This document shows, piece by piece, positions 1-64,000 of a stretch of 64,000 nt of DNA. The notes beneath the pieces are model-generated. The model ran no database searches and was not told the DNA's origin. It saw nothing but the letters and a program-made list of their open reading frames with translations. Numbering within the stretch: the stretch's first letter is position 1; the number at the start of each line of letters is the position of its first letter. Source of the stretch: Nosocomiicoccus ampullae (GTDB lineage Bacteria; Bacillota; Bacilli; Staphylococcales; Salinicoccaceae); NCBI RefSeq assembly GCF_019357495.1, contig NZ_CP079110.1:124001-188000 (forward strand), written 5' to 3'. The translations under genes and the position numbers were made by a program.

Positions 1-34
1 AAATCGAGAAGTGCTTTTTTAGTATTATTTATAT

Positions 35-808
35 TTAACGGTCTGGTATTATTTCATCTAGAAACTCGCCGTATTTTCCTTCATTATTTTTAGTTAATAA
101 ATGACTGTAATTATCTAAGATAGTAATATGGGTTTTCCATCCGTTTGTTCTATAAAATTCTTCTCCTTCTTTACTTGCTGTTAAAGCGTCAAAAGGATGT
201 TCTTTGCTCTCGCCTGTATCATGTTCTCCGACAATCCAATAAATAGGGAAGTCGCCTCTTATAATATTCTTTTTTGGGATACGCTCACTTATATTTTCAA
301 CTTTTGGAGAACCGCCGCCTCCAAAAAGAACAGCGCCTCCTTTTTTAATATCTATGTCTTTAAGCTTTTCAATTAGCCAATAAGATGTAATTTCGGCACC
401 ACCTGAAAAGCCGCCGATCCAAAGATAATCATTATTCGGAAGAGATTGAATTAAATCAATAAGATAATATGAATTAAGATCGCCTTCTTCCCACCATGTA
501 TTATATTGTGTTGAAGGTGTTTTAGGAACGACTAGAGTTAAGTTTTTATCTTTTGCAACTTGTTTAATTCCTTTTGGTCCTTCTAAATATTCTTTTGACT
601 CTGGATTCTCGTATTCAAAAGCACCGTCACCATGTAGCCACAGGAGTATGCCCTTAGAATTATTTGTCGGATAAATGATATATTCGCCCTGCCTTCCATT
701 AGACGAAGTAAATGTTTTGGTAGAAGGACTATTTATTTTATAAACAAAAAATATAAGTAACAGTGTTGCTATAATGACAATTAATGTCCACTTTAATTTA
801 ATATCCAA
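35..808 (-). CDS. membrane-anchored or secreted alpha/beta hydrolase (esterase-like)
   Basis: A 257-residue protein with an N-terminal hydrophobic segment (about residues 7-23) that should act as a signal anchor, followed by an alpha/beta-hydrolase fold. The oxyanion-side LWLHGDG is near residue 56, the nucleophile elbow GFSGG puts Ser at about 135, and Asp in GEHDTG (about 198) and His in NYSHLL (about 237) complete a plausible triad. The chosen start is TTG with AAGGGGATC upstream. The substrate cannot be deduced; family membership suggests an ester or peptide substrate outside the membrane. It stands alone, divergent from the ASCH gene. Confidence 0.75.
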   Translation of the reverse strand: MDIKLKWTLIVIIATLLLIFFVYKINSPSTKTFTSSNGRQGEYIIYPTNNSKGILLWLHGDGAFEYENPESKEYLEGPKGIKQVAKDKNLTLVVPKTPSTQYNTWWEEGDLNSYYLIDLIQSLPNNDYLWIGGFSGGAEITSYWLIEKLKDIDIKKGGAVLFGGGGSPKVENISERIPKKNIIRGDFPIYWIVGEHDTGESKEHPFDALTASKEGEEFYRTNGWKTHITILDNYSHLLTKNNEGKYGEFLDEIIPDR

Positions 809-929
809 TTTTAGATCCCCTTAATAAATTGTCTACTTAAATTTACATCATTGTGAATTTTTATCATAGTATATATAATCAAACTTAATTATAACGAATA
901 TTATTTCATAAGAAGAGAAGGGGTTCATC

Positions 930-1376
930 ATGAATAAAGTAAGTGAAGAATATTGGAATGATTATTGGAAAAATCAAGAAAAGCCTAAATCGGTGAGTGC
1001 ATGGCAATTTGGGGATGATCCTGACACTCTTGCACAGTTAGTGGTAGATGGTATTAAGACAGCAACTTGTTCAGCATATATTTTATATGAATTTGAAAAT
1101 GCACCTTTACCAACTACAGAGGATTACAGCATTATTTTGAACAGTGAAAATGAGCCCGTAGCAATTATCAAGACAGTTGAAGTGACTATAACCCCAATGA
1201 ATGCGGTCAGCGAAGAATTTGCGATTGCAGAAGGTGAAGGGGATAGAACTTATCAATATTGGTGGGATGAGCATGAAAAATTCTTTAAAAAAGAGCTCGG
1301 TGCTATTGGCCATGAGTTTTCAGAAGACATGCTGCTTGTTTGTGAACGATTCGAATTGATTGATATAAGGAAATAA
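930..1376 (+). CDS. ASCH domain protein
   Basis: A 148-residue soluble protein resembling the ASCH (PUA-like) family. Visible family features are the N-terminal WxFGDxPDxLAxLV segment, the GIKTATCSA strand-turn, and the C-terminal LGAIGHEFSEDMLLVCERFEL segment. ASCH proteins are thought to bind RNA or modified nucleosides, and some are amidohydrolases acting on N4-acetylcytidine. Which applies here is not visible. A clear AGAAGGGG ribosome site lies before the ATG, and the gene ends at a terminator near 1451, so it is probably monocistronic. Confidence 0.8.
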   Translation: MNKVSEEYWNDYWKNQEKPKSVSAWQFGDDPDTLAQLVVDGIKTATCSAYILYEFENAPLPTTEDYSIILNSENEPVAIIKTVEVTITPMNAVSEEFAIAEGEGDRTYQYWWDEHEKFFKKELGAIGHEFSEDMLLVCERFELIDIRK

Positions 1377-1450
1377 ATATAATTCTTTTGATTAGTACTC
1401 TGATTTATAAAATTAAATATACAAGGATATACATTTATAAAGCTTAATCA

Positions 1451-1481
1451 AGCACTTTCCATTTTAGGAGAGTGCTTTTTT
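1451..1481 (+). terminator. Rho-independent terminator after the ASCH gene
   Basis: The arms AGCACTTTCC and GGAGAGTGCT flank a 6-nt loop and are followed by a run of T. It separates the ASCH gene from the vex-like operon. Confidence 0.8.
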
Positions 1482-1566
1482 ATTTCCAAATTTTATTTTT
1501 AAATTTCATATACGTTTTATAAATGGATTGTATTATAAGTTTGTAAATGTTCGAAGGAGGTTTGTG

Positions 1567-2796
1567 ATGTTAAGAAATGCGTTTTTGTATGTTTCAAGGA
1601 AGATGAGACGAACGATGATTTTATTTTTAATTTTAGTGGTCGTTCTCTCTTGTTTATATTCTTGTTTTAATTTTTTATATACGACAAATCAATTGAAGTC
1701 GTCTCTTGAGGAGTCGTCTCGTTCTTCTCTTGTAGTATCGAAAAAAGACGGCGGGGATTTTTTAAGTACTGAGTTTGATTCTATTGATGGTGATTATGAG
1801 ATTACTTCTAAATATAAAGGACTTGCTAAACCTAAAGGGTTAAAGGTGATTGAAGGTGCTCAGACGGTGATGCGAGAGGATTTACCGAGTGAGTTTAGAA
1901 AAGTTGTCGCTTTTGAAGCGGTTGAAGATGTGAAACGTCATGAATTGTTTCAAAGTGGTGCGTTTACTATTGAAGCGGGTGAAAACCTAAATGAGAGTGA
2001 TGAGGATGGCATTTTAATTCATGAAGCTCTCGCGAAAGAAAACAACTTAAAAGTGAATGATGAAATTCAGTTAGAGATGTTTGAAACAAATAGTGAAAAG
2101 GCGCATAAGCCATATACATTTAAAATTAAAGGAATTTTCTCTGGTAAAAAGCAAGAACAATATACAGGGTTAACATCTGACTTTAGTGAAAACATGGTAT
2201 TTATGAATTATACATCGAGTCAGCGTGCGCTTGGTCTAGATGATGACCATATAGTAAATGAAATAGAAATATTCACAAAAGATCCAGCGGAGTTAAAGGA
2301 AACACTAGAAGCGTCGAGTGTATTAAGTTCAGAGTTTTATTTTGATGAAAAAAACGATCCGTTTAAAGACGTCATTGAATCTTACGGAAGTATCAATGAC
2401 ATGATTAAGTTCATGGCGTATTCGATATTAGTCGGCGGAATTTTAGTGTTATCACTTGTACTTACGTTCTTTATAAGAGAACGAATTTACGAGATTGCGA
2501 TTTTACTATCAATTGGTGTCAGTAAGTTTAAGATTATTATGCAGTTTTTAGTAGAACTTTTAATTGTATCTATACCGGCACTCGTGCTGTCGTTTATCTT
2601 TAGCTATTTTATAATTGGAAAAATAATTGAAAAACAGTTAATACAGAGTGAACTTCAAATAGAAATGACATATCAGTTATCTACACTATTCATGAGTTAC
2701 GGTCTACTCGTGATCATTATTATAGTATCAGTAACCATCGCTTCTTTAGTGATTGTCGTTAAAACACCAAAAGAACTACTATCAAAAATGAGTTAG
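1567..2796 (+). CDS. vex1: FtsX-type ABC transporter permease, Vex1-like
   Basis: A 409-residue permease with one N-terminal membrane helix (about residues 14-33), a long extracellular domain and three C-terminal helices, the MacB/FtsX permease layout. The ATG at 1567 is preferred because GAAGGAGG lies 6 nt upstream; an in-frame TTG at 1528 has no ribosome site. It is first in a run permease, ATPase, permease, response regulator, kinase. This order and the gene lengths match the Streptococcus pneumoniae vex1-vex2-vex3-vncR-vncS locus. The transported substrate is unknown; export of a peptide or antimicrobial is the usual suggestion for this class. Confidence 0.8.
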   Translation: MLRNAFLYVSRKMRRTMILFLILVVVLSCLYSCFNFLYTTNQLKSSLEESSRSSLVVSKKDGGDFLSTEFDSIDGDYEITSKYKGLAKPKGLKVIEGAQTVMREDLPSEFRKVVAFEAVEDVKRHELFQSGAFTIEAGENLNESDEDGILIHEALAKENNLKVNDEIQLEMFETNSEKAHKPYTFKIKGIFSGKKQEQYTGLTSDFSENMVFMNYTSSQRALGLDDDHIVNEIEIFTKDPAELKETLEASSVLSSEFYFDEKNDPFKDVIESYGSINDMIKFMAYSILVGGILVLSLVLTFFIRERIYEIAILLSIGVSKFKIIMQFLVELLIVSIPALVLSFIFSYFIIGKIIEKQLIQSELQIEMTYQLSTLFMSYGLLVIIIIVSVTIASLVIVVKTPKELLSKMS

Positions 2797-2805
2797 GAGA
2801 ATATT

Positions 2806-3456
2806 ATGAGCATTTTAGAAATAAAAAACATATCGTATCAATATAAAAGCAGTAAAGGTAAAGTGTTATCGAATGTTAATGAAACATTTAAAAAAGGTAA
2901 ATTTTACGCAATTGTTGGGAGATCTGGATCTGGTAAGTCGACGTTACTTTCACTCCTTGCAGGGTTAGATGAACCGACAAGTGGCCAAATATTATTTGAC
3001 AGTAAAGATATTAAAAATGCTGGCTACACAAAGCATAGAAAAGATCATATATCGTTAGTATTTCAAAATTATAATTTAATCGATTATTTATCTCCACTAG
3101 AAAATATTCGTTTAGTAAAGAAAGAAGCGTCATCAGACATACTATTAGCGCTAGGTCTTAGTCCAAATGAAGTGAAAAGAAACGTTTTAAAACTTTCAGG
3201 CGGACAACAACAACGTGTAGCGATTGCGCGTGCATTAGTATCGAAAGCTCCGATTATATTAGCAGATGAACCCACTGGAAACTTAGATGACAATACAGCA
3301 GCGGATATTATCGAAGTACTGAAAGAACTCGCAATTGAAAGAGATAAGTGTGTCATCGTTGTCACACATAGTGCGTCAGTCGCAAAAGCAGCAGATGTCG
3401 TATTAGAACTGAAACAAAAAACGCTGAAACGTGTCGATAGGGAGGCAGTAAAATGA
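2806..3456 (+). CDS. vex2: ABC transporter ATPase, Vex2-like
   Basis: A 216-residue ATP-binding subunit of the MacB/LolD type. The Walker A motif GRSGSGKST is at residues 38-46, the signature LSGGQ at 130-134, and the Walker B region [12 protein letters not shown] at about 150-161, followed by the H-loop VVTHSASVA. It should power the two FtsX-type permeases on either side. It starts 9 nt after the first permease behind TAGGAG, and its stop overlaps the start of the next permease (ATG at 3453), so the three are translationally linked. Confidence 0.9.
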
Positions 3457-4829
3457 TAAAAAATGCCTTTCATTACGTGACGAGAAAGAAATTAAAAAGC
3501 TTAATTATAATGAGTGTCATTTTAATTATGACAACACTTTCGCTCATCGGTTTATCAATAAAAAACGCAACAGAAAAAGCATCTGAAGAGACATTCGGAA
3601 ATGTCATGAACAGTTTCATCATGGAAATTAATCGACAAGTAAATCCAGGTACGCCGAGAGGTGGCGGAAATATTAAAGGTGAAGATATTAATAAAATATC
3701 AGAAGTGAAAAGTATCGATCACTACGTTAAAAGAATTAACAGTGTCGCAGACTTAGCGGATTATGATATTATCGAAACGCCTGAAACAGCAGTCGATCCG
3801 TCGAGTGACCGTGCGAAGTATTTTAAGCGTACTGTTATGTTAACAGGGGTGAATGACTCTTCTAAAGAAACAAAATTTGTATCTGAAAGTTATCAGCTTG
3901 TTGAAGGAGAACACCTTAAAGATGGCGATACAAACAAAGTCCTACTTCATAAAGAACTCGCTGAAAAGAACAAGCTTAATGTTGGAGATACAATAACTAT
4001 TAAATCAAACATCTATGATGCGGATAACGAAAAAGAGGCAGATGAAACGGTAGAAGCGGAAATCATCGGATTATTTGATGGAGATAATAATGGACCTGTA
4101 ACGGCACCACAAGAATTATATCAAAATACGATTATTACTGACCTCAATACAGCGGCTAAAGTATATGGGAACACTGAAGATACAGCAGTATACCAAGACG
4201 CGACGTTTTTTGTTAAAGGAAATACAAGTTTAGAGTCCGTCATTAAAGATCTTGAAAAACTCGATATTAACTGGAGTATGTATAGTTTAGTTAAGAGTAC
4301 ATCGAACTTCCCAGCACTCGAACAATCAATTAAAAGTATTAGCAGCATTGCGAACACGTTATTTATCGGTTCACTTATATTTGCAGGTATAATTGTATCG
4401 TTACTATTATTCTTATGGATGAATGCCAGAAGAAAAGAAATTGCGATATTATTATCATTAGGGATTTCTAAAGGCAAGATATTAATGCAACTCGTATTTG
4501 AAGTAATTTTTATTGCGATACCTGCGTTTATTTTATCGCCAATTATCGCAAAATATACAGCTGAAATATTTGGTGAGAAGATCTTAAGTAAAGTATCTGA
4601 CGATATTCAAAAACAAATCGAGTCACAGTCATCATCAAGTCAGTTAGGTGGCGGCGCAGAAGTCGATGGATTTAATAGAACGTTAACACATTTAGATGTT
4701 ACTATATTACCTGAATCAATCGTTTACGTCGTAATCTTTATGTCTATCGTCTTACTCGTTTCAGTTATTATCGCATCAATTCGTATTCTTAAAAAGAATC
4801 CGAAAGAGTTACTGATAGACACGAAATAA
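3453..4829 (+). CDS. vex3: FtsX-type ABC transporter permease, Vex3-like
   Basis: A 458-residue permease with one N-terminal helix (about 13-35), a large extracellular domain and three C-terminal helices. Several extracellular segments, such as [33 protein letters not shown] and [10 protein letters not shown], agree with my memory of pneumococcal Vex3, which is also about 459 residues. This is the strongest single reason for the vex assignment. The start overlaps the ATPase stop by 4 nt, with GGGAGG upstream. The Ser-rich patch [12 protein letters not shown] lies in a loop between C-terminal helices. Confidence 0.85.
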
Positions 4830-4858
4830 GAAAATATAATTATAGGTAAGGAGAATAT

Positions 4859-5512
4859 ATGAAAATACTCATTGTTGAAGATGATCAAATAATTCGAGAA
4901 GGTATTATAGAGTATCTATCGGAGTTTGGTTATACAGTTATAGGCGCAGAAGACGGAGAAGCGGCGTTAAATCTATTTAATCGTGATATAAATCTCGTTA
5001 TTTTAGACATTCAACTTCCTAAAATTAACGGATTAGAAGTGTTAAAAGAGATTAGAAAAAAGAGTACGTTACCAGTACTTATGCTCACTGCATTTAACGA
5101 TGAAGCGTATAAAATAGATGCCTTTACACATTTTGCAGATGGCTATATAGAAAAACCATTCTCCTTACCTGTATTAAAAGTAAGAGTTGATGCGCTCATT
5201 AAAAAACATTATAACAACGTTGAAACGTTTAAATATCGTGATACTGAAGTGAATTTCACAAGTTACACAGCAACAGTGAACGGCGCGCTTGTCGACGTGA
5301 ATCCGAAAGAATTAGAGATATTAAAGTATTTACTTATCAATGAAGGTAATGCCTTAACTCGGTCGCAAATATTAGACAACGTATGGAAAGATACTGACGA
5401 CGCACCATATGACCGCGTGATTGATGTGTATATTAAAGAGTTAAGAAAGAAATTACAGCTCGACTGTATTCAGACGATACGTAATGTTGGTTATAGACTG
5501 GAGAGACAATAA
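4859..5512 (+). CDS. vncR: OmpR-family response regulator, VncR-like
   Basis: A 217-residue response regulator. The receiver domain occupies about residues 1-115, with acidic residues EDD at 7-9, the phosphoacceptor Asp at about 50 in VILDIQLP, and Lys in YIEKPF near 100. A winged-helix DNA-binding domain follows (ending DVYIKELRKKL and IRNVGYRLE). It lies 29 nt after the vex3-like permease behind AAGGAG and probably reads the paired kinase downstream to control this operon. Its target sites were not identified. Confidence 0.9.
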   Translation: MKILIVEDDQIIREGIIEYLSEFGYTVIGAEDGEAALNLFNRDINLVILDIQLPKINGLEVLKEIRKKSTLPVLMLTAFNDEAYKIDAFTHFADGYIEKPFSLPVLKVRVDALIKKHYNNVETFKYRDTEVNFTSYTATVNGALVDVNPKELEILKYLLINEGNALTRSQILDNVWKDTDDAPYDRVIDVYIKELRKKLQLDCIQTIRNVGYRLERQ

Positions 5513-5516
5513 TCAT

Positions 5517-6827
5517 ATGAAGATATTCCCTAAGATGTTTATACAAATCTTTTCAGTCCTATTAGTGATTACGTTACTCATTCATCTATTTGTCTTTTTA
5601 ATATTTCCAAAGCCATATTTAGAAAATAGAAAAGATGAAATTCATGCTAAAGCAGATGAAATATCTGCGAATTTAAATGGACAGTCACTCAATTACATAG
5701 AAGAATCATTAAATTTTTACTCTAAAAATAGTGAAGTGAAAGTGTCTTTAAACAAGCAAAATAATAAAAACGCAGTACCTATTAACGAAGATATTGGAAT
5801 CGATCCAACGAGTAATTCTAACTCTTTAATTATTGAAGAGCGAACAATCACTTTAAATAGTGGAGAGGATATCGACGTACAGTTCATGTCGACAACAGAC
5901 ATGCAAAAAGACGCAAGAGATTTAAGTTTTAAATTTCTGCCGTATTCTTTACTATTATCGTTACTTGTTTCAGTCATCATTGCACTCGTTTACGCTAAAT
6001 TTATTAAAAATAATATAGAAGAAATAAAATCAGTCACTGACGACATGATGATGCTCGATAAAAATGCATCATTAACCGTTACATCTAACGATGAAATTGG
6101 AGATTTAAAGTCGCAAATTAACGAGTTATACTTTACGTTATTAGAATCTATTGACGATCTTGAAATTAAAAATAAAGAAATTTTAAAGTTAGAAGCGTTA
6201 AAGTATGATTTTTACAGAGGCGCATCTCACGAGTTAAAAACACCACTTGCAAGTCTAAAAATTATACTTGAAAACATGCAATATAATATTGGAAAATATA
6301 AAGATAGAGATAAGTATATTAAGAACTGTATAGAAATTACAGACGAACTTTCACAAAATATATCACAAATTTTATCATTATCATCTATTGATCATTTAAA
6401 AGAAGATGAAGCGGATATTACAATAAACGACGTATTACAAGACATTATAGAAAAATACCGTGTCATATCAAAGCAAAAAAACATCACGATTCACAATAAA
6501 TTATTAGATGAAAAAATATATATCGGAGATCAAGCGTTAAAAATTATTCTGTCAAACTTAATGAGCAACGCGGTCAAATATACGGATGATTACGGAGAAA
6601 TTAATATCGGTGTCGATAATGATTGGTTTTACATCGAAAATACTTATGAAAAAATAGAAGAATTAGACACTGCTGAGATATTTGATGTGAAATTTGATTT
6701 AAACAAACAAACGAGTAACGGTCTCGGATTATATATCGTCAGTAGTCTTTTAGATAATTACAATAAGCAATATAGAATTCAAAAGAATAATAAAAGATTT
6801 ATTTTTAAAATTTATATTAATAGATAA
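5517..6827 (+). CDS. vncS: sensor histidine kinase, VncS-like
   Basis: A 436-residue kinase with two membrane helices (about residues 8-29 and 142-164) bracketing an extracellular sensor of roughly 110 residues, then a HAMP-like linker. The HisKA box is SHELKTPLASLK with the phosphorylated His at about 238, followed by a HATPase domain with the N-box NLMSNAVKYTDD and G-box NGLGLYIVSSLL. The ATG at 5517 has GGAGAG 11 nt upstream, just past the regulator stop. The sizeable sensor domain argues against the intramembrane-sensing BceS type and fits VncS. Confidence 0.88.
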   Translation: MKIFPKMFIQIFSVLLVITLLIHLFVFLIFPKPYLENRKDEIHAKADEISANLNGQSLNYIEESLNFYSKNSEVKVSLNKQNNKNAVPINEDIGIDPTSNSNSLIIEERTITLNSGEDIDVQFMSTTDMQKDARDLSFKFLPYSLLLSLLVSVIIALVYAKFIKNNIEEIKSVTDDMMMLDKNASLTVTSNDEIGDLKSQINELYFTLLESIDDLEIKNKEILKLEALKYDFYRGASHELKTPLASLKIILENMQYNIGKYKDRDKYIKNCIEITDELSQNISQILSLSSIDHLKEDEADITINDVLQDIIEKYRVISKQKNITIHNKLLDEKIYIGDQALKIILSNLMSNAVKYTDDYGEINIGVDNDWFYIENTYEKIEELDTAEIFDVKFDLNKQTSNGLGLYIVSSLLDNYNKQYRIQKNNKRFIFKIYINR

Positions 6828-6834
6828 TAGTATG

Positions 6835-6871
6835 AAATCATTCCTAAAATAAATTTAGGAGTGATTTTTTT
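6835..6871 (+). terminator. Rho-independent terminator after the vex-vnc operon
   Basis: Arms AAATCATTCCTAAA and TTTAGGAGTGATTT with a short loop, followed by seven T residues. Confidence 0.85.
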
Positions 6872-6898
6872 ATGATTTAAATGAAAATATTTTCGTAA

Positions 6899-6941
6899 TG
6901 AAAACGCTATCTTTAACATGGATTTTTAGATATACTATAAA
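6899..6941 (+). promoter_or_regulatory. cstA promoter with CcpA cre site
   Basis: TGAAAACGCTATCT at 6899-6912 fits the cre consensus TGWAARCGYTWWCW at every position. It lies directly against a sigma-A-type promoter: -35 TTAACA at 6913-6918 and -10 TATAAA at 6936-6941, with a 17-nt spacer. Carbon catabolite control of a carbon-starvation gene is biologically expected. Site and promoter are seen in the sequence; binding by CcpA is inferred. Confidence 0.7.
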
Positions 6942-6970
6942 TATAAAATGTCAGAAAGGGAGATGGACTT

Positions 6971-8431
6971 ATGATTACATTTATAGTAAGTATTATTCTA
7001 TTAATCATTGGGTACTTTACATATGGTAAATACGTTGAACGCGTGTTTATGCCTAAAGATCGTCCGACACCTGCATATACGCATAGTGACGGTGTGGATT
7101 ATGTACCAATGAATACAAGAAAGAATTCTCTCATACAGTTACTAAATATTGCAGGAGTAGGTCCTATTTTCGGACCAATTATGGGAGCGCTTTACGGACC
7201 GGTAGCATTCATTTGGATTGTACTTGGTGCAATATTTGCTGGAGGTGTGCATGACTATTTAACAGGTATGATTTCTATTCGTAACCGTGGTGCGCATTTA
7301 CCAGAACTTGCAGGTAAATTTTTAGGGAATACCATGAAACACGTGGTGAACGCATTTTCAATATTATTATTAGTACTCGTTGGTACAGTATTTGTATCTG
7401 CACCTGCAGATTTACTTTATAACTTAATGGATGGAAAAATTGCGTTAACAATTATTTTAGTATTTATCTTTGCGTACTATATTTTAGCGACGTTATTACC
7501 GATTGATAAAATCATCGGTCGTTTCTACCCAATTTTCGGTTTATTACTCGTTATTAGTGCGATTGGTATTGGTGGAGGATTAATTATAAAAGGGGCACCA
7601 ATTCCAGAGATTACACTACAAAATTTACATCCAGAAAATCTTCCGATTTTCCCGTTACTATTTTTAACGATTTCGTGTGGTGCATTATCTGGATTCCATG
7701 CAACACAATCACCAATTATCTCTCGTACGACTGAAAAAGAGGGGCAAGGTCGTAAAATTTTCTACGGCATGATGATTGCTGAAGGTATTATCGCTATGAT
7801 TTGGGCAGCGGCTGGTATGAGCTTATTCTCAGGTGAAAATTTAAATGAACTACTCGCTACAGGAGGACCGGCAGTTGTTGTAAGTGAGGTTGCAACAACA
7901 ATGCTAGGCGCAGTTGGAGGGACACTCGCAATTTTAGGAGTTATTATTTTACCAATCACATCTGGAGACACTGCATTCCGAGGTGCCCGTATGATTATTG
8001 CAGACTATTTTAAAATTGGACAATCTAAAGTGAGTAAACGTTTAATGATCGCGTTACCTATGTTTATTATTTCAATTGCATTAACGCAAATTGACTTTAA
8101 TATTTTATGGCGCTACTTCTCATGGGCAAACCAATCAACAGCAGTAATTGCATTATACGTTGGAGCAATGTATTTATTTATCAGTAAGAAAAACTACTGG
8201 ATTTCACTCATTCCAGGAATATTTATGTTAATGGCAACAACGACTTACATTTTAAACGCAAAAATTGGGTTTAACTTGCCGATGAACATTTCGTACATTG
8301 GTGCAGCAATAATAACCGTGATTCTAACAGCAGCATTTTTCGTTGCAGCAAAACGAGCAAGAGAAGAAGAAATTCCATTAGAAGAGGATATATCAAATTA
8401 TAAAAGAGCATATCCAGCAACTGAATTATAA
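6971..8431 (+). CDS. cstA: CstA-family peptide/pyruvate transporter
   Basis: A 486-residue membrane protein with many hydrophobic helices. Typical CstA segments are visible: LLNIAGVGPIFGPIMGALYG at about 55-75, GGVHDYLTGMISIRNRG near 95, CGALSGFHATQSPI near 240 and ITSGDTAFRGARMI near 330. It is the short form found in Firmicutes, compared with about 700 residues in Escherichia coli. The family is linked to uptake of peptides or pyruvate during carbon starvation. A GGGAG site precedes the ATG. The upstream cre site suggests repression on good carbon sources. Confidence 0.9.
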   Translation: MITFIVSIILLIIGYFTYGKYVERVFMPKDRPTPAYTHSDGVDYVPMNTRKNSLIQLLNIAGVGPIFGPIMGALYGPVAFIWIVLGAIFAGGVHDYLTGMISIRNRGAHLPELAGKFLGNTMKHVVNAFSILLLVLVGTVFVSAPADLLYNLMDGKIALTIILVFIFAYYILATLLPIDKIIGRFYPIFGLLLVISAIGIGGGLIIKGAPIPEITLQNLHPENLPIFPLLFLTISCGALSGFHATQSPIISRTTEKEGQGRKIFYGMMIAEGIIAMIWAAAGMSLFSGENLNELLATGGPAVVVSEVATTMLGAVGGTLAILGVIILPITSGDTAFRGARMIIADYFKIGQSKVSKRLMIALPMFIISIALTQIDFNILWRYFSWANQSTAVIALYVGAMYLFISKKNYWISLIPGIFMLMATTTYILNAKIGFNLPMNISYIGAAIITVILTAAFFVAAKRAREEEIPLEEDISNYKRAYPATEL

Positions 8432-8456
8432 TTTTCAGATTATTTTAAAAAATCTG

Positions 8457-8773
8457 TTGATTTTATTTTCTAGTGTGTGCTATAGTTATTCACAACAATA
8501 AATTAAAGCTGTTGATGAGGAAAGTAGAAATAATGAATACAGTACAGAGAGTCTTTGGTTGGTGAGAAAGGACACGTTGAAGTTATTTTGAAAATGGCCT
8601 CTAAAGTATTAATTCGAGCGTATGTTAGAGTTAATCGGTTGCCTCCGTTATAAGGGCAGGGTATAAGTTTTGCACTGTACTTGTCGAGGTGTATTTCGCG
8701 AGAAATACATAAATAAAGGTGGTAACACGTATATAACGTCCTTTGAATTTGGTAATTCAAAGGGCGTTTTTTT
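8457..8773 (+). promoter_or_regulatory. T-box leader (methionine-type) with its promoter
   Basis: A promoter with -35 TTGATT (8457-8462), an 18-nt spacer and an extended -10 TGCTATAGT (8478-8486) feeds a leader of about 280 nt. The T-box sequence AAGGTGGTAACACG is at 8716-8729. It is followed by a terminator with arms ending in CCTTTGAATT and AATTCAAAGG (about 8736-8768) and seven T. The AAAGG of the T-box can pair with CCTTT of the terminator 5-prime arm to form the antiterminator. The likely specifier is ATG at 8594-8596 in the context GAAAATGGCC, which fits uncharged tRNA-Met and the methionine-synthesis gene downstream. Confidence 0.85.
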
Positions 8774-8879
8774 ATTTCAATAGCTTTTAAAGTGGGGCGA
8801 TGATAATCGAAGTTGACATGATGGTGAAGGTTATTCGTTACTAAGGTTTTTCGTAAAAAATTAGAGGGGATGTTTTTAT

Positions 8880-9980
8880 ATGACACAAGGACCATTTAAA
8901 GCAGATCACGTTGGGAGTTTACTCCGTCCAGAAAGAATTCATAAAGCACGAGAAGATTTTAATAATGGCGATATTTCTAAAGATGAGTTATTTAAAATTG
9001 AAACAGAAGAAATTGAAAAAGTTGTCGACAAACAAATTGAAGTTGGTTTAAAAGCTGTGACTGACGGTGAGTTTCGTAGACGCTTTTGGCACACAGACTT
9101 TTTAGAACAACTCAATGGTGTGGAAGGGTATCAACCAGAAGAGGGGTATCAATTCGTCGGTGAAGAAACAGAAGCCTGGAATATTCGAAACAACGGTAAA
9201 ATTTCATTTAATAAAGACCATCCACATGTAGAAGAATTTAAATTGTTTAAGAAAATAGTAAACGGCCGTGCAGTCGCAAAACAAACGATACCAAGTCCAA
9301 ACCAATTATTTAACGAGGGTATTCGTGATAAGTCTATCTACCCAGACATTAAAGATTATGCAGACGATATTATTAAAACTTATCAAGATGCAGTCAAAGC
9401 ATTTTACGATGCAGGATGTCGATATTTACAATTTGATGATGTGTACATTGCAGGACTGAATGCAGAAGATTACTTATGGGGAGACACAGAGTTAAGTCGA
9501 GAAGAAGCCATTGATTTAGCTTTATATGTAGTGAACTCTATTTTAGAAGCAAAACCAGACGATTTAGTCATTACAACACATCTATGCCGCGGGAACTACC
9601 GCTCGAAATATGCATTTGAAGGTAGTTATGCAAAAATAGCACCGACGTTATTTGCAAAAGAAAAAGTCAATGGGTTCTTCTTAGAATATGACGATGACAG
9701 ATCCGGAGACTTTAAACCACTGGATTATATTCCAAATGACGGACCAAAAGTTGTGCTTGGTTTATTTACATCTAAACATGGTGAACTTGAAGACAAAGAA
9801 ACAATAAAAGAAAGAATTGAAGAAGCGCGTCAGTTTATACCAAAATCACAAATTTGCTTATCCCCGCAATGCGGTTTCGCATCAACGCACCATGGTAATT
9901 TACTTACTGAAGAAGAGCAGTGGAACAAACTTCGTTACATTGTAGAGCTAGCAGAAGAACTACTTGTCGAGGAAGAATAA
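8880..9980 (+). CDS. MetE C-terminal-type methyltransferase (YxjG/YxjH family)
   Basis: A 366-residue single-domain protein related to the catalytic half of cobalamin-independent methionine synthase. It opens with the typical FKADHVGSLLRPE. The zinc-ligand regions are HLCRGNYRS (about 238-246) and SPQCGFAST (about 330-338), and the family segment LQFDDVYI lies near 183. It lacks the N-terminal folate-binding half of full MetE, so the methyl donor may differ; related proteins are proposed to remethylate homocysteine from other donors. The AGAGGGGATG ribosome site is clear. Control by the methionine T-box upstream supports a role in methionine supply. Confidence 0.85.
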   Translation: MTQGPFKADHVGSLLRPERIHKAREDFNNGDISKDELFKIETEEIEKVVDKQIEVGLKAVTDGEFRRRFWHTDFLEQLNGVEGYQPEEGYQFVGEETEAWNIRNNGKISFNKDHPHVEEFKLFKKIVNGRAVAKQTIPSPNQLFNEGIRDKSIYPDIKDYADDIIKTYQDAVKAFYDAGCRYLQFDDVYIAGLNAEDYLWGDTELSREEAIDLALYVVNSILEAKPDDLVITTHLCRGNYRSKYAFEGSYAKIAPTLFAKEKVNGFFLEYDDDRSGDFKPLDYIPNDGPKVVLGLFTSKHGELEDKETIKERIEEARQFIPKSQICLSPQCGFASTHHGNLLTEEEQWNKLRYIVELAEELLVEEE

Positions 9981-10001
9981 TTAGAAAAATTAAAAAAAGA
10001 T

Positions 10002-10026
10002 GTTTAAGAAAAATTTAAACGGGCAT
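10002..10026 (+). promoter_or_regulatory. candidate sigma-B promoter for the YflT/YsnF-type stress gene
   Basis: GTTTAA at 10002-10007 and GGGCAT at 10021-10026 are separated by 13 nt, close to the sigma-B consensus (GTTTAA, 12-15 nt, GGGTAT). The start codon is about 80 nt downstream. A second, vegetative-looking -10 TATAAT lies at 10054-10059, but its best -35 (TTAACA) is only 14 nt away. Confidence 0.65.
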
Positions 10027-10113
10027 ATTTTAATTAACAACACACGATAGGCATATAATCTTAACAATTAAAATAATGATTACCATCAAGGTAAACATAG
10101 GAGGAAGATTATA

Positions 10114-10944
10114 ATGAGTTTTGTACAAGGAAGTTATAATTCATCAGAAGAAGCATTAGAAGCAGTTAAAGGGTTAAAAGCAGAAGGTTACAGAGAAGAC
10201 CAAATTAGATTAGTAGCAAACGAATCAACACGTGATACATTTGTAAATAATTCAGGTGTAGACGTTACTTCAGCAGAAGGATCAAATGGTGTAAACCATG
10301 AAGACGAGTCATTCTGGGACAAAATTGTAAATGCATTTACAGTTGAAGATGACTATGAACACCGTGTTGGACAAGACGGCGATGTGTTAGCAGATTACCG
10401 TTCAGATATTGATGCAGGTAAAGTTCTTGTTGTAGTAGATGGTGAACGTGGAAATGTTTCAGAGGCTAACGCAGTAGACGGCGCAGCACCAGTTGGTGGT
10501 GCTTATGAAGGTAGAGACGTAAATGACCGTAGCCGCGTAGCAGAAGCTGACACACAAAATGTAGAATTAAAAGAAGAACAACTCGACGCTAATAAACGTG
10601 AAGTTGAAAGTGGTCAAGTTAACGTTTCTAAAAATGTAGTTGAAGACAGAGAGTCAATTGACGTTCCAGTTGAACATGACGAAGTTGTAATTGAACGTCA
10701 TAAAGTTGAAGACGGTAGAGAAGCTAAAGATGGTGACTTCAAAGATGAAGACTACTCAATTCCATTAACAGAAGAAGAAGTGGATGTCAATAAAAAATCA
10801 GTAGTCACTGAAGAAGTAGAAGTAGGTAAACGTCGTGTTACAGATACTGAACACTTTGAGGACAACGTTAGACGTGAAGAACTCGACGTTCAAACGGATG
10901 GTAATGTTAATGTAGAAAAAGATCAAGATAGATTTAATAGATAA
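10114..10944 (+). CDS. general stress protein with YflT (GSP17M) and DUF2382 domains
   Basis: A 276-residue, highly charged soluble protein. The N-terminal part (about 1-115) resembles the heat/stress-induced YflT/GSP17M domain (SFVQGSYNSSEEALEAVKGL, with QIRLVANE). The C-terminal part (about 150-265) is a YsnF/AvaK-type DUF2382 region with repeated charged strands such as VELKEEQLDANKREVESGQV and VPVEHDEVVIERHKVEDG. Such proteins are induced by the general stress response; their biochemical role is not known. AGGAGGAAG lies before the ATG, and a sigma-B-type promoter lies upstream. Confidence 0.85.
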   Translation: MSFVQGSYNSSEEALEAVKGLKAEGYREDQIRLVANESTRDTFVNNSGVDVTSAEGSNGVNHEDESFWDKIVNAFTVEDDYEHRVGQDGDVLADYRSDIDAGKVLVVVDGERGNVSEANAVDGAAPVGGAYEGRDVNDRSRVAEADTQNVELKEEQLDANKREVESGQVNVSKNVVEDRESIDVPVEHDEVVIERHKVEDGREAKDGDFKDEDYSIPLTEEEVDVNKKSVVTEEVEVGKRRVTDTEHFEDNVRREELDVQTDGNVNVEKDQDRFNR

Positions 10945-10977
10945 ATCAAATAAAAACTTTTAAATAGTAAGTGATTA

Positions 10978-11006
10978 GACTGTAGATTAAATCTACAGTC
11001 TTTTTT
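10978..11006 (+). terminator. Rho-independent terminator after the stress gene
   Basis: Perfect arms GACTGTAGAT and ATCTACAGTC with a 3-nt loop and six T. Confidence 0.9.
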
Positions 11007-11070
11007 ATTAATGTTATTTTTCAACAGACTTTGGGTAAATGTTCTTTATCAGCTAAAAGGAGTGAATATT

Positions 11071-11598
11071 GTGGGAGAAACTATTATTAAGAAGAGCAAC
11101 AAAAAAGTAATTATGTTAACGTTACTTGCTGTCGTATTCATTGTTGTAGGCGGAATTATAATGTATAAAGGAATCAACGATGGAAGTATACTACTTACTG
11201 TGATTGGTGGAATATGTGGAGGGGTATTCATAGGCTTTTTAATTGGAGCGCTTAAGATGTCCCGTTCTGGAGATACTTTACTAATTCTTAATGACAAAGG
11301 ATTCTATGATTATTCATCATTAATAGCAACAAAAGATCAGTTAATTGAATGGAGCGAAGTTCGTGACATACAATACGCTGAAATGAGTGGACAACAATTT
11401 GTGAATGTTCAATTAAAACACCCAGAAGAGACTTTACGTCATCAATCTGACTTTGCTAAGAAAATGGCAAAAGCAAACGAAAATTTAGGATTTTCCGGCA
11501 TTAACGTGAATGCAGGTATCGCAGTCGGTTACGATGGTACTGAATTAACCAATCTCATGAATGATTACTTTAAACAATACGAGAAAAAAGATGTATAA
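11071..11598 (+). CDS. small membrane protein, STM3941-like
   Basis: A 175-residue protein if it starts at GTG 11071, which has AAAGGAG 8 nt upstream; an upstream in-frame ATG at 11011 overlaps the previous terminator and has no ribosome site. Two hydrophobic helices (about 15-35 and 42-62) are followed by a soluble domain of about 110 residues containing WSEVRDIQY and FVNVQLKHPEE. This layout resembles the STM3941 family of two-helix proteins with a PH-like domain. Function is unknown. It has its own terminator and is probably a single-gene unit. Confidence 0.7.
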   Translation: MGETIIKKSNKKVIMLTLLAVVFIVVGGIIMYKGINDGSILLTVIGGICGGVFIGFLIGALKMSRSGDTLLILNDKGFYDYSSLIATKDQLIEWSEVRDIQYAEMSGQQFVNVQLKHPEETLRHQSDFAKKMAKANENLGFSGINVNAGIAVGYDGTELTNLMNDYFKQYEKKDV

Positions 11599-11607
11599 CA
11601 GTTAGAG

Positions 11608-11642
11608 AGTCTTACACTACAAAGTAGTTTAAGACTTTTTTT
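11608..11642 (+). terminator. Rho-independent terminator
   Basis: Arms AGTCTTACACTAC and GTAGTTTAAGACT (one mismatch) with a 3-nt loop and seven T. Confidence 0.85.
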
Positions 11643-11657
11643 ATTAAGGGTGAATAA

Positions 11658-11710
11658 TTGACTTGAAATTTCTAAACGTGATATTATATAAAACGTAATA
11701 ATTACGATTT
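11658..11710 (+). promoter_or_regulatory. Zur-controlled promoter of the CobW/ZagA gene
   Basis: The perfect palindrome CGTAATAATTACG at 11694-11706 lies inside a 21-nt match (11690-11710) to the Bacillus Zur operator that differs at one position. It overlaps the expected start of transcription of a promoter with -35 TTGACT (11658-11663) and -10 TATTAT (11682-11687), 18-nt spacer. Zinc-dependent repression of the downstream COG0523 GTPase is therefore likely. The sites are visible; Zur binding is inferred. Confidence 0.8.
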
Positions 11711-11722
11711 AGGAGAATTTTA

Positions 11723-12910
11723 ATGAAAAGAATACCAGTAACAATACTTAGTGGATACCTTGGTGCAGGTAAGACAACGTTAATGAACCACATATTAAAC
11801 AATACAGAAGGACTAAAAGTTGCGGTCCTTGTAAACGATATGAGTGAAATTAATATCGATGCAGACTTAATTGCGAACGGTAGTAGTTTAAGTCGTACAG
11901 ATGAAAAATTCGTAGAATTATCTAACGGATGTATTTGTTGTACATTACGTGAAGACTTACTTGTAGAAATCGAGAAACTTTCTAAACAAGATATCGACTA
12001 CATATTAATTGAATCTACAGGAATCAGTGAACCAGTACCAGTCGCACAAACATTCTCATACGTCGATGAATCACTTGGCATCGACTTAACAAAAACAACA
12101 TATATCGACACGATGGTCACAGTTGTAGATGCATATCGATTCTGGAATGACTATAATTCAGGAGAAACCCTACTTGATCGTCAAGAAGGAATGAGTGAAG
12201 TCGATGAACGTGAAGTCAGTGATTTACTCATTGACCAAATCGAATTCTGTGACATTATTATTTTAAATAAAACAGATTTAGTATCTGAAGATGAGTTATC
12301 GCAATTAAAACGAACAATTCGTACGTTACAACCTGAAGCAGAAATTATCGAAACAGTAAATGCAGAAGTACCACTTGAAAAAGTATTAAACACCGGACGT
12401 TTTGACTATGAAAAAGCAGCATCATCCGCAGGTTGGTTAAGAGAACTTGAAATGGGACATGAAAACCATATACCAGAAACAGAAGAATACGGTATCTCAA
12501 GTTTTGTATATAAAAGAACATTACCATTCAACGCAAAACGTTTTGATGATTTCTTACAAGAAATGCCAGAAAATATCGTTCGTGCAAAAGGACTTGCGTG
12601 GCTCGCATCAAGAAATGACTTTGCAATCATGGTTTCACAAGCAGGAAGAAGTGTTGGAATCGAACCCGTTAGTTACTGGGTGGCGGCAATGCCAACAGAA
12701 ACACGCCGACAAATTTTAGCAGAAAATAGAGAAATGGCACAAACATGGGATCCAGAATATGGAGATAGAAGAAACGAACTTGTCTTCATCGGAATCGACT
12801 TAGACAAAGAAGCAATTACAAAACAACTCGATGAATGCTTAGTAAACGAAGAAGAAATCGAACAAGACTGGAATACGTTAGAAGATCCGTACCCATGGCA
12901 AATTAGTTAA
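11723..12910 (+). CDS. zagA: COG0523 GTPase metallochaperone, ZagA/YciC-type
   Basis: A 395-residue CobW-family G3E GTPase. The P-loop GYLGAGKTT is at residues 11-19, the family metal motif CICC (Cys70, Cys72, Cys73) in SNGCICCTLRED, the ESTGISEP segment near 106 and the base-recognition motif NKTD near 181. The CobW C-terminal domain follows. Length is that of Bacillus subtilis ZagA (YciC), a zinc chaperone used under zinc starvation. The Zur box upstream supports a zinc role. AGGAG precedes the ATG, and a strong terminator follows, so it is monocistronic. Confidence 0.9.
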   Translation: MKRIPVTILSGYLGAGKTTLMNHILNNTEGLKVAVLVNDMSEINIDADLIANGSSLSRTDEKFVELSNGCICCTLREDLLVEIEKLSKQDIDYILIESTGISEPVPVAQTFSYVDESLGIDLTKTTYIDTMVTVVDAYRFWNDYNSGETLLDRQEGMSEVDEREVSDLLIDQIEFCDIIILNKTDLVSEDELSQLKRTIRTLQPEAEIIETVNAEVPLEKVLNTGRFDYEKAASSAGWLRELEMGHENHIPETEEYGISSFVYKRTLPFNAKRFDDFLQEMPENIVRAKGLAWLASRNDFAIMVSQAGRSVGIEPVSYWVAAMPTETRRQILAENREMAQTWDPEYGDRRNELVFIGIDLDKEAITKQLDECLVNEEEIEQDWNTLEDPYPWQIS

Positions 12911-12917
12911 ACAATCG

Positions 12918-12949
12918 CTCCATCACCAACTTTGGTGGTGGAGTTTTTT
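12918..12949 (+). terminator. Rho-independent terminator after zagA
   Basis: Perfect 12-bp arms CTCCATCACCAA and TTGGTGGTGGAG with a 2-nt centre, followed by six T. Confidence 0.9.
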
Positions 12950-13020
12950 GCTTTAAATTCTAATTTTTATAACATTTGGTATAATAATATTAGAGAAAGA
13001 AGTATATAGGGGGCGTTATT

Positions 13021-13434
13021 ATGAGTAAAGATTTAACAGACAGACTAAAAGTAAGAAGCCTACTACGAGAGTTAGAAGACATCCTTTTTAACATTGCTGT
13101 CGAAGAAGCGGATAACTTTTTTATAAAAGAAAGTGAGCTTGAGACAGAGTTATTTAACGAAGGAACTTCACACGGAGAAGACGAGTTAGAAATCGTTGTT
13201 GCACTTAAAAAAGAAAAAGTGGAATACAAGCTAGAGATTGAAGCGGAATATCCATCAGAAAAACTTGGCGTCGATGTGTACAAAAAAGGTACAGATGAAC
13301 TGTCATTTGTAAAAGTAAACGAACTACCAGAACAACTGAAATCATCAGATGAATTTAGAGAAAAATTAAATGAATTATCAAAACACGTTAAAAACCTCGG
13401 TGGCGAAGAATTTGGAGAATTGTTTGAAGAATAA
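13021..13434 (+). CDS. uncharacterised acidic protein
   Basis: I do not recognise this 137-residue protein. It is soluble, strongly acidic, without signal or membrane segments. Predicted features by eye are an N-terminal helix (about 5-30), a central strand region ([23 protein letters not shown], shown here as about 57-79) and a C-terminal charged helix. A TATAGGGGGCG ribosome site precedes the ATG, and a strong terminator follows. The opposite strand also carries an open frame, but that frame lacks a ribosome site and is Ser/Phe-rich, typical of a shadow. Confidence 0.7.
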
Positions 13435-13436
13435 TT

Positions 13437-13478
13437 AAAACCCTCAGTATTCAAGAAAATGAATGCTGAGGGTTTTTA
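13437..13478. terminator. bidirectional terminator
   Basis: Arms AAAACCCTCAGTATTCA and TGAATGCTGAGGGTTTT, one mismatch, T-runs on both strands. It serves the convergent acidic-protein gene (+) and lipoprotein gene (-). Confidence 0.9.
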
Positions 13479-14195
13479 CTAATGTTTATTTGGTGAGTTT
13501 GAAGAATACTCTTCGTAATTATCATAGTAGACTATCATATTCACAAGCTCATTTACACGCTCGTCGTCTTTATAGTTTTCATATAATTCATCTATAAAGT
13601 ATTCATTTCCGTGTTCTAGTACTGTTTCCCACTGTTGAATGGCTTGTGTACCAAAAAGAATTACTCTATCGTTAGTAATACCAATAATTGCATTAGCATT
13701 ATTATTTTCTGGTTGAATAGAATACATATCTAAATTATATGGAGGATTATCAGAAAACCAAGAATCCATATCTGTTTTAATTAAACTGACCTCGTGCACT
13801 TCTTTTTGCTGATCACCTTCATAAGGATCACTTGGATTATCGTATTTAGTATATTCGTGATTAAGGAAATCTTCTCCAGTTGGTACAATATAATGACCAT
13901 AATCATTTGGAGTTTGATCAAATAAAGTCATCGCAATAATTTGTTCTTTAGTTAGTTCTTCTTTCTTTATTAAAGGCTCAGTTTCTTTTTCTTTACTACC
14001 TTCTACATCTTTATTTTTATTTGAAGAAGTATTTTTTTCATCAGTGGATGTACTTTTTGATTCACTTTTCTCAGCTTCATTGTCCACTGATTTTCTTTCG
14101 ACATTATTACTCACATCTATTTCTTCGTCATTGTTATTATTACACGCGCTTAAAATCAGTATTGAACTAAATGTTAAAAATAGAAGTTTTTTCAT
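13479..14195 (-). CDS. putative lipoprotein, unknown function
   Basis: A 238-residue protein with a lipoprotein signal peptide ending in the lipobox LSAC (Cys at about 18). A charged, low-complexity linker rich in K, E, S and N (about 19-75) precedes a folded domain starting EELTKEQIIAMTLFD. It should be anchored on the outer face of the membrane. Both the linker and the opening of the domain resemble the longer lipoprotein at 18795-19877, so the two are probably paralogues. GAGGCGG lies 7 nt before the ATG. No enzymatic motif is visible. Confidence 0.75.
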   Translation of the reverse strand: MKKLLFLTFSSILILSACNNNNDEEIDVSNNVERKSVDNEAEKSESKSTSTDEKNTSSNKNKDVEGSKEKETEPLIKKEELTKEQIIAMTLFDQTPNDYGHYIVPTGEDFLNHEYTKYDNPSDPYEGDQQKEVHEVSLIKTDMDSWFSDNPPYNLDMYSIQPENNNANAIIGITNDRVILFGTQAIQQWETVLEHGNEYFIDELYENYKDDERVNELVNMIVYYDNYEEYSSNSPNKH

Positions 14196-14317
14196 AAAAT
14201 GACCGCCTCACATTAATTTTGTTAATTTTTATGTTCATTAATTATAATATATCAGATTTCACATTTAGTTATATAATCGTTTCATCTATAATTAATATTT
14301 AGAAATTGGAGGGTAAT

Positions 14318-15775
14318 ATGGTTGATAAAATTAAAACTGAATGGCTGAATCAGCCGCTTCAAAATATATTAGCTGGAATTGTCGTAACGCTTGCTCTGAT
14401 TCCTGAGGTGATTGCATTTTCTTTTATTGCGGGTGTTGAGCCGATGGTTGGGTTATATGCGTCGGTGGTTATGGCGATTTCTATTTCGTTTTTAGGTGGT
14501 CGACCAGCGATGATTTCTGCAGCTGCTGGTGCGATTGCATTAATTGTTAGTCCACTCGTGAAAGAGTATGGTGTCGATTATTTAATTTTCGCGACGATTC
14601 TGATGGGTGTTATTCAAGTGATTTTTGGGCTGTTTAAAGTTGGTGCATTACTTAAGTTTATCCCGAACTCTGTCATGATCGGATTTGTGAACGCACTTGG
14701 TATTTTAATTTTTATGGCACAACTTGAACATATATTTAACATCTCTTTTGCAACATACATATATGTAATCGTCACGTTATTAATTGTTTATATTACGCCA
14801 TACTTTATTAAAACAATACCTGCACCGTTATTTGCGATTGTGATTTTAACGAGTGTATACATTATGTTTGGTGCAGATGTTAAAACAGTTGGTGATTTAG
14901 GTGAGATTAAACGCACGCTACCTGAATTCATTATTCCGAACGTTCCGTATACGTTAGAAACACTACTCATCGTTTTACCGTATTCGATTTCGATGGCAAT
15001 CGTTGGACTTGTTGAAAGTTTACTGACAGCTAAAATCGTAGATGATGCGACAGATACTGTGAGTAATAAAAACAAAGAATCTCGTGGCCAAGGGTTTTCA
15101 AATATTATCACTGGATTTTTTGGTGGTATGGGCGGATGCGCAATGATTGGGCAGTCTGTTGTAAGTGTTGAGTACGGTGGAACAACTCGACTTGCTACTT
15201 TTACTGCAGGTGCATTTTTAATGTTTATGATACTCGTTTTAGGCGATATTATGGTACAGATTCCGATGTCAGTACTCGCAGCGATTATGGTGATGGTCGC
15301 GTTAAAGACGTTTGATTGGGGTACATTTAAATATATTAAGCATGGAGAGAAAAGTGATATCTTTGTAATGCTTATTACAGTTATTGCGGTTGTTTTAACG
15401 AACAATTTAGCGGTCGGTGTTATTATCGGTGTACTATTAAGCGCACTGTTTTTCTTAAAGAAAATATCAAATGTTACTGTACTAAAGACTGATAAAGAAA
15501 CGATAACGTATCATATCTCAGGTAATATTTTTTATGCTTCAATTGAATCAATGATGGATCAAATTAACTTTAATGATACAAATCGTACGATTTACTTAAA
15601 CTTTGATGACGCAAAAATTTATGATGATGCAGCTGTTCAAGCGATTGAACAAGTTGTCAATCAGTTAAAAACGTATAATGAAGTTTACGTGACAGATCTG
15701 TCTAAAGAAAGTTATGATAAGTTTATGAGGCAAACAACGATTGATGCGTCTCATTTAGTACAAAAAAGGAGTTAA
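14318..15775 (+). CDS. SulP-family anion permease
   Basis: A 485-residue SLC26/SulP transporter. About 10-12 membrane helices fill residues 14-400, with family segments such as LAGIVVTLALIPEVIAFSFI at about 14-33 and GLYASVVMAISISFLGGRP after it. A short STAS-like domain (about 405-480) follows. The start is ATG 14318, with GGAGGG 5 nt upstream; the ATG at 14306 has no ribosome site. The anion is unknown; SulP proteins carry sulfate, bicarbonate or other anions. It is followed after 6 nt by a UspA gene, a pairing that recurs in bacteria. Confidence 0.88.
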   Translation: MVDKIKTEWLNQPLQNILAGIVVTLALIPEVIAFSFIAGVEPMVGLYASVVMAISISFLGGRPAMISAAAGAIALIVSPLVKEYGVDYLIFATILMGVIQVIFGLFKVGALLKFIPNSVMIGFVNALGILIFMAQLEHIFNISFATYIYVIVTLLIVYITPYFIKTIPAPLFAIVILTSVYIMFGADVKTVGDLGEIKRTLPEFIIPNVPYTLETLLIVLPYSISMAIVGLVESLLTAKIVDDATDTVSNKNKESRGQGFSNIITGFFGGMGGCAMIGQSVVSVEYGGTTRLATFTAGAFLMFMILVLGDIMVQIPMSVLAAIMVMVALKTFDWGTFKYIKHGEKSDIFVMLITVIAVVLTNNLAVGVIIGVLLSALFFLKKISNVTVLKTDKETITYHISGNIFYASIESMMDQINFNDTNRTIYLNFDDAKIYDDAAVQAIEQVVNQLKTYNEVYVTDLSKESYDKFMRQTTIDASHLVQKRS

Positions 15776-15781
15776 CGAAAT

Positions 15782-16198
15782 ATGTACAAATCAATACTGC
15801 TTGCTGCTGACGGCTCGGAGTACAGCTTACGTGCCGCAAAAGAAGCGCTAAATTTTACAGGTACACACACGGTAATTACTATTTTAAACGTTTTAGAAAC
15901 TGAAGCGACAAAGTATGATTTTTTACATAGAAAACCAGGAGAAAAGCAGTTAAGAGAATTAAGGCTAAAACCGATTCAATCGACGATTGATTTTTTTGAA
16001 GAAAACAATGTGAATTATGAAGTGAGACTTGAACAAGGCAATCCAACTAAAAAAGTAGTAAATATCGCAAATGAAGGAACTTATGATGCAATCGTTATCG
16101 GGTCACGTGGTCTAAATGCATTTCAAGAAATGATGCTTGGTAGCGTTAGCCATAAGGTTGCTAAAAAAGCAGAAATCCCTGTGATAATTGTGAAGTAA
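15782..16198 (+). CDS. universal stress protein, UspA family
   Basis: A 138-residue Usp domain. The N-terminal strand ILLAADGSEYSLRAA and the ATP-binding motif GSRGLNAFQEMMLGSVSH (about 108-125, the G2xG9xGS pattern) are present, so this is the ATP-binding subclass. It lies 6 nt downstream of the SulP permease with an AAAGGAG site inside the end of that gene, so the two are co-translated. It may tune the transporter in response to energy state; that is an inference from pairing. Confidence 0.88.
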   Translation: MYKSILLAADGSEYSLRAAKEALNFTGTHTVITILNVLETEATKYDFLHRKPGEKQLRELRLKPIQSTIDFFEENNVNYEVRLEQGNPTKKVVNIANEGTYDAIVIGSRGLNAFQEMMLGSVSHKVAKKAEIPVIIVK

Positions 16199-16203
16199 TT
16201 GAT

Positions 16204-16235
16204 GAGGAATAGTTAATAAACTCATTCCTCTTTTT
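16204..16235 (+). terminator. Rho-independent terminator after sulP-uspA
   Basis: Arms GAGGAAT and ATTCCTC with a 13-nt loop and five T. Confidence 0.65.
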
Positions 16236-16271
16236 AATTTGTTTAATTTAAATATTAAGGGAGTAATAACA

Positions 16272-16844
16272 ATGCATCAAAAAATAAAAAATGATATTCA
16301 ATCATTTAAACCGTCAAATGAACAAGAAGAAAAAGACAAAATTCAGTTTTTAAAATTTTTAGAAGAAGACAATATATTATTAAGAGAAAATAAAGTTGCA
16401 CATGTAACTGTATCAGCATTTGTGTTAAATACATCTCGAGACAAAGTACTCATGGCATACCATAATATATATGATTCATGGGCGTGGCTTGGTGGTCACG
16501 CGGATGGTAATCCGTATTTACTTGAAGTTGCGCTAAAAGAGGTCGAAGAAGAAAGTGGGTTAACAGACGTCTCATTAATTGAAAAAGGCATATTCTCATT
16601 AGAAATACTCACAGTTGACGGTCATGTAAAGCGCGGAGAATATGTGTCATCGCATTTACACTTAAATGTCACTTACTTATTTGAAGGTGATGATGAAGCA
16701 CCGCTTCGCGTAAAAGAAGACGAAAACTCAAAAGTCGGCTGGATACCACTAGACAAACTAGATAACTACGTCTCAGAAGAATGGATACTCGAGAATGTTT
16801 ATCAGAAGATTATGAGTAAATATCAGCAGATGTATGGTAACTAA
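16272..16844 (+). CDS. Nudix hydrolase
   Basis: A 190-residue protein starting at ATG 16272 (AAGGGAG upstream). The Nudix box runs from GGHADGNPYLLE into VALKEVEEESGL (about 74-97); Lys replaces the usual Arg of the REVEEE core, a common variant. An extended N-terminal helical segment precedes the domain. Nudix enzymes cleave nucleoside diphosphates linked to another group; the substrate is not evident. The stop codon is 6 nt before the first 52-bp hairpin-repeat array. Confidence 0.85.
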   Translation: MHQKIKNDIQSFKPSNEQEEKDKIQFLKFLEEDNILLRENKVAHVTVSAFVLNTSRDKVLMAYHNIYDSWAWLGGHADGNPYLLEVALKEVEEESGLTDVSLIEKGIFSLEILTVDGHVKRGEYVSSHLHLNVTYLFEGDDEAPLRVKEDENSKVGWIPLDKLDNYVSEEWILENVYQKIMSKYQQMYGN

Positions 16845-16850
16845 GCAACT

Positions 16851-17205
16851 TATCGTAAGAGATAGTGCAGAAAGTTACTATCACTACTGATAATTGGCTC
16901 TTTATCGTAAGAGATAGTGTAGAAAGATACTATCACTACTGATAATTGTTTCTTTATCGTAAGAGATAGTGTAGAAAGATACTATCACTACTGATAATTG
17001 TTTCTTTATCGTAAGAGATAGTGTAGAAAGATACTATCACTACTGATAATTGTTTCTTTATCGTAAGAGATAGTGTAGAAAGATACTATCACTACTGATA
17101 ATTGGCTCTTTATCGTAAGAGATAGTGTAAAAGGATACTATGATTTATGATATCCGTCTTTTAATCGTAAGTAATAGTAGAAATATACACAATCGCTTAT
17201 CATAA
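16851..17205 (+). repeat. hairpin tandem-repeat array 1, seven 52-bp units
   Basis: Seven units start at 16851, 16902, 16954, 17006, 17058, 17110 and about 17162. Each is a 44-bp imperfect palindrome plus an 8-bp spacer (TTGTTTCT or TTGGCTCT). The left arm is TTATCGTAAGAGATAGTGTA, the right arm ACTATCACTACTGATAA. Base i pairs with base 45-i for most positions, around an AGAAAG loop. Units at 16902, 16954 and 17006 are identical and the unit at 17058 differs only in its spacer; the last two units are degenerate. Arrays 2 and 3 share the same unit length and related arms. Confidence 0.9.
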
Positions 17206-17353
17206 ATTGTATAATGACTATGTGTTTGTCTTATTTTATACGATAAAAAAACAGTTTGATCAAAATATTTTGCAAATATGTTATTGCTCTAGACGTATTC
17301 TATTATGAAGCGTAGAATTAGTATGTTAGTTAACTGGTATGGGAGATAGAACT

Positions 17354-18637
17354 ATGAATGATTTCTTTAAATTAAGTGCACGTGGTACGGATGTTAAAAC
17401 AGAGGTTATTGCTGGTTTTACAACGTTTTTAACGATGGCATATATCGTTATCGTAAACCCGGCGATTTTATCAGCAGCTGGAGTACCGTTTAACCAAGTA
17501 TTTATTGCGACGGTGATTTCAGCAGTAGTCGGAACGCTCATTATGGCGTTATGGGCAAATTATCCGATTGCGATCGCACCCGGGATGGGTATGAACGCAT
17601 ACTTTGTGTCCGTCGTGTTTTCAGAAGGTGTAACGTATCAAGCGGTGCTTGGTACAGTGTTTTTTGCTGGGGTAATCTTTTTACTCCTTACGTTTACATC
17701 ACTCCGTGAAACATTGATTCGCTCAATCCCAACACCTTTAAAGGTTGGGGTCGCAAGTGGTATCGGGTTATTTATCGCGTCGCTTGGACTAAAGATGTCC
17801 GGTATAATTGTACCTGACGAAGAGACGTTTGTAACGTTTGGTGATATTACGTCACCAGTGACTTTACTGACAGTGTTTGGTGTATTACTCTCACTGATAC
17901 TTGTCACTCGTGAAGTTAAAGGTGCGTTATTTATTGGGATGCTCGTTACAGCAGTGATTGGTTACGTCACTGGATTACTTTATATTGATAATGGGTTTGT
18001 ATCGACACCACCGTCACCTGTATTTTTTGATTTAGACTTAAGTAGTGTATTTAGTCAGTCGTTATACTCAGTCGTATTTGCATTTTTACTCGTCACGTTA
18101 TTTGATACGACAGGGACGATGATTGGAGTTGCTGAACAAGCAGGACTGATGAAAGACGGAGAACTACCAGGTGCTAAAAGAGCGTTGATGGCAGACGCGG
18201 TTGCAACTACTGTCGGTGCGACATTTGGTTCAACTCCTTCAAGTGCGTACGTTGAGTCGTCATCTGGAGTTCAGGTTGGTGGACGTACTGGACTCACGAC
18301 GCTCGTCGTTGCGGTGTTATTTATGTTAACACTTTTCTTCTCACCAATAATTGAATCAATTTCTGCATTATCTGCAATTACAGCACCTGCACTCATTATT
18401 GTTGGAAGTTTTATGATGTCAGGATTATCTAAAGTAAATTGGTCGCGTTTTGATGATGCATTTCCGACATTTATTATCATCTTATCAATGCCATTTACTT
18501 CAAGTATCGCAACGGGAATTGCACTAGGATTTATTACGTATCCGTTACTTAAACTCGTTGTAGGTAGAGGTAAAGAAGTTCATCCGTTAATATATGTATT
18601 TGCAGTATTATTTATCATCCAAATCGGATTCTTATAA
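17354..18637 (+). CDS. pbuG: NCS2/AzgA-type purine permease, PbuG-like
   Basis: A 427-residue permease with about 12-14 helices. Typical AzgA/PbuG signatures are visible: TEVIAGFTTFLTMAYIVIVN near 18, APGMGMNAYF near 76, LFDTTGTMIGVAEQAG near 255 and FGSTPSSAYVESSSGV near 292. It probably imports hypoxanthine/guanine or adenine. Start ATG 17354 is chosen because GGGAGA lies 7 nt upstream. No purine riboswitch or PurR box was found in the 150 nt before it. A decayed second copy of the 3-prime end of such a gene lies at 21580-21726. Confidence 0.88.
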   Translation: MNDFFKLSARGTDVKTEVIAGFTTFLTMAYIVIVNPAILSAAGVPFNQVFIATVISAVVGTLIMALWANYPIAIAPGMGMNAYFVSVVFSEGVTYQAVLGTVFFAGVIFLLLTFTSLRETLIRSIPTPLKVGVASGIGLFIASLGLKMSGIIVPDEETFVTFGDITSPVTLLTVFGVLLSLILVTREVKGALFIGMLVTAVIGYVTGLLYIDNGFVSTPPSPVFFDLDLSSVFSQSLYSVVFAFLLVTLFDTTGTMIGVAEQAGLMKDGELPGAKRALMADAVATTVGATFGSTPSSAYVESSSGVQVGGRTGLTTLVVAVLFMLTLFFSPIIESISALSAITAPALIIVGSFMMSGLSKVNWSRFDDAFPTFIIILSMPFTSSIATGIALGFITYPLLKLVVGRGKEVHPLIYVFAVLFIIQIGFL

Positions 18638-18724
18638 GGAAAGATGTTTTGACTCATACAGATATTGAATTGTCAGATGAGAAACGTGAAGGTAAGGAAT
18701 ACTATACAGAGAACGAATAAAATG

Positions 18725-18766
18725 AAAATACGGTAAATGATCTTTGAATCATTTACCGTATTTTTT
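18725..18766. terminator. bidirectional terminator
   Basis: Perfect arms AATACGGTAAATGAT and ATCATTTACCGTATT with a 6-nt loop and T-runs on both strands. It lies between the permease and the convergent lipoprotein gene. Confidence 0.9.
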
Positions 18767-18794
18767 ATTTACATAATCACATGCAATGTACCAA

Positions 18795-19877
18795 TCAATA
18801 CTCTGATGGTTTTACGATATTGCTGTAGTTTTGTAAGATGTCGTAAGGAACTTCAAGGATAGGTAAAACTTTTGCCTCATTAATAATTTTCTTAGATTCG
18901 TTGAGTGAGTAATTATCATCATCGAGCCATCTTAAATCGTGAAAATGTGAAGGCACTAAATAATACGTAAATGTACCATCTTTGTTATCGATAAAAGTCA
19001 CTTGTCCATCAGCGAGCACTTCACCAAGAATAACTGTCGTCCCTTCCGGTAGAGGCACAGTACTATCTTTATTATAAGGATTTAGTGGTTCATTACTCTT
19101 GTCACTATATGTGAGGTAAGGCGTTGTCGGTTCTATTGGAATCGAATCTATTGTTTCATCATTGTAATGATATGTCAGCCACGCTAGAGCGATGATATCT
19201 TCTTTTGAGTAATCTTCGTAAGTCATTTCATCAGCTAAAACGACTTTTTGTGATATCTTTTCTAAGTCATCATCGTAGTGTTTTTCAAATAAATCTTTAA
19301 TATTAAATACATACCCTATTTCTCTTAATTCTTCATAAGGCGCAGGATATTGTGATACTGTTATGACAATTTCATTTGTTTCTTCATCTATAATTATTAT
19401 GGATACTGCATTTATTTTTCGTTGAGATACTGCATAAATTTTTTGATTTTTAGTCAAGCCAGGGTGATCATGATAATCCACGGGATTTAATAGTAAACGG
19501 TCTATTTTATGAACTGAAGTAGTAGGTCCAACTCCAATATGTTCAAAAGAGCCAGATAACAAATCATCAGCAGTGATACTAACGTCGCTGATTGAATCTT
19601 CTTTAATAGCCATTGCAACGATGTCATTGACAGTTAAATTTTCATAAGACTGTTTCTCTTTAGACTTATCCTCAGTATCTTTTTTCATATCTGTTTTTTT
19701 ATTGTTCTCATTATCTTTGTTATCTTTATCGTCTTTATCTTTCTTTTCGTCTGCTATTTGTTTGTCTTGTTCTGAATTATCCTTTCGCTCAACGACAACA
19801 TCACCAGGCTTTTCTTCTGATTGGCTACAAGCAGAAAGAGTTAATGCCAGTAAACATAATATCAATCGAAATCTCAT
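18795..19877 (-). CDS. putative lipoprotein, unknown function (paralogue of 13479-14195)
   Basis: A 360-residue protein with a lipoprotein signal ending in LSAC, then a very charged D/K/N/E linker of about 55 residues and a domain that starts ENLTVNDIVAMAIKED, like ELTKEQIIAMTLFD in the other lipoprotein. A second, similar helix, YSKEDIIALAWLTY, occurs near residue 218, hinting at an internal domain repeat. The second ATG is preferred (AAGGAG 9 nt upstream; only 3 nt from the first ATG). It should be tethered outside the cell. No catalytic motif is visible. Confidence 0.7.
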   Translation of the reverse strand: MRFRLILCLLALTLSACSQSEEKPGDVVVERKDNSEQDKQIADEKKDKDDKDNKDNENNKKTDMKKDTEDKSKEKQSYENLTVNDIVAMAIKEDSISDVSITADDLLSGSFEHIGVGPTTSVHKIDRLLLNPVDYHDHPGLTKNQKIYAVSQRKINAVSIIIIDEETNEIVITVSQYPAPYEELREIGYVFNIKDLFEKHYDDDLEKISQKVVLADEMTYEDYSKEDIIALAWLTYHYNDETIDSIPIEPTTPYLTYSDKSNEPLNPYNKDSTVPLPEGTTVILGEVLADGQVTFIDNKDGTFTYYLVPSHFHDLRWLDDDNYSLNESKKIINEAKVLPILEVPYDILQNYSNIVKPSEY

Positions 19878-20023
19878 TAACATTTTCTCCTTAAATAAAT
19901 TGAATTAGAGTAATTATAGCAAAAACTATTAATATTACTAAATAAAAAATAATAAACACAGGAAGTTTTATATATATTTAGCATGAGCATATTAATAAAA
20001 CGAACTATGTAAGATAACTATTC

Positions 20024-21475
20024 CTAAAATGTGGAGAGACCTAGCCCTTCTTGAATTCTGTATAGGATTGTTTTCATAACACTATCTTCTGATTCTTCTT
20101 CATAATCGAGCGTGTAAATATCATCTTCGTTGTTCCAAAGTCTATTGTAGTATTCGTTCATAGCAATCATTTCTTCGCTGTTCGAATTTGACTTCACAAT
20201 AAGGTCTGTCTCTAGGTTTAAGTCTTTCAAGTTACGTCTTGTAAAGTTAGGTGAGCCTAAAATTAATGTGGATTCCTCACCATTGTTATGAAGCATAAAT
20301 TTTGCATGATACTGCTCGCCATGCGACTTATACCAACGAATTTCTGGAGGGTTTTTGTAGTTCATTAACTCGCTCGCTACCGGTTTGTTTGGAATACCGT
20401 TCTTCTCATTACCAAAAGCATCTTGGTTAATATCTAAAATCAGTTGCACCTTCACATCGCGATCTAACGCCTTCTTCAGTGCTTTTATAAATCCGCGATC
20501 TGAAAGATAAAACACACCGATTTTAAGAGAATCGCCCGCTTCAGATGTATTCACGGTATCAATTAGCGCTCCTCTAATCTTACTTTCAGTGACGAGAGAA
20601 ATTTCATACTCACCTGTATTATTATCAGTTTCAATTTCATACTTTTTAATTTTAGATGTATCATAGCCTGAGAAATCTAGAACAGCAATTTCACTTTTTA
20701 ATAGATCATTTAAAGTATCACCGGCAAACCTCACTGCAATATTTGAGTGTAAGCTAGAACCATCATGCGGATTTAGTGAAGTGATAACGCCTTCCTTTTC
20801 ACTCATGATTGTCTTGCGGTGATTGGCTTTGAAGTTTAAGAGTCTTAAATAACTCCCGATACCCACTTTGTCATCCATCGGACGAAGTGCGTTTGGTAAA
20901 ATTTTTAAACCGCCTGGTTTTATCCAAGTAAGATACGTCCTGTAATAGCCACTGTATAAATAGTTAGAATCTCTTAATTGAGACAGATTCGTTTCAATCA
21001 CATCAATTCCAGCGTCACGTAATTTTTTGTATACTTTCGTGTCATATGTACCATAAAAAGAGTTGATGGGATCCGTGATGACGGTAATTGGAATGTCAGA
21101 CTCTTCTTTCTTTTGTACTAAGCGATCTGCAAAATTATCAGACAACGTTGGAAACTCCAATGTGTCGTGATTATAGTCATTATTAAATAAAAACATATCT
21201 AAAACGATAAACTCCTCAGCATTATCAATCACTTCGTACATCGTATCAACGATTTCCTGGTCATGATGGACTGCTTTGTTTTTATCTTCATAAGTCACGT
21301 CATAGAGTATGTCTAAATCATCTGTTTTTCTAAAATCAGACTGAACAGAAATACCTTCAGGGAGCGGTTTGAATAGCGAATAGACTCCAACGAAAATAGG
21401 GATAATAATTAGAATCAGAACGATACCGATACTTAACTGAACAGTTCGACGCTTACGATAACTCTTTTTAGCCAT
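20024..21475 (-). CDS. membrane-anchored phospholipase D-family protein with altered HKD motifs
   Basis: A 483-residue protein with an N-terminal helix (about 13-33) and two PLD-like domains. The first motif is NHRKTIMSE (near 218), with Glu where the classic HxKx4D has Asp, followed by LNPHDGS. The second is YHAKFMLHN (near 393), with Asn in that position, followed by GSPNFTRRN. The family includes cardiolipin synthases and phosphodiesterases. Catalytic His and Lys are present in both halves, so activity is plausible. GAGGTG lies before the ATG. It is a single gene, divergent from the SDR gene. Confidence 0.8.
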   Translation of the reverse strand: MAKKSYRKRRTVQLSIGIVLILIIIPIFVGVYSLFKPLPEGISVQSDFRKTDDLDILYDVTYEDKNKAVHHDQEIVDTMYEVIDNAEEFIVLDMFLFNNDYNHDTLEFPTLSDNFADRLVQKKEESDIPITVITDPINSFYGTYDTKVYKKLRDAGIDVIETNLSQLRDSNYLYSGYYRTYLTWIKPGGLKILPNALRPMDDKVGIGSYLRLLNFKANHRKTIMSEKEGVITSLNPHDGSSLHSNIAVRFAGDTLNDLLKSEIAVLDFSGYDTSKIKKYEIETDNNTGEYEISLVTESKIRGALIDTVNTSEAGDSLKIGVFYLSDRGFIKALKKALDRDVKVQLILDINQDAFGNEKNGIPNKPVASELMNYKNPPEIRWYKSHGEQYHAKFMLHNNGEESTLILGSPNFTRRNLKDLNLETDLIVKSNSNSEEMIAMNEYYNRLWNNEDDIYTLDYEEESEDSVMKTILYRIQEGLGLSTF

Positions 21476-21579
21476 ATGAACACCTCACGATATCTATTTG
21501 ATTATTATTATACAGAAAACAAGTGTATTTACTATTGGAAAGGAGAAACAGATTTCTATCGAAATAATTGCAAACAGTA

Positions 21580-21726
21580 CCATTTACTTCAAGTATCAGA
21601 ACGGGAATTGCACTCGGATTTATTACGTATCCACTGTTAAAAATCTTTGCGGGTAGAAAAAATGAAGTTCATCCGTTAATATATGTGTTTGCGGTATTAT
21701 TTATCATCCAAATCGGATTCTTATAA
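21580..21726 (+). pseudogene. 3-prime remnant of a second PbuG-like purine permease
   Basis: These 147 bases translate in frame to 48 residues ending at TAA that match the last 48 residues of the PbuG-like protein (17354-18637) at 42 positions. It runs from PFTSSIRTGIALGF to LFIIQIGFL. Many differences are synonymous (for example CCG/CCA, GTA/GTG, GCA/GCG), so it looks like the stump of an old paralogue whose 5-prime part was deleted, not a fresh partial copy. Upstream of 21580 no permease sequence can be recognised. The SDR gene begins 11 nt after its stop. Confidence 0.85.
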
Positions 21727-21737
21727 GGAGAGGTACT

Positions 21738-22460
21738 ATGGAAGAGTTAAACAATAAAGTTGCACTAATTACAGGTGGTGGCCGCGGCATTGGTCGTGCG
21801 GTAGCATTAGAACTTGCGAAAAACGGTGTAAATGTTGGACTTGTTGCACGTTCAGTTGAAAACTTAGAAAAAGTACAAGATGAGTTAAAAGAGTATGATA
21901 TAAATGTAGCAATTGCGACAGGTGACGTTTCTGATTTAGATAGTATTACAAAAGCAGTTAACGATATTCAAGAAGAACTGGGTAACATTGATATTTTAAT
22001 CAATAACGCTGGTATTTCTAAATTCGGTAACTTCTTAGAATTAGATCCAGAAGAGTGGACAAATATTGTCGATGTAAACTTAAAAGGTGTGTACTACACA
22101 ACACGTGCAGTACTTGGTCAAATGATCGAAAGAGAAACTGGAGATATTATTAACATCTCTTCAACAGCTGGTCAAAAAGGTGGTCCAGTAACGAGTGCAT
22201 ATTCAGCAAGTAAAGCAGGTGTTATTGGTTTAAGTGAATCTCTAATGATGGAAGTTAGAAAGCATAACATCCGTGTGATGACATTCACACCAAGTACAGT
22301 TGCAACAGATATGTCAATCAATGACTTAAAAATTACTGATGGAGATAAAGACTCTGTTCTTCAGCCAGAAGATTTCGCTGAATTAATGATTGATGCATTG
22401 AAACTCAACCGAAGAGTTGTATTAAAAGAAGCGGGCATTTGGTCAAACAACCCGTCATAA
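21738..22460 (+). CDS. short-chain dehydrogenase/reductase, FabG-like
   Basis: A 240-residue classical SDR. The nucleotide-binding motif [16 protein letters not shown] is near 12-27, NNAGIS near 88, the catalytic Ser in ISSTAG near 139 and Tyr/Lys in YSASK near 152-156. It resembles 3-ketoacyl-ACP reductase homologues that stand outside the fab operon; the substrate is unknown. AAGGAGAGG precedes the ATG. It sits just behind the permease remnant and may use a promoter from before that remnant. A terminator follows. Confidence 0.88.
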
Positions 22461-22466
22461 TATTAA

Positions 22467-22495
22467 AATCCTGTCCGATTGGGCAGGATTTTTTA
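22467..22495 (+). terminator. Rho-independent terminator after the SDR gene
   Basis: Arms AATCCTGTCC and GGGCAGGATT with a 4-nt loop, then a T-run. Confidence 0.85.
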
Positions 22496-22546
22496 TAGTA
22501 AAAAACGGGTAAAAGAAATTAAAACTTACTAGAAAAGAGGCTCTAT

Positions 22547-23977
22547 ATGAAAATTGCAATTGTTGGCGCAGGTATGGCTGGTATAGGAACACTTCGCTAT
22601 TATATTGATCATATTAATATTGATGATATGGAGATTTACATATTCGATGATCGCAACTCTGCGGGAATCGGTTATCCTTTTGGTCCCGATGATGACGCAT
22701 TGTTATTAAACCAGCGACTTAAAAAAATGACGCTTGAACCATGGGATGACAAAAAAGAATACGTAAAATACTTAAAAGAAACAGAACCAGAACTATTAAA
22801 TCATGAATTCATTACTCGTCCAGAATTCGGTAAATATTCAAAAGATGTATTTTTAGAATACATAAAAGATGAACGGGTTAAATTTGTACCGTCTATCGTT
22901 AATGATATTGATGTAAAAAAGGATAAGTACGTTATTAAAACGGATAATGATTATGAAGTAGATGTTGTTCATTTATGCATCGGACAACTTCCTCAAACAG
23001 ATATTTATAATCTAAAAGATATTAAAAAATATATCGCAACACCATTCCCAATAGAAGATCACAGTGAATTATTATTAAATTCAAAATCTGTCGGTATAAT
23101 CGGAACAAATCTAACATCTCTCGATATTATTATGTACTTATACAAACATAACTATAAAAATGATATTATCGTTACTTCAAGAAGTGGTACAGTGCCATTT
23201 ATCCGCGGAAATGAGGCGGAAGTTAGTATTGATGTAAACGCGCTAAAAAATAAAAAAGACATCACAATTCACGATATTGTTGAGATCTTTAAAGAAGAAA
23301 CTAAGAGACAAGGTATTGATTTTAAATTTATAAAAAAGTTAAATGAGATGCCCGTCCTTGAGACGCTTAAATATCAACTGAATCATTTAGACACTTTAGG
23401 TGTATTAGAAGAAACCGCAGAAGAGTTATCAGAAGTACTTCGAGAAGTGTGGAATGATTTATCGTTAGAAGATAAAAAATATTACATGAAACATATTAAA
23501 GGTGTCCACGGACAATTGACAGGTCCATTTCCAAAAATGACAGCTGAAAAAATCGTAGAACTGATTGAAGCGGGTCAATTAACGTACGTATCAGGCGTCG
23601 AAGATATTTGCTACAATGATGAGTTTGTTATCCATTCAGAAGATGGTGATTATTCAGCATATGTCATGGTGAGTGCGGTTGGTCCGAACTTAAGCGGTAA
23701 AAATTTAGCTGATGAAAATAACGCGTCACCTCTAGTGAAAACACTGCTCGAAAAAGGTGTACTCGAAGTCGATGAGCTCGGCGGTATTAAGATCACTTAT
23801 CCAGAGTTTTCGGTAATATCTGAAGCAGGTGTGTTAGAAAGAATGAAACTGTATGGAAACTTAGTATCTACGACGCACATCAATAACTCTGGTGTGAACT
23901 TAATATTAAAGAAAATACCGCAGTCGATTGAAGAAATCTTTCATGGAGATGATGGGGAAGAAGGAACTTTATCCTAA
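22547..23977 (+). CDS. FAD/NAD(P)-binding protein (lysine N6-hydroxylase/CzcO-like fold)
   Basis: A 476-residue flavoprotein-like enzyme. The dinucleotide motif IAIVGAGMAGIGTLRYY opens the protein; a second GxGxxx-type motif SVGIIGTNLTSLDI occurs near 184. The segments NQRLKKMTLEPWDDKKEY and FPKMTAEKIVELIEAGQL fit the PF13454-type family of uncharacterised FAD/NAD(P)-binding proteins. Substrate unknown. The last codons and the stop (TTA TCC TAA at 23969-23977) are formed by the first bases of hairpin-repeat array 2, so the repeat overlaps the coding sequence. Confidence 0.8.
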   Translation: MKIAIVGAGMAGIGTLRYYIDHINIDDMEIYIFDDRNSAGIGYPFGPDDDALLLNQRLKKMTLEPWDDKKEYVKYLKETEPELLNHEFITRPEFGKYSKDVFLEYIKDERVKFVPSIVNDIDVKKDKYVIKTDNDYEVDVVHLCIGQLPQTDIYNLKDIKKYIATPFPIEDHSELLLNSKSVGIIGTNLTSLDIIMYLYKHNYKNDIIVTSRSGTVPFIRGNEAEVSIDVNALKNKKDITIHDIVEIFKEETKRQGIDFKFIKKLNEMPVLETLKYQLNHLDTLGVLEETAEELSEVLREVWNDLSLEDKKYYMKHIKGVHGQLTGPFPKMTAEKIVELIEAGQLTYVSGVEDICYNDEFVIHSEDGDYSAYVMVSAVGPNLSGKNLADENNASPLVKTLLEKGVLEVDELGGIKITYPEFSVISEAGVLERMKLYGNLVSTTHINNSGVNLILKKIPQSIEEIFHGDDGEEGTLS

Positions 23978-24220
23978 GAGATAGTGTAATAGGTGCCTAT
24001 CATTTGCGATAGTGGTTAGTTTATCTTAAGAGATAGTGTAATAAGTGCCTATCATTTGCGATAGTGGTTAGTTTATCTCAAGAGATAGTGTAATAAGTGC
24101 CTATCACTTGTGATAGCGGGTAGTTTATCCAAAGAGATAGTGTAAAAGGTGACTATTACTTGCGATAGCAGGAAATTTATCTTAAGAGATAGTGTAAAAG
24201 ATAACTATCGCTTGCGATAA
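23969..24220 (+). repeat. hairpin tandem-repeat array 2, five 52-bp units
   Basis: Five units start at 23969, 24021, 24073, 24125 and 24177, an exact 52-bp period. Each has a left arm close to TTATCTTAAGAGATAGTGTA and a right arm close to CTATCATTTGCGATAG, or ACTATCGCTTGCGATAA in the last copy, with 8-bp spacers such as TGGTTAGT. The arms differ from array 1, but pairing of base i with base 45-i is largely kept, including G-T wobbles. The first unit supplies the stop codon of the upstream gene; the last ends about 75 nt before the TPP aptamer. Confidence 0.9.
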
Positions 24221-24267
24221 ACACGCGACCCCCCACAAAAATTCCTAATTAATGGCAAACTGTATGT

Positions 24268-24424
24268 TATACTAAAGAAAATATAATAGACGATTCGGGG
24301 TGCTACATTTGTGGCTGAGATTATACCCATTGAACCTGTTCAGGTAATGCTGGCGTAGGTAATAATTGTTTAGGGATTCTTTGAGCACTCCGAAATTATG
24401 TAAATAATTAAGGAGTGCTTTTTT
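24268..24424 (+). promoter_or_regulatory. TPP riboswitch (THI box) with terminator that holds the ribosome site
   Basis: An extended -10 (TGTTATACT, ending 24273) precedes a TPP aptamer at about 24294-24370. Visible elements are GGCTGAGA (24313-24320), TACCC, TGAACCTG and CAGGTAATGCTGGCG. It is followed by a hairpin with arms AGCACTCC (24384-24391) and GGAGTGCT (24412-24419) and six T (24419-24424). The AAGGAG Shine-Dalgarno of thiM is inside the 3-prime arm, and the TTG start at 24423 uses the last bases of the T-run. TPP binding should thus block both transcription and ribosome access. Confidence 0.93.
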
Positions 24425-25229
24425 GTTGGAATTTAAGCAAGGTTTTCCGCTTCAAGATAGTCCATTAGTCGACTGCTTAACAAATAATGTCACGATCGAA
24501 ACGATGGCAAATAGTTTACTTTATGTTGGGGCAAAGCCAATTATGGCAGCACATACAGATGAGCAAGATGACGTCATTAAAGTAGTAGATGCAGTTCTTT
24601 TAAACTTAGGACGTATACTGCAAGGTGAGAATGATAATCTTCAAAGTGCAAGTAAACTTGCAAAAAAATATGGTAAGCCATTTATTGTAGATTTGGTTGG
24701 TTACGGTATTGGAGAATTTAGAAATAATGTTGGTGAAGAAATTATAGACAATCATCCTTCAATTATTAAAGGAAACATGTCTGAGATTCGAGCATTTTGT
24801 AAATTAAAAAGTCATGGGCGCGGTGTAGACGTTGGTGACGAGGATACAACGAATACAAGTTTAGATGAATTAATTGACGCATTAAAAAAACAAGTTGAAA
24901 CGTATAAGAACACTGTGTTTATGGTAACAGGACCAGTAGATGTTATCGTTAGTAAAAATCAGGCAGTAAAATTATATAACGGTGTAGAAAATAATGGTAA
25001 TTTTACTGGAACAGGTGATGTAGTCGGTGCGCTTGCTGGAGCATTAATTGGAGACGGAATGGATCCACTTAATGCGTGTATTAACGCAGTAAGTTACTTT
25101 AACATTTGTGGTGAAATTGCTGAGGATAAAAGTCACGGACTAAATGATTTTAGATTTCATTTATTAAATGAATTATCACTGTTAAAAGATACAGATTGGA
25201 CAAAAGAAGTAAAAGGAGAATACGTATGA
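24423..25229 (+). CDS. thiM: hydroxyethylthiazole kinase
   Basis: A 268-residue ribokinase-fold enzyme that phosphorylates 4-methyl-5-hydroxyethylthiazole in thiamine salvage. Seen are PLVDCLTNNVTIETMANSLL near 14-33, the GAKPIMA motif, LVGYGIGEFRNN (near 92) and the ATP-site GTGDVVGALAGAL near 198. The start is TTG 24423 (or TTG 24426), 7 nt after AAGGAG. It opens a thiM-thiE-thiD operon controlled by the TPP riboswitch. The usual Staphylococcus partner tenA is not at this locus. Confidence 0.93.
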   Translation: MLEFKQGFPLQDSPLVDCLTNNVTIETMANSLLYVGAKPIMAAHTDEQDDVIKVVDAVLLNLGRILQGENDNLQSASKLAKKYGKPFIVDLVGYGIGEFRNNVGEEIIDNHPSIIKGNMSEIRAFCKLKSHGRGVDVGDEDTTNTSLDELIDALKKQVETYKNTVFMVTGPVDVIVSKNQAVKLYNGVENNGNFTGTGDVVGALAGALIGDGMDPLNACINAVSYFNICGEIAEDKSHGLNDFRFHLLNELSLLKDTDWTKEVKGEYV

Positions 25230-25858
25230 CATTTGATCTAAGTTTATATTTAGTGACGGGACATTATGATTACAGCGATGAGGAGTTTTTATCGATTATC
25301 GACATGGCGTGTCAAAATGGTGTCACGATTGTGCAACTCCGTGAAAAAGAATTATCGACGCATGATTTTTACGAACTTGCTGTAAAAGTAAAAGAAGTGA
25401 CGGACAAATATAACGTGCCGCTAATTATTAATGACCGAGCGGATATTTGTCTCGCAGTAGATGCTGCAGGTGTTCATATCGGTGACAATGAATTACCTGT
25501 TGATGTAAATCGTAAAATTTTAGGTCCAGATAAAATCATAGGAGTGTCAGTTAAAACAAAAAAACGTGCTGAAGAGGCACGCGATGGGGGCGCAGATTAT
25601 TTCGGTGTGGGTGCTTTCTTTAATACTGACACAAAAGAAACGAATGTACTTTCAAAAGAAGAGTTAATGGAAGTTATTCAACATACAGATGTTCCAGCTG
25701 TCGGTATTGGTGGTCTAAAAGAGCATAATTTAGATATTTTAAAAGGTACTGGTGTGAAGGGTGCAGCAATTGTGTCTGAAATTATGTTAGCAGAAAATGT
25801 ATCTGAGAAAGTTAACGCTTTGAAAAATAAAATTGATACGATTTTGGAGGATAGATAA
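25226..25858 (+). CDS. thiE: thiamine-phosphate synthase
   Basis: A 210-residue TIM-barrel enzyme joining HMP-pyrophosphate with thiazole phosphate to thiamine monophosphate. Family motifs are VQLREKELS near 33, IINDRADICLAVDAAGVHIG near 70-89, GVSVKT and GADYFGVGAFFNTDTK near 125, and VGIGGL near 158. The ATG at 25226 overlaps the thiM stop (ATGA), with AAAAGGAG upstream. It is co-translated with its neighbours. Confidence 0.93.
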   Translation: MTFDLSLYLVTGHYDYSDEEFLSIIDMACQNGVTIVQLREKELSTHDFYELAVKVKEVTDKYNVPLIINDRADICLAVDAAGVHIGDNELPVDVNRKILGPDKIIGVSVKTKKRAEEARDGGADYFGVGAFFNTDTKETNVLSKEELMEVIQHTDVPAVGIGGLKEHNLDILKGTGVKGAAIVSEIMLAENVSEKVNALKNKIDTILEDR

Positions 25859-26677
25859 ATGATTAACTCAACACCACAAACTGTCACAATTGCGGGTTCA
25901 GACTCTGGTGGAGGCGCAGGTATTCAAGCAGATTTAAAAACATTTCAAGCACGAAGTGTATTTGGAATGAGTATCATTGTTGCACTCACTGCACAAAATA
26001 CTAAAGGTGTACAAGATGCTTATTTTATACCAACAGAATTTATTGATGCACAGTTCGATTCACTCGCGGACGATTTTAAAATCGGTGCATGTAAAACTGG
26101 GATGCTCGCGAGTGAGGCACATGTGAAGTGTGTTGTAAAAAACTTGAAAAAAGTTGATTTTGGCCCATATATACTAGATCCAGTGATGATTGCAAAAGGC
26201 GGTCATAAATTATTAGAAGATGATGCGATTGACTCTATAAAAAATGAATTATTACCGCTCTCAACTCTCATTACACCAAATATACCAGAAGCTGAAGTGC
26301 TTACTGGTTTAGAAATAGAATCAAAAGAAGATATGGTAAAAGCAGCGAATTATTTAAAGAAAATCGGAGCAACTAACGTGGTGATTAAAGGCGGTCATAG
26401 GGATAGTAATTACTCAGATGATTACGTGTTATTAGAAAATGAATCATTCTGGCTAAGAGGAAAAAGAATTGATACGAATCGTACACACGGCACAGGAGAT
26501 ACTTTTGCGGCATGTATTACTTCAGAACTTGCAAAAGGAGAAACACTTAGAGAGTCAATTATTACTGCAAAGAAATTTATACAAAGTGCTGTACAACATG
26601 GAATTCAAGTCGGTCATGGTCATGGTCCATTAAATCACTGGGCAGAATTAGAAGATGATATAAAAATTATAGAATAG
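25859..26677 (+). CDS. thiD: hydroxymethylpyrimidine/phosphomethylpyrimidine kinase
   Basis: A 272-residue ribokinase-fold kinase that makes HMP-pyrophosphate. Motifs include IAGSDSGGGAGIQADLKTF at about 10-28, ALTAQNT, DPVMIAKGGHKLL near 105, TPNIPEAE near 137 and the ATP-site HGTGDTFAACI near 211. It starts directly after the thiE stop, with GGAGG upstream, and completes the salvage set thiM-thiE-thiD. Confidence 0.93.
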   Translation: MINSTPQTVTIAGSDSGGGAGIQADLKTFQARSVFGMSIIVALTAQNTKGVQDAYFIPTEFIDAQFDSLADDFKIGACKTGMLASEAHVKCVVKNLKKVDFGPYILDPVMIAKGGHKLLEDDAIDSIKNELLPLSTLITPNIPEAEVLTGLEIESKEDMVKAANYLKKIGATNVVIKGGHRDSNYSDDYVLLENESFWLRGKRIDTNRTHGTGDTFAACITSELAKGETLRESIITAKKFIQSAVQHGIQVGHGHGPLNHWAELEDDIKIIE

Positions 26678-26678
26678 A

Positions 26679-26710
26679 AAAAGAGCTGATGATGAATCAT
26701 CAGCTCTTTT
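26679..26710. terminator. bidirectional terminator
   Basis: Arms AAAAGAGCTGATGAT and ATCATCAGCTCTTTT, perfect, with a very short loop. It separates the thi operon (+) from csbD (-). Confidence 0.9.
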
Positions 26711-26728
26711 AACTATTTTAAATGTGAA

Positions 26729-26914
26729 TTACTCACTTAAATTGTCGATTTGATCTTTAGTTTTTTTAGATGCGCTATCTACAGCATCTTTAGCTTTACC
26801 TGCTAATTGATCTGCTTTACCTTCGTGTTCAGCTTTTTTGTCGTCAACAGCTTTACCTGCTGCTTCTTTAACGTTACCTTTAATTTGATCTAATTTGCCT
26901 TCGCCTTTAGCCAT
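26729..26914 (-). CDS. CsbD-family stress protein
   Basis: A 61-residue hydrophilic protein with the CsbD pattern: KLDQIKGNVKEAAGKAVDDK, then a second repeat-like segment EGKADQLAGKAKDAV. The ATG at 26914 is preferred (AAAGG 10 nt upstream). CsbD proteins are general stress proteins of unknown mechanism. A good sigma-B-type promoter lies just upstream. Confidence 0.9.
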   Translation of the reverse strand: MAKGEGKLDQIKGNVKEAAGKAVDDKKAEHEGKADQLAGKAKDAVDSASKKTKDQIDNLSE

Positions 26915-26951
26915 AAATATCATACCTTTCATTTCTGAATGTAGTTAATAT

Positions 26952-26976
26952 TTACCCGACAAATAATTTTTAAAAC
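26952..26976 (-). promoter_or_regulatory. candidate sigma-B promoter of csbD
   Basis: On the minus strand GTTTTA (26976-26971) and GGGTAA (26957-26952) are separated by 13 nt, close to the sigma-B consensus and with the same spacing as the candidate before the stress gene at 10114. The csbD start lies about 38 nt downstream of the -10. Confidence 0.75.
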
Positions 26977-26988
26977 ATAAATTTAAAA

Positions 26989-27639
26989 TTATTTTTTAAA
27001 AACATAAGCAGCAGTTACCAGTGTACTTAAACCAATCGTTGTTGCAGCAATCAATTTTTTATTACTACTGAGTTGATTATTAGTACTTTCACTGTGTTTA
27101 CTCGTTGAAGGTTTAGGAGAAAAAGTATTTACTTTTCTTTTAATATTTTGTTTTTCTTTTAATTCATCTGTTGTATAGCCAAATGCTTTTACAAATGATA
27201 ATAGAGTGTTAGATCCTTCAATGAAGTGAGGGTCATTTAATACTTTGAATAGGCCTAACCAACCATCTTTTTTACTTTTCTCTTCATATAGACCTGCATC
27301 AATAACCCCTTGATTGACTTTAAGAACTGTTTTTTCAACATTTTCAATATCAAGCTTTCCGATTATCTCAGTCATTAAAAGAACATTTTGAATCGATGAA
27401 GTAATGTCGTTATCAATTAACGCATTTAGAACACGTGTGAGTGCTTTGTCGCTTTTATTTAGACCTGCACGTGTTAAATTAAGCACCTCATGATCATCAA
27501 GTAAACGAAGAACTTCTATTGTTTTTTCGATTAAATCTTTATTTTCTATTAAAAGTGTTTCAAGTTCTTTAAGGCTTTCAGCGTGCGCTTTTTCTTTATC
27601 AACTTCCATATACTTAATTTTAGTTGTTGCTTTCGCCAT
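26989..27639 (-). CDS. DUF1641 protein, formate dehydrogenase partner (YrhD-like)
   Basis: A 216-residue protein with a helical DUF1641 core (about 15-160; for example [20 protein letters not shown] and [19 protein letters not shown]) and a C-terminal hydrophobic segment (about 196-213) that could tether it to the membrane. It follows the catalytic subunit and overlaps its end by 20 nt, the same arrangement as yrhE-yrhD in Bacillus subtilis. Its role is unknown, but the linkage suggests assembly or attachment of the dehydrogenase. AAGGTG precedes the ATG. Confidence 0.8.
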
Positions 27640-30598
27640 TCTGCTTCACCTTTCTTTCTTTGACAAGATCACCAGGGAATGTGTAATCATCACGTGCCCA
27701 TTTTGCTTCAACGTTAACACCCATTTGTGGTTGACGGTTACCATATCTAAAGTTGTGTTTAGGTAGTGGTGAATCTTCATGGCCGAGCACAGTCATTTTC
27801 GCACTAATTTCTTTGTATGCTGGAGTATCTGTGTCTTTATCGGCATAAGAACTTGTAAGTAAGTTAATTGCACCGTCACCTTGGTCGTTCATCGGTAAGT
27901 ATACTTCTTTACCAAATACTCTGTCTGTCACGATTGTTTTTAGTTCAACTTTACCGTAAGGAGACTGTAGTCTAACGAGCGTTCCGTCTTTTAAATCTCT
28001 CTCTTCAGCAAGTTCATGTGAAACTTCTAAGAATACTTCAGGTGTTTCATGAGTTAGTCCTTCTGATTGATAAGTCATATTACCTTCGTGGAAGTGCTCG
28101 AGTAGACGACCGTTGTTTACGTGAATATCATACTCTTCTTCAAAATCTAATGGTTTTGTCCAGTCCACTGGGAAGAATCTCGCCATACCGTCATCAAAGT
28201 TAAATCTTTCAGTGAATAGAAGTGGTGAATCTGTACCATCTTCAAATACTGGCCATTGTAAACTGTTATAGCCTTCAAGTAAGTCGTAGCTTACACCACT
28301 AAAGATCGGTGTAAGTTTTGCGATCTCATCCATAATTTCTGAAGGGTGATTGTAATTCCAGTTTTCTCCCATATGATTTGCAAGTTCTTGAATGATTTCC
28401 CAGTCAGGTTTCGTACCTTCAAGTGGTTCGAATACTTTATATAGACGCTGGATACGACGTTCTGTATTTACGAATGTACCGTCTTTTTCGAGTGACGGGC
28501 TTGCTGGTAATATAACGTCTGCGTATTCTGCTGTTTTAGAGAAGAAAATATCTTGGACGACGAAAAAGTCTAGTTTTTCAAACGCTGCGCGTACATAGTT
28601 AACGTTCGCATCAACGAGCCCCATATCTTCACCTTTAATGTAAAGCATATCTAATTCACCGTCGTGAATCGCATCAACCATTCCGTGGTTATTTAATCCT
28701 GGAGTACCTGAAAGGTCTTTGTTCCAGTATTTACTGAATTTTTCTCTAACTGCTTCGTCAGTCACTTTTTGGTAACCAGTGAATCTATCTGGCATACTAC
28801 CCATGTCACTTGCACCTTGTACGTTGTTGTGACCACGTAGTGGGTAAGAACCTGCACCAGGTTTTCTGTAGTTACCTGTAGCAAGTAATAAGTTAGAAAT
28901 TGCTGTTGAAGCGTCAGAACCGCCGCTGTGCTGTGTAATACCCATTGCCCACATAACTGCAGTTGTGTCAGCTTCGATAATTGATTCAGCAATTTCAATA
29001 ATTGTTTCTTTTGAAAGTCCAGTATGTTCTTCAGCGTAATCTAATGTGAATTTTTCTAGAGATTCTTTAAGTTTGTCAAAGTTTAAAACGAACTCATCAA
29101 TGAATGCTTTATCGTGTTTGTCATTATCGATAATGTATTTCGTTACAGCATTTAGCCACACGATGTCACTACCTGGATTTGGACGAATGAATAAGTCCGC
29201 ACGCTCTGCGAGTTCATGTTTACGTATGTCAGAAACGATGACTTTTTTACCATCTAATTTTTGTGAAGATTTAATACGTGTTGCGATAACAGGGTGTGCT
29301 TCTGCTGTGTTTGTACCGATACAAATCTTAAGATCTGCTTTTTCGATATCTTCAATTCCACCAGAGTCTCCGCCGTAACCAACTGTTCTCCATAATCCCA
29401 TCGTTGCTGGAGATTGACAGTATCTAGAACAGTTATCTACGTTATTTGTACCAATCACGCTACGTGCAAATTTTTGCATTAAGAATGCATCTTCATTTGT
29501 ACATTTAGAAGATGAAATAAATCCTAGAGCATCTGGGCCTTTTTCTTCTACTTTTTCTTTAAATTTAGAAGTAATTAAGTCGTATGCTTCTTCCCATGTA
29601 GATTCTACAAATTCATCACCTTTACGAATTAAAGGTTTAGTGAGACGTTCTTCACTATTTACAAAGTCCCAACCGAATTTACCTTTTACACAAGTGGAGA
29701 TTCCATTTGCAGGTGCATCTTTTTGAGGTTCGATTTTAAGAATGTCGCGTCCTTTTGTCCATACGTCAAATGAGCAACCAACCCCACAATATGTACATAC
29801 TGTCTTTGTTTTTTTAATACGATCTTCACGTAAAATAGATTCAGTATCAGAGATTGCCATTAATGGACCGTAACCTGTTTCAACAGCTTTTGTAACTTCA
29901 ACTGCAGGACGGAATGATTCTTGAAGCATTCCTGTTAGGAAACCAGCTTCGCCTTCCATATTCACTTCCATCATTGCGTTACATGGACATACAGTAGAAC
30001 AGTGACCACAGTTTACACAAGAAGATTCGTCTATATTAATATCACTGTCGCCATCCCAAATTACACGCGGGCGATCTAACGTCCAATCGATGAGTAATGT
30101 TTCATTGACTTGTACGTTTTGACATGCTTCAACACAACGTCCACAAAGAATACATTGGTTCGGATCATAGCGGTAAAATTTACCACGATTTACTTCTCCT
30201 TTTTCTCTATGTAAACTATCTTGTGCATCGATTTTCATTTCTTGAACAGTATTATGTATTTCACAGTTGCCATTATTAAAATCACAAACTGTACAATATA
30301 GCTCGTGGTTACCAAGAACTCTATCTAAAGCGATGAGTTGTGCTTCAACAACCTCACTTCCACCTGTTTTAACGACGTCACCATCATTAAGTTTTGTAGA
30401 ACATGAACGCACAAGTTCTCCATTCACTTCAACAATACAAGTATCACATGTTTCGATTGGTCCTAGTGATTCGTGATAGCAAAGACTAGGTACTTCGATT
30501 CCTTTAAACCTTAAATAATCGAGTACTGATGCATTACTAGGAACTTCAACTGGTCGGTTGTTTAGAGTTATTTTAACTGTATCTTTTACCTGATCCAA
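27620..30598 (-). CDS. fdhA: formate dehydrogenase catalytic subunit (NuoG/FdhF-type, Cys form)
   Basis: A 992-residue molybdopterin oxidoreductase. In order: an N-terminal [2Fe-2S] ferredoxin domain ([15 protein letters not shown] near 41-55), the His/Cys cluster region near 100 ([15 protein letters not shown]), two [4Fe-4S] sites ([11 protein letters not shown] near 149, [13 protein letters not shown] near 192), the catalytic-domain cluster [13 protein letters not shown] near 268 and the bis-MGD domains. In NCSRYCQSP a Cys occupies the usual Sec/Cys region. It oxidises formate in the cytosol; the electron acceptor is not encoded here, nor is fdhD. The start is TTG with AGGAGGGG upstream. 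Confidence 0.9.
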
Positions 30599-30676
30599 TT
30601 TGACCCCTCCTAATAAAATTATAATTAATATAAATATTCTGTAATTTTAGTATACCTTATTTATAAAAGTCTAAAC

Positions 30677-30709
30677 AAAAAAACTTCTCATAAAATATGA
30701 GAAGTTTTT
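30677..30709 (-). terminator. terminator of the tcyP-like gene
   Basis: Arms AAAAACTTCTCATA and TATGAGAAGTTTTT with a 3-nt loop; the minus-strand side is followed by a T-run. It could also stop plus-strand readthrough. Confidence 0.85.
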
Positions 30710-30713
30710 AAAA

Positions 30714-32108
30714 TTATATATTTGAAGTTGTAAGTTCATCATAATCTGTGCTATTATATACAGATTTATCAAGAGTGCCGTTTGTTTTTGCTGTCACTGT
30801 ACCCGCAACCATTGAGTCACTAACGTTTAGAGCAGTACGTCCCATATCAATAAGTGGTTCAACAGAAATTAGTACAGCTGCTAAAGCGACAGGAAGGTTC
30901 ATTGTACTTAGTACGATGATAGCTGCAAATGTTGCACCACCACCAACACCTGCAATTCCTAAACTAGTAATTACAATAACTACAACTAAAGTTAAAATAA
31001 ATGTTAAATCTACTTCAACTCCAGCAACAGGTGCGACCATAATTGCTAGCATTGAAGGATAAATACCCGCACATCCGTTTTGACCAATAGATAATCCAAA
31101 GCTTGCAGAGAAGTTTGCAATACTTGAAGGCACACCAAGTCTTGTCGTTTGAGTTTGGATATTTAATGGTAATGATCCAGCACTTGAACGTGACGAGAAT
31201 GCAAATAATAATGCTTCAGATGATTTTTTAACATATGTGATTGGGTTTAATCCTGTAAACATAAGAATAATTAAATGAATAATAAACATTATAATTAATG
31301 CTACATACGATGCAACGACGAACAGACCTAAATCTATTAAAGCTCTAAAGTCACTCGTTGCGACAGTGTTTGTCATAATCGCTAAAATACCATATGGTGT
31401 TAATCTTAAAATAATTTTAACGAGTTCCATGACCCAATCATTAACGATTAAAATACCTTCAGATAATCTACTTGCTCTTTCTTCATTATGTTTTTTGAAT
31501 TTTAATAGTGCATAACCTAGAAATGCAGCGAATATAACAACTGCGATTGTTGAAGTTGGACGTTCCCCTGTAAAGTCTAAAAATGGATTTGCTGGAAGCA
31601 ATTCAGTAATTTGTTCAGGTAACGTTAAATCTTCAATTTCAGAAGCTGTAGTTTCAATATCTAATGCACGTGATTCCTCAGCTTGACCTAAGTTAATACT
31701 TGAAGCATCTAAGTTAAATAGTAAAGCAGTTGAAATACCGATGACTGCCGCAATTGCAACGGTACCGAGTAAAATACCAATCGTTTTAACTGCAGACTTT
31801 AAAAATTTCTCTTTTGCTTCTAACTTAGCAAACGCACTTAAAATAGAAATGAAGATTAATGGAATTACAATCATACGTAGTAATCGTATAAATCCTCCAC
31901 CAACCATGTTGATCCAGTTAGATGTCGTTGACAGTACTGATGATTCTGAACCGTATATTAATTGGAGGATACCTCCAAAAGCAAGTCCAATAACTAGAGC
32001 GATGAGTACTCTATAAGAAAACTTGATATGTTTTTTTTGCATGAAAAAAACTGCACCAAGGAGCAGTAAAAAGACAATTAAATTCAATATAACAAAAGTT
32101 ACATCCAT
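30714..32108 (-). CDS. tcyP: DAACS-family symporter, TcyP-type L-cystine carrier
   Basis: A 464-residue sodium:dicarboxylate-type symporter with about 8-9 helices and two re-entrant loops. The Ser-rich loop FSSRSSAGSLPLNIQTQT (near 302-319) and SFGLSIGQNGCAGIYPSMLA (near 337-356) match the cystine carrier TcyP, which is also about 463 residues. It would import cystine for cysteine and sulfur supply. GGGAG lies before the ATG. It is monocistronic with its own terminator. Regulation by CymR is known for this family, but I could not define a site here. Confidence 0.88.
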   Translation of the reverse strand: MDVTFVILNLIVFLLLLGAVFFMQKKHIKFSYRVLIALVIGLAFGGILQLIYGSESSVLSTTSNWINMVGGGFIRLLRMIVIPLIFISILSAFAKLEAKEKFLKSAVKTIGILLGTVAIAAVIGISTALLFNLDASSINLGQAEESRALDIETTASEIEDLTLPEQITELLPANPFLDFTGERPTSTIAVVIFAAFLGYALLKFKKHNEERASRLSEGILIVNDWVMELVKIILRLTPYGILAIMTNTVATSDFRALIDLGLFVVASYVALIIMFIIHLIILMFTGLNPITYVKKSSEALLFAFSSRSSAGSLPLNIQTQTTRLGVPSSIANFSASFGLSIGQNGCAGIYPSMLAIMVAPVAGVEVDLTFILTLVVVIVITSLGIAGVGGGATFAAIIVLSTMNLPVALAAVLISVEPLIDMGRTALNVSDSMVAGTVTAKTNGTLDKSVYNSTDYDELTTSNI

Positions 32109-32227
32109 GTAAATCTCCCTTTTTTGTAATAGTCATATGTCATTATATACAGAAAACAATTCATAGTAAATAGATATGTTTTAAAAAGTTTAGAAAAAGG
32201 GTATCTATTTTTAATGGAGTTGATTAA

Positions 32228-33682
32228 ATGAGTAATATATTTCTATCATTAAATAAAAGTTATATAGATGGACAGTTTGTAGAAGGGGATAGTGGTAAAA
32301 CATTTGAGTCATTAAATCCATTTGATGATTCAGTACTTGCTGAAATTCCACTCGCGAGTTTAGAACAAACGAAATATGCATTTGACGTTGCAAGTAACAG
32401 TGAATGGAAAGATAATCCGAAAAAGCGTAAAAAAGTACTTAAGAATTTAATTAAGCTATTTATTCAGCATAGAAAAAATATTGTAGATGTACTGATTAAA
32501 GAAAGTGGTAGTACGTTTGTAAAAGCAAATGCAGAATATGTAGCGACGATGAATATCATTAAAGAAGCTTTAAAGCTAGTCGATCAAGTGGGGCATGTAG
32601 ATAATCGTAAATCTTTAATACCAGGAAAGAAAAACTTAATCTACCGTTCACCTAAAGGAATCATGTCGTCTGTCGCACCGTTTAACTTCCCGTTACACTT
32701 GTCAATGCGTACGATTGCACCAGCGCTTGCGTTAGGTAATGCAGTCGTTCATAAACCAGATGTTCAAACAGGAATTGTCAGTGGTTCGATTCCAGCCGTC
32801 TTATTAAGAGAAGCAGGCGTACCATCGGATGTGTTTCAAATGATTTTAACAAAATCTAGTATTGTTGGCGATGAATTCTTTATTAACGATAATATTAACG
32901 CAATTAGCTTCACAGGTTCTACTGCAGTTGGTAAACATATTCGAGAAGTGACGAATGATCGATTTATATCGATGGCATTAGAGCTTGGTGGTAATAGTCC
33001 ATTTATCGTAATGGATGATGCGAATTTAGATCATGCTGTACGTGCGTTAATTCCTGGGAAATATATGCATTCTGGGCAAATTTGTATGAGTGTAAACCGA
33101 ATTATTGTGCATGAAGCAGTATACGATGAATTTATAGAGAAATTTAAAGTTGCCGCAGAGCATTTAAAACTAACAAACGAAGACAATAAATTAGGTATTA
33201 TTGGACCAATTATAAATAAGGATCAATTAGAGAAAACAAAGAAATTTATTGAAATGGCAAAAGAATCTGGAGAAATGGTGTTAGAGGGTGAAGTGACTGG
33301 TAACTTCGTGACACCGTTTATCTTTAAAGATATTAAAAATGATAGTGAAATTGCGCAAACTGAATTATTTAGTCCAATAGGATTAGTCATTAAAGCAAAT
33401 TCAAATGATGAAGCAATTAAACTTGCAAATGATACAGACTATGGTTTAACGGCAGCGGTATTCACTGGAGATGTTGAAACTGGTCAAAAATATGCAGAAC
33501 AAATTGAGTCTGGAATGGTACATGTAAACGAACAGCCAGTACTAGATTTTCCGAATATACCGTTTGGTGGCGTGAAAAATAGTGGAATGGGTCGCTATGG
33601 AAATCCGTATGTACTTGAAGACTTTACAGATATAAAATGGATGAGTACGCAGCGCGGTCCGTTACCATATCCGTTTAGTTAA
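32228..33682 (+). CDS. aldehyde dehydrogenase family protein
   Basis: A 484-residue NAD(P)-dependent ALDH. The cofactor segment SFTGSTAVGKHI is near 227-238, the general base Glu in LELGGNSPFIV near 254, the catalytic Cys in SGQICMSVNRI near 288 and the C-terminal FPNIPFGGVKNSGMGRYG near 440. It resembles the benzaldehyde/vanillin dehydrogenase-like branch found in staphylococci; the actual aldehyde is unknown. ATGGAG lies 8 nt before the ATG. It stands alone, with a terminator. Confidence 0.88.
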   Translation: MSNIFLSLNKSYIDGQFVEGDSGKTFESLNPFDDSVLAEIPLASLEQTKYAFDVASNSEWKDNPKKRKKVLKNLIKLFIQHRKNIVDVLIKESGSTFVKANAEYVATMNIIKEALKLVDQVGHVDNRKSLIPGKKNLIYRSPKGIMSSVAPFNFPLHLSMRTIAPALALGNAVVHKPDVQTGIVSGSIPAVLLREAGVPSDVFQMILTKSSIVGDEFFINDNINAISFTGSTAVGKHIREVTNDRFISMALELGGNSPFIVMDDANLDHAVRALIPGKYMHSGQICMSVNRIIVHEAVYDEFIEKFKVAAEHLKLTNEDNKLGIIGPIINKDQLEKTKKFIEMAKESGEMVLEGEVTGNFVTPFIFKDIKNDSEIAQTELFSPIGLVIKANSNDEAIKLANDTDYGLTAAVFTGDVETGQKYAEQIESGMVHVNEQPVLDFPNIPFGGVKNSGMGRYGNPYVLEDFTDIKWMSTQRGPLPYPFS

Positions 33683-33686
33683 TAAG

Positions 33687-33719
33687 AAATCTGCCTCTTA
33701 CTAAGAGGCAGATTTTTTT
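33687..33719. terminator. bidirectional terminator
   Basis: Arms AAATCTGCCTCTT and AAGAGGCAGATTT with T-runs on both strands. It lies between the aldehyde dehydrogenase gene and the convergent PTS IIC-like gene. Confidence 0.9.
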
Positions 33720-34758
33720 ATGGTTTAAATAAGTACATCTCTTTTGTGTAATTTGGTAAAAATTTCAAGCATAATTTATTGACAATAAATGCTGCAATGA
33801 CGGGTACAATTAAGTATGCAACTGTAAGTTTTACAATATTAACACTCGTACTACCATCCATTAATGCAAGTGAATTAATTGGTCCGACAAGACCAGTATG
33901 ACCAAAACCAGCGGACATCGGAGTTCCTTGCACATTCATGAAGTATCCTGTTGCACCGACGATAATTCCGTTAATAATCAATGGAACAACAATAATTGGA
34001 TGTTTAAAGTATACGGGCATCATCATTTTACCTGTACCAATAATAAGTGCGATAATCGTTCCCTTATTGTTCACACCAATTGAACCGAATAAGAACGTCA
34101 TACATGCAGTTAAAATACCTAAGTTCGCAGCACCACTTGCAAGGCCAGACAAACCAACAACTGTTGCGATCGCAATGAGTGAAATTGGTGTAGCTAATAG
34201 TGCAGAGTAAAACACACAAATAAATATTGTCATTAATAATGGATTTAACTCTGTGAAGCGAGTGATTACGTCACCTAACGCTGTCGTTACTGCTTGTGAA
34301 TAAGGTAATATCAATAATCCAATTAAACCTGGAACAACTCCACCGAGAAACGGTAAGAATACAATGTTCAATGAACCAAGTTTATCACCAATTAAAACGA
34401 TAATCGCCGCTGCAATAATCAGCGTGACTAAAACGTTAATTAAATCGCCCATTCCTTGTATACGTATACCAGACTCTTCAAACAATAGTGCACCTGATCC
34501 AATTAATGCAGCACCACCTAATATAACACTTCTAATTCCGTCGAATTTTAAGTTAATTCCAGCTAAAACGCCGATAATCACTGATGTAATGAGTTGAAAA
34601 GAATTTACAGCATTTCCAATAATTAAAAATACTTCAGAATAACGGCCTAAAAATTTTAAAATCTCTCCAAGTAACGCACTTGTAACTAAAGAAACAACGA
34701 TACCAATCGCCATTCCGTTAAGGATATTGAAAAAGAAATCTTTTTTTGACATATTCAT
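33718..34758 (-). CDS. PTS_EIIC_2-type membrane protein
   Basis: A membrane protein of about 346 residues with some ten helices. Segments such as LNGMAIGIVVSLVTSALLGE at about 13-32, VFYSALLATPISLIAIA and MSAGFGHTGLVGPINSLALM fit the PTS_EIIC_2 family, annotated as sugar-transporter IIC subunits. No IIA or IIB gene lies near, so PTS function is doubtful and the substrate unknown. The ATG at 34758 is chosen; a TTG at 34767 lies only 3 nt from GGAG. Confidence 0.75.
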   Translation of the reverse strand: MNMSKKDFFFNILNGMAIGIVVSLVTSALLGEILKFLGRYSEVFLIIGNAVNSFQLITSVIIGVLAGINLKFDGIRSVILGGAALIGSGALLFEESGIRIQGMGDLINVLVTLIIAAAIIVLIGDKLGSLNIVFLPFLGGVVPGLIGLLILPYSQAVTTALGDVITRFTELNPLLMTIFICVFYSALLATPISLIAIATVVGLSGLASGAANLGILTACMTFLFGSIGVNNKGTIIALIIGTGKMMMPVYFKHPIIVVPLIINGIIVGATGYFMNVQGTPMSAGFGHTGLVGPINSLALMDGSTSVNIVKLTVAYLIVPVIAAFIVNKLCLKFLPNYTKEMYLFKP

Positions 34759-34834
34759 TCGATGCAATCACTCCGGTAAAAGTTAATTATTCATATCATA
34801 CCTATTATTTATTAAATAAACAATAAATTTTTAT

Positions 34835-34864
34835 ATAAAAAAAGAGACTGCTAGACAGTCTCTT
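34835..34864 (-). terminator. terminator of the BCCT gene
   Basis: Arms AAGAGACTG and CAGTCTCTT with a 5-nt loop; a T-run follows on the minus strand. Confidence 0.85.
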
Positions 34865-34871
34865 AAATAAT

Positions 34872-36470
34872 TTAAAATACATTATTTGTATCTTCGCGGT
34901 TCATATCAGTATGTGGGTGTTCTTCAACATGTTCGTGATATTCTTCTAATCGTTTTTTATCTGGAGTTATTGTAAGACCGAGATGTTTACGTTCCAAGTT
35001 AGCATCTTTAAAGAAGCTGATAGTCATAAGTATAATTACAATACTAAAAGGAAACGCTGAAATAATTGCTGCGGATTGAAGTGCACCTAGACCTTCATCT
35101 CCACCTGTTAACAGCAGGACAAATGCGATTAGAGATAATAAAACTCCCCAAATGATTTTTACGCCTTTCGGAGGTTGTAAATCACCGTAAGAAGTTTGCA
35201 TTCCTAAAACAAACGTTGCGGAGTCTGCAGATGTTATAAAGAAAATAGAAACAAGTAGTAATGCTATTGTTGAAAGAACAACACTTAATGGTAATTCGTT
35301 AAATATGGCAAACAATTGAGTTTCGGGTGGTAAACTTAAAATGCTATCTGAACTCTGAGCAACAGTAACTCCTGTAGTACCGAATACACTAAACCAAATT
35401 AAACTAATAATTGTTGGCACAAGTAATACAGCAATAACAAATTCTCTAATTGAACGTCCTTTTGATACACGTGCAATAAATATACCTACAAACGGACTCC
35501 AACTAATCCACCAACCCCAGTAGTATATTGTCCAGTCTTTTAGCCAAGAAGATTTTTGTTCATATAATGGTGCCACATCAAAACTGTTTTCTAAGAAAGT
35601 ACCAAGATAAGAGCCTGCTGTTGTTGTCATCATATTTAGAATTAAAATAGTTGGTCCAATAAAAAATAGTGATATTAATAGTAGTATTGCTAACGACATA
35701 TTGATGTTACTTAAATACTGGATTCCTTTCGATAAACCGCTCCATGCACTTATAAGGAAAAGAATTGTAACAACAAATATGATAACGAATTGTATAAGGA
35801 TGTTTTGTGGAATGTTAAATAGATAATTTAAACCCGCATTAATTTGTAATGTTCCAACACCTAGAGACACTGCGACACCTATAATTGTTGCAAATACAGA
35901 CAGCACGTCGATGATCGTTCCAAGTGGTCCATCAACGCGATCACCAAAAATAGGTCTTAATGTTTTAGAAAGTAAACCATCTTCGTTTTTTCTAAATTGG
36001 AAGTAAGCAAGTGATAATGCAACAATTCCATATACTGCCCATGGATGAAAACCATAATGAAAAATTGTTGAACGCATAGATTCCATAAAAGCTTCCTTCG
36101 TTTCAGGTTCAGTAGAAGGAGGCATTAAATAGTGAGAAATAGGTTCAGATGCACCGTAAAATACAAGACCAATACCCATTCCAGCACTAAATAACATCGC
36201 AAGCCAAGAAATAGTTTTAAACTCTGGTTCATCATTTGGCTTTCCGAGTTTTAATTTACCAATAGGACTAAATATTAAGAAAAGTGAGAAAAGAATTATG
36301 ATGGTAACAAGAATCATATAATACCATCCGAATGTATTTGTAATCCAAGAACTTAAAGTACCAGTTACATCACCAAAGCGTTTAGGCATAATCATTCCAA
36401 AAATAACGAGAATGAGTACCAAAATTGATGCGTAAATGAAAACTGGTGATAGCTTATTTTTATTTTTCAT
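34872..36470 (-). CDS. BCCT-family osmolyte transporter (glycine betaine/choline type)
   Basis: A 532-residue transporter with 12 predicted helices. The family signature WGWWISWSPFVGIFIARVSK is near 328-347, followed by GRSIREF; FSAGMGIGLVFYGASEP is near 88. BCCT carriers import glycine betaine, choline or carnitine with sodium for osmoprotection. The ATG at 36470 has AAAGGAG 7 nt upstream; an earlier in-frame start lacks one. The gene diverges from the metal ATPase. A charged C-terminal tail with several His residues (HEHVEEHPH) may sense osmotic state, as in other BCCT proteins. Confidence 0.88.
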   Translation of the reverse strand: MKNKNKLSPVFIYASILVLILVIFGMIMPKRFGDVTGTLSSWITNTFGWYYMILVTIIILFSLFLIFSPIGKLKLGKPNDEPEFKTISWLAMLFSAGMGIGLVFYGASEPISHYLMPPSTEPETKEAFMESMRSTIFHYGFHPWAVYGIVALSLAYFQFRKNEDGLLSKTLRPIFGDRVDGPLGTIIDVLSVFATIIGVAVSLGVGTLQINAGLNYLFNIPQNILIQFVIIFVVTILFLISAWSGLSKGIQYLSNINMSLAILLLISLFFIGPTILILNMMTTTAGSYLGTFLENSFDVAPLYEQKSSWLKDWTIYYWGWWISWSPFVGIFIARVSKGRSIREFVIAVLLVPTIISLIWFSVFGTTGVTVAQSSDSILSLPPETQLFAIFNELPLSVVLSTIALLLVSIFFITSADSATFVLGMQTSYGDLQPPKGVKIIWGVLLSLIAFVLLLTGGDEGLGALQSAAIISAFPFSIVIILMTISFFKDANLERKHLGLTITPDKKRLEEYHEHVEEHPHTDMNREDTNNVF

Positions 36471-36574
36471 TAAAACGCTCCTTTTTTTAAATATTATAAT
36501 CATAAATAATAACACTATTTTGAAATAATTAAACCCTGATATCTAAATTATTATATTAATATTAGACTATTCAA

Positions 36575-36603
36575 TTGCTTTTACTATTTAGAATAATTAT
36601 AAT
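36575..36603 (+). promoter_or_regulatory. PerR/Fur-type operator and promoter of the P1B-4 ATPase
   Basis: TTAGAATAATTATAA at 36588-36602 differs at one position from the PerR consensus TTATAATNATTATAA. It overlaps the -10 of a strong promoter: -35 TTGCTT (36575-36580), 17-nt spacer, -10 TATAAT (36598-36603). In Bacillus subtilis the P1B-4 iron exporter gene pfeT is a PerR target, which fits. Fur or Zur relatives cannot be fully excluded from sequence alone. Confidence 0.7.
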
Positions 36604-36660
36604 TAATAATAGATAGATGATAAATAAAAAGATGATATTCTAAATTAGAAGGTGGACAAC

Positions 36661-38535
36661 TTGAAAAAATGGCTTGAAAATCAAGGTATGAGAAACACAA
36701 TTATATGTGCAGTCCTTATTGTGGCTGGAATCATACTTCAGTCTCAAGGCCTAGAAAATGTAGCGATTCCGGTGTTTATCGTTGCTTTTTTAATCGGGGG
36801 ATATTATAGCGCGAAAAACGGAATTGAAGAACTTATTTATGATAAGCATTTAAACGTTGATGTGTTAATGATTTTAGCTGCGATCGGTGCTTCAGTGATT
36901 GGTTACTGGATGGAAGGTGCATTATTAATTTTCATATTCAGTTTAGCTGAAGCGATGGAGACGATGGCGAATGAGAAAAGCCGTAATGCAATTTCTGAGT
37001 TAATGAATTTAACGCCAGATGAAGCGCGTCGTTATAATGATGCTGGTGAGGTTGAAGTTATTCCGACGTCAGAATTAAAAATTGGTGACAAAGTGCAAGT
37101 ACCACGTGGTGAAACAATTCCAATTGACGGTAAGCTGATTTCTAGTAATGCCGTAATTAATGAAGCTTCAGTCACAGGTGAATCAGTACCAGTTGAGAAA
37201 GTGACTGGTGAAGACGTCGTCGGAGGGACGATTAACGAAGGAAACCGTATCGATATTGAAGTAACAGTTGAAGATAGTGATACGCTATTTTCAAAAATCA
37301 TTCGATTAGTAGATGAAGCACAGTCTTCACCAAGTAAAACAGCAAGCTTTATTGAATCGATTGAAGATACTTATGTAAAAGTGATCTTAATCGGAGTACC
37401 GTTATTTATTGCTTTTGCATATTTCGTACTTGACTGGGGATGGACAGAGTCGTTCTATCGTGGAATGGTGCTCCTAACTGTTGCATCACCATGTGCGTTA
37501 GTAGCGAGTGCCACACCAGCAACTCTTTCAGCGATTTCTAATGCTGCACGTAACGGTATGATATTTAAAGGTGGCCAAACAATTGATAACGTAAATGCGT
37601 TAGATGCGATTATCTTTGACAAAACAGGAACGTTAACAGTCGGAGAACCAGCAGTGACTGACGTATATTATTTAGATAACGTTGATAACACTCATGTCGA
37701 TGAAGTAATCAAAAGTGCAGAATCTGGATCAACACATCCAATCGCAACTGCTATTTTAGAATACTTAACAGAAACTTCACTCATAGAGTTAGATAACGTA
37801 GAAGATATTACAGGTAAAGGATTTTTAATTAAACATAATGGTAGTGAATGGAAAGTTGGTAAACACAGTTATGTGCTCACTGAATCTAACATTCAACTGA
37901 CTGAAGACGTTCAACGTGTAGTGACTGAAAAAGAATCGACAGGAAACACCGTGATTTTTGTGAGTCGTGATAATGAATTACAAGCGTTCTATGCGTTAGA
38001 AGACGTCGTTAAAGAGAACGCAAAAATTGCAATAGAAAAGTTAAACAATATGGGCATACAAACAATTATGGTTACAGGAGATAACGAAAACACTGGTAAA
38101 CATATCGCAAAACAAGTTGGCATTAAAGAAGTACATGCAAATAAAATGCCGGACGAAAAATCTTCTATATTAGATGATTTAAAAGAGAAATATGGAAATG
38201 TTGGAATGGTCGGTGACGGGGTTAACGACGCACCAGCATTAGCCAAAGCATCCACAGGTTTTGCGATGGGTTCAGGTACAGACATCGCGATGGAAACAGC
38301 AGACGTCGTTCTGATTAAAGATGATTTAACAATGATTCCATTCTCAATCGGATTATCTAAAAAGATGAAACGCATTATCGTCGCAAACGTTATATTTGCG
38401 ATTAGTGTTATCGTACTTTTAATCGTTGCGAACCTGTTTCAAGCAATTAACTTACCAATTGGTGTAATCGGACACGAAGGGTCAACGATATTAGTTATCC
38501 TGAATGGTTTAAGATTACTTATGTATAGAGACTAA
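36661..38535 (+). CDS. pfeT: P1B-4-type metal efflux ATPase (PfeT/ZosA-like)
   Basis: A P-type ATPase of about 624 residues. TM segments near the start are followed by the A-domain TGES (SVTGESVPVEK near 172), the metal-site SPC motif in VASPCALVASATPA near 277, the phosphorylation motif DKTGTLTVG near 321, GDGVNDAPALA near 520 and HEGST in the last helix pair. SPC plus HEGST defines subgroup P1B-4, which moves Fe(II), Co(II) or Zn(II) outwards. No N-terminal metal-binding domain is present. TTG 36661 follows AAGGTGG; GTG 36652 lies within that site. The PerR-type operator supports iron export. Confidence 0.88.
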   Translation: MKKWLENQGMRNTIICAVLIVAGIILQSQGLENVAIPVFIVAFLIGGYYSAKNGIEELIYDKHLNVDVLMILAAIGASVIGYWMEGALLIFIFSLAEAMETMANEKSRNAISELMNLTPDEARRYNDAGEVEVIPTSELKIGDKVQVPRGETIPIDGKLISSNAVINEASVTGESVPVEKVTGEDVVGGTINEGNRIDIEVTVEDSDTLFSKIIRLVDEAQSSPSKTASFIESIEDTYVKVILIGVPLFIAFAYFVLDWGWTESFYRGMVLLTVASPCALVASATPATLSAISNAARNGMIFKGGQTIDNVNALDAIIFDKTGTLTVGEPAVTDVYYLDNVDNTHVDEVIKSAESGSTHPIATAILEYLTETSLIELDNVEDITGKGFLIKHNGSEWKVGKHSYVLTESNIQLTEDVQRVVTEKESTGNTVIFVSRDNELQAFYALEDVVKENAKIAIEKLNNMGIQTIMVTGDNENTGKHIAKQVGIKEVHANKMPDEKSSILDDLKEKYGNVGMVGDGVNDAPALAKASTGFAMGSGTDIAMETADVVLIKDDLTMIPFSIGLSKKMKRIIVANVIFAISVIVLLIVANLFQAINLPIGVIGHEGSTILVILNGLRLLMYRD

Positions 38536-38572
38536 AAAGCGCTGAGTACAGTTTAACTGTACCAGCGCTTTT
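38535..38572. terminator. bidirectional terminator
   Basis: Arms AAAAGCGCTGAGTACAG and CTGTACCAGCGCTTTT (one bulge) with a 5-nt loop, between the ATPase and the FMN reductase genes. Confidence 0.9.
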
Positions 38573-38574
38573 GT

Positions 38575-39129
38575 TTATTTATGAATTTCTTTTCTAAATG
38601 TTTTATGTGCTTCAGCAATTTGGATGGTTTCATCTGCTAAACGATCTAAACGATGAAGAATATTGACATCTGTGAGTCGTTTACCTTCATATGATTCTGG
38701 TGTTATAAACACATACGATGAAAGAACGTGTGCTTTCATATAGTTTAAAATAGGCTTTAACATCATTTCTGCGACTAAGAAGTGTCTATTAGAACCAGCT
38801 GTTGAAACGATAGAAACTGTCTTTCCTCTGAGTCCATCGATTGGTAGTAAATCAAATAAGTTTTTCAACACTGCAGGAATAGATGCTTGGAAAACTGGGA
38901 AACCGATAACGATGACGTCAGCACCTAACATTTTTGAAACTACTTCTTTAGTATCTCCAGACCAGTCTTCATAGTGGCGCCCATCAGCTAGGTTAAGTTT
39001 TTTATCTTTTAAATCAATCATTTCAATATTATGAGTATTGTGATGCTCTTTAAAATAATTAGTCACATAGTCTAAAGCTGTTGCAGTTTTCGAACCGACA
39101 TTCGATCCAGCTAATACTATAACATTCAT
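38575..39129 (-). CDS. NAD(P)H-dependent FMN reductase-like flavoprotein
   Basis: A 184-residue flavodoxin-fold protein. IVLAGSNVGSKTATALDYV (about 4-22) forms the FMN phosphate loop, VIVIGFPVFQASIPAVLKNL (about 74-93) is the typical FMN_red segment, and STAGSNRHFL near 113 continues the flavin site. It probably reduces FMN or quinone/azo compounds with NAD(P)H. The ATG at 39129 has GGGAGAG upstream. It is a single gene convergent with the metal ATPase. Confidence 0.82.
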   Translation of the reverse strand: MNVIVLAGSNVGSKTATALDYVTNYFKEHHNTHNIEMIDLKDKKLNLADGRHYEDWSGDTKEVVSKMLGADVIVIGFPVFQASIPAVLKNLFDLLPIDGLRGKTVSIVSTAGSNRHFLVAEMMLKPILNYMKAHVLSSYVFITPESYEGKRLTDVNILHRLDRLADETIQIAEAHKTFRKEIHK

Positions 39130-39309
39130 TTTATTCTCTCCCATAAAATTATCAATTATATCGTAACATGGAATTCAACATAATTTATAATTGACGATTA
39201 AAATCAGTCGAATTAATGAGGTATAATTAGATTGTTTACTATATTAATTATTTGAAATAAGTTTAAAATAAAGATATTTTTAGAAAAATTTCAGAAAAGA
39301 AGGAAACAA

Positions 39310-39393
39310 ATGAAACGTATTTTAAGATTTGTAGTCAGTTTATTAATAATTTCTATTACTTTTATTTTAAAAAGTGACAAGAGAGCAAAATAA
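39310..39393 (+). CDS. 27-residue hydrophobic peptide (small membrane protein)
   Basis: A short open frame with a good AAGAAGGAAAC ribosome site 5 nt before the ATG. The peptide starts MKRILRF, has a hydrophobic stretch of about 14 residues (VVSLLIISITFIL) and ends in the basic tail KSDKRAK, so it should insert in the membrane. A terminator lies 35 nt after its stop, so it probably forms its own small transcript within the 351-nt gap between the FMN reductase and RNase H genes. It could be a small membrane protein or a type I toxin-like peptide; no antisense RNA promoter is obvious. The rest of the gap shows a -10-like TATAAT at 39222. Confidence 0.5.
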   Translation: MKRILRFVVSLLIISITFILKSDKRAK

Positions 39394-39427
39394 TACGTTG
39401 GAGTGATTACGATGAAATGTAATTATT

Positions 39428-39454
39428 AAAGACAGACTCTAGTCTGTCTTTTTT
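39428..39454 (+). terminator. Rho-independent terminator of the small-peptide transcript
   Basis: Arms AAGACAGACT and AGTCTGTCTT with six T. It ends just before the RNase H gene. Confidence 0.85.
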
Positions 39455-39480
39455 GGTACAATGAGGCCTGGAGGAGAGTC

Positions 39481-40071
39481 ATGAGTAAATTTTATGCAGT
39501 ACGTAAAGGTCGCACACCTGGAATCTATAGAGACTGGGAGAGTGCGAAGCGTGAAGTGATGGGGTTTAGTGGTGCTGAATATAAGTCGTTTAAAACGAAT
39601 GAAGAAGCACTTGAATTTATGAATAAAAATAAGAAAAAAGACACAAAGTTAGATGGTTTAATTGCGTATGTCGACGGGAGTTATGATCGACGTACTAAAC
39701 GCGCGGGCTTTGGAGCAGTGCTGATTTTAAACGATGAAGTCATCCATGAAGCTTCGAAAGAAACTAAAGTAAATGAAGCGGATAATTTATGGAACGTGAG
39801 TGCCGAGATTAGTGGTGTGTTGTACGCAGTTGAGTACGCAGTAAAACATAATTATAGTAAAATACATGTTCATTATGACTATATGGGGTTAGAAAAATGG
39901 GCGACACATGAGTGGCGCGCAAATAAAGAAACGACAAAAGCTTATCAAGAAAAAATTCAAAAGTTGATGCAACAAATTGAAGTCGACTTTATAAAAGTAA
40001 AAGCACATACTGGAGATTACTATAATGAGCGCGCAGATGATCTCGCAAAAGCAGCAATTATGGAGGGTTAA
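39481..40071 (+). CDS. ribonuclease H1 with viroplasmin-type hybrid-binding domain
   Basis: A 196-residue protein. Residues 1-45 form the caulimovirus viroplasmin/hybrid-binding domain (KFYAVRKGRTPGIYRDWESA), and the rest is an RNase HI domain. Acidic active-site residues are visible in YVDGSYD (Asp near 63), SAEISG (Glu near 106), HYDYMG (Asp near 130) and ERADDLAK (near 184). It removes RNA from RNA-DNA hybrids. GGAGGAG precedes the ATG. It is followed 2 nt later by a HAD hydrolase gene, so the two are co-transcribed. Confidence 0.9.
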   Translation: MSKFYAVRKGRTPGIYRDWESAKREVMGFSGAEYKSFKTNEEALEFMNKNKKKDTKLDGLIAYVDGSYDRRTKRAGFGAVLILNDEVIHEASKETKVNEADNLWNVSAEISGVLYAVEYAVKHNYSKIHVHYDYMGLEKWATHEWRANKETTKAYQEKIQKLMQQIEVDFIKVKAHTGDYYNERADDLAKAAIMEG

Positions 40072-40073
40072 TA

Positions 40074-40847
40074 TTGAAAAAACTGTTCTTTTTTGACATT
40101 GACGGCACGCTTTATAATACTGATGTAAAAGTCCCTGAAAGCACAAGAAAAGCGATTAAAAAATTACAAAATGATGGTCATACTGTGATGATTGCAACGG
40201 GTCGCGCACCGTTTTTATTTGAAGATTTACGTGATGAATTAAATATTCATTCTTACGTTTCTTTAAACGGTCAATATGCGGTTGTCGATGGGGAAGTGAT
40301 TTACAAACGTCCGATAGAAAAAGAGTTATTAGAACTACTTACAAAAGAAGCAAAGAAAAACGATCATCCGATTGTCTACCTAAATCAAGAGAATATGGTA
40401 TCTAACATTAAAAGACATGATTATATCGATGAAGGACTCGGTTCTTTAAAGTTCAATCATGACCCAGTGCATGATGAGGCCTTTTATTTATCAAATGATG
40501 TCTATCAAAGCTTACTGTTTTGTACAGAAGATGCAGAAGACTACTACAAAGAAAAATTCACAGACTTGGATTTTTTAAGATGGCATCGGGTATCTTTAGA
40601 TGTATTACCTAAAGGTGGTACGAAAGCTAAAACAGTTAAAAAAGTAATTGAGAAGCTAGGATTTGATGAAGAAGACGTCTATGCGTTTGGAGATGGTCCA
40701 AATGACCGTGAAATGTTAAAGTTTGTAAAGCATTCAGTGGCAATGGGGAACGCAGTGGATGAAACAAAGGCAGTCGCAGAGTACGTGACAGACCACGTCG
40801 ATAACGACGGATTATATAAAGCGTTAGAGCATTATGGCTTCATTTAA
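40074..40847 (+). CDS. Cof-type HAD-IIB hydrolase
   Basis: A 257-residue sugar/nucleotide phosphatase-like HAD protein. Motif I FFDIDGTLYNT is at 5-15, motif II ATGRAP near 42, Lys of motif III in KGGTKAKTVKK near 180 and motif IV GDGPNDREM near 204; a C2 cap lies between motifs II and III. The substrate is unknown; flavin or sugar phosphates are common. The TTG start 2 nt after the RNase H stop has GGAGGG upstream. Confidence 0.85.
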   Translation: MKKLFFFDIDGTLYNTDVKVPESTRKAIKKLQNDGHTVMIATGRAPFLFEDLRDELNIHSYVSLNGQYAVVDGEVIYKRPIEKELLELLTKEAKKNDHPIVYLNQENMVSNIKRHDYIDEGLGSLKFNHDPVHDEAFYLSNDVYQSLLFCTEDAEDYYKEKFTDLDFLRWHRVSLDVLPKGGTKAKTVKKVIEKLGFDEEDVYAFGDGPNDREMLKFVKHSVAMGNAVDETKAVAEYVTDHVDNDGLYKALEHYGFI

Positions 40848-40880
40848 AAAGAGTATCCGATCTATTCGGATACTCTTTTT
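40846..40880. terminator. bidirectional terminator
   Basis: Arms AAAAAGAGTATCCGA and TTCGGATACTCTTTTT around TCTA. It lies between the HAD gene and the convergent mntR. Confidence 0.9.
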
Positions 40881-41529
40881 ATGTCCTTACGAATATAAAT
40901 TGTGCGATTTTTGAAGAAATATAGACTGTTTCATTATTACTTTCATTTTCGATTTCATAAAGATCGAGTGTTTTATCATAAGATTTAATATTTATAACAT
41001 CGTTAATATTTAAATTTTGATTTTTAAAATAATGAACTAACTTGTCTTCATTTACGAAGCGGCTAATCGATACAGAAACATTATATTCAGCACCAGTTAA
41101 AGACACTGAATGTAGGTCTTCTGCTTTCATATCTTCAGGTAATATTGCACCGCCGTGTGGGCAGTATTTCGGGTGGTCAAGAAACTCGTAAAGCTTTTTA
41201 GCAAGTTTGTCAGTCGTTGAGTGCTCAAGCAGCTCTGCTTCATCATGTACTTCTTCAATTGAAAAGCCGAGCTTATTTACGAGGAAGACTTCCCATAATC
41301 TATGTTTATGGACGAGACGTTTAGCTTCAGCAGCGCCCTCTTTAGTTAACATGCTCCCGTGATATGGCTTAACTTCAATCCATCCTGCTTTTACTAAACT
41401 GCTTGTCATTTCAGTAACAGTTGGTGGAGAGATATTTAACTTCTCAGCAATGGCTTTATTCGAAACTCTCGAAAACTCACCACCAAGTTCGTAAATAATT
41501 TTTAAGTAATCCTCTCTCGTCGGACTCAT
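40879..41529 (-). CDS. mntR: DtxR-family manganese-responsive repressor
   Basis: A 216-residue DtxR/MntR regulator, the staphylococcal length. The winged helix spans about 1-65 (SNKAIAEKLNISPPTVTEMTSSLVKAGW), the dimerisation/metal domain about 70-140 with HKHRLWEVFL and EAELLEHST supplying His/Glu ligands, and a C-terminal SH3-like (FeoA) domain about 150-216. It represses manganese uptake genes when Mn(II) is plentiful. No mnt transporter lies in this window. It diverges from pdp. Confidence 0.88.
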   Translation of the reverse strand: MSPTREDYLKIIYELGGEFSRVSNKAIAEKLNISPPTVTEMTSSLVKAGWIEVKPYHGSMLTKEGAAEAKRLVHKHRLWEVFLVNKLGFSIEEVHDEAELLEHSTTDKLAKKLYEFLDHPKYCPHGGAILPEDMKAEDLHSVSLTGAEYNVSVSISRFVNEDKLVHYFKNQNLNINDVINIKSYDKTLDLYEIENESNNETVYISSKIAQFIFVRT

Positions 41530-41687
41530 TGTATGAAACCACCCTTCTAATATATGTTAATTATGCAATGAATACATCATCCATGCAACATGTCTATTAG
41601 TTATCATTTGAAAACTTATCAGTTATAATGGAGAAATAGAAGATAGTTAAGAAACTACATAATTAAGTTAAAGGAAGTATTTAATCT

Positions 41688-42992
41688 ATGGTTAGAATGA
41701 TTGATATTATCACTAAAAAACGTGATAACGTTGAACTTACAAAAGAAGAAATTAAAACATTTGTAGAAGGATATACAAATGGAGATATCCCAGACTATCA
41801 AGCATCGAGTTTACTTATGGCAATCTTTTTAAATGGTATGACAAAAGATGAAGTGTCTGCACTTACGATGGAAATGGTAGATTCTGGAGATAAAATCGAT
41901 TTATCAGATATTAACGGCGTTAAAGTTGACAAGCACTCTACTGGAGGTGTCGGTGATACGACGACACTCGTACTTGCACCACTTGTTGCAGCAGTTGGTG
42001 TACCTGTTCCTAAAATGAGTGGACGTGGCCTTGGCCATACTGGTGGAACAGTCGACAAACTAGAAGCGATGGAAGGATTCCATGTTGAGTTATCACAAGA
42101 AGAATTCGTTAACTTAGTGAACGAACAAAAACTTGCGTTAGTCGGACAATCTGGTAACTTAACGCCGGCAGATAAATTAATATACGCACTACGTGACGTA
42201 ACAGGAACAGTAAACTCCATTCCGTTAATTGCAAGTTCAATTATGTCTAAAAAAATTGCGGCAGGTGCTGATGGTATCGTGTTAGACGTAAAAGTCGGTG
42301 ACGGAGCGTTTATGAAAAATGAAAAAGATGCTGAAGCACTCGCGCATACAATGGTTCAAATTGGTAATAGTGTTGGACGTAATACGATGGCAGTAATTTC
42401 AAGTATGGAAGAACCACTCGGTTACGCAATTGGTAATGCGCTCGAAGTCATCGAAGCAATTGACACTTTAAAAGGTGAAGGTCCAGAAGATTTAACAGAA
42501 TTATCACTTGTACTTGGTAGCCAAATGGTTGTACTTGGTAAAAAAGCAGATACGTTAGAAGAAGCACGTGAGATGCTTGAAAAAGCAATCGAAGACGGAT
42601 CAGCACTAGAGAAATTTAGACAACTTATTGAAAGTCAAGGCGGTAATGGAGATGTTATCGATGACTACAACTTACTTCCAACAGCAGAGTATAAAGTAGA
42701 AGTAAAATCTGACGTATCAGGTTACGTGACTCAAATCGAATCAGAAAACATGGGAGTTGCAGCATCTATTTTAGGTGCAGGTCGTGAAACAAAAGAAAGT
42801 GAAATAGATTTAGCAGTCGGAATTGTGTTAGAGAAAAAAGTCGGAGACAAAGTTGAAACAGGTGACACATTAGCAGTAATTCACTCAAATAAAGAGAATG
42901 TCGACGACGTCATTGAACGCGTTAAAAACTGCTACTCATTTGGAGATGATGAGGTTCATCCGACATTAATTAAAAAAGTAATCACAGAATAG
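41688..42992 (+). CDS. pdp: pyrimidine-nucleoside phosphorylase
   Basis: A 434-residue enzyme cleaving uridine, deoxyuridine and thymidine with phosphate. The family motif [16 protein letters not shown] is near 113-128; [18 protein letters not shown] (near 84) and [11 protein letters not shown] (near 202) form the phosphate and potassium sites. An ATG at 41688 follows AAAGGAAG. It is first of a probable operon with a uridylyltransferase (11 nt gap) and a hemolysin III protein. Linkage of uridine salvage with UTP-using sugar activation is sensible but not proven. Confidence 0.92.
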
Positions 42993-43003
42993 GAGTGTAG
43001 CAG

Positions 43004-44131
43004 TTGAAAGAATGGATTTTACAGTACGATTTGTTAAGTGACGACTCAAAACGTAAATTAGACGAGCAATTAAAGACATTAGATTTAAATGAAATTGAAT
43101 CTGTGTATGACGACGTTTATGTTAATCAGCAAGCATTCGATACTTCAAACGTTACAGAAGTGCCGTATGTTACAAAAGATGATTTAAATGTTGAAGCGTT
43201 AAAATCACTCGCGAACTCTTCTATTAATGATGGAAAAGTTGCGGTACTTTTAATGGCCGGTGGTCAAGGCACGCGTTTAGGTTATGATGGACCGAAAGGA
43301 ACATTTAAGTTTGACGATGTATCATTGTTTGAGTTACAAGCGCGACAAATTTCAAAATATAATAACGTGCACTGGTATATTATGACGAGTGATATTAACC
43401 ATGATGAGACATTAAAATTCTTTGAGGAAAATAATTACTTTAATCTCAAGAGAGAAAATATTCATTTCTTTAAACAAGAGCACTTCCCGTCATTATCAAA
43501 AGACGGCAAACTACTCTTAACTAAAAATGAAGACGTCATGATCACACCAAACGGCAACGGTGGTATATTTAGTGCATTAAAAACAAGTGGCATGTTAGAC
43601 GATATGAAATCTCGTGGTATTGAAGCGGTATTTATGAATAACGTTGACAATGTTGTCGTAAAAGTACTTGATGAAATCCTTGTTGGGCTTCATTTAAAAG
43701 AAAATAATGAAGTGACGTCAAAATCAATTACACCAAAAGAGAATGAAAGTGTTGGGCGCTTAGCTTTAGTTGATGGAAAGAAAAGTGTCGTAGAATATAC
43801 CGAGATTCCTGAAGGTGAAGACAGCTCATTTAAAAACGCTAATATCGGAATTCACGTATTTAGCGTCGACTTTTTAGAGCGTGCAGCGCACACAAAAATG
43901 CCATATCACTTGGCGCTTAAAAACTTAGAGTTTCTAGATGGAGATTTAAACCTCGTAAAAGAAGAAGCGTTAAAATTTGAGAAGTTTTATTTTGATGTGT
44001 TTCATATTGCTGAAAAACATAATACGCTTCAGGTGGATCGTGCCGGAGAGTTCTCTCCACTTAAAAATCGAGAAGGTCAAGATAGTGTAGAAGCTGCGCG
44101 TCGTGATCTTGAAAGTTTTAATCTGATATAA
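43004..44131 (+). CDS. UTP-dependent uridylyltransferase (UDPGP family)
   Basis: A 375-residue nucleotidyltransferase of the eukaryotic UAP1/UDP-glucose pyrophosphorylase type found in staphylococci. The nucleotide-binding loop LLMAGGQGTRLGYDGPKG is near 78-95; ITPNGNGGIFSAL near 176 and NNVDNVVVKV near 207 are conserved. It forms a UDP-sugar, probably UDP-N-acetylglucosamine or a related hexose. The start is TTG with AGGAG upstream. GlmU, the main bacterial enzyme, is not in this window, so redundancy is possible. Confidence 0.82.
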   Translation: MKEWILQYDLLSDDSKRKLDEQLKTLDLNEIESVYDDVYVNQQAFDTSNVTEVPYVTKDDLNVEALKSLANSSINDGKVAVLLMAGGQGTRLGYDGPKGTFKFDDVSLFELQARQISKYNNVHWYIMTSDINHDETLKFFEENNYFNLKRENIHFFKQEHFPSLSKDGKLLLTKNEDVMITPNGNGGIFSALKTSGMLDDMKSRGIEAVFMNNVDNVVVKVLDEILVGLHLKENNEVTSKSITPKENESVGRLALVDGKKSVVEYTEIPEGEDSSFKNANIGIHVFSVDFLERAAHTKMPYHLALKNLEFLDGDLNLVKEEALKFEKFYFDVFHIAEKHNTLQVDRAGEFSPLKNREGQDSVEAARRDLESFNLI

Positions 44132-44806
44132 ATGACAGAAAAAGTGATTAGACCAGAAAGAACTCTAAAGAATATTGTGCCCCTATCTTTTGGTGAAGAA
44201 GTTGGAAACAGTGTGAGTCACGGAGTTGCGATGTTGCTGTTTATCTTTTTACTACCATTTACTGCAGTATATATGTATGTGGATGGTGGAGCACTTCATG
44301 CAATTGGTGGTAGTATTTTCGTTATTTCAATAATTACGATGTTTCTATCATCGACGATTTACCATATTATGGCACCTGGAACGCACCATAAATATGTCAT
44401 GCGTCTCATTGACCACAGTTGTATTTACATTGCAATTGCAGGAACTTATACACCGGTTGCAATTAGTGTTATCGGTGGCTTTTGGGGGTATACGATTTTA
44501 ATCCTTCAGTGGAGCGCAGCGGTTTTAGGAGTATTGTATAAAACGTTAAGTCCAAGAGTTAGCCCTAAAATTAGTCTCGCGTTTTACCTCGTCATGGGAT
44601 GGATGATTTTACCCTTTCTACCGACGCTTTTATTTGATACAAATATTATGTTTATAATTATGCTCTCACTTGGGGGAGTGCTATATACAATCGGTGCATG
44701 GTTTTATGCACAAAAAGATAGAAAATACTTCCATATGATTTGGCATTTCTTCATTATTGCAGCAAGTGTTGCGCAGTATGTTGGAATTGTATTTTATATG
44801 ATTTAA
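44132..44806 (+). CDS. hemolysin III / PAQR-family membrane protein
   Basis: A 224-residue protein with seven helices. The conserved PAQR residues are visible: VGNSVSHGVAMLL (about 24-36), SSTIYHIMAPGTHHKYVMRLIDHSCIY split around about 69-95, and the C-terminal HMIWHFFIIAAS near 197, giving a Ser/His/Asp/His metal site. Such proteins may hydrolyse a membrane lipid or act in membrane homeostasis; the hemolysin label is historical. The ATG abuts the stop of the uridylyltransferase (TAAATG), so translation is coupled. Confidence 0.87.
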   Translation: MTEKVIRPERTLKNIVPLSFGEEVGNSVSHGVAMLLFIFLLPFTAVYMYVDGGALHAIGGSIFVISIITMFLSSTIYHIMAPGTHHKYVMRLIDHSCIYIAIAGTYTPVAISVIGGFWGYTILILQWSAAVLGVLYKTLSPRVSPKISLAFYLVMGWMILPFLPTLLFDTNIMFIIMLSLGGVLYTIGAWFYAQKDRKYFHMIWHFFIIAASVAQYVGIVFYMI

Positions 44807-44809
44807 ATT

Positions 44810-44834
44810 AAAATCCGACTTAGTTCGGATTTTA
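44810..44834 (+). terminator. Rho-independent terminator after the pdp operon
   Basis: Arms AAAATCCGAC and GTTCGGATTTT with a tiny loop. Confidence 0.75.
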
Positions 44835-44906
44835 TCTACATATTAGTATGTATTATTATGATAGTATGAAATTAAAATGAACAAAATATCGAGAGGGGAT
44901 CATTAA

Positions 44907-45953
44907 ATGATAACAGAATCAGAGGCGCGTCAAATTGTAGAAAACGTGAAAGATCCAATTCTTAACGTGCCAATTTCTGAAACGAATGGCATTGAGTCAT
45001 TAAAAATTATCGAAGATAAAGATCATGTCAGTTTAAAAATTTTAATTGGACGTCTAGGTGGACAAGAGCAACTAGACTTACAAATTAAAATTGTAAATAA
45101 ATTAAAAGAAGCAGGCGCTAAAAGTGTGGGGCTTCGTTTTGATGAATTACCAGAAGAAGAAATCAATAAACATAAAGCAACAATGGGTAATGAATATGAA
45201 AATCAATTTGATATGGAGAAAACAAAATTCATTTCTGTTGCATCTGGTAAAGGTGGCGTTGGTAAATCAACTGTTACGGTTAACCTAGCAGTAAAATTAC
45301 AAAAACTCGGTAAAAAAGTAGGGATTATCGACGCAGACATTTACGGATTCAGTGTTCCAGATATGATGGGTATTCGAACACAACCAGAAGTTAAAGATAA
45401 AAAAATCATTCCAGTCGAAAGATTCGGCGTACAAGTAATTTCAATGGGCTTCTTCGTTGAAGAAAACACACCTGTAATTTGGAGAGGTCCAATGCTTGGT
45501 AAAATGTTAACAAGCTTCTTTAAAGAAGTCGTGTGGGGTGACTTAGATTACTTAATCCTTGACTTACCACCTGGTACAGGGGATGTTGCGTTAGATGTAC
45601 ACCAAATGTTACCAGAAAGTAAAGAGATTATTGTTACAACGCCACATCCAACAGCAGCGTTTGTTGCAGCACGCGCAGGTGCAATGGCGAAACAAACAGA
45701 TCACGAGGTGCTCGGTGTCGTTGAAAACATGTCTTACTTTGAAAGTAAAGAGACAGGTAACAAAGAATATATCTTTGGTAAAGGTGGCGGACAAAAACTT
45801 GCAGACGAATTAAATGTCCCGCTACTTGGTCAAATCCCACTTGGACAACCAGATTTTGATGAAGATGATTTTGCACCGTCAGTATATCTTGAAGGTGAAA
45901 TTAGCGATCATTACGAAGAAATCGCAAAAAGAATTATTGAGGAAGAAGAATGA
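44907..45953 (+). CDS. mrp: Mrp/ApbC-type Fe-S carrier ATPase (SalA-like)
   Basis: A 348-residue P-loop protein. An N-terminal MIP18/DUF59 domain (about 1-90) precedes the deviant Walker A SGKGGVGKSTVTVNLA near 113, the Asp of IIDADIYGFSVP near 139 and LILDLPPGTGDVALD near 215. Mrp proteins carry or insert Fe-S clusters; in Bacillus subtilis the orthologue is also called SalA. The usual C-terminal CxxC is not evident here. GAGGGGATC precedes the ATG. The stop overlaps kbaA by 4 nt, conserving the Bacillus neighbourhood. Confidence 0.88.
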   Translation: MITESEARQIVENVKDPILNVPISETNGIESLKIIEDKDHVSLKILIGRLGGQEQLDLQIKIVNKLKEAGAKSVGLRFDELPEEEINKHKATMGNEYENQFDMEKTKFISVASGKGGVGKSTVTVNLAVKLQKLGKKVGIIDADIYGFSVPDMMGIRTQPEVKDKKIIPVERFGVQVISMGFFVEENTPVIWRGPMLGKMLTSFFKEVVWGDLDYLILDLPPGTGDVALDVHQMLPESKEIIVTTPHPTAAFVAARAGAMAKQTDHEVLGVVENMSYFESKETGNKEYIFGKGGGQKLADELNVPLLGQIPLGQPDFDEDDFAPSVYLEGEISDHYEEIAKRIIEEEE

Positions 45954-46585
45954 GTTCGAAATTCGTAGTAAGGTTTTACTTTACGACATTATTAATTGGT
46001 GTTGTAGTCGCAACAATTGTAAGTTTGTTTACAGAATATGAAAACGTAACGAGTCAATTATTTAGAGGTCACTTTGCAGAGTTCTTTGTAGGACTCGTAT
46101 GGATTATCGGTTATGGCTTGATTATTGCGACTGTAGCACAAGTGGTCTTTTATATATATCTATTTATAAACCCACTTGGCCTTGGAATATTTAGAAGTTT
46201 TTGGCCGTATGTTCAAATACTACTTATAATGTATGCGATATTCGATTTATTTTATTTACGATTTTTCAAAGTCGGTCGCGATCACGGCTCGACATTTGAA
46301 TTTATATGGATTCCTATAATAGTAGTAATCGTTGGATTTGTCATTGCGTACTTTAAAAATAAACAAGTGACAAACAAAAATGTATTTGTCCCATCATTAT
46401 TTTTTATGATATTTATGACATCTTTAACATTACTACCATTCATTTCCGTCGAAGATACAACATGGATTTACCGTTCAATTTTCACAGTACTCGTATTAAA
46501 TGCGTATCAATTACTCAGATTACCTAAATATATCGAAGCATCTAAAGAAGATAAAATTGCACGTGGTGTTACGAAGAGAAAATAA
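45950..46585 (+). CDS. kbaA: KbaA-like membrane protein
   Basis: A 211-residue protein with six predicted helices and the KbaA segments FYFTTLLIGVVVATIVSLF at about 9-27 and LVWIIGYGLIIATVAQVVFY near 48-67. In Bacillus subtilis KbaA activates the KinB sporulation kinase and lies next to salA, as here. This organism is probably a non-sporulating coccus, so the protein must have another, unknown role. It overlaps mrp by 4 nt and precedes the rRNA operon. Confidence 0.8.
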   Translation: MSSKFVVRFYFTTLLIGVVVATIVSLFTEYENVTSQLFRGHFAEFFVGLVWIIGYGLIIATVAQVVFYIYLFINPLGLGIFRSFWPYVQILLIMYAIFDLFYLRFFKVGRDHGSTFEFIWIPIIVVIVGFVIAYFKNKQVTNKNVFVPSLFFMIFMTSLTLLPFISVEDTTWIYRSIFTVLVLNAYQLLRLPKYIEASKEDKIARGVTKRK

Positions 46586-46590
46586 CGTAT

Positions 46591-46620
46591 AAGGTGAAGT
46601 AGATAACTACTTCACCTTTC
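46591..46620 (+). terminator. hairpin after kbaA, probable terminator
   Basis: Perfect 12-bp arms AAGGTGAAGTAG and CTACTTCACCTT with a 4-nt loop; the T-run is poor (TTCATAT). Confidence 0.55.
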
Positions 46621-46668
46621 ATATATTGTCGAGGATTTAAAATAATTATAAAAAAATATATAAAAGGC

Positions 46669-46794
46669 TTGACCATTTTTAAGGACCTTGCTATTATATA
46701 AAAGTCGTCGAAATCAAGCGACAACACTCACACGAAAAAAGAAATTAAAAAGTTTCAAATAAAACTTGCATTAATTTCCGCAACGTGCTATAGT
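46669..46794 (+). promoter_or_regulatory. tandem rRNA operon promoters P1 and P2
   Basis: P1: -35 TTGACC (46669-46674), 17 nt, -10 TATTAT (46692-46697). P2: -35 TTGCAT (46766-46771), 17 nt, -10 TATAGT (46789-46794). The spacing of about 97 nt between them fits tandem rrn promoters of Bacillales. Confidence 0.8.
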
Positions 46795-46831
46795 AGAAAA
46801 TGCGCTTCAGAGGAAGGGCAACAGAACATTG

Positions 46832-46855
46832 AAAACTGAATGACAATATGTCAAC
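46832..46855 (+). other. pre-16S processing stem, 5-prime strand
   Basis: AAAACTGAATGACAATATG and the following TCAAC pair with 48527-48549 (GTTGACATATTG then TATTCAGTTTT), one unpaired base. This is the long stem that brings the ends of 16S together for RNase III-type cutting. Confidence 0.75.
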
Positions 46856-46950
46856 GTTAATTCCGATAAATAGGTTACTTTTAAATGAAGAAGTAACACA
46901 ACTAGAGCGACTAGTATAAAACGCGATAAAAGAGCTAGAGAACTCTTAAT

Positions 46951-48511
<1,561 letters not shown>

Positions 48512-48526
48512 ATAATGGAACGGAAA

Positions 48527-48549
48527 GTTGACATATTGTATTCAGTTTT
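48527..48549 (+). other. pre-16S processing stem, 3-prime strand
   Basis: Complement of 46832-46855; the two together enclose the 16S gene. Confidence 0.75.
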
Positions 48550-48575
48550 GAGTGTTATCACTCATCAGTACATTG

Positions 48576-48593
48576 AAAACCAAATAGAAGCAA
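48576..48593 (+). other. pre-23S processing stem, 5-prime strand
   Basis: AAAACCAAATAGAAGCAA is the perfect complement of TTGCTTCTATTTGGTTTT at 51589-51606, enclosing the 23S gene. The 16S-23S spacer of about 190 nt holds no tRNA. Confidence 0.8.
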
Positions 48594-48694
48594 AGATTAT
48601 ATATAAAAATATGATTTCAAGCGTAGAAACCGAGAACGACAAGTTCAAAATACACGCGCGATAGAGTAGAGATACTCTCTCACAAATTCATTAC

Positions 48695-51563
<2,869 letters not shown>

Positions 51564-51588
51564 ATATGATAAAGCGTGTATCTACGAA

Positions 51589-51606
51589 TTGCTTCTATTT
51601 GGTTTT
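51589..51606 (+). other. pre-23S processing stem, 3-prime strand
   Basis: Perfect complement of 48576-48593. Confidence 0.8.
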
Positions 51607-51615
51607 GAGTGTATT

Positions 51616-51730
51616 GTCTAGTGACGATAGCGGAGAGGCCACACCTGTTCCCATGCCGAACACAGTAGTTAAGCTCTCCAGCGCCGATGGTAGTTCGGTT
51701 TGCCCGTGCTAGAGTAGGACGTCGCTAGGC
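51616..51730 (+). rRNA. rrf: 5S ribosomal RNA
   Basis: About 115 nt with GTGACGATAGCGGAGAGGCC near the start, CCATGCCGAACACAG in the middle and GTAGGACGTCGC near the end. The terminal TCTAG and CTAGG regions can pair. Ends are approximate. Confidence 0.92.
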
Positions 51731-51747
51731 TTACATTTTAATATTAT

Positions 51748-51819
51748 TCCGCAGTAGCTCAGTGGTAGAGCTATCGGCTGTTAACCGATCGGTCGTAAGT
51801 TCGAATCTTACCTGCGGAG
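51748..51819 (+). tRNA. tRNA-Asn (GTT)
   Basis: Cloverleaf with acceptor TCCGCAG/CTGCGGA, anticodon loop CTGTTAA and T-loop TTCGAAT. First of six tRNAs after 5S. Confidence 0.95.
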
Positions 51820-51826
51820 CTTTTAT

Positions 51827-51898
51827 GGCCCCTTGGTCAAGCGGTTAAGACACCGCCCTTTCACGGCGGTAACACGGGTTCGAGTCCCGTAGGGGTCA
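51827..51898 (+). tRNA. tRNA-Glu (TTC)
   Basis: Acceptor starts GGCCCCT and closes AGGGGTC, anticodon loop CTTTCAC, T-loop TTCGAGT. No CCA is encoded. Confidence 0.95.
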
Positions 51899-51921
51899 CT
51901 TTTTTATACAATAAAATCTTC

Positions 51922-51994
51922 GGAGAATTAGCTCAGCTGGGAGAGCACCTGCCTTACAAGCAGGGGGTCGGTGGTTCGAGCCCGCCATTCTCCA
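51922..51994 (+). tRNA. tRNA-Val (TAC)
   Basis: Acceptor GGAGAAT/ATTCTCC, anticodon loop CTTACAA, T-loop TTCGAGC. Confidence 0.95.
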
Positions 51995-52003
51995 TTTTTT
52001 TAT

Positions 52004-52084
52004 GGAAGGGTAGCGAAGTGGCTAAACGCGGCGGACTGTAAATCCGCTCCTTCGGGTTCGGCAGTTCGAATCTGCCCCCTTCCA
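52004..52084 (+). tRNA. tRNA-Tyr (GTA)
   Basis: Acceptor GGAAGGG/CCCTTCC, anticodon loop CTGTAAA and a long variable arm (CTCCTTCGGGTTCG), as expected for tRNA-Tyr. Confidence 0.95.
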
Positions 52085-52094
52085 CCATTAATAT

Positions 52095-52166
52095 TGGCCT
52101 GTAGCCAAGCGGTAAGGCAACGGATTTTGGCTCCGTCATGCAAAGGTTCGAATCCTTTCAGGCCAG
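52095..52166 (+). tRNA. tRNA-Gln (TTG)
   Basis: Acceptor TGGCCTG/CAGGCCA, anticodon loop TTTTGGC, T-loop TTCGAAT. Confidence 0.95.
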
Positions 52167-52169
52167 TAT

Positions 52170-52242
52170 GAGCCGTTAGCTCAGTCGGTAGAGCATCTGA
52201 CTTTTAATCAGAGGGTCACAGGTTCGATTCCTGTACGGCTCA
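52170..52242 (+). tRNA. tRNA-Lys (TTT)
   Basis: Acceptor GAGCCGT/ACGGCTC, anticodon loop CTTTTAA, T-loop TTCGATT. Last tRNA of the operon. Confidence 0.95.
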
Positions 52243-52247
52243 CTATT

Positions 52248-52275
52248 AGCACTAGCAAAAGCTAGTGCTTTTTTT
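52248..52275 (+). terminator. terminator of the rRNA-tRNA operon
   Basis: Perfect arms AGCACTAGC and GCTAGTGCT with an AAAA loop and seven T, 5 nt after tRNA-Lys. Confidence 0.92.
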
Positions 52276-52323
52276 ATTGTTTTTATTAATTATTTATTCA
52301 TGAAAACGGGTTTATTTACATAT

Positions 52324-52362
52324 TGTAAACGCTATCTTAGTAATATACACTGAATGTATAAT
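52324..52362 (+). promoter_or_regulatory. cre site and promoter region of arginase
   Basis: TGTAAACGCTATCT at 52324-52337 fits the cre consensus TGWAARCGYTWWCW fully. A -10 TATAAT lies at 52357-52362, 22 nt before the start codon; no good -35 is seen, as with activator-dependent promoters. Catabolite control of arginase by CcpA is known in staphylococci. Confidence 0.65.
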
Positions 52363-52383
52363 AATTTTTAAGGAGTGTTATAC

Positions 52384-53292
52384 ATGGGGTTAGAGATTGA
52401 TCTAATTGGGGCAACAACTGCCTTTGGTCAAGGCAAGCCAGGAGTGTCATTTGGACCAGACGCATTAAGAATGGCTGGAATTGTTGGAATGTTATCTAAA
52501 AATGGACATAATGTTTTAGATAAAGGAAATGTATCTGGTAAGTATGCCCATAATTTCGAAAAAAATGATGTTTCAATAACTGATGATTTAAAGAACTTAG
52601 AAGAAGTTCTTGATTATTCTGAGAAACTTGCTAAATTAACTTCAAATTCTATAGAAAACAATCATTTCCCACTAACAATTGGTGGTGATCATTCGTTAGC
52701 CCTTGGTAGTTTATCTGGTATTGCGCCACATTATAAAGATTTAGGTGTCATTTGGTTAGATGCGCATGGTGATTTAAATACAGCTGAAACTTCACCGAGT
52801 GGTAATATTCATGGTATGATCTTAGCGCAGTTACTCGGTATCGGAAATGACAAGTTAACGTCAATTAACGGCTATCAAACTAAACTAAAAGCTGAAAACA
52901 TTGTTTTAATAGGTGTAAGAGACTTAGACGATGGTGAAAAAGAGTTAATTAAAGAAAAAAATATTTTAACATTCTCTATGAGTGATGTTAGAGAACTTGG
53001 CTTAAACGAAGTGCTTAGAAGGACGCTAAAGCATCTAGAGCATACAGATGGGCTTCATTTATCATTTGACGTAGATTCAATCGATCCAATGGAAGTAAAA
53101 GGGACAGGGACAAAGGTACCTGGAGGATTATTTACTTCTGAAGTGATTATGTTTATGGAAGAACTAAGTAAAAAAGATAAATTAACATCTATGGATTTAG
53201 TAGAAGTAAATCCATTACTCGATGATCAGAATAAGACAGCAGAAACAGCAGTATGGATAACTGAATACTTATTTGGTAAACGAACAAGATAA
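52384..53292 (+). CDS. rocF: arginase
   Basis: A 302-residue enzyme converting arginine to ornithine and urea. Mn-binding motifs are GGDHSLALGS (about 99-108), DAHGDLNTAE (about 123-132, the DxHxD) and SFDVDSIDP (about 223-231). The ATG at 52384 has AAGGAG 8 nt upstream. It is a single gene with terminator, lying between the tRNA cluster and the cdaA operon as in staphylococci. Confidence 0.92.
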   Translation: MGLEIDLIGATTAFGQGKPGVSFGPDALRMAGIVGMLSKNGHNVLDKGNVSGKYAHNFEKNDVSITDDLKNLEEVLDYSEKLAKLTSNSIENNHFPLTIGGDHSLALGSLSGIAPHYKDLGVIWLDAHGDLNTAETSPSGNIHGMILAQLLGIGNDKLTSINGYQTKLKAENIVLIGVRDLDDGEKELIKEKNILTFSMSDVRELGLNEVLRRTLKHLEHTDGLHLSFDVDSIDPMEVKGTGTKVPGGLFTSEVIMFMEELSKKDKLTSMDLVEVNPLLDDQNKTAETAVWITEYLFGKRTR

Positions 53293-53318
53293 ACTAGCGC
53301 AACTGTCGCTAGTTTTTT
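53292..53318 (+). terminator. Rho-independent terminator after rocF
   Basis: Arms AACTAGCG and CGCTAGTT with a 7-nt loop and six T. Confidence 0.85.
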
Positions 53319-53392
53319 AACGTCATTTAACTTTGTTGCATTTTGTTATAAAAAGGTTCATAATTTATAAGAGTAAAGTGAGAGGTGCAGCA

Positions 53393-54331
53393 ATGATAGG
53401 GAGAAGAATTAAAGAGTTAAGAAATAGTCAAAAACTTACTCAAAAAGAATTATCTGATGGCATCGTATCTAGAACGTACTTAAGTTTAATTGAAAAAGGA
53501 TCGGTACAGCCTTCAAATAATGTTTTAGTTAAACTGAGTAAACGTTTAGGTGTCAGCGTCAATGACCTAATGGTAGAAAGTCAAAACTATCAGTATAGTG
53601 ACATCGATATGAGCCGTGAGATAATTTTTTATGAGAATAAAGTAAAAAATAAAGAGTATGATGTTATTTCTGATTTTATAGAAGAACGGTTTGAAGAGAA
53701 AGAAGATATTCAAAAAATTGACCTAGCGAGAATTTATTTAATTTATAGTGAGTATTATATAAATACCTCACACTATAAAACAGGTAAAGATTATTTAACA
53801 CGTGCTGAAAATATTCTTCTAAAAATGCCGATTAATGATTATTATATTCGTTATACGATATTACTCAGCAATATTCACTTAAAAGATGATGATGTAGATA
53901 GTGCATTAGACGTATTAGAGCGAGCAAAAACTGAAATTTCATATACTAATCAGTTTCAGTTAGAGATGATTCAAATCTTATATTTAATGACAAAGGCATA
54001 TTTTAAAAAAGCGCAGTATTACACTGTGATTCGCCTTACTAATGAACTTGAAAAATTAAGTCGACAACTACAACTCGACTATAAAGTAAATAAAGTACGG
54101 TATATGAAGAGTATCAGCCTATATCATGAAAAGAAATTTGATACACTAGAGTTACTTACAGAAAATCATAACGAAATATACGATAAAGTATTATATACGT
54201 ATTGTTTAATCGTAAAAGGAGACGTGAAAAGTGCACGTCAAGTTTACGAAACAATCGAGCCGACACGTCGATATGAAGCGCTCAACGAGATTATTGATGA
54301 TTTAAATGAGCGTTTTAGTTCGATTATGTAG
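53393..54331 (+). CDS. XRE-family regulator with TPR-like domain
   Basis: A 312-residue protein. Residues 1-65 are an XRE helix-turn-helix (RRIKELRNSQKLTQKELSDG then SRTYLSLIEKG). The remainder is all-helical with TPR-like repeats (for example SEYYINTSHYKTGKDYLTRA and SNIHLKDDDVDSALDVLERA), the Rgg/PlcR/PrgX-type layout in which the repeats can bind a peptide. No partner peptide gene is obvious nearby. The ATG at 53393 follows GAGAGGTG; longer starts lack a ribosome site. The gene ends 16 nt before cdaA and may be co-transcribed with it. Confidence 0.8.
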   Translation: MIGRRIKELRNSQKLTQKELSDGIVSRTYLSLIEKGSVQPSNNVLVKLSKRLGVSVNDLMVESQNYQYSDIDMSREIIFYENKVKNKEYDVISDFIEERFEEKEDIQKIDLARIYLIYSEYYINTSHYKTGKDYLTRAENILLKMPINDYYIRYTILLSNIHLKDDDVDSALDVLERAKTEISYTNQFQLEMIQILYLMTKAYFKKAQYYTVIRLTNELEKLSRQLQLDYKVNKVRYMKSISLYHEKKFDTLELLTENHNEIYDKVLYTYCLIVKGDVKSARQVYETIEPTRRYEALNEIIDDLNERFSSIM

Positions 54332-54347
54332 AGAGGAACGAATCGAA

Positions 54348-55169
54348 ATGCTTCTAGGAAAATTGTTTGAAGAAACAACGACATTGCATTTAATCACGAG
54401 TATCGTGGATTTATTAATTGTATGGTTTGTATTCTATCAATTAATTAATGTGATTAAAGGAACAAAAGCGATACAGCTTATCAAAGGTATATTTTTCATA
54501 ATTATCGGTCGAGCAGTCAGTGATTTCTTGGATCTCACGACGACGACGCAAATTTTTGACTTAGTATTACAATGGGGATTCTTAGCAGTGATTGTAATAT
54601 TCCAACCCGAGTTACGACGCGCACTCGAACAACTTGGTAGAGGAAGAATATTTAAAAAGTCAGCAGTGAATAAAGAAGATGAATTACAAAAATATCGTGA
54701 AGAAATGATTACTGCGGTGAAATATATGGCTAAACGTAGAATCGGTGCCCTTATTGTATTTGAACGTGAAACGGGCTTAAAAGACTACATTGAAACAGGT
54801 ACGCCAATGCATGCAGATTTAACATCAGGATTACTTATTAACGTATTCGTGCCAAATACTCCACTTCACGATGGTGCGATGATTATCCAAGGAGATAAAA
54901 TAATTACAGCAGGAAGTTATTTGCCACTTTCAGAGAGTAATAAAATCAGCAAAGATCTTGGAACAAGACACCGAGCAGCTGTTGGTATTTCCGAAGTAAC
55001 AGATGCATTTACAGTTGTTATTTCAGAAGAAACGGGAGATATTTCTACGACAATTAATAGTAAACTAAATAAAAGTATCTCACTCGAAGATCTTGAAGAA
55101 GAACTAAAAGACTATTGGCAAATCACGAATAATAAAAAAGAAGGGGGTGGCCTATTTGCTAGAAAGTAA
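54348..55169 (+). CDS. cdaA: diadenylate cyclase CdaA
   Basis: A 273-residue membrane enzyme making c-di-AMP from two ATP. Three N-terminal helices (about 12-85) precede the DAC domain with the DGA motif (LHDGAMII near 172) and RHR motif (GTRHRAAVGIS near 204). The ATG at 54348 has GAGGAAC upstream. It is first in the conserved cdaA-cdaR-glmM operon, which ties c-di-AMP (potassium and wall homeostasis) to peptidoglycan precursor supply. Confidence 0.93.
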   Translation: MLLGKLFEETTTLHLITSIVDLLIVWFVFYQLINVIKGTKAIQLIKGIFFIIIGRAVSDFLDLTTTTQIFDLVLQWGFLAVIVIFQPELRRALEQLGRGRIFKKSAVNKEDELQKYREEMITAVKYMAKRRIGALIVFERETGLKDYIETGTPMHADLTSGLLINVFVPNTPLHDGAMIIQGDKIITAGSYLPLSESNKISKDLGTRHRAAVGISEVTDAFTVVISEETGDISTTINSKLNKSISLEDLEEELKDYWQITNNKKEGGGLFARK

Positions 55170-56094
55170 ACCAGGTATCCTCATCGTGTCACTATTACTT
55201 GCTTTATTTATGTTTGCGAGCGCAAATAAAATATTTGAAGATTTTAATCTGTTTGGAGAAAATTCTGGAAAAGATAATGTAACGATAGAAAACGTGCCAG
55301 TGAATGTTAAATATGACGAAGATAATTTATTCGTCAGTGGTGCACAAGAAAGTGTACAAGTGAATTTATCTGGCCCACCTTCAAAAATTAAACAACTACA
55401 AACGACACAAGATTTTACTGTAGAATTAGATTTAACAAATTATGAACTTGGTGAATATGAAGTAGATTATGATGTCAAAGGGTTACCAGAAAATGTTACT
55501 GCGACTCCGTTACCTAAAAAAACGACGGTTTCAATTCAAAATGTAGTGGAACAAACTTTTGAAGTACAAGCAGAAGTAAATGAAAGCCGGATGTCTTCAA
55601 AATATACAATCGATTCTATTCAGACAGATCCTAAAGTCGTCACTATACGCGGCGGAGAAGATGATATGGCACGTATACAATACGTACGTGCGATGATTTC
55701 AGGAACAGAAAAAATTACTGAATCCATTACGGAAAATACGGATGTTAGTGTCTTTGATGGACAATATAACAAGTTAGACGTTATTATAGAGCCTAGTAAA
55801 GTTGATGTGAGTATCAATGTTGAAGAAAATAAAAAAGAAGTCCCACTATACTTGAATACGATTGGTGAGTTGGAGTCAGATTATCAACTTGATGGTGCGA
55901 AGTTAAAAGAAGATACAATCACAATATACGGTGAACAAAGCGTACTTGACGAAATTAATGAAGTATACGCAGATTTAGATTTAAAAGATGTTGGGGAGTC
56001 TGGTAGTTTTAATACACAATTAAACTTACCGAATAATATATCTAAAACAGAACCAACAAATGTGAAAGCTGAAGTAAAAATTAGTAAAAAGTAG
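55156..56094 (+). CDS. cdaR: YbbR-domain regulator CdaR
   Basis: A 312-residue protein with one N-terminal helix (about 7-22) and extracellular YbbR repeats (for example VNLSGPPSKIKQLQTTQDF and IEPSKVDVSINVEE), about four in number. It binds CdaA in the membrane and modulates its activity. TTG 55156 is the likely start (AGGGGGTGG upstream, LESKPG matching known CdaR starts); GTG 55147 lies in the ribosome site. It overlaps the cdaA end by 14 nt. Confidence 0.88.
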   Translation: MLESKPGILIVSLLLALFMFASANKIFEDFNLFGENSGKDNVTIENVPVNVKYDEDNLFVSGAQESVQVNLSGPPSKIKQLQTTQDFTVELDLTNYELGEYEVDYDVKGLPENVTATPLPKKTTVSIQNVVEQTFEVQAEVNESRMSSKYTIDSIQTDPKVVTIRGGEDDMARIQYVRAMISGTEKITESITENTDVSVFDGQYNKLDVIIEPSKVDVSINVEENKKEVPLYLNTIGELESDYQLDGAKLKEDTITIYGEQSVLDEINEVYADLDLKDVGESGSFNTQLNLPNNISKTEPTNVKAEVKISKK

Positions 56095-56103
56095 GAGTTA
56101 ATT

Positions 56104-57450
56104 ATGGGAAAGTATTTTGGAACAGATGGCGTTAGAGGTATAGCAAACGACTTTTTAACACCAGAATTAGCATTTAAACTTGGACGTATCGGTGGATCGG
56201 TTTTATTAGATGAAATTAATGAAGAAAGACCACGCGTCTTAATCGGAAGAGATACACGTATCTCAGGTGAAATGTTAGAGTCGGCATTAATTGCAGGGTT
56301 ATTATCGATTGGTGCTGAAGTCATTCGACTCGGTGTGATTTCAACACCAGGTGTTGCATACCTTACAAAAGATATGGAAGCAGATTTAGGTGTAATGATT
56401 TCTGCGTCACATAACCCAGTTGAAGACAATGGTATTAAATTTTTCAAAAACGATGGTTTTAAATTAGACGATGAAACTGAAGAGAAAATCGAACGCCTAT
56501 TAGAGACAGATGAAACACTTCCACGCCCAACAGGTGTTGAGGTTGGATTCATTACAGACTTCTTTGAAGGCGGTCAAAAATATCTAAGCCATTTAAAATC
56601 AACGATTGACGGTGATTTACTTGACCAGCATATCGTTCTTGATGGTGCACACGGTGCGACATACTCACTTGCACCATACTTATTTGGTGATTTAGAGGCA
56701 GATGTTGTAACAATTGGATGTAATCCAGACGGTACAAACATTAACGATGGCTTCGGATCGACGCATCCAGAAAAGCTTCAAGAAAAAGTATTAGAAGTTG
56801 AAGCGGACTTTGGGTTAGCATTTGACGGTGATGGTGACCGTTTAATTGCGGTTGACGACAAAGGTGAAATCGTCGACGGTGATAGGATTATGTATATTCT
56901 TGCAAAAGACCTAAAAGAAAATGGTCTTTTAAATGAAGACATGGTTGTAAGTACAGTAATGAGTAACTTAGGATTCTACCAAGCGTTAGAAAAAATCGAT
57001 ATCAAAAGTGATAAAACAAAAGTCGGAGACCGCTACGTCGTTGAAGAAATGAAAGCACATAACTACAACCTAGGTGGAGAACAGTCTGGACATATTATTA
57101 TGTTAGATCACAACACAACTGGTGATGGATTACTTACAGGTATCCACTTAGCACATATCATTAAAAAGAGTGGTAAAAAATTAAGCGAGCTTCATAGCGA
57201 AATGAAAAAGTTCCCTCAAGAACTCGTGAATGTAAAAGTAGAAGATAAGTATCACGTCACAGATAACGAAAAAGTAAAGGAAATTATGGCTGAAGTTCAA
57301 GAAGAAATGGCAGGAAACGGTCGTATATTAGTGCGAGCTTCAGGAACAGAACCACTCGTTAGAGTAATGGTAGAAGCTGAAACAGAAGAGAAAGCAAAAG
57401 AATTCGCAACAAGAATTGCTGAAGTTGTTGAAAAAGAAATGGGATTATAA
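56104..57450 (+). CDS. glmM: phosphoglucosamine mutase
   Basis: A 448-residue alpha-D-phosphohexomutase converting glucosamine-6-phosphate to glucosamine-1-phosphate. Motifs are the N-terminal [13 protein letters not shown], the phosphoserine loop [11 protein letters not shown] with Ser near 101, the metal loop [11 protein letters not shown] near 241, GEQSGHII near 327 and the phosphate-binding [12 protein letters not shown] near 404. It lies 9 nt after cdaR behind TAGGAG and closes the operon. Confidence 0.95.
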
Positions 57451-57456
57451 TTTTTA

Positions 57457-57487
57457 GAGCACTATTTAAGAATAGTGCTCTTTTTTT
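57457..57487 (+). terminator. Rho-independent terminator after glmM
   Basis: Perfect arms GAGCACTATT and AATAGTGCTC with a 4-nt loop and seven T. Confidence 0.92.
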
Positions 57488-57562
57488 ATTTTTTAAAATA
57501 CTTGTTGAAAAATTGAAGAATTCTAGCATAGGTATGTGTAACACATATTTAGGAGGAATATT

Positions 57563-58042
57563 ATGAGATTAGTTTTATCACTATTACTAATGAGCTTCAT
57601 TTCTATAAGCATCACACCTGAAGCACATGCCTTAATGCTAGAAAAGAAAGCAAGCAAACCGTCAGCATTAGCACCGTCAGAATTAAAAACAGTTGAACCA
57701 AGTACAACTGCTGCAGAATTTGCGTTAAAACTTGCGGTTGGAAAAAGATATGTTTGGGGTGGTAACTCAGACACAGATGTCGATTGTTCATCATTTGCCC
57801 AACAATTTATGAGAGGATATAAAGGAATTGAAATCTCGAGAACTACATATGATCAAGTAAAAGAAGGTACTCAAGTAAATAATCCTGCACCAGGAGATTT
57901 AGTCTTCTTTAATGATTTTGCGCACGTTGGAGTATATGTTGGTGACGGGATGATGGTCGATGCTTTAAATCCTGAAGAAGGTGTCGGATTACGTGCAGTA
58001 TCTTATGTCCATGGTAAAGTCGATGGTTACTATAGGTACTAA
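57563..58042 (+). CDS. secreted NlpC/P60 cell-wall hydrolase
   Basis: A 159-residue protein with a signal peptide (cleavage after AHA near residue 23), a short Ser/Pro linker and an NlpC/P60 domain. The catalytic Cys is in DVDCSSFAQQFM near 74 and His in FAHVGVYVGDG near 124. It should cut stem-peptide bonds of peptidoglycan outside the cell. No SH3 or LysM wall-binding domain is present. AGGAGGAAT precedes the ATG. It is flanked by terminators on both sides, so it is monocistronic. Confidence 0.88.
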   Translation: MRLVLSLLLMSFISISITPEAHALMLEKKASKPSALAPSELKTVEPSTTAAEFALKLAVGKRYVWGGNSDTDVDCSSFAQQFMRGYKGIEISRTTYDQVKEGTQVNNPAPGDLVFFNDFAHVGVYVGDGMMVDALNPEEGVGLRAVSYVHGKVDGYYRY

Positions 58043-58050
58043 TTAATATA

Positions 58051-58081
58051 AGTGCATTTCTATAAGAAATGCACTTTTTTT
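58051..58081 (+). terminator. Rho-independent terminator after the NlpC/P60 gene
   Basis: Perfect arms AGTGCATTTCT and AGAAATGCACT with a 3-nt loop and seven T. Confidence 0.92.
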
Positions 58082-58120
58082 ATTTAAATTAATTTTCATT
58101 ATTGGATGGTAATTTATCGT

Positions 58121-58320
58121 TTATAAGAAATGATAGTGTAATACAACACTATGATTAGCGATAAAATGCTTATTATACTAAGAGATAGTGGCTAATTACA
58201 CTATTACTTACGATAAAACGTTATTTAACTTAAATGATAGTAGAAAAATACACTATCATTTCTGATAAATCATCTTTTATACAAAGTAATTGTGTAAAAT
58301 CACTCAATCTTTTCTGATAA
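58121..58320 (+). repeat. hairpin tandem-repeat array 3, four degenerate 52-bp units
   Basis: Units start at 58121, 58173, 58225 and 58277, again an exact 52-bp period. They are 44-bp imperfect palindromes with arms such as TTATACTAAGAGATAGTG and CACTATTACTTACGATAA and 8-bp spacers. Copies differ far more from each other than in array 1, and the fourth is badly decayed. The array lies between two convergent genes, after the terminator of the NlpC/P60 gene. Confidence 0.85.
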
Positions 58321-58335
58321 CGAATTAAATACACG

Positions 58336-58369
58336 AAAAAAGAGGCGATTTACGCCAGTAAATCGCCTC
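58336..58369 (-). terminator. terminator of trhO
   Basis: Perfect arms GAGGCGATTTAC and GTAAATCGCCTC with a 4-nt loop; the T-run is on the minus strand. Confidence 0.9.
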
Positions 58370-58379
58370 ATTGTTATAA

Positions 58380-59363
58380 TTACGCGCGCGGTCCGATCAT
58401 TTTAGTTTTACCGAACTCGCTATTACGCATTTCTTCTAATCGTTCTTCAACTTCTTCTTGAGGTAAGTTGTGAACCATAATATATCTATTTCTAGGGTGC
58501 TCAGCACATTCCATTGAGCATGCACCTAGGTGTTTGTCTTGGTTTTCTTTACTACAAAGAATTTGTGCGTTACATTCTGGGTTTGCACAGTTTACATAAC
58601 GTTCACATGGTGTACCGTCATAGTGATCTCTACCAACGACTGTTGGATTTACTTGGTTAATTGGTACAGTTAAACGTTCGTCGAACACGTACATTTGGCC
58701 GTCCCAAAGTTGGCCTTTAGTGTTTTCGCTTTTAGAGTACGTTGCGATACCGCCGTGAAGTTGACCGACATTTTCACCGATACCTTCACGTTTTAACCAG
58801 CCAGAGAATTTCTCACAACGAATTCCACCAGTGCAGTATGTTAAGACGCGTTTACCTTCGAATAAATCTTTATTTTCTCTTACCCATTCAGGAGTATCTC
58901 TAAATGTTGATACTTCTGGCTTAATTGCCCCACGGAAGTGACCAACGTCATATTCATAATCATTTCTAACGTCTAAAACGACAGTGTTTTCGTCTTGAAT
59001 TGCTTCCATCCATTCTTCTGGAGATAAATATTCACCAGTAATTTCATGTGGGTTAATGTCATCTTCTAAACTTAAGTTAACAAGTTCTGGACGTGGACGA
59101 CAGTGCATTTTTTTGAATGCATGTTCGTTTGCTTCATCGATTTTAAATGGTATCTCTTTAAATAAAGGATGATTGTTCATATAGTCGATGTACTTTTGTG
59201 TTTGCTCGTAATCGCCAGATACTGTCCCGTTAATTCCTTCATGTGCGACTAAAATACGTCCCTTTAGTCCGAGGTCTTTACAAAACTGTAAATGTTCAGC
59301 AGCAAACTCTTCTGGATTATCAATTGTCACGTAATGGTAATAGAGTAATATACGATATTTCAT
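58380..59363 (-). CDS. trhO: tRNA uridine 5-hydroxylase, rhodanese family
   Basis: A 327-residue TrhO (YbfQ/YceA, UPF0176) protein. An N-terminal acylphosphatase-like domain ([28 protein letters not shown]) precedes a rhodanese domain with the active Cys in [17 protein letters not shown] (near 187) and a C-terminal Cys-rich zinc-like region ([18 protein letters not shown]). It hydroxylates U34 of certain tRNAs using oxygen. The ATG at 59363 has AGGAGAAAG upstream; earlier in-frame starts do not. Confidence 0.9.
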
Positions 59364-59524
59364 TTTCTTTCTCCTATCATAAATATAATTGCAAGTTATA
59401 CTAGATAGATAATCATGCATTAAATATTATAGCAGAAAGTTCATTATTTCGCATTGAACAGTTTAAAAAGAATAGACTTTTGGTACACTAAATATATATA
59501 ATACTTTGTTTAGGAAGGTACATA

Positions 59525-60175
59525 ATGAATATAAAAATATATTTAGATATCGCATGTCCATATTGCTATATCGGTAAGAAGAAATTTGAAGAAGCATTAA
59601 AAGAGTTTGACGAAGTCGACTTTGATATTGAATATAAAAGTTTTGAATTAAACTTTGATGCACCACAATATCCAGATGAGACATTAATTGAATCATTATC
59701 ACGTCGTACAGGTGTGTCTGAAGATGAAGTTAGACGTAACCAGCGTATTTTAATTGAATCGGCGAAAGCTGAAGGCGTCAATTTAAATTTAGAAAACGTT
59801 GTGCCGTCAAACACACGTGACGCACACCGATTATTAAAACTTGGAATTGAAGAAGAAAAAGGTAATGAGACATTAGACGAACTCTATTATCGTAACTTTG
59901 TGCTGAATGAAAATATCGCTGATCCGGATGTACTTTTATCTGTTGCTAAAACGGTTGGGTTAGACAGTGATAAAGCAAAAAAGGTTGTTGAAGATAAGTC
60001 AGAGTATACAGAGTATGTCATTGAAGATTTTAACTATGGTAAAATGCTCGGCATTCAAAGTGTACCGCACTTTATTTTTAACGAAAGATTTAAAATGAAT
60101 GGTGCACGTGAAGTTGAGTTATATATTTATGCAATTGAAAAAACGTTAGAAGATATGAAAAAAGGCGATTTATAA
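59525..60175 (+). CDS. DsbA-family oxidoreductase (FrnE-like)
   Basis: A 216-residue cytosolic thioredoxin-fold protein with the redox motif CPYC at about 10-13 (DIACPYCYIGKKKFEEAL), a helical insert and the cis-Pro region GIQSVPHFIFNE near 177. There is no signal peptide, as in the FrnE/YwbO branch, which is implicated in oxidative stress protection. AGGAAGG lies before the ATG. It is a single gene with its own terminator. Confidence 0.87.
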   Translation: MNIKIYLDIACPYCYIGKKKFEEALKEFDEVDFDIEYKSFELNFDAPQYPDETLIESLSRRTGVSEDEVRRNQRILIESAKAEGVNLNLENVVPSNTRDAHRLLKLGIEEEKGNETLDELYYRNFVLNENIADPDVLLSVAKTVGLDSDKAKKVVEDKSEYTEYVIEDFNYGKMLGIQSVPHFIFNERFKMNGAREVELYIYAIEKTLEDMKKGDL

Positions 60176-60193
60176 TTTAAATCGCCCTTTTTT
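60161..60193 (+). terminator. Rho-independent terminator overlapping the DsbA-family stop codon
   Basis: Arms GGCGATTT and AAATCGCC with a loop that contains the stop codon (60173-60175), then six T. Confidence 0.75.
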
Positions 60194-60243
60194 ATGCTTA
60201 TTTTTACCAAAACACAAACATTATTTTAAAAAATATAAAAAAC

Positions 60244-60269
60244 GTTCGGAATTTAATGTAGAAACGATG
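60244..60269 (+). promoter_or_regulatory. candidate PurR operator (paired PurBoxes) before purE
   Basis: GTTCG (60244-60248, in AACGTTCGGAATTT, whose complement fits AWWWCCGAAC) and a degenerate partner CGATG (60265-60269, in GAAACGATGT) are separated by 16 nt. Two inverted PurBoxes with 16-17 nt between them are the known PurR arrangement in Bacillales. The first box is good, the second weak. Confidence 0.6.
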
Positions 60270-60316
60270 TATTTTATGTTATATTAATAATGAATTTAAA
60301 AAACGGAGTGAGAATT

Positions 60317-60799
60317 TTGGTAGTAAGTATTGTAATGGGTAGTTCTTCAGATTGGCCGACAATGAAAAAAGCAAAAGACATGCTCGATGAATTTGGAGTT
60401 AAGACGCATGTCGAAGTCGTAAGTGCACATCGTACACCGCATAAGATGTATGAGTTTGCGACAAATGCAAAAAATAACGGCACAAAAGTAATTATTGCAG
60501 GTGCTGGTGGTGCTGCACACTTACCAGGGATGATTGCATCAATGACAAATGTACCAGTGATAGGTGTTCCAATTCAGTCAAAAGCGCTAAGTGGTGTTGA
60601 TTCATTATATTCTATCGTTCAAATGCCTGGAGGTATTCCAGTGGCAACGATGGCGATTGGTGATGCTGGAGCAAAAAACGCAGGTATTTTTGCAGCGAAA
60701 TTAATCGGAATTGAAAACAAAGACGTTTATGAGAGATTAGAGAATTATACAAAATCATTAGAACAAAAAGTGGAGGATATGCAAAATGACCTCAAGTAA
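60317..60799 (+). CDS. purE: N5-carboxyaminoimidazole ribonucleotide mutase
   Basis: A 160-residue class I PurE. The GSSSDWPTM motif (about 7-15), [10 protein letters not shown] near 40, [14 protein letters not shown] near 67 and [14 protein letters not shown] near 109 are present. It converts N5-CAIR to CAIR in purine synthesis. TTG 60317 after CGGAGTGAG gives the usual family length; the ATG at 60290 lies before that site. It is first of a pur operon with purK overlapping by 14 nt. Confidence 0.93.
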
Positions 60800-61904
60800 G
60801 ACGATATTACCAATGAAAACAATCGGTATTATTGGTGGTGGACAACTGGGTAAAATGCTCGCACAAAGTGCGCTTCGAATGGGATATAAAGTCGCGATTT
60901 TAGATCCATCTGAAGATGCACCAGCACGCGCGACGAGCCATGAATTTATTCATGCGGAATTTAGCGATGAACAAGCGCTCAAAAAACTTGCAGATATGTC
61001 GGATGTTTTAACATATGAGTTTGAAAATATTGATGCACATTTATTAAGAGATTTAGTTGAACATTATTACGTTCCACAAGGTGCTGAAACAGTACTGACA
61101 CTTCAAGATAGAGAAACTGAAAAAGCGGCAATAAAAAAATCTGGTGCGAAAGTTGTACCGTATCAAACAGTCGACAATAAAGACGAATTACTTAACTTTA
61201 TCAAAGAAAATAATTATCCAGTGATCGTAAAAACCGCAACAGGTGGATATGATGGTAAAGGACAATATTTAATTGAAAAAGAAGCAGATATAGACGAAGT
61301 ACCATTTGGTGAGGTTGAACTTGTTGCTGAAAAATATGTTGACCTTGAGAGAGAAGTATCACTCACAGTTGCAAGAAGCACGAGTGGAGAAATAATCGTA
61401 TTTCCACTTCAAGAAAACTTACATCAAAACCAAATTCTATATCGCACGATTGTACCGTCAAGAATCGACGTATTTGAAGAAGCTAAACGCCAAGTTGAGC
61501 TTATTATGGAAGAACTTTTATTCGTAGGTGTGTTCACAGTAGAATTCTTTGTTGATAAAGATATGAATGTTTTTGTTAATGAAATCGCACCAAGACCACA
61601 TAACTCTGCACACTACTCAATTGAAGCGTGCAATATTAGTCAATTTGATGCACATATTTTATCAGTATGTGATTTACCATTGCCTGAAGTTTACCAGCAT
61701 CAAAACGCTGTAATGATGAATTTACTTGGTAAAGATTTAGACCGTCTAGAAGATGAATTATATAGTCATAAAGATTGGAACGTTCACTTATATGGTAAAA
61801 CAGATCGTAAACCAGAACGTAAAATGGGACACGTCACACTACTCACTGATGATTTAGAAAAAACATTAAACGAGCTTGAAACGACATTTCTAAAAAATAA
61901 TTAA
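60786..61904 (+). CDS. purK: N5-carboxyaminoimidazole ribonucleotide synthase
   Basis: A 372-residue ATP-grasp enzyme carboxylating AIR to N5-CAIR. Seen are [20 protein letters not shown] near 14-33, YEFENID near 77, [15 protein letters not shown] near 147 and [18 protein letters not shown] near 265. The ATG at 60786 (GGAGGATA upstream) overlaps purE; an internal ATG at 60813 is less likely. It works directly with PurE. Confidence 0.93.
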
Positions 61905-61926
61905 GATTTATCCTAGGAGGAAAATA

Positions 61927-64000
61927 ATGACTAAATTTAATGAACCTACTGCAAACCAAATTGAAGATGAAAAACTATATACACATATGGGGCTACGTGA
62001 AGACGAATATAAAAAGGTAGTTGAGTTAATCGGAAGAAAACCGAACTATACTGAAACAGGAATCTTCGCGTCAATGTGGAGTGAACATTGTAGCTATAAA
62101 ACTTCAAAAACATTTTTACGTCAATTTAATTCTAAAGGTGAACGCGTATTAATGGGGCCTGGTGAAGGTGCAGGTGTTGTTGATATTGGAGATAATGAAG
62201 CGGTCGTATTTAAAGTTGAATCACACAACTCACCATCAGCAGTTGCGCCATTCCACGGTGCAGCAACAGGTATTGGTGGTATTTTACGTGACATCGTATC
62301 AATCGGATCGACACCAATCGCACTTGTAAACTCACTTCGTTTTGGAGAGTTAGATAATGATAACAGTAAATGGTTATTAAAAGAAGCGACAGACGGATTA
62401 GAATTCTATGGTAATACGATGGATATTAGTTCGGTTACTGGAGAAGTTGAATTCGACGAGCGTTTCCAAGGACGCCCACTCGTAAATGCGATGGCAGTTG
62501 GCTTAATTAAACACGATAAAATTCAAAAGGGCCTTGCAAAAGGTGTTGGCAATAAAGTTGTATACGCAGGACTTGAAACAGGTAAAGACGGTATTTTAGG
62601 TGCATCATTCTCAAGTGAAGAACTTGGTGACGACCGTAAAGTAGAAATTCCGGATACTCAAGAAGGATATCCTGAAGTTGGTAAAAAATTAATGCACGCA
62701 ACTCTAGAAGCAATTGACCATGACAAATTAGTCGGTATCCAAGATATGGGTGCAGCTGGGTTAACGTCATCATCTGCTGAAATGGCAGCAAAAGGTGGAC
62801 ACGGTATTGAAATGCACTTAGATAAAGTACCAGTATCTGACGATACGATTTCACCATTTGAAATGATGTTATCTGAAACACAAGAAAGAATGCTACTCGT
62901 TGTTGAAGATGGTTATGAAGAAGAGTTCGTAGAAACATTTAAAAAACACGGACTACCAGCAGCAGTAATTGGTGAAGTTATTGAAGATGAGTCACTCGTT
63001 CTTTACTATGACGGTGAAAAATATGCAGATCTTCCGACGCATCATTTAGAAAATGCACCAGAAGTGATTTTAGAAGGTGAAGAAATAGCGCTTGATGAAG
63101 CGAGAACAGACTATAGTAATGAAGACTTAAAAGAAATATTTAAGCAACTTATTCACCATCCAACACTTGGTGATAAATCATATATCTACAATAAATTTAA
63201 ACGTAAAGAAGATACGTTACAAGGTTCTGGATTTGGTGCGGGAATCGTTCAAATTGGGGACAGTAAAAAAGCTATTGCTGTAACGATTGATGGTAAAGGC
63301 CGCTACGTTGAAGCAGATCCATATAACGGTGGTAAAGAAACAGTGCTTCATGCGTTTAGAACGACTCTAGCAACAGGTGCGTTACCAGTTGCAATGACAG
63401 ACGGTTTAAACTACGGTAACCCTGAAAATAAAGAGATGTATGAAATTATAAAACAATCTACTAAAGGAATGGCAGAAGCATCTATTGCAGTAAATACTCC
63501 AGTTGTATCGGGTAACGTTTCATTATATAACGAAACAAAAGAAGGTCCAGTATTACCAACACCAATTATCGGTATGGTCGGTTTAATTGAAGATACAGAT
63601 TACTTAAAAGACCGTTTCGTAGAAGAAGGTAATAGTATTTATATCGTTGGAGATTTAAAGACTGAATTTAGCGGAAGTCAAATTGAAAAACTTGTTGATA
63701 ATAAAGTTCGTCGTACTAAGCGTCAAGTAAACCTTGAAGAAGAATATACACGCGGTATGGATTTAAGACAGTTATTATTAGATGGTGATTTAGAAAAAAT
63801 CGCACCGATTGGTCGTGGTGGTTTCATCGTTAAACTTGCACAACTACTCTCTCACTATGATTTAGGTGCAGATGTAAACTTAAATGTACGCGGAGACTTA
63901 CTATTTAGTGAAACGCCAGGTACGTACATCGTTATTGGTAAACCAGGATTAGATATTAAAGATGCAGTTGAAATTGGTACGGTGACTGGTAAAGAATTCA
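61927..64000 (+). CDS. purL: phosphoribosylformylglycinamidine synthase II, 3-prime end cut by the window
   Basis: 691 in-frame codons run to the window edge without a stop; the usual length is about 730, so roughly 40 residues are missing. The N-terminal ETGIFASMWSEHCSYKTSK (near 43-61) with the catalytic His, VMGPGEGAGVVDI-like segment and VFKVESHNSPSAV near 97 identify the short PurL that needs PurS and PurQ. It begins 22 nt after purK behind TAGGAGG. purC, purS and purQ, which normally separate purK from purL, are absent here. Confidence 0.93.
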   Translation, partial: MTKFNEPTANQIEDEKLYTHMGLREDEYKKVVELIGRKPNYTETGIFASMWSEHCSYKTSKTFLRQFNSKGERVLMGPGEGAGVVDIGDNEAVVFKVESHNSPSAVAPFHGAATGIGGILRDIVSIGSTPIALVNSLRFGELDNDNSKWLLKEATDGLEFYGNTMDISSVTGEVEFDERFQGRPLVNAMAVGLIKHDKIQKGLAKGVGNKVVYAGLETGKDGILGASFSSEELGDDRKVEIPDTQEGYPEVGKKLMHATLEAIDHDKLVGIQDMGAAGLTSSSAEMAAKGGHGIEMHLDKVPVSDDTISPFEMMLSETQERMLLVVEDGYEEEFVETFKKHGLPAAVIGEVIEDESLVLYYDGEKYADLPTHHLENAPEVILEGEEIALDEARTDYSNEDLKEIFKQLIHHPTLGDKSYIYNKFKRKEDTLQGSGFGAGIVQIGDSKKAIAVTIDGKGRYVEADPYNGGKETVLHAFRTTLATGALPVAMTDGLNYGNPENKEMYEIIKQSTKGMAEASIAVNTPVVSGNVSLYNETKEGPVLPTPIIGMVGLIEDTDYLKDRFVEEGNSIYIVGDLKTEFSGSQIEKLVDNKVRRTKRQVNLEEEYTRGMDLRQLLLDGDLEKIAPIGRGGFIVKLAQLLSHYDLGADVNLNVRGDLLFSETPGTYIVIGKPGLDIKDAVEIGTVTGKEF

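Follow-up and report, generated by a model that had tools for sequence, protein, structure and literature searches.

Tandem intergenic repeats in Nosocomiicoccus and their association with NERD-domain genes across the Bacilli

What holds a short DNA repeat to one length while its sequence drifts? The question arises from the 64,000-nucleotide stretch of the Nosocomiicoccus ampullae chromosome analysed here (the window), in which a first-pass annotation had reported three separate tandem arrays with a 52-bp period. We confirmed all three (Table 1), with a unit made up of a 44-bp imperfect dyad and an 8-bp spacer. Array a1 follows a NUDIX gene (stopping at 16844) and precedes a xanthine/uracil-type permease gene (17339-18637), both on the + strand. 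The first unit of a2 contains the stop codon of the upstream FAD/NAD-binding gene (22547-23977), and the array is followed by a TPP riboswitch (24286-24380) and by the gene for hydroxyethylthiazole kinase. Array a3 lies between convergent NlpC/P60 (57563-58042, +) and UPF0176/rhodanese (58380-59420, -) genes.

Table 1. Positions of the arrays in the window and of the NERD gene elsewhere on the chromosome
Feature	Position	Strand	Description
Array a1	16850..17205	+	7 units, period 52 bp
Array a2	23969..24220	+	5 units
Array a3	58121..58320	+	4 diverged units
NERD-domain (nuclease-related) protein gene	C1:1101502-1102422, outside window		about 307 aa; between arrays a6 and a7

The family extends beyond the window, as the annotation had supposed it might. 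The chromosome (genome G000) carries nine arrays with 54 units, the window's three included, and arrays are also found in the relatives G001 and G002. Within 144 kb of the chromosome (the window and 20 sampled stretches), TRF (period 35-60, at least two copies) reported arrays only at the window's three sites. The number of units per array varies from 4 to 9, some arrays, such as a1, are locally homogeneous, and five of the nine (a3, a5, a7, a8 and a9) lie between convergent gene pairs. Weak BLAST matches at 480658, 1397110 and 1101948 were left out of these counts; a scan of the first two regions found no unit.

The strict unit length claimed for the family proved genuine. Neighbouring units are 52 bp apart in 43 of 45 pairs and 51 bp apart in the other two, while adjacent units differ at a mean of 7.9 of 44 bases. 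Intergenic DNA nearby has indels and substitutions in a ratio of 16:123 (1955 columns), which predicts about 46 length changes among the units, although the observed count is biased against indels because an ungapped profile was used to locate the units; a9 ends in a further, unscored unit that is shorter by about 2 bp. The recurrent A-A mismatch at positions 11 and 34 is also present as described, with A11 in 44 and A34 in 47 of 50 units (these column counts, like alignment A1, leave out units scoring 40 or less). The arrays have no Rfam match, in line with the annotation's view that they belong to no known repeat family.

The dyad symmetry is real, with 77.9% of cells pairing in register against 30-49% when the arms are slid by 1-3 columns. 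The claim that pairing has been kept despite drift was not confirmed: of 46 units, 24 lack pairing at columns 1/44, 22 at 4/41, 36 at 6/39 and 38 at 7/38. Among the 46 distinct units, shuffling the letters of the 3' arm gave 79.1% paired cells, with all 500 shuffles at or above the observed value, and cells changed on both sides were rarer than in shuffled units (6 against 13.0). RNAalifold predicts no fold. The suggestion of selection on an RNA-type structure was thus wrong: the dyad is genuine, yet its pairs do not covary. Pairing without covariation favours double-stranded DNA over a folded single strand.

The annotation had advised looking for a RAYT-type transposase, and a search for a protein partner proved worthwhile. 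The partner found is a NERD protein: the gene between a6 and a7 showed no match to a Y1 (HUH) transposase and matches Pfam NERD (PF08378) with 56.9 bits against a cut-off of 22.1. The sister species G001 has at the same locus a diverged NERD gene (53% identity) between diverged arrays whose period is still 52 bp. These arrays differ in sequence from those of N. ampullae, and of the old type only half a unit was seen, at a9; loci a2, a3, a5 and a8 are empty. In G002 the NERD gene is split across two contigs, with an array on each. Seven array sites are common to G000 and G002, so spread appears to be slow. The three other N. ampullae NERD paralogs examined have no array.

The association reaches across the Bacilli. 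With a period of 38-66 and a distance of up to 400 bp from the NERD gene as limits, we found a 3' array at 51 of 70 NERD loci in the family and 21 of 30 in the other families of the order, giving 72 of 100 loci from 45 genomes; in other orders the figures were 19 of 20 for the stronger NERD matches and 5 of 20 for the weaker. No array at all was seen at 17 of the 70 family loci, some of them cut by contig ends, at 9 of the 30 in the rest of the order and at 9 of the 20 weaker matches. Among the first 70 loci, an array lies 0-200 bp 3' of the gene in 49 of 65 cases and 900-1200 bp away in none of 64, whereas on the 5' side it was present at 0-200 bp in 0 of 69 and at 200-400 bp in 8 of 68. Genomes with matches carry 1 to 13 NERD genes, fragments included; the paralogs within a genome are many and diverging, and each one with an array has its own repeat, differing in sequence from those of the others.

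The periods form a ladder. Of 114 arrays, 111 have periods of 21, 40-43, 50-53 or 61-63 bp, matching about 2, 4, 5 or 6 helical turns. Period class tracks the NERD tree, needing 5 changes against a mean of 22.8 on shuffling, with none of 200 shuffles as low. Genomes G003, G011 and G018 each carry both 41/42-bp and 51-bp arrays, sorted by NERD subfamily. Over 2485 pairs, repeat similarity shows little relation to similarity in the putative DNA-binding C-terminal half of the protein (partial rank correlation 0.075).

Each of the 36 homologs in the alignment has a Pfam NERD match at E<=0.01. E39, D72 and three cysteines are invariant in 71 array-linked proteins, K87 is present in 70 of them, and position 85 is largely kept as E or D. 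We take E39, D72, E85 and K87 to be the PD-(D/E)XK motif; nucleases of this class are metal-dependent and cleave nucleic acids. Judged from sequence, the protein would consist of a PD-(D/E)XK-type nuclease domain with putative cleavage activity, zinc-ribbon-like cysteines and a C-terminal helix-turn-helix-like part. A PDB search gave weak zinc-ribbon matches alone (best E 0.023), an NCBIfam search gave no match above its cut-off, and single-sequence AlphaFold models of the two gene halves from Ca. N. stercorigallinarum were unusable (mean pLDDT 38). We also considered carriage by plasmids or phages: the N. ampullae protein matched none of 72,556 plasmid and 50,697 phage records, and IMG/VR contained no close relative of it; distant homologs could escape such a query. 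The lone IMG/VR match to the repeat pattern was a single stretch inside a reading frame, presumably portal-like, of a phage-like contig, and we took it as chance.

Repeat families specific to one nuclease are dispersed in all three genomes tested, with cognate-type dispersed arrays present in G011 and G389. In each of three genomes, the dispersed arrays of a replication arm share one orientation (9/9, 30/34 and 21/21; two + strand matches in G389, 4485816 and 4485864, were left out as they overlap a - strand array). In N. ampullae the orientation of a6 follows the arm although both adjoining genes point the opposite way, and the G011 arrays at 15, 892, 916 and 1844 kb likewise follow the arm against both adjoining genes (simple ORF calls). 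Relative to the NERD gene, the sign of the orientation is not the same in G011 as in G389.

From the observed association, period ladder, agreement of period with the protein tree, dispersal and polarity, we infer that the arrays are probably rows of double-stranded DNA sites, each row cognate to one NERD protein, working much as REP sequences do with RAYT. Each unit would be a predicted binding site, and the sites lie about whole helical turns apart (five turns for the 52-bp unit), so bound copies would share one face of the DNA. Arrays a1-a3 would be dispersed copies, with the NERD gene beside an array elsewhere. The nuclease may act on its own repeats to maintain, amplify and occasionally seed them in intergenic DNA, in a manner linked to the direction of the replication fork. 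Consensus units bear this out in part: of 53, 24 show a dyad at p<=0.05 and 11 at p<=0.01, and the 29 without one at p<=0.05 count against this explanation, as do the NERD genes that lack an array, the slight relation of repeat similarity to the putative DNA-binding half, the slow spread and the difference in orientation sign between G011 and G389. A broader proposal, plausible but held more tentatively, is that these systems form an undescribed, Bacilli-wide chromosomal class in which NERD proteins recognise, spread and maintain whole-turn-spaced sites, coupled to replication and dependent on its direction, with each paralog founding its own family through co-evolution.

The polarity could also mean that an array-bound NERD protein serves the host as a direction-dependent roadblock or organiser, in fork pausing, segregation or gene insulation, with the nuclease fold used for binding. 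The arm-following orientation in three genomes, even against both adjoining genes, and the frequent siting between convergent genes fit this picture, which we nevertheless consider unlikely, given repeats that vary between paralogs, the 1 to 13 NERD genes per genome, the four empty loci in G001 and the retained catalytic residues. It is less likely again that the paralogs are anti-phage nucleases recognising different sequences, with the array serving as a sink or self-marker by which the nuclease is kept in check. Many diverging paralogs in each genome would suit such a role, and PADLOC gives weak matches to NERD-bearing defence proteins (MkoA in 27 and PglW in 15 of 36 members, E<=0.01), but the MkoA match of the first member spans about 120 of 1607 positions, the NERD part only, and the N. 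ampullae protein as query matched none of the plasmid and phage records and has no close IMG/VR relative. If the arrays were passive satellite DNA that slippage and gene conversion keep uniform, with NERD genes as bystanders, the homogeneity of a1 and the varying unit numbers would be accounted for. This reading, for which the distance profile at the loci and the 144 kb of N. ampullae DNA served as controls, fails to explain the 3' arrays at 72 of 100 loci, the period ladder, the tree agreement or the polarity, and is very improbable. Least probable, and largely contradicted, is an RNA element of tandem hairpins protecting or terminating transcripts: most arrays do lie 3' of genes, but besides the covariation, RNAalifold and Rfam results, no terminator-like site was found at a1 (16700-17400), orientation is independent of flanking genes in five cases, and whole-turn spacing has no reason in RNA.

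Returning to cognate DNA sites, we read the nuclease-repeat partnership as organised like REP/RAYT, from unrelated parts. In REPtrons, which pair REP/REPIN elements with RAYT (TnpA-REP), a nuclease gene is flanked by its own repeats, each paralog has its own family, and the repeats are dispersed, intergenic imperfect palindromes (PMC6006769, PMC8266576), all as here. The RAYT protein, however, is an HUH-tyrosine nuclease rather than NERD/PD-(D/E)XK-like, the repeats here are tandem with periods of about 2, 4, 5 or 6 helical turns, and no GTAG-type foot is conserved beside the dyad in the N. ampullae family (50 units). A CRISPR array has near-identical repeats, unique spacers of about 25-40 bp and cas genes, whereas here the spacer has 8 bp and the repeat unit is variable. 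In type III toxin-antitoxin systems (ToxIN-like), tandem repeats upstream of a nuclease gene are made as the RNA antitoxin, a layout unlike the 3' placement of NERD arrays. Non-CRISPR interspersed repeat array systems resemble ours in that nucleic-acid-acting proteins adjoin the arrays, but they have hypervariable spacers, and two of them were found expressed as small RNAs; the main text names NERD only once, where the legend of a figure lists putative CRISPR auxiliary genes (PMC10910872).

The STAR elements of Staphylococcus aureus are similar in unit size and are described as locus-specific intergenic tandem repeats of about 50-58 bp with variable copy number (PMC3532100); the word "nuclease" is absent from the main text. 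The STAR core T(G/A/T)TGTTG(G/T)GGCCC(C/A) has two matches in the window at <=2 mismatches against 1.44 expected, and none in the arrays. No literature linking NERD genes to such repeats was among the matches listed, in a search that most subscription journals lay outside, and the pairing of a NERD gene with a different repeat each time appears to be undescribed. It suggests a likely owner for one type of tandem repeat found between Bacilli genes, along with a replication-linked spread of repeats without a classical transposase, and a large NERD family tied to specific DNA sequences would give experimenters many natural protein-site pairs. The authors of the work on SmdA, a membrane-anchored, NERD-like staphylococcal cell-division protein of 302 aa, state that to their knowledge bacterial NERD function had previously been unstudied (PMC9040797). 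The passages seen of that paper do not mention repeats, and by its account SmdA is missing a number of the best-conserved NERD residues; the NERD-type domain is common to both proteins.

The three arrays of 52-bp tandem repeats that the first-pass annotation described in the window (C1:124001-188000) exist, with coordinates right to a base, and the further copies that it proposed to search for are present in the genome. A genome-wide search followed by a profile scan of fetched regions gave nine arrays (a1-a9) and 54 units in the 1.55-Mb genome of N. ampullae (G000). A covariance-model search of the genome, with 150 of 1538 first-look candidates scored, found no tenth array. Adjacent units are spaced by 52 bp in 43 of 45 cases and by 51 bp in the other two, and across 50 units the mean information per position is 1.26 bits in the dyad arms versus 0.33 bits in the spacer. 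The first a2 unit provides the stop codon of an FAD/NAD-binding gene (window 23969-23977), so a2 extends into the reading frame.

The nine 52-bp arrays of the N. ampullae genome
Array	Contig	Position	Units
a1	C1	140850	7
a2	C1	147969	5
a3	C1	182121	4
a4	C1	299557	9
a5	C1	875550	7
a6	C1	1101035	5
a7	C1	1102443	9
a8	C1	1221426	4
a9	C1	1343331	4

A single gene is flanked by a6 and a7. Its product, of about 307 aa, has a nuclease-related domain (NERD, PF08378; E 3.4e-15); the window itself has no NERD match. The RAYT-type transposase proposed as something to look for is absent from this locus, where the gene is NERD. Arrays also flank this gene in two relatives of the genus, G001 (53% identity) and G002 (split across two contigs). 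Homologs occur in 32/33 genomes of the family (E<=0.001), 60/157 of the order (E<=1e-15) and 75/398 sampled from the class (E<=1e-20), and all 36 aligned homologs match NERD. Many NERD matches in several genomes of the order contain at least one stop; some stops may mark a natural gene end inside the match and others decayed paralogs.

The pairing of NERD genes with arrays is general. We applied TRF to 140 NERD loci chosen before their repeats were known: 70 family loci from 30 genomes (30 listed by homolog search, 40 further hand-picked matches), 30 loci from two further families in the same order (15 hand-chosen genomes), and 40 from other orders, taken from the class-wide homolog list as 20 strong and 20 weak matches. 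Within 400 bp of the gene, an array of period 38-66 lay 3' at 51/70 family, 21/30 order, 19/20 strong and 5/20 weak loci, on the 5' side only at 2/70, 0/30, 1/20 and 6/20, and on neither side at 17/70, 9/30, 0/20 and 9/20. The controls for the link were 144 kb of G000 and the distance profile; in that profile (family loci, period 35-60) arrays occurred 3' at 49/65 loci for 0-200 bp, 43/64 for 200-400 bp, 0/64 for 900-1200 bp and 1/64 for 1200-1500 bp, and 5' at 0/69 for 0-200 bp and 8/68 for 200-400 bp. The sizeable minority of NERD genes without an array counts against the partnership; none of the three other G000 paralogs fetched had one. The weak group had direct repeats of 20-21 bp on one or both sides at 16/20 loci, from a list read by eye. 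In the distant NERD group of other orders (L283-L302) such repeats, equal to two turns, often lie on one or both sides and sometimes combine into larger units near 42, 82 or 103 bp.

The arrays are neither STAR elements nor CRISPR, and the NERD-array pairs are not a type III toxin-antitoxin system. NERD systems resemble REPtrons (REP repeats with a RAYT gene) in having their own repeat type for each paralog and dispersed copies, but differ, as judged in G000, in lacking both a Y1 transposase at the NERD locus and a GTAG foot. Among the papers listed by literature searches, none links NERD genes to such repeats.

The palindrome reported in each unit is real as a symmetry, but not as pairing kept through compensatory change. 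With the 17 pairs first proposed and 46 distinct units, 77.9% of in-register cells paired, and sliding the register by 1-3 columns reduced this to 30-49%, which establishes the dyad. An RNA fold is rejected: shuffling the 3' letters gave equal or higher pairing in 500/500 trials, double changes were rarer than in shuffled units, and RNAalifold predicted no pairs. The half-site that is conserved, about TTATCNNAAG.GATAGTGTA, resembles a sequence that would be read as double-stranded DNA.

At 114/140 loci an array of period 18-75 lay no more than 600 bp from the NERD gene; the best-scoring one had a period of 21 (6 loci), 27 (2), 31 (1), 40-43 (55), 50-53 (44) or 61-63 bp (6); among the weak-group entries at 40-42 some are two 20-21 bp units taken together, and a few of the listed periods, 27 for one, resemble coding repeats. 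The main classes correspond to 10.3-10.5 bp per turn. Vector strength was 0.86-0.89 throughout 9.9-11.0 bp, a broad scan made without a null comparison, so these data do not pin down the helical pitch. When period class was labelled on 71 rows (first 100 loci) of a 92-protein NERD tree, it changed five times against a shuffled mean of 22.8, with none of 200 shuffles as low, although near-copies favour such a test. Three other Bacilli genomes (G003, G011, G018) hold 41/42- and 51-bp arrays together, each adjoining the matching NERD subfamily. A NERD protein that sets the spacing best explains this match. Two observations count against the NERD-array partnership: 29/53 consensus units are not significant as dyads singly, and repeat similarity overall barely tracks the C-terminal half of the protein (partial correlation 0.075, versus 0.047 for the N-terminal half; 2485 pairs). 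In the 18 pairs with N-terminal identity of at least 75%, repeat similarity correlated at 0.65 with the C-terminal half and at 0.40 with the N-terminal half.

All 71 array-linked NERD proteins share E39, D72 and three cysteines; position 85 is E in 64 and D in seven, and K87 is K in 70. The 21 aligned proteins without an array retain these residues about equally, so they do not separate the two groups. The cysteines, together with PDB profiles that match weakly (E 0.023 at best), point to a possible zinc ribbon, and we read the C-terminal part of the alignment as helix-turn-helix-like.

Arrays are dispersed and oriented. A joint search with the repeats of 8/11 NERD matches in G011 (one contig, 2.19 Mb) found more arrays of the same types elsewhere, with no NERD match at the 20 dispersed places fetched; three repeat types gave 21 array loci in G389 (another order, 4.70 Mb). 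In G000, where dnaA lies at C1:22 and the turn in GC skew falls within 820-873 kb, right-arm arrays are + in 4/4 and left-arm arrays - in 5/5, not quite independently since a6 and a7 are neighbours. G011 and G389 have no located origin gene, and cut points were fitted. In G011 a pair near 0.80 and 1.75 Mb separates by strand 30 of the 34 arrays compiled among the matches listed, of 173 (1/1000 random strand sets did as well); those off-pattern are two of the four in the 51-bp family and those at 161 and 492 kb. Skew there switches near 0.88 Mb and again within 1.60-1.75 Mb, apart from exceptions at 81 and 1844 kb. Two cut points sort 21/21 G389 arrays (0/3000 random), skew being positive at 7/7 measured loci of one block and reading 0.013 and -0.052 at two loci of the other. 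With the NERD gene as reference, arrays on the positive-skew arm are + in G011 and - in G389. Transcription is disfavoured as the cause because, by simple ORF calls, a6 and the G011 arrays at 15, 892, 916 and 1844 kb oppose both neighbouring genes yet follow their arm.

Alongside the observed partnership, period ladder, period-protein agreement, dispersal and polarity, we infer that the NERD protein binds its own array in double-stranded form, with protein copies sharing one face of the DNA. Its nuclease domain might then act at the array, maintaining and sometimes seeding arrays, and this upkeep or seeding could be biased by replication-fork direction, much as in the elements targeting the lagging-strand template described in PMC6006769.

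Among relatives, G002 carries arrays at sites orthologous to those of a2-a8; 32 other family genomes queried with a7 showed none. The G002 contig runs out near a1, and the a9 flanks had no match there. G001 gave no match to the unit pattern (up to two mismatches) or covariance model. Judged by eye, its places of a2, a3, a5 and a8 (a8 from the left flank onwards) are empty, as is that of a1, located by its right flank only. Those of a6 and a7 hold arrays of other sequence, again of period 52 bp, and that of a4 (G001:C139, L125:31-932) a different array of period 266 bp, with dyads of about 30 bp like TTTGTTAA...TTAACAAA seen by eye. A single half unit (...CACTATCTCTTGCGATAA...) adjoins conserved flanking sequence at a9. 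This fits the array upkeep by NERD suggested above: where the protein diverged, in G001, the adjoining arrays changed as well and, at the places read, old-type arrays are gone save a remnant. A simpler history, in which most arrays arose after the G000/G001 split, fits as well; the a9 remnant is the sole point that speaks for earlier presence. Two ORFs resembling an IS3-type transposase, named from sequence (L034:3980-5394; G000 C1 1102979-1104393), sit between a7 and the next conserved gene and are missing there in G002.
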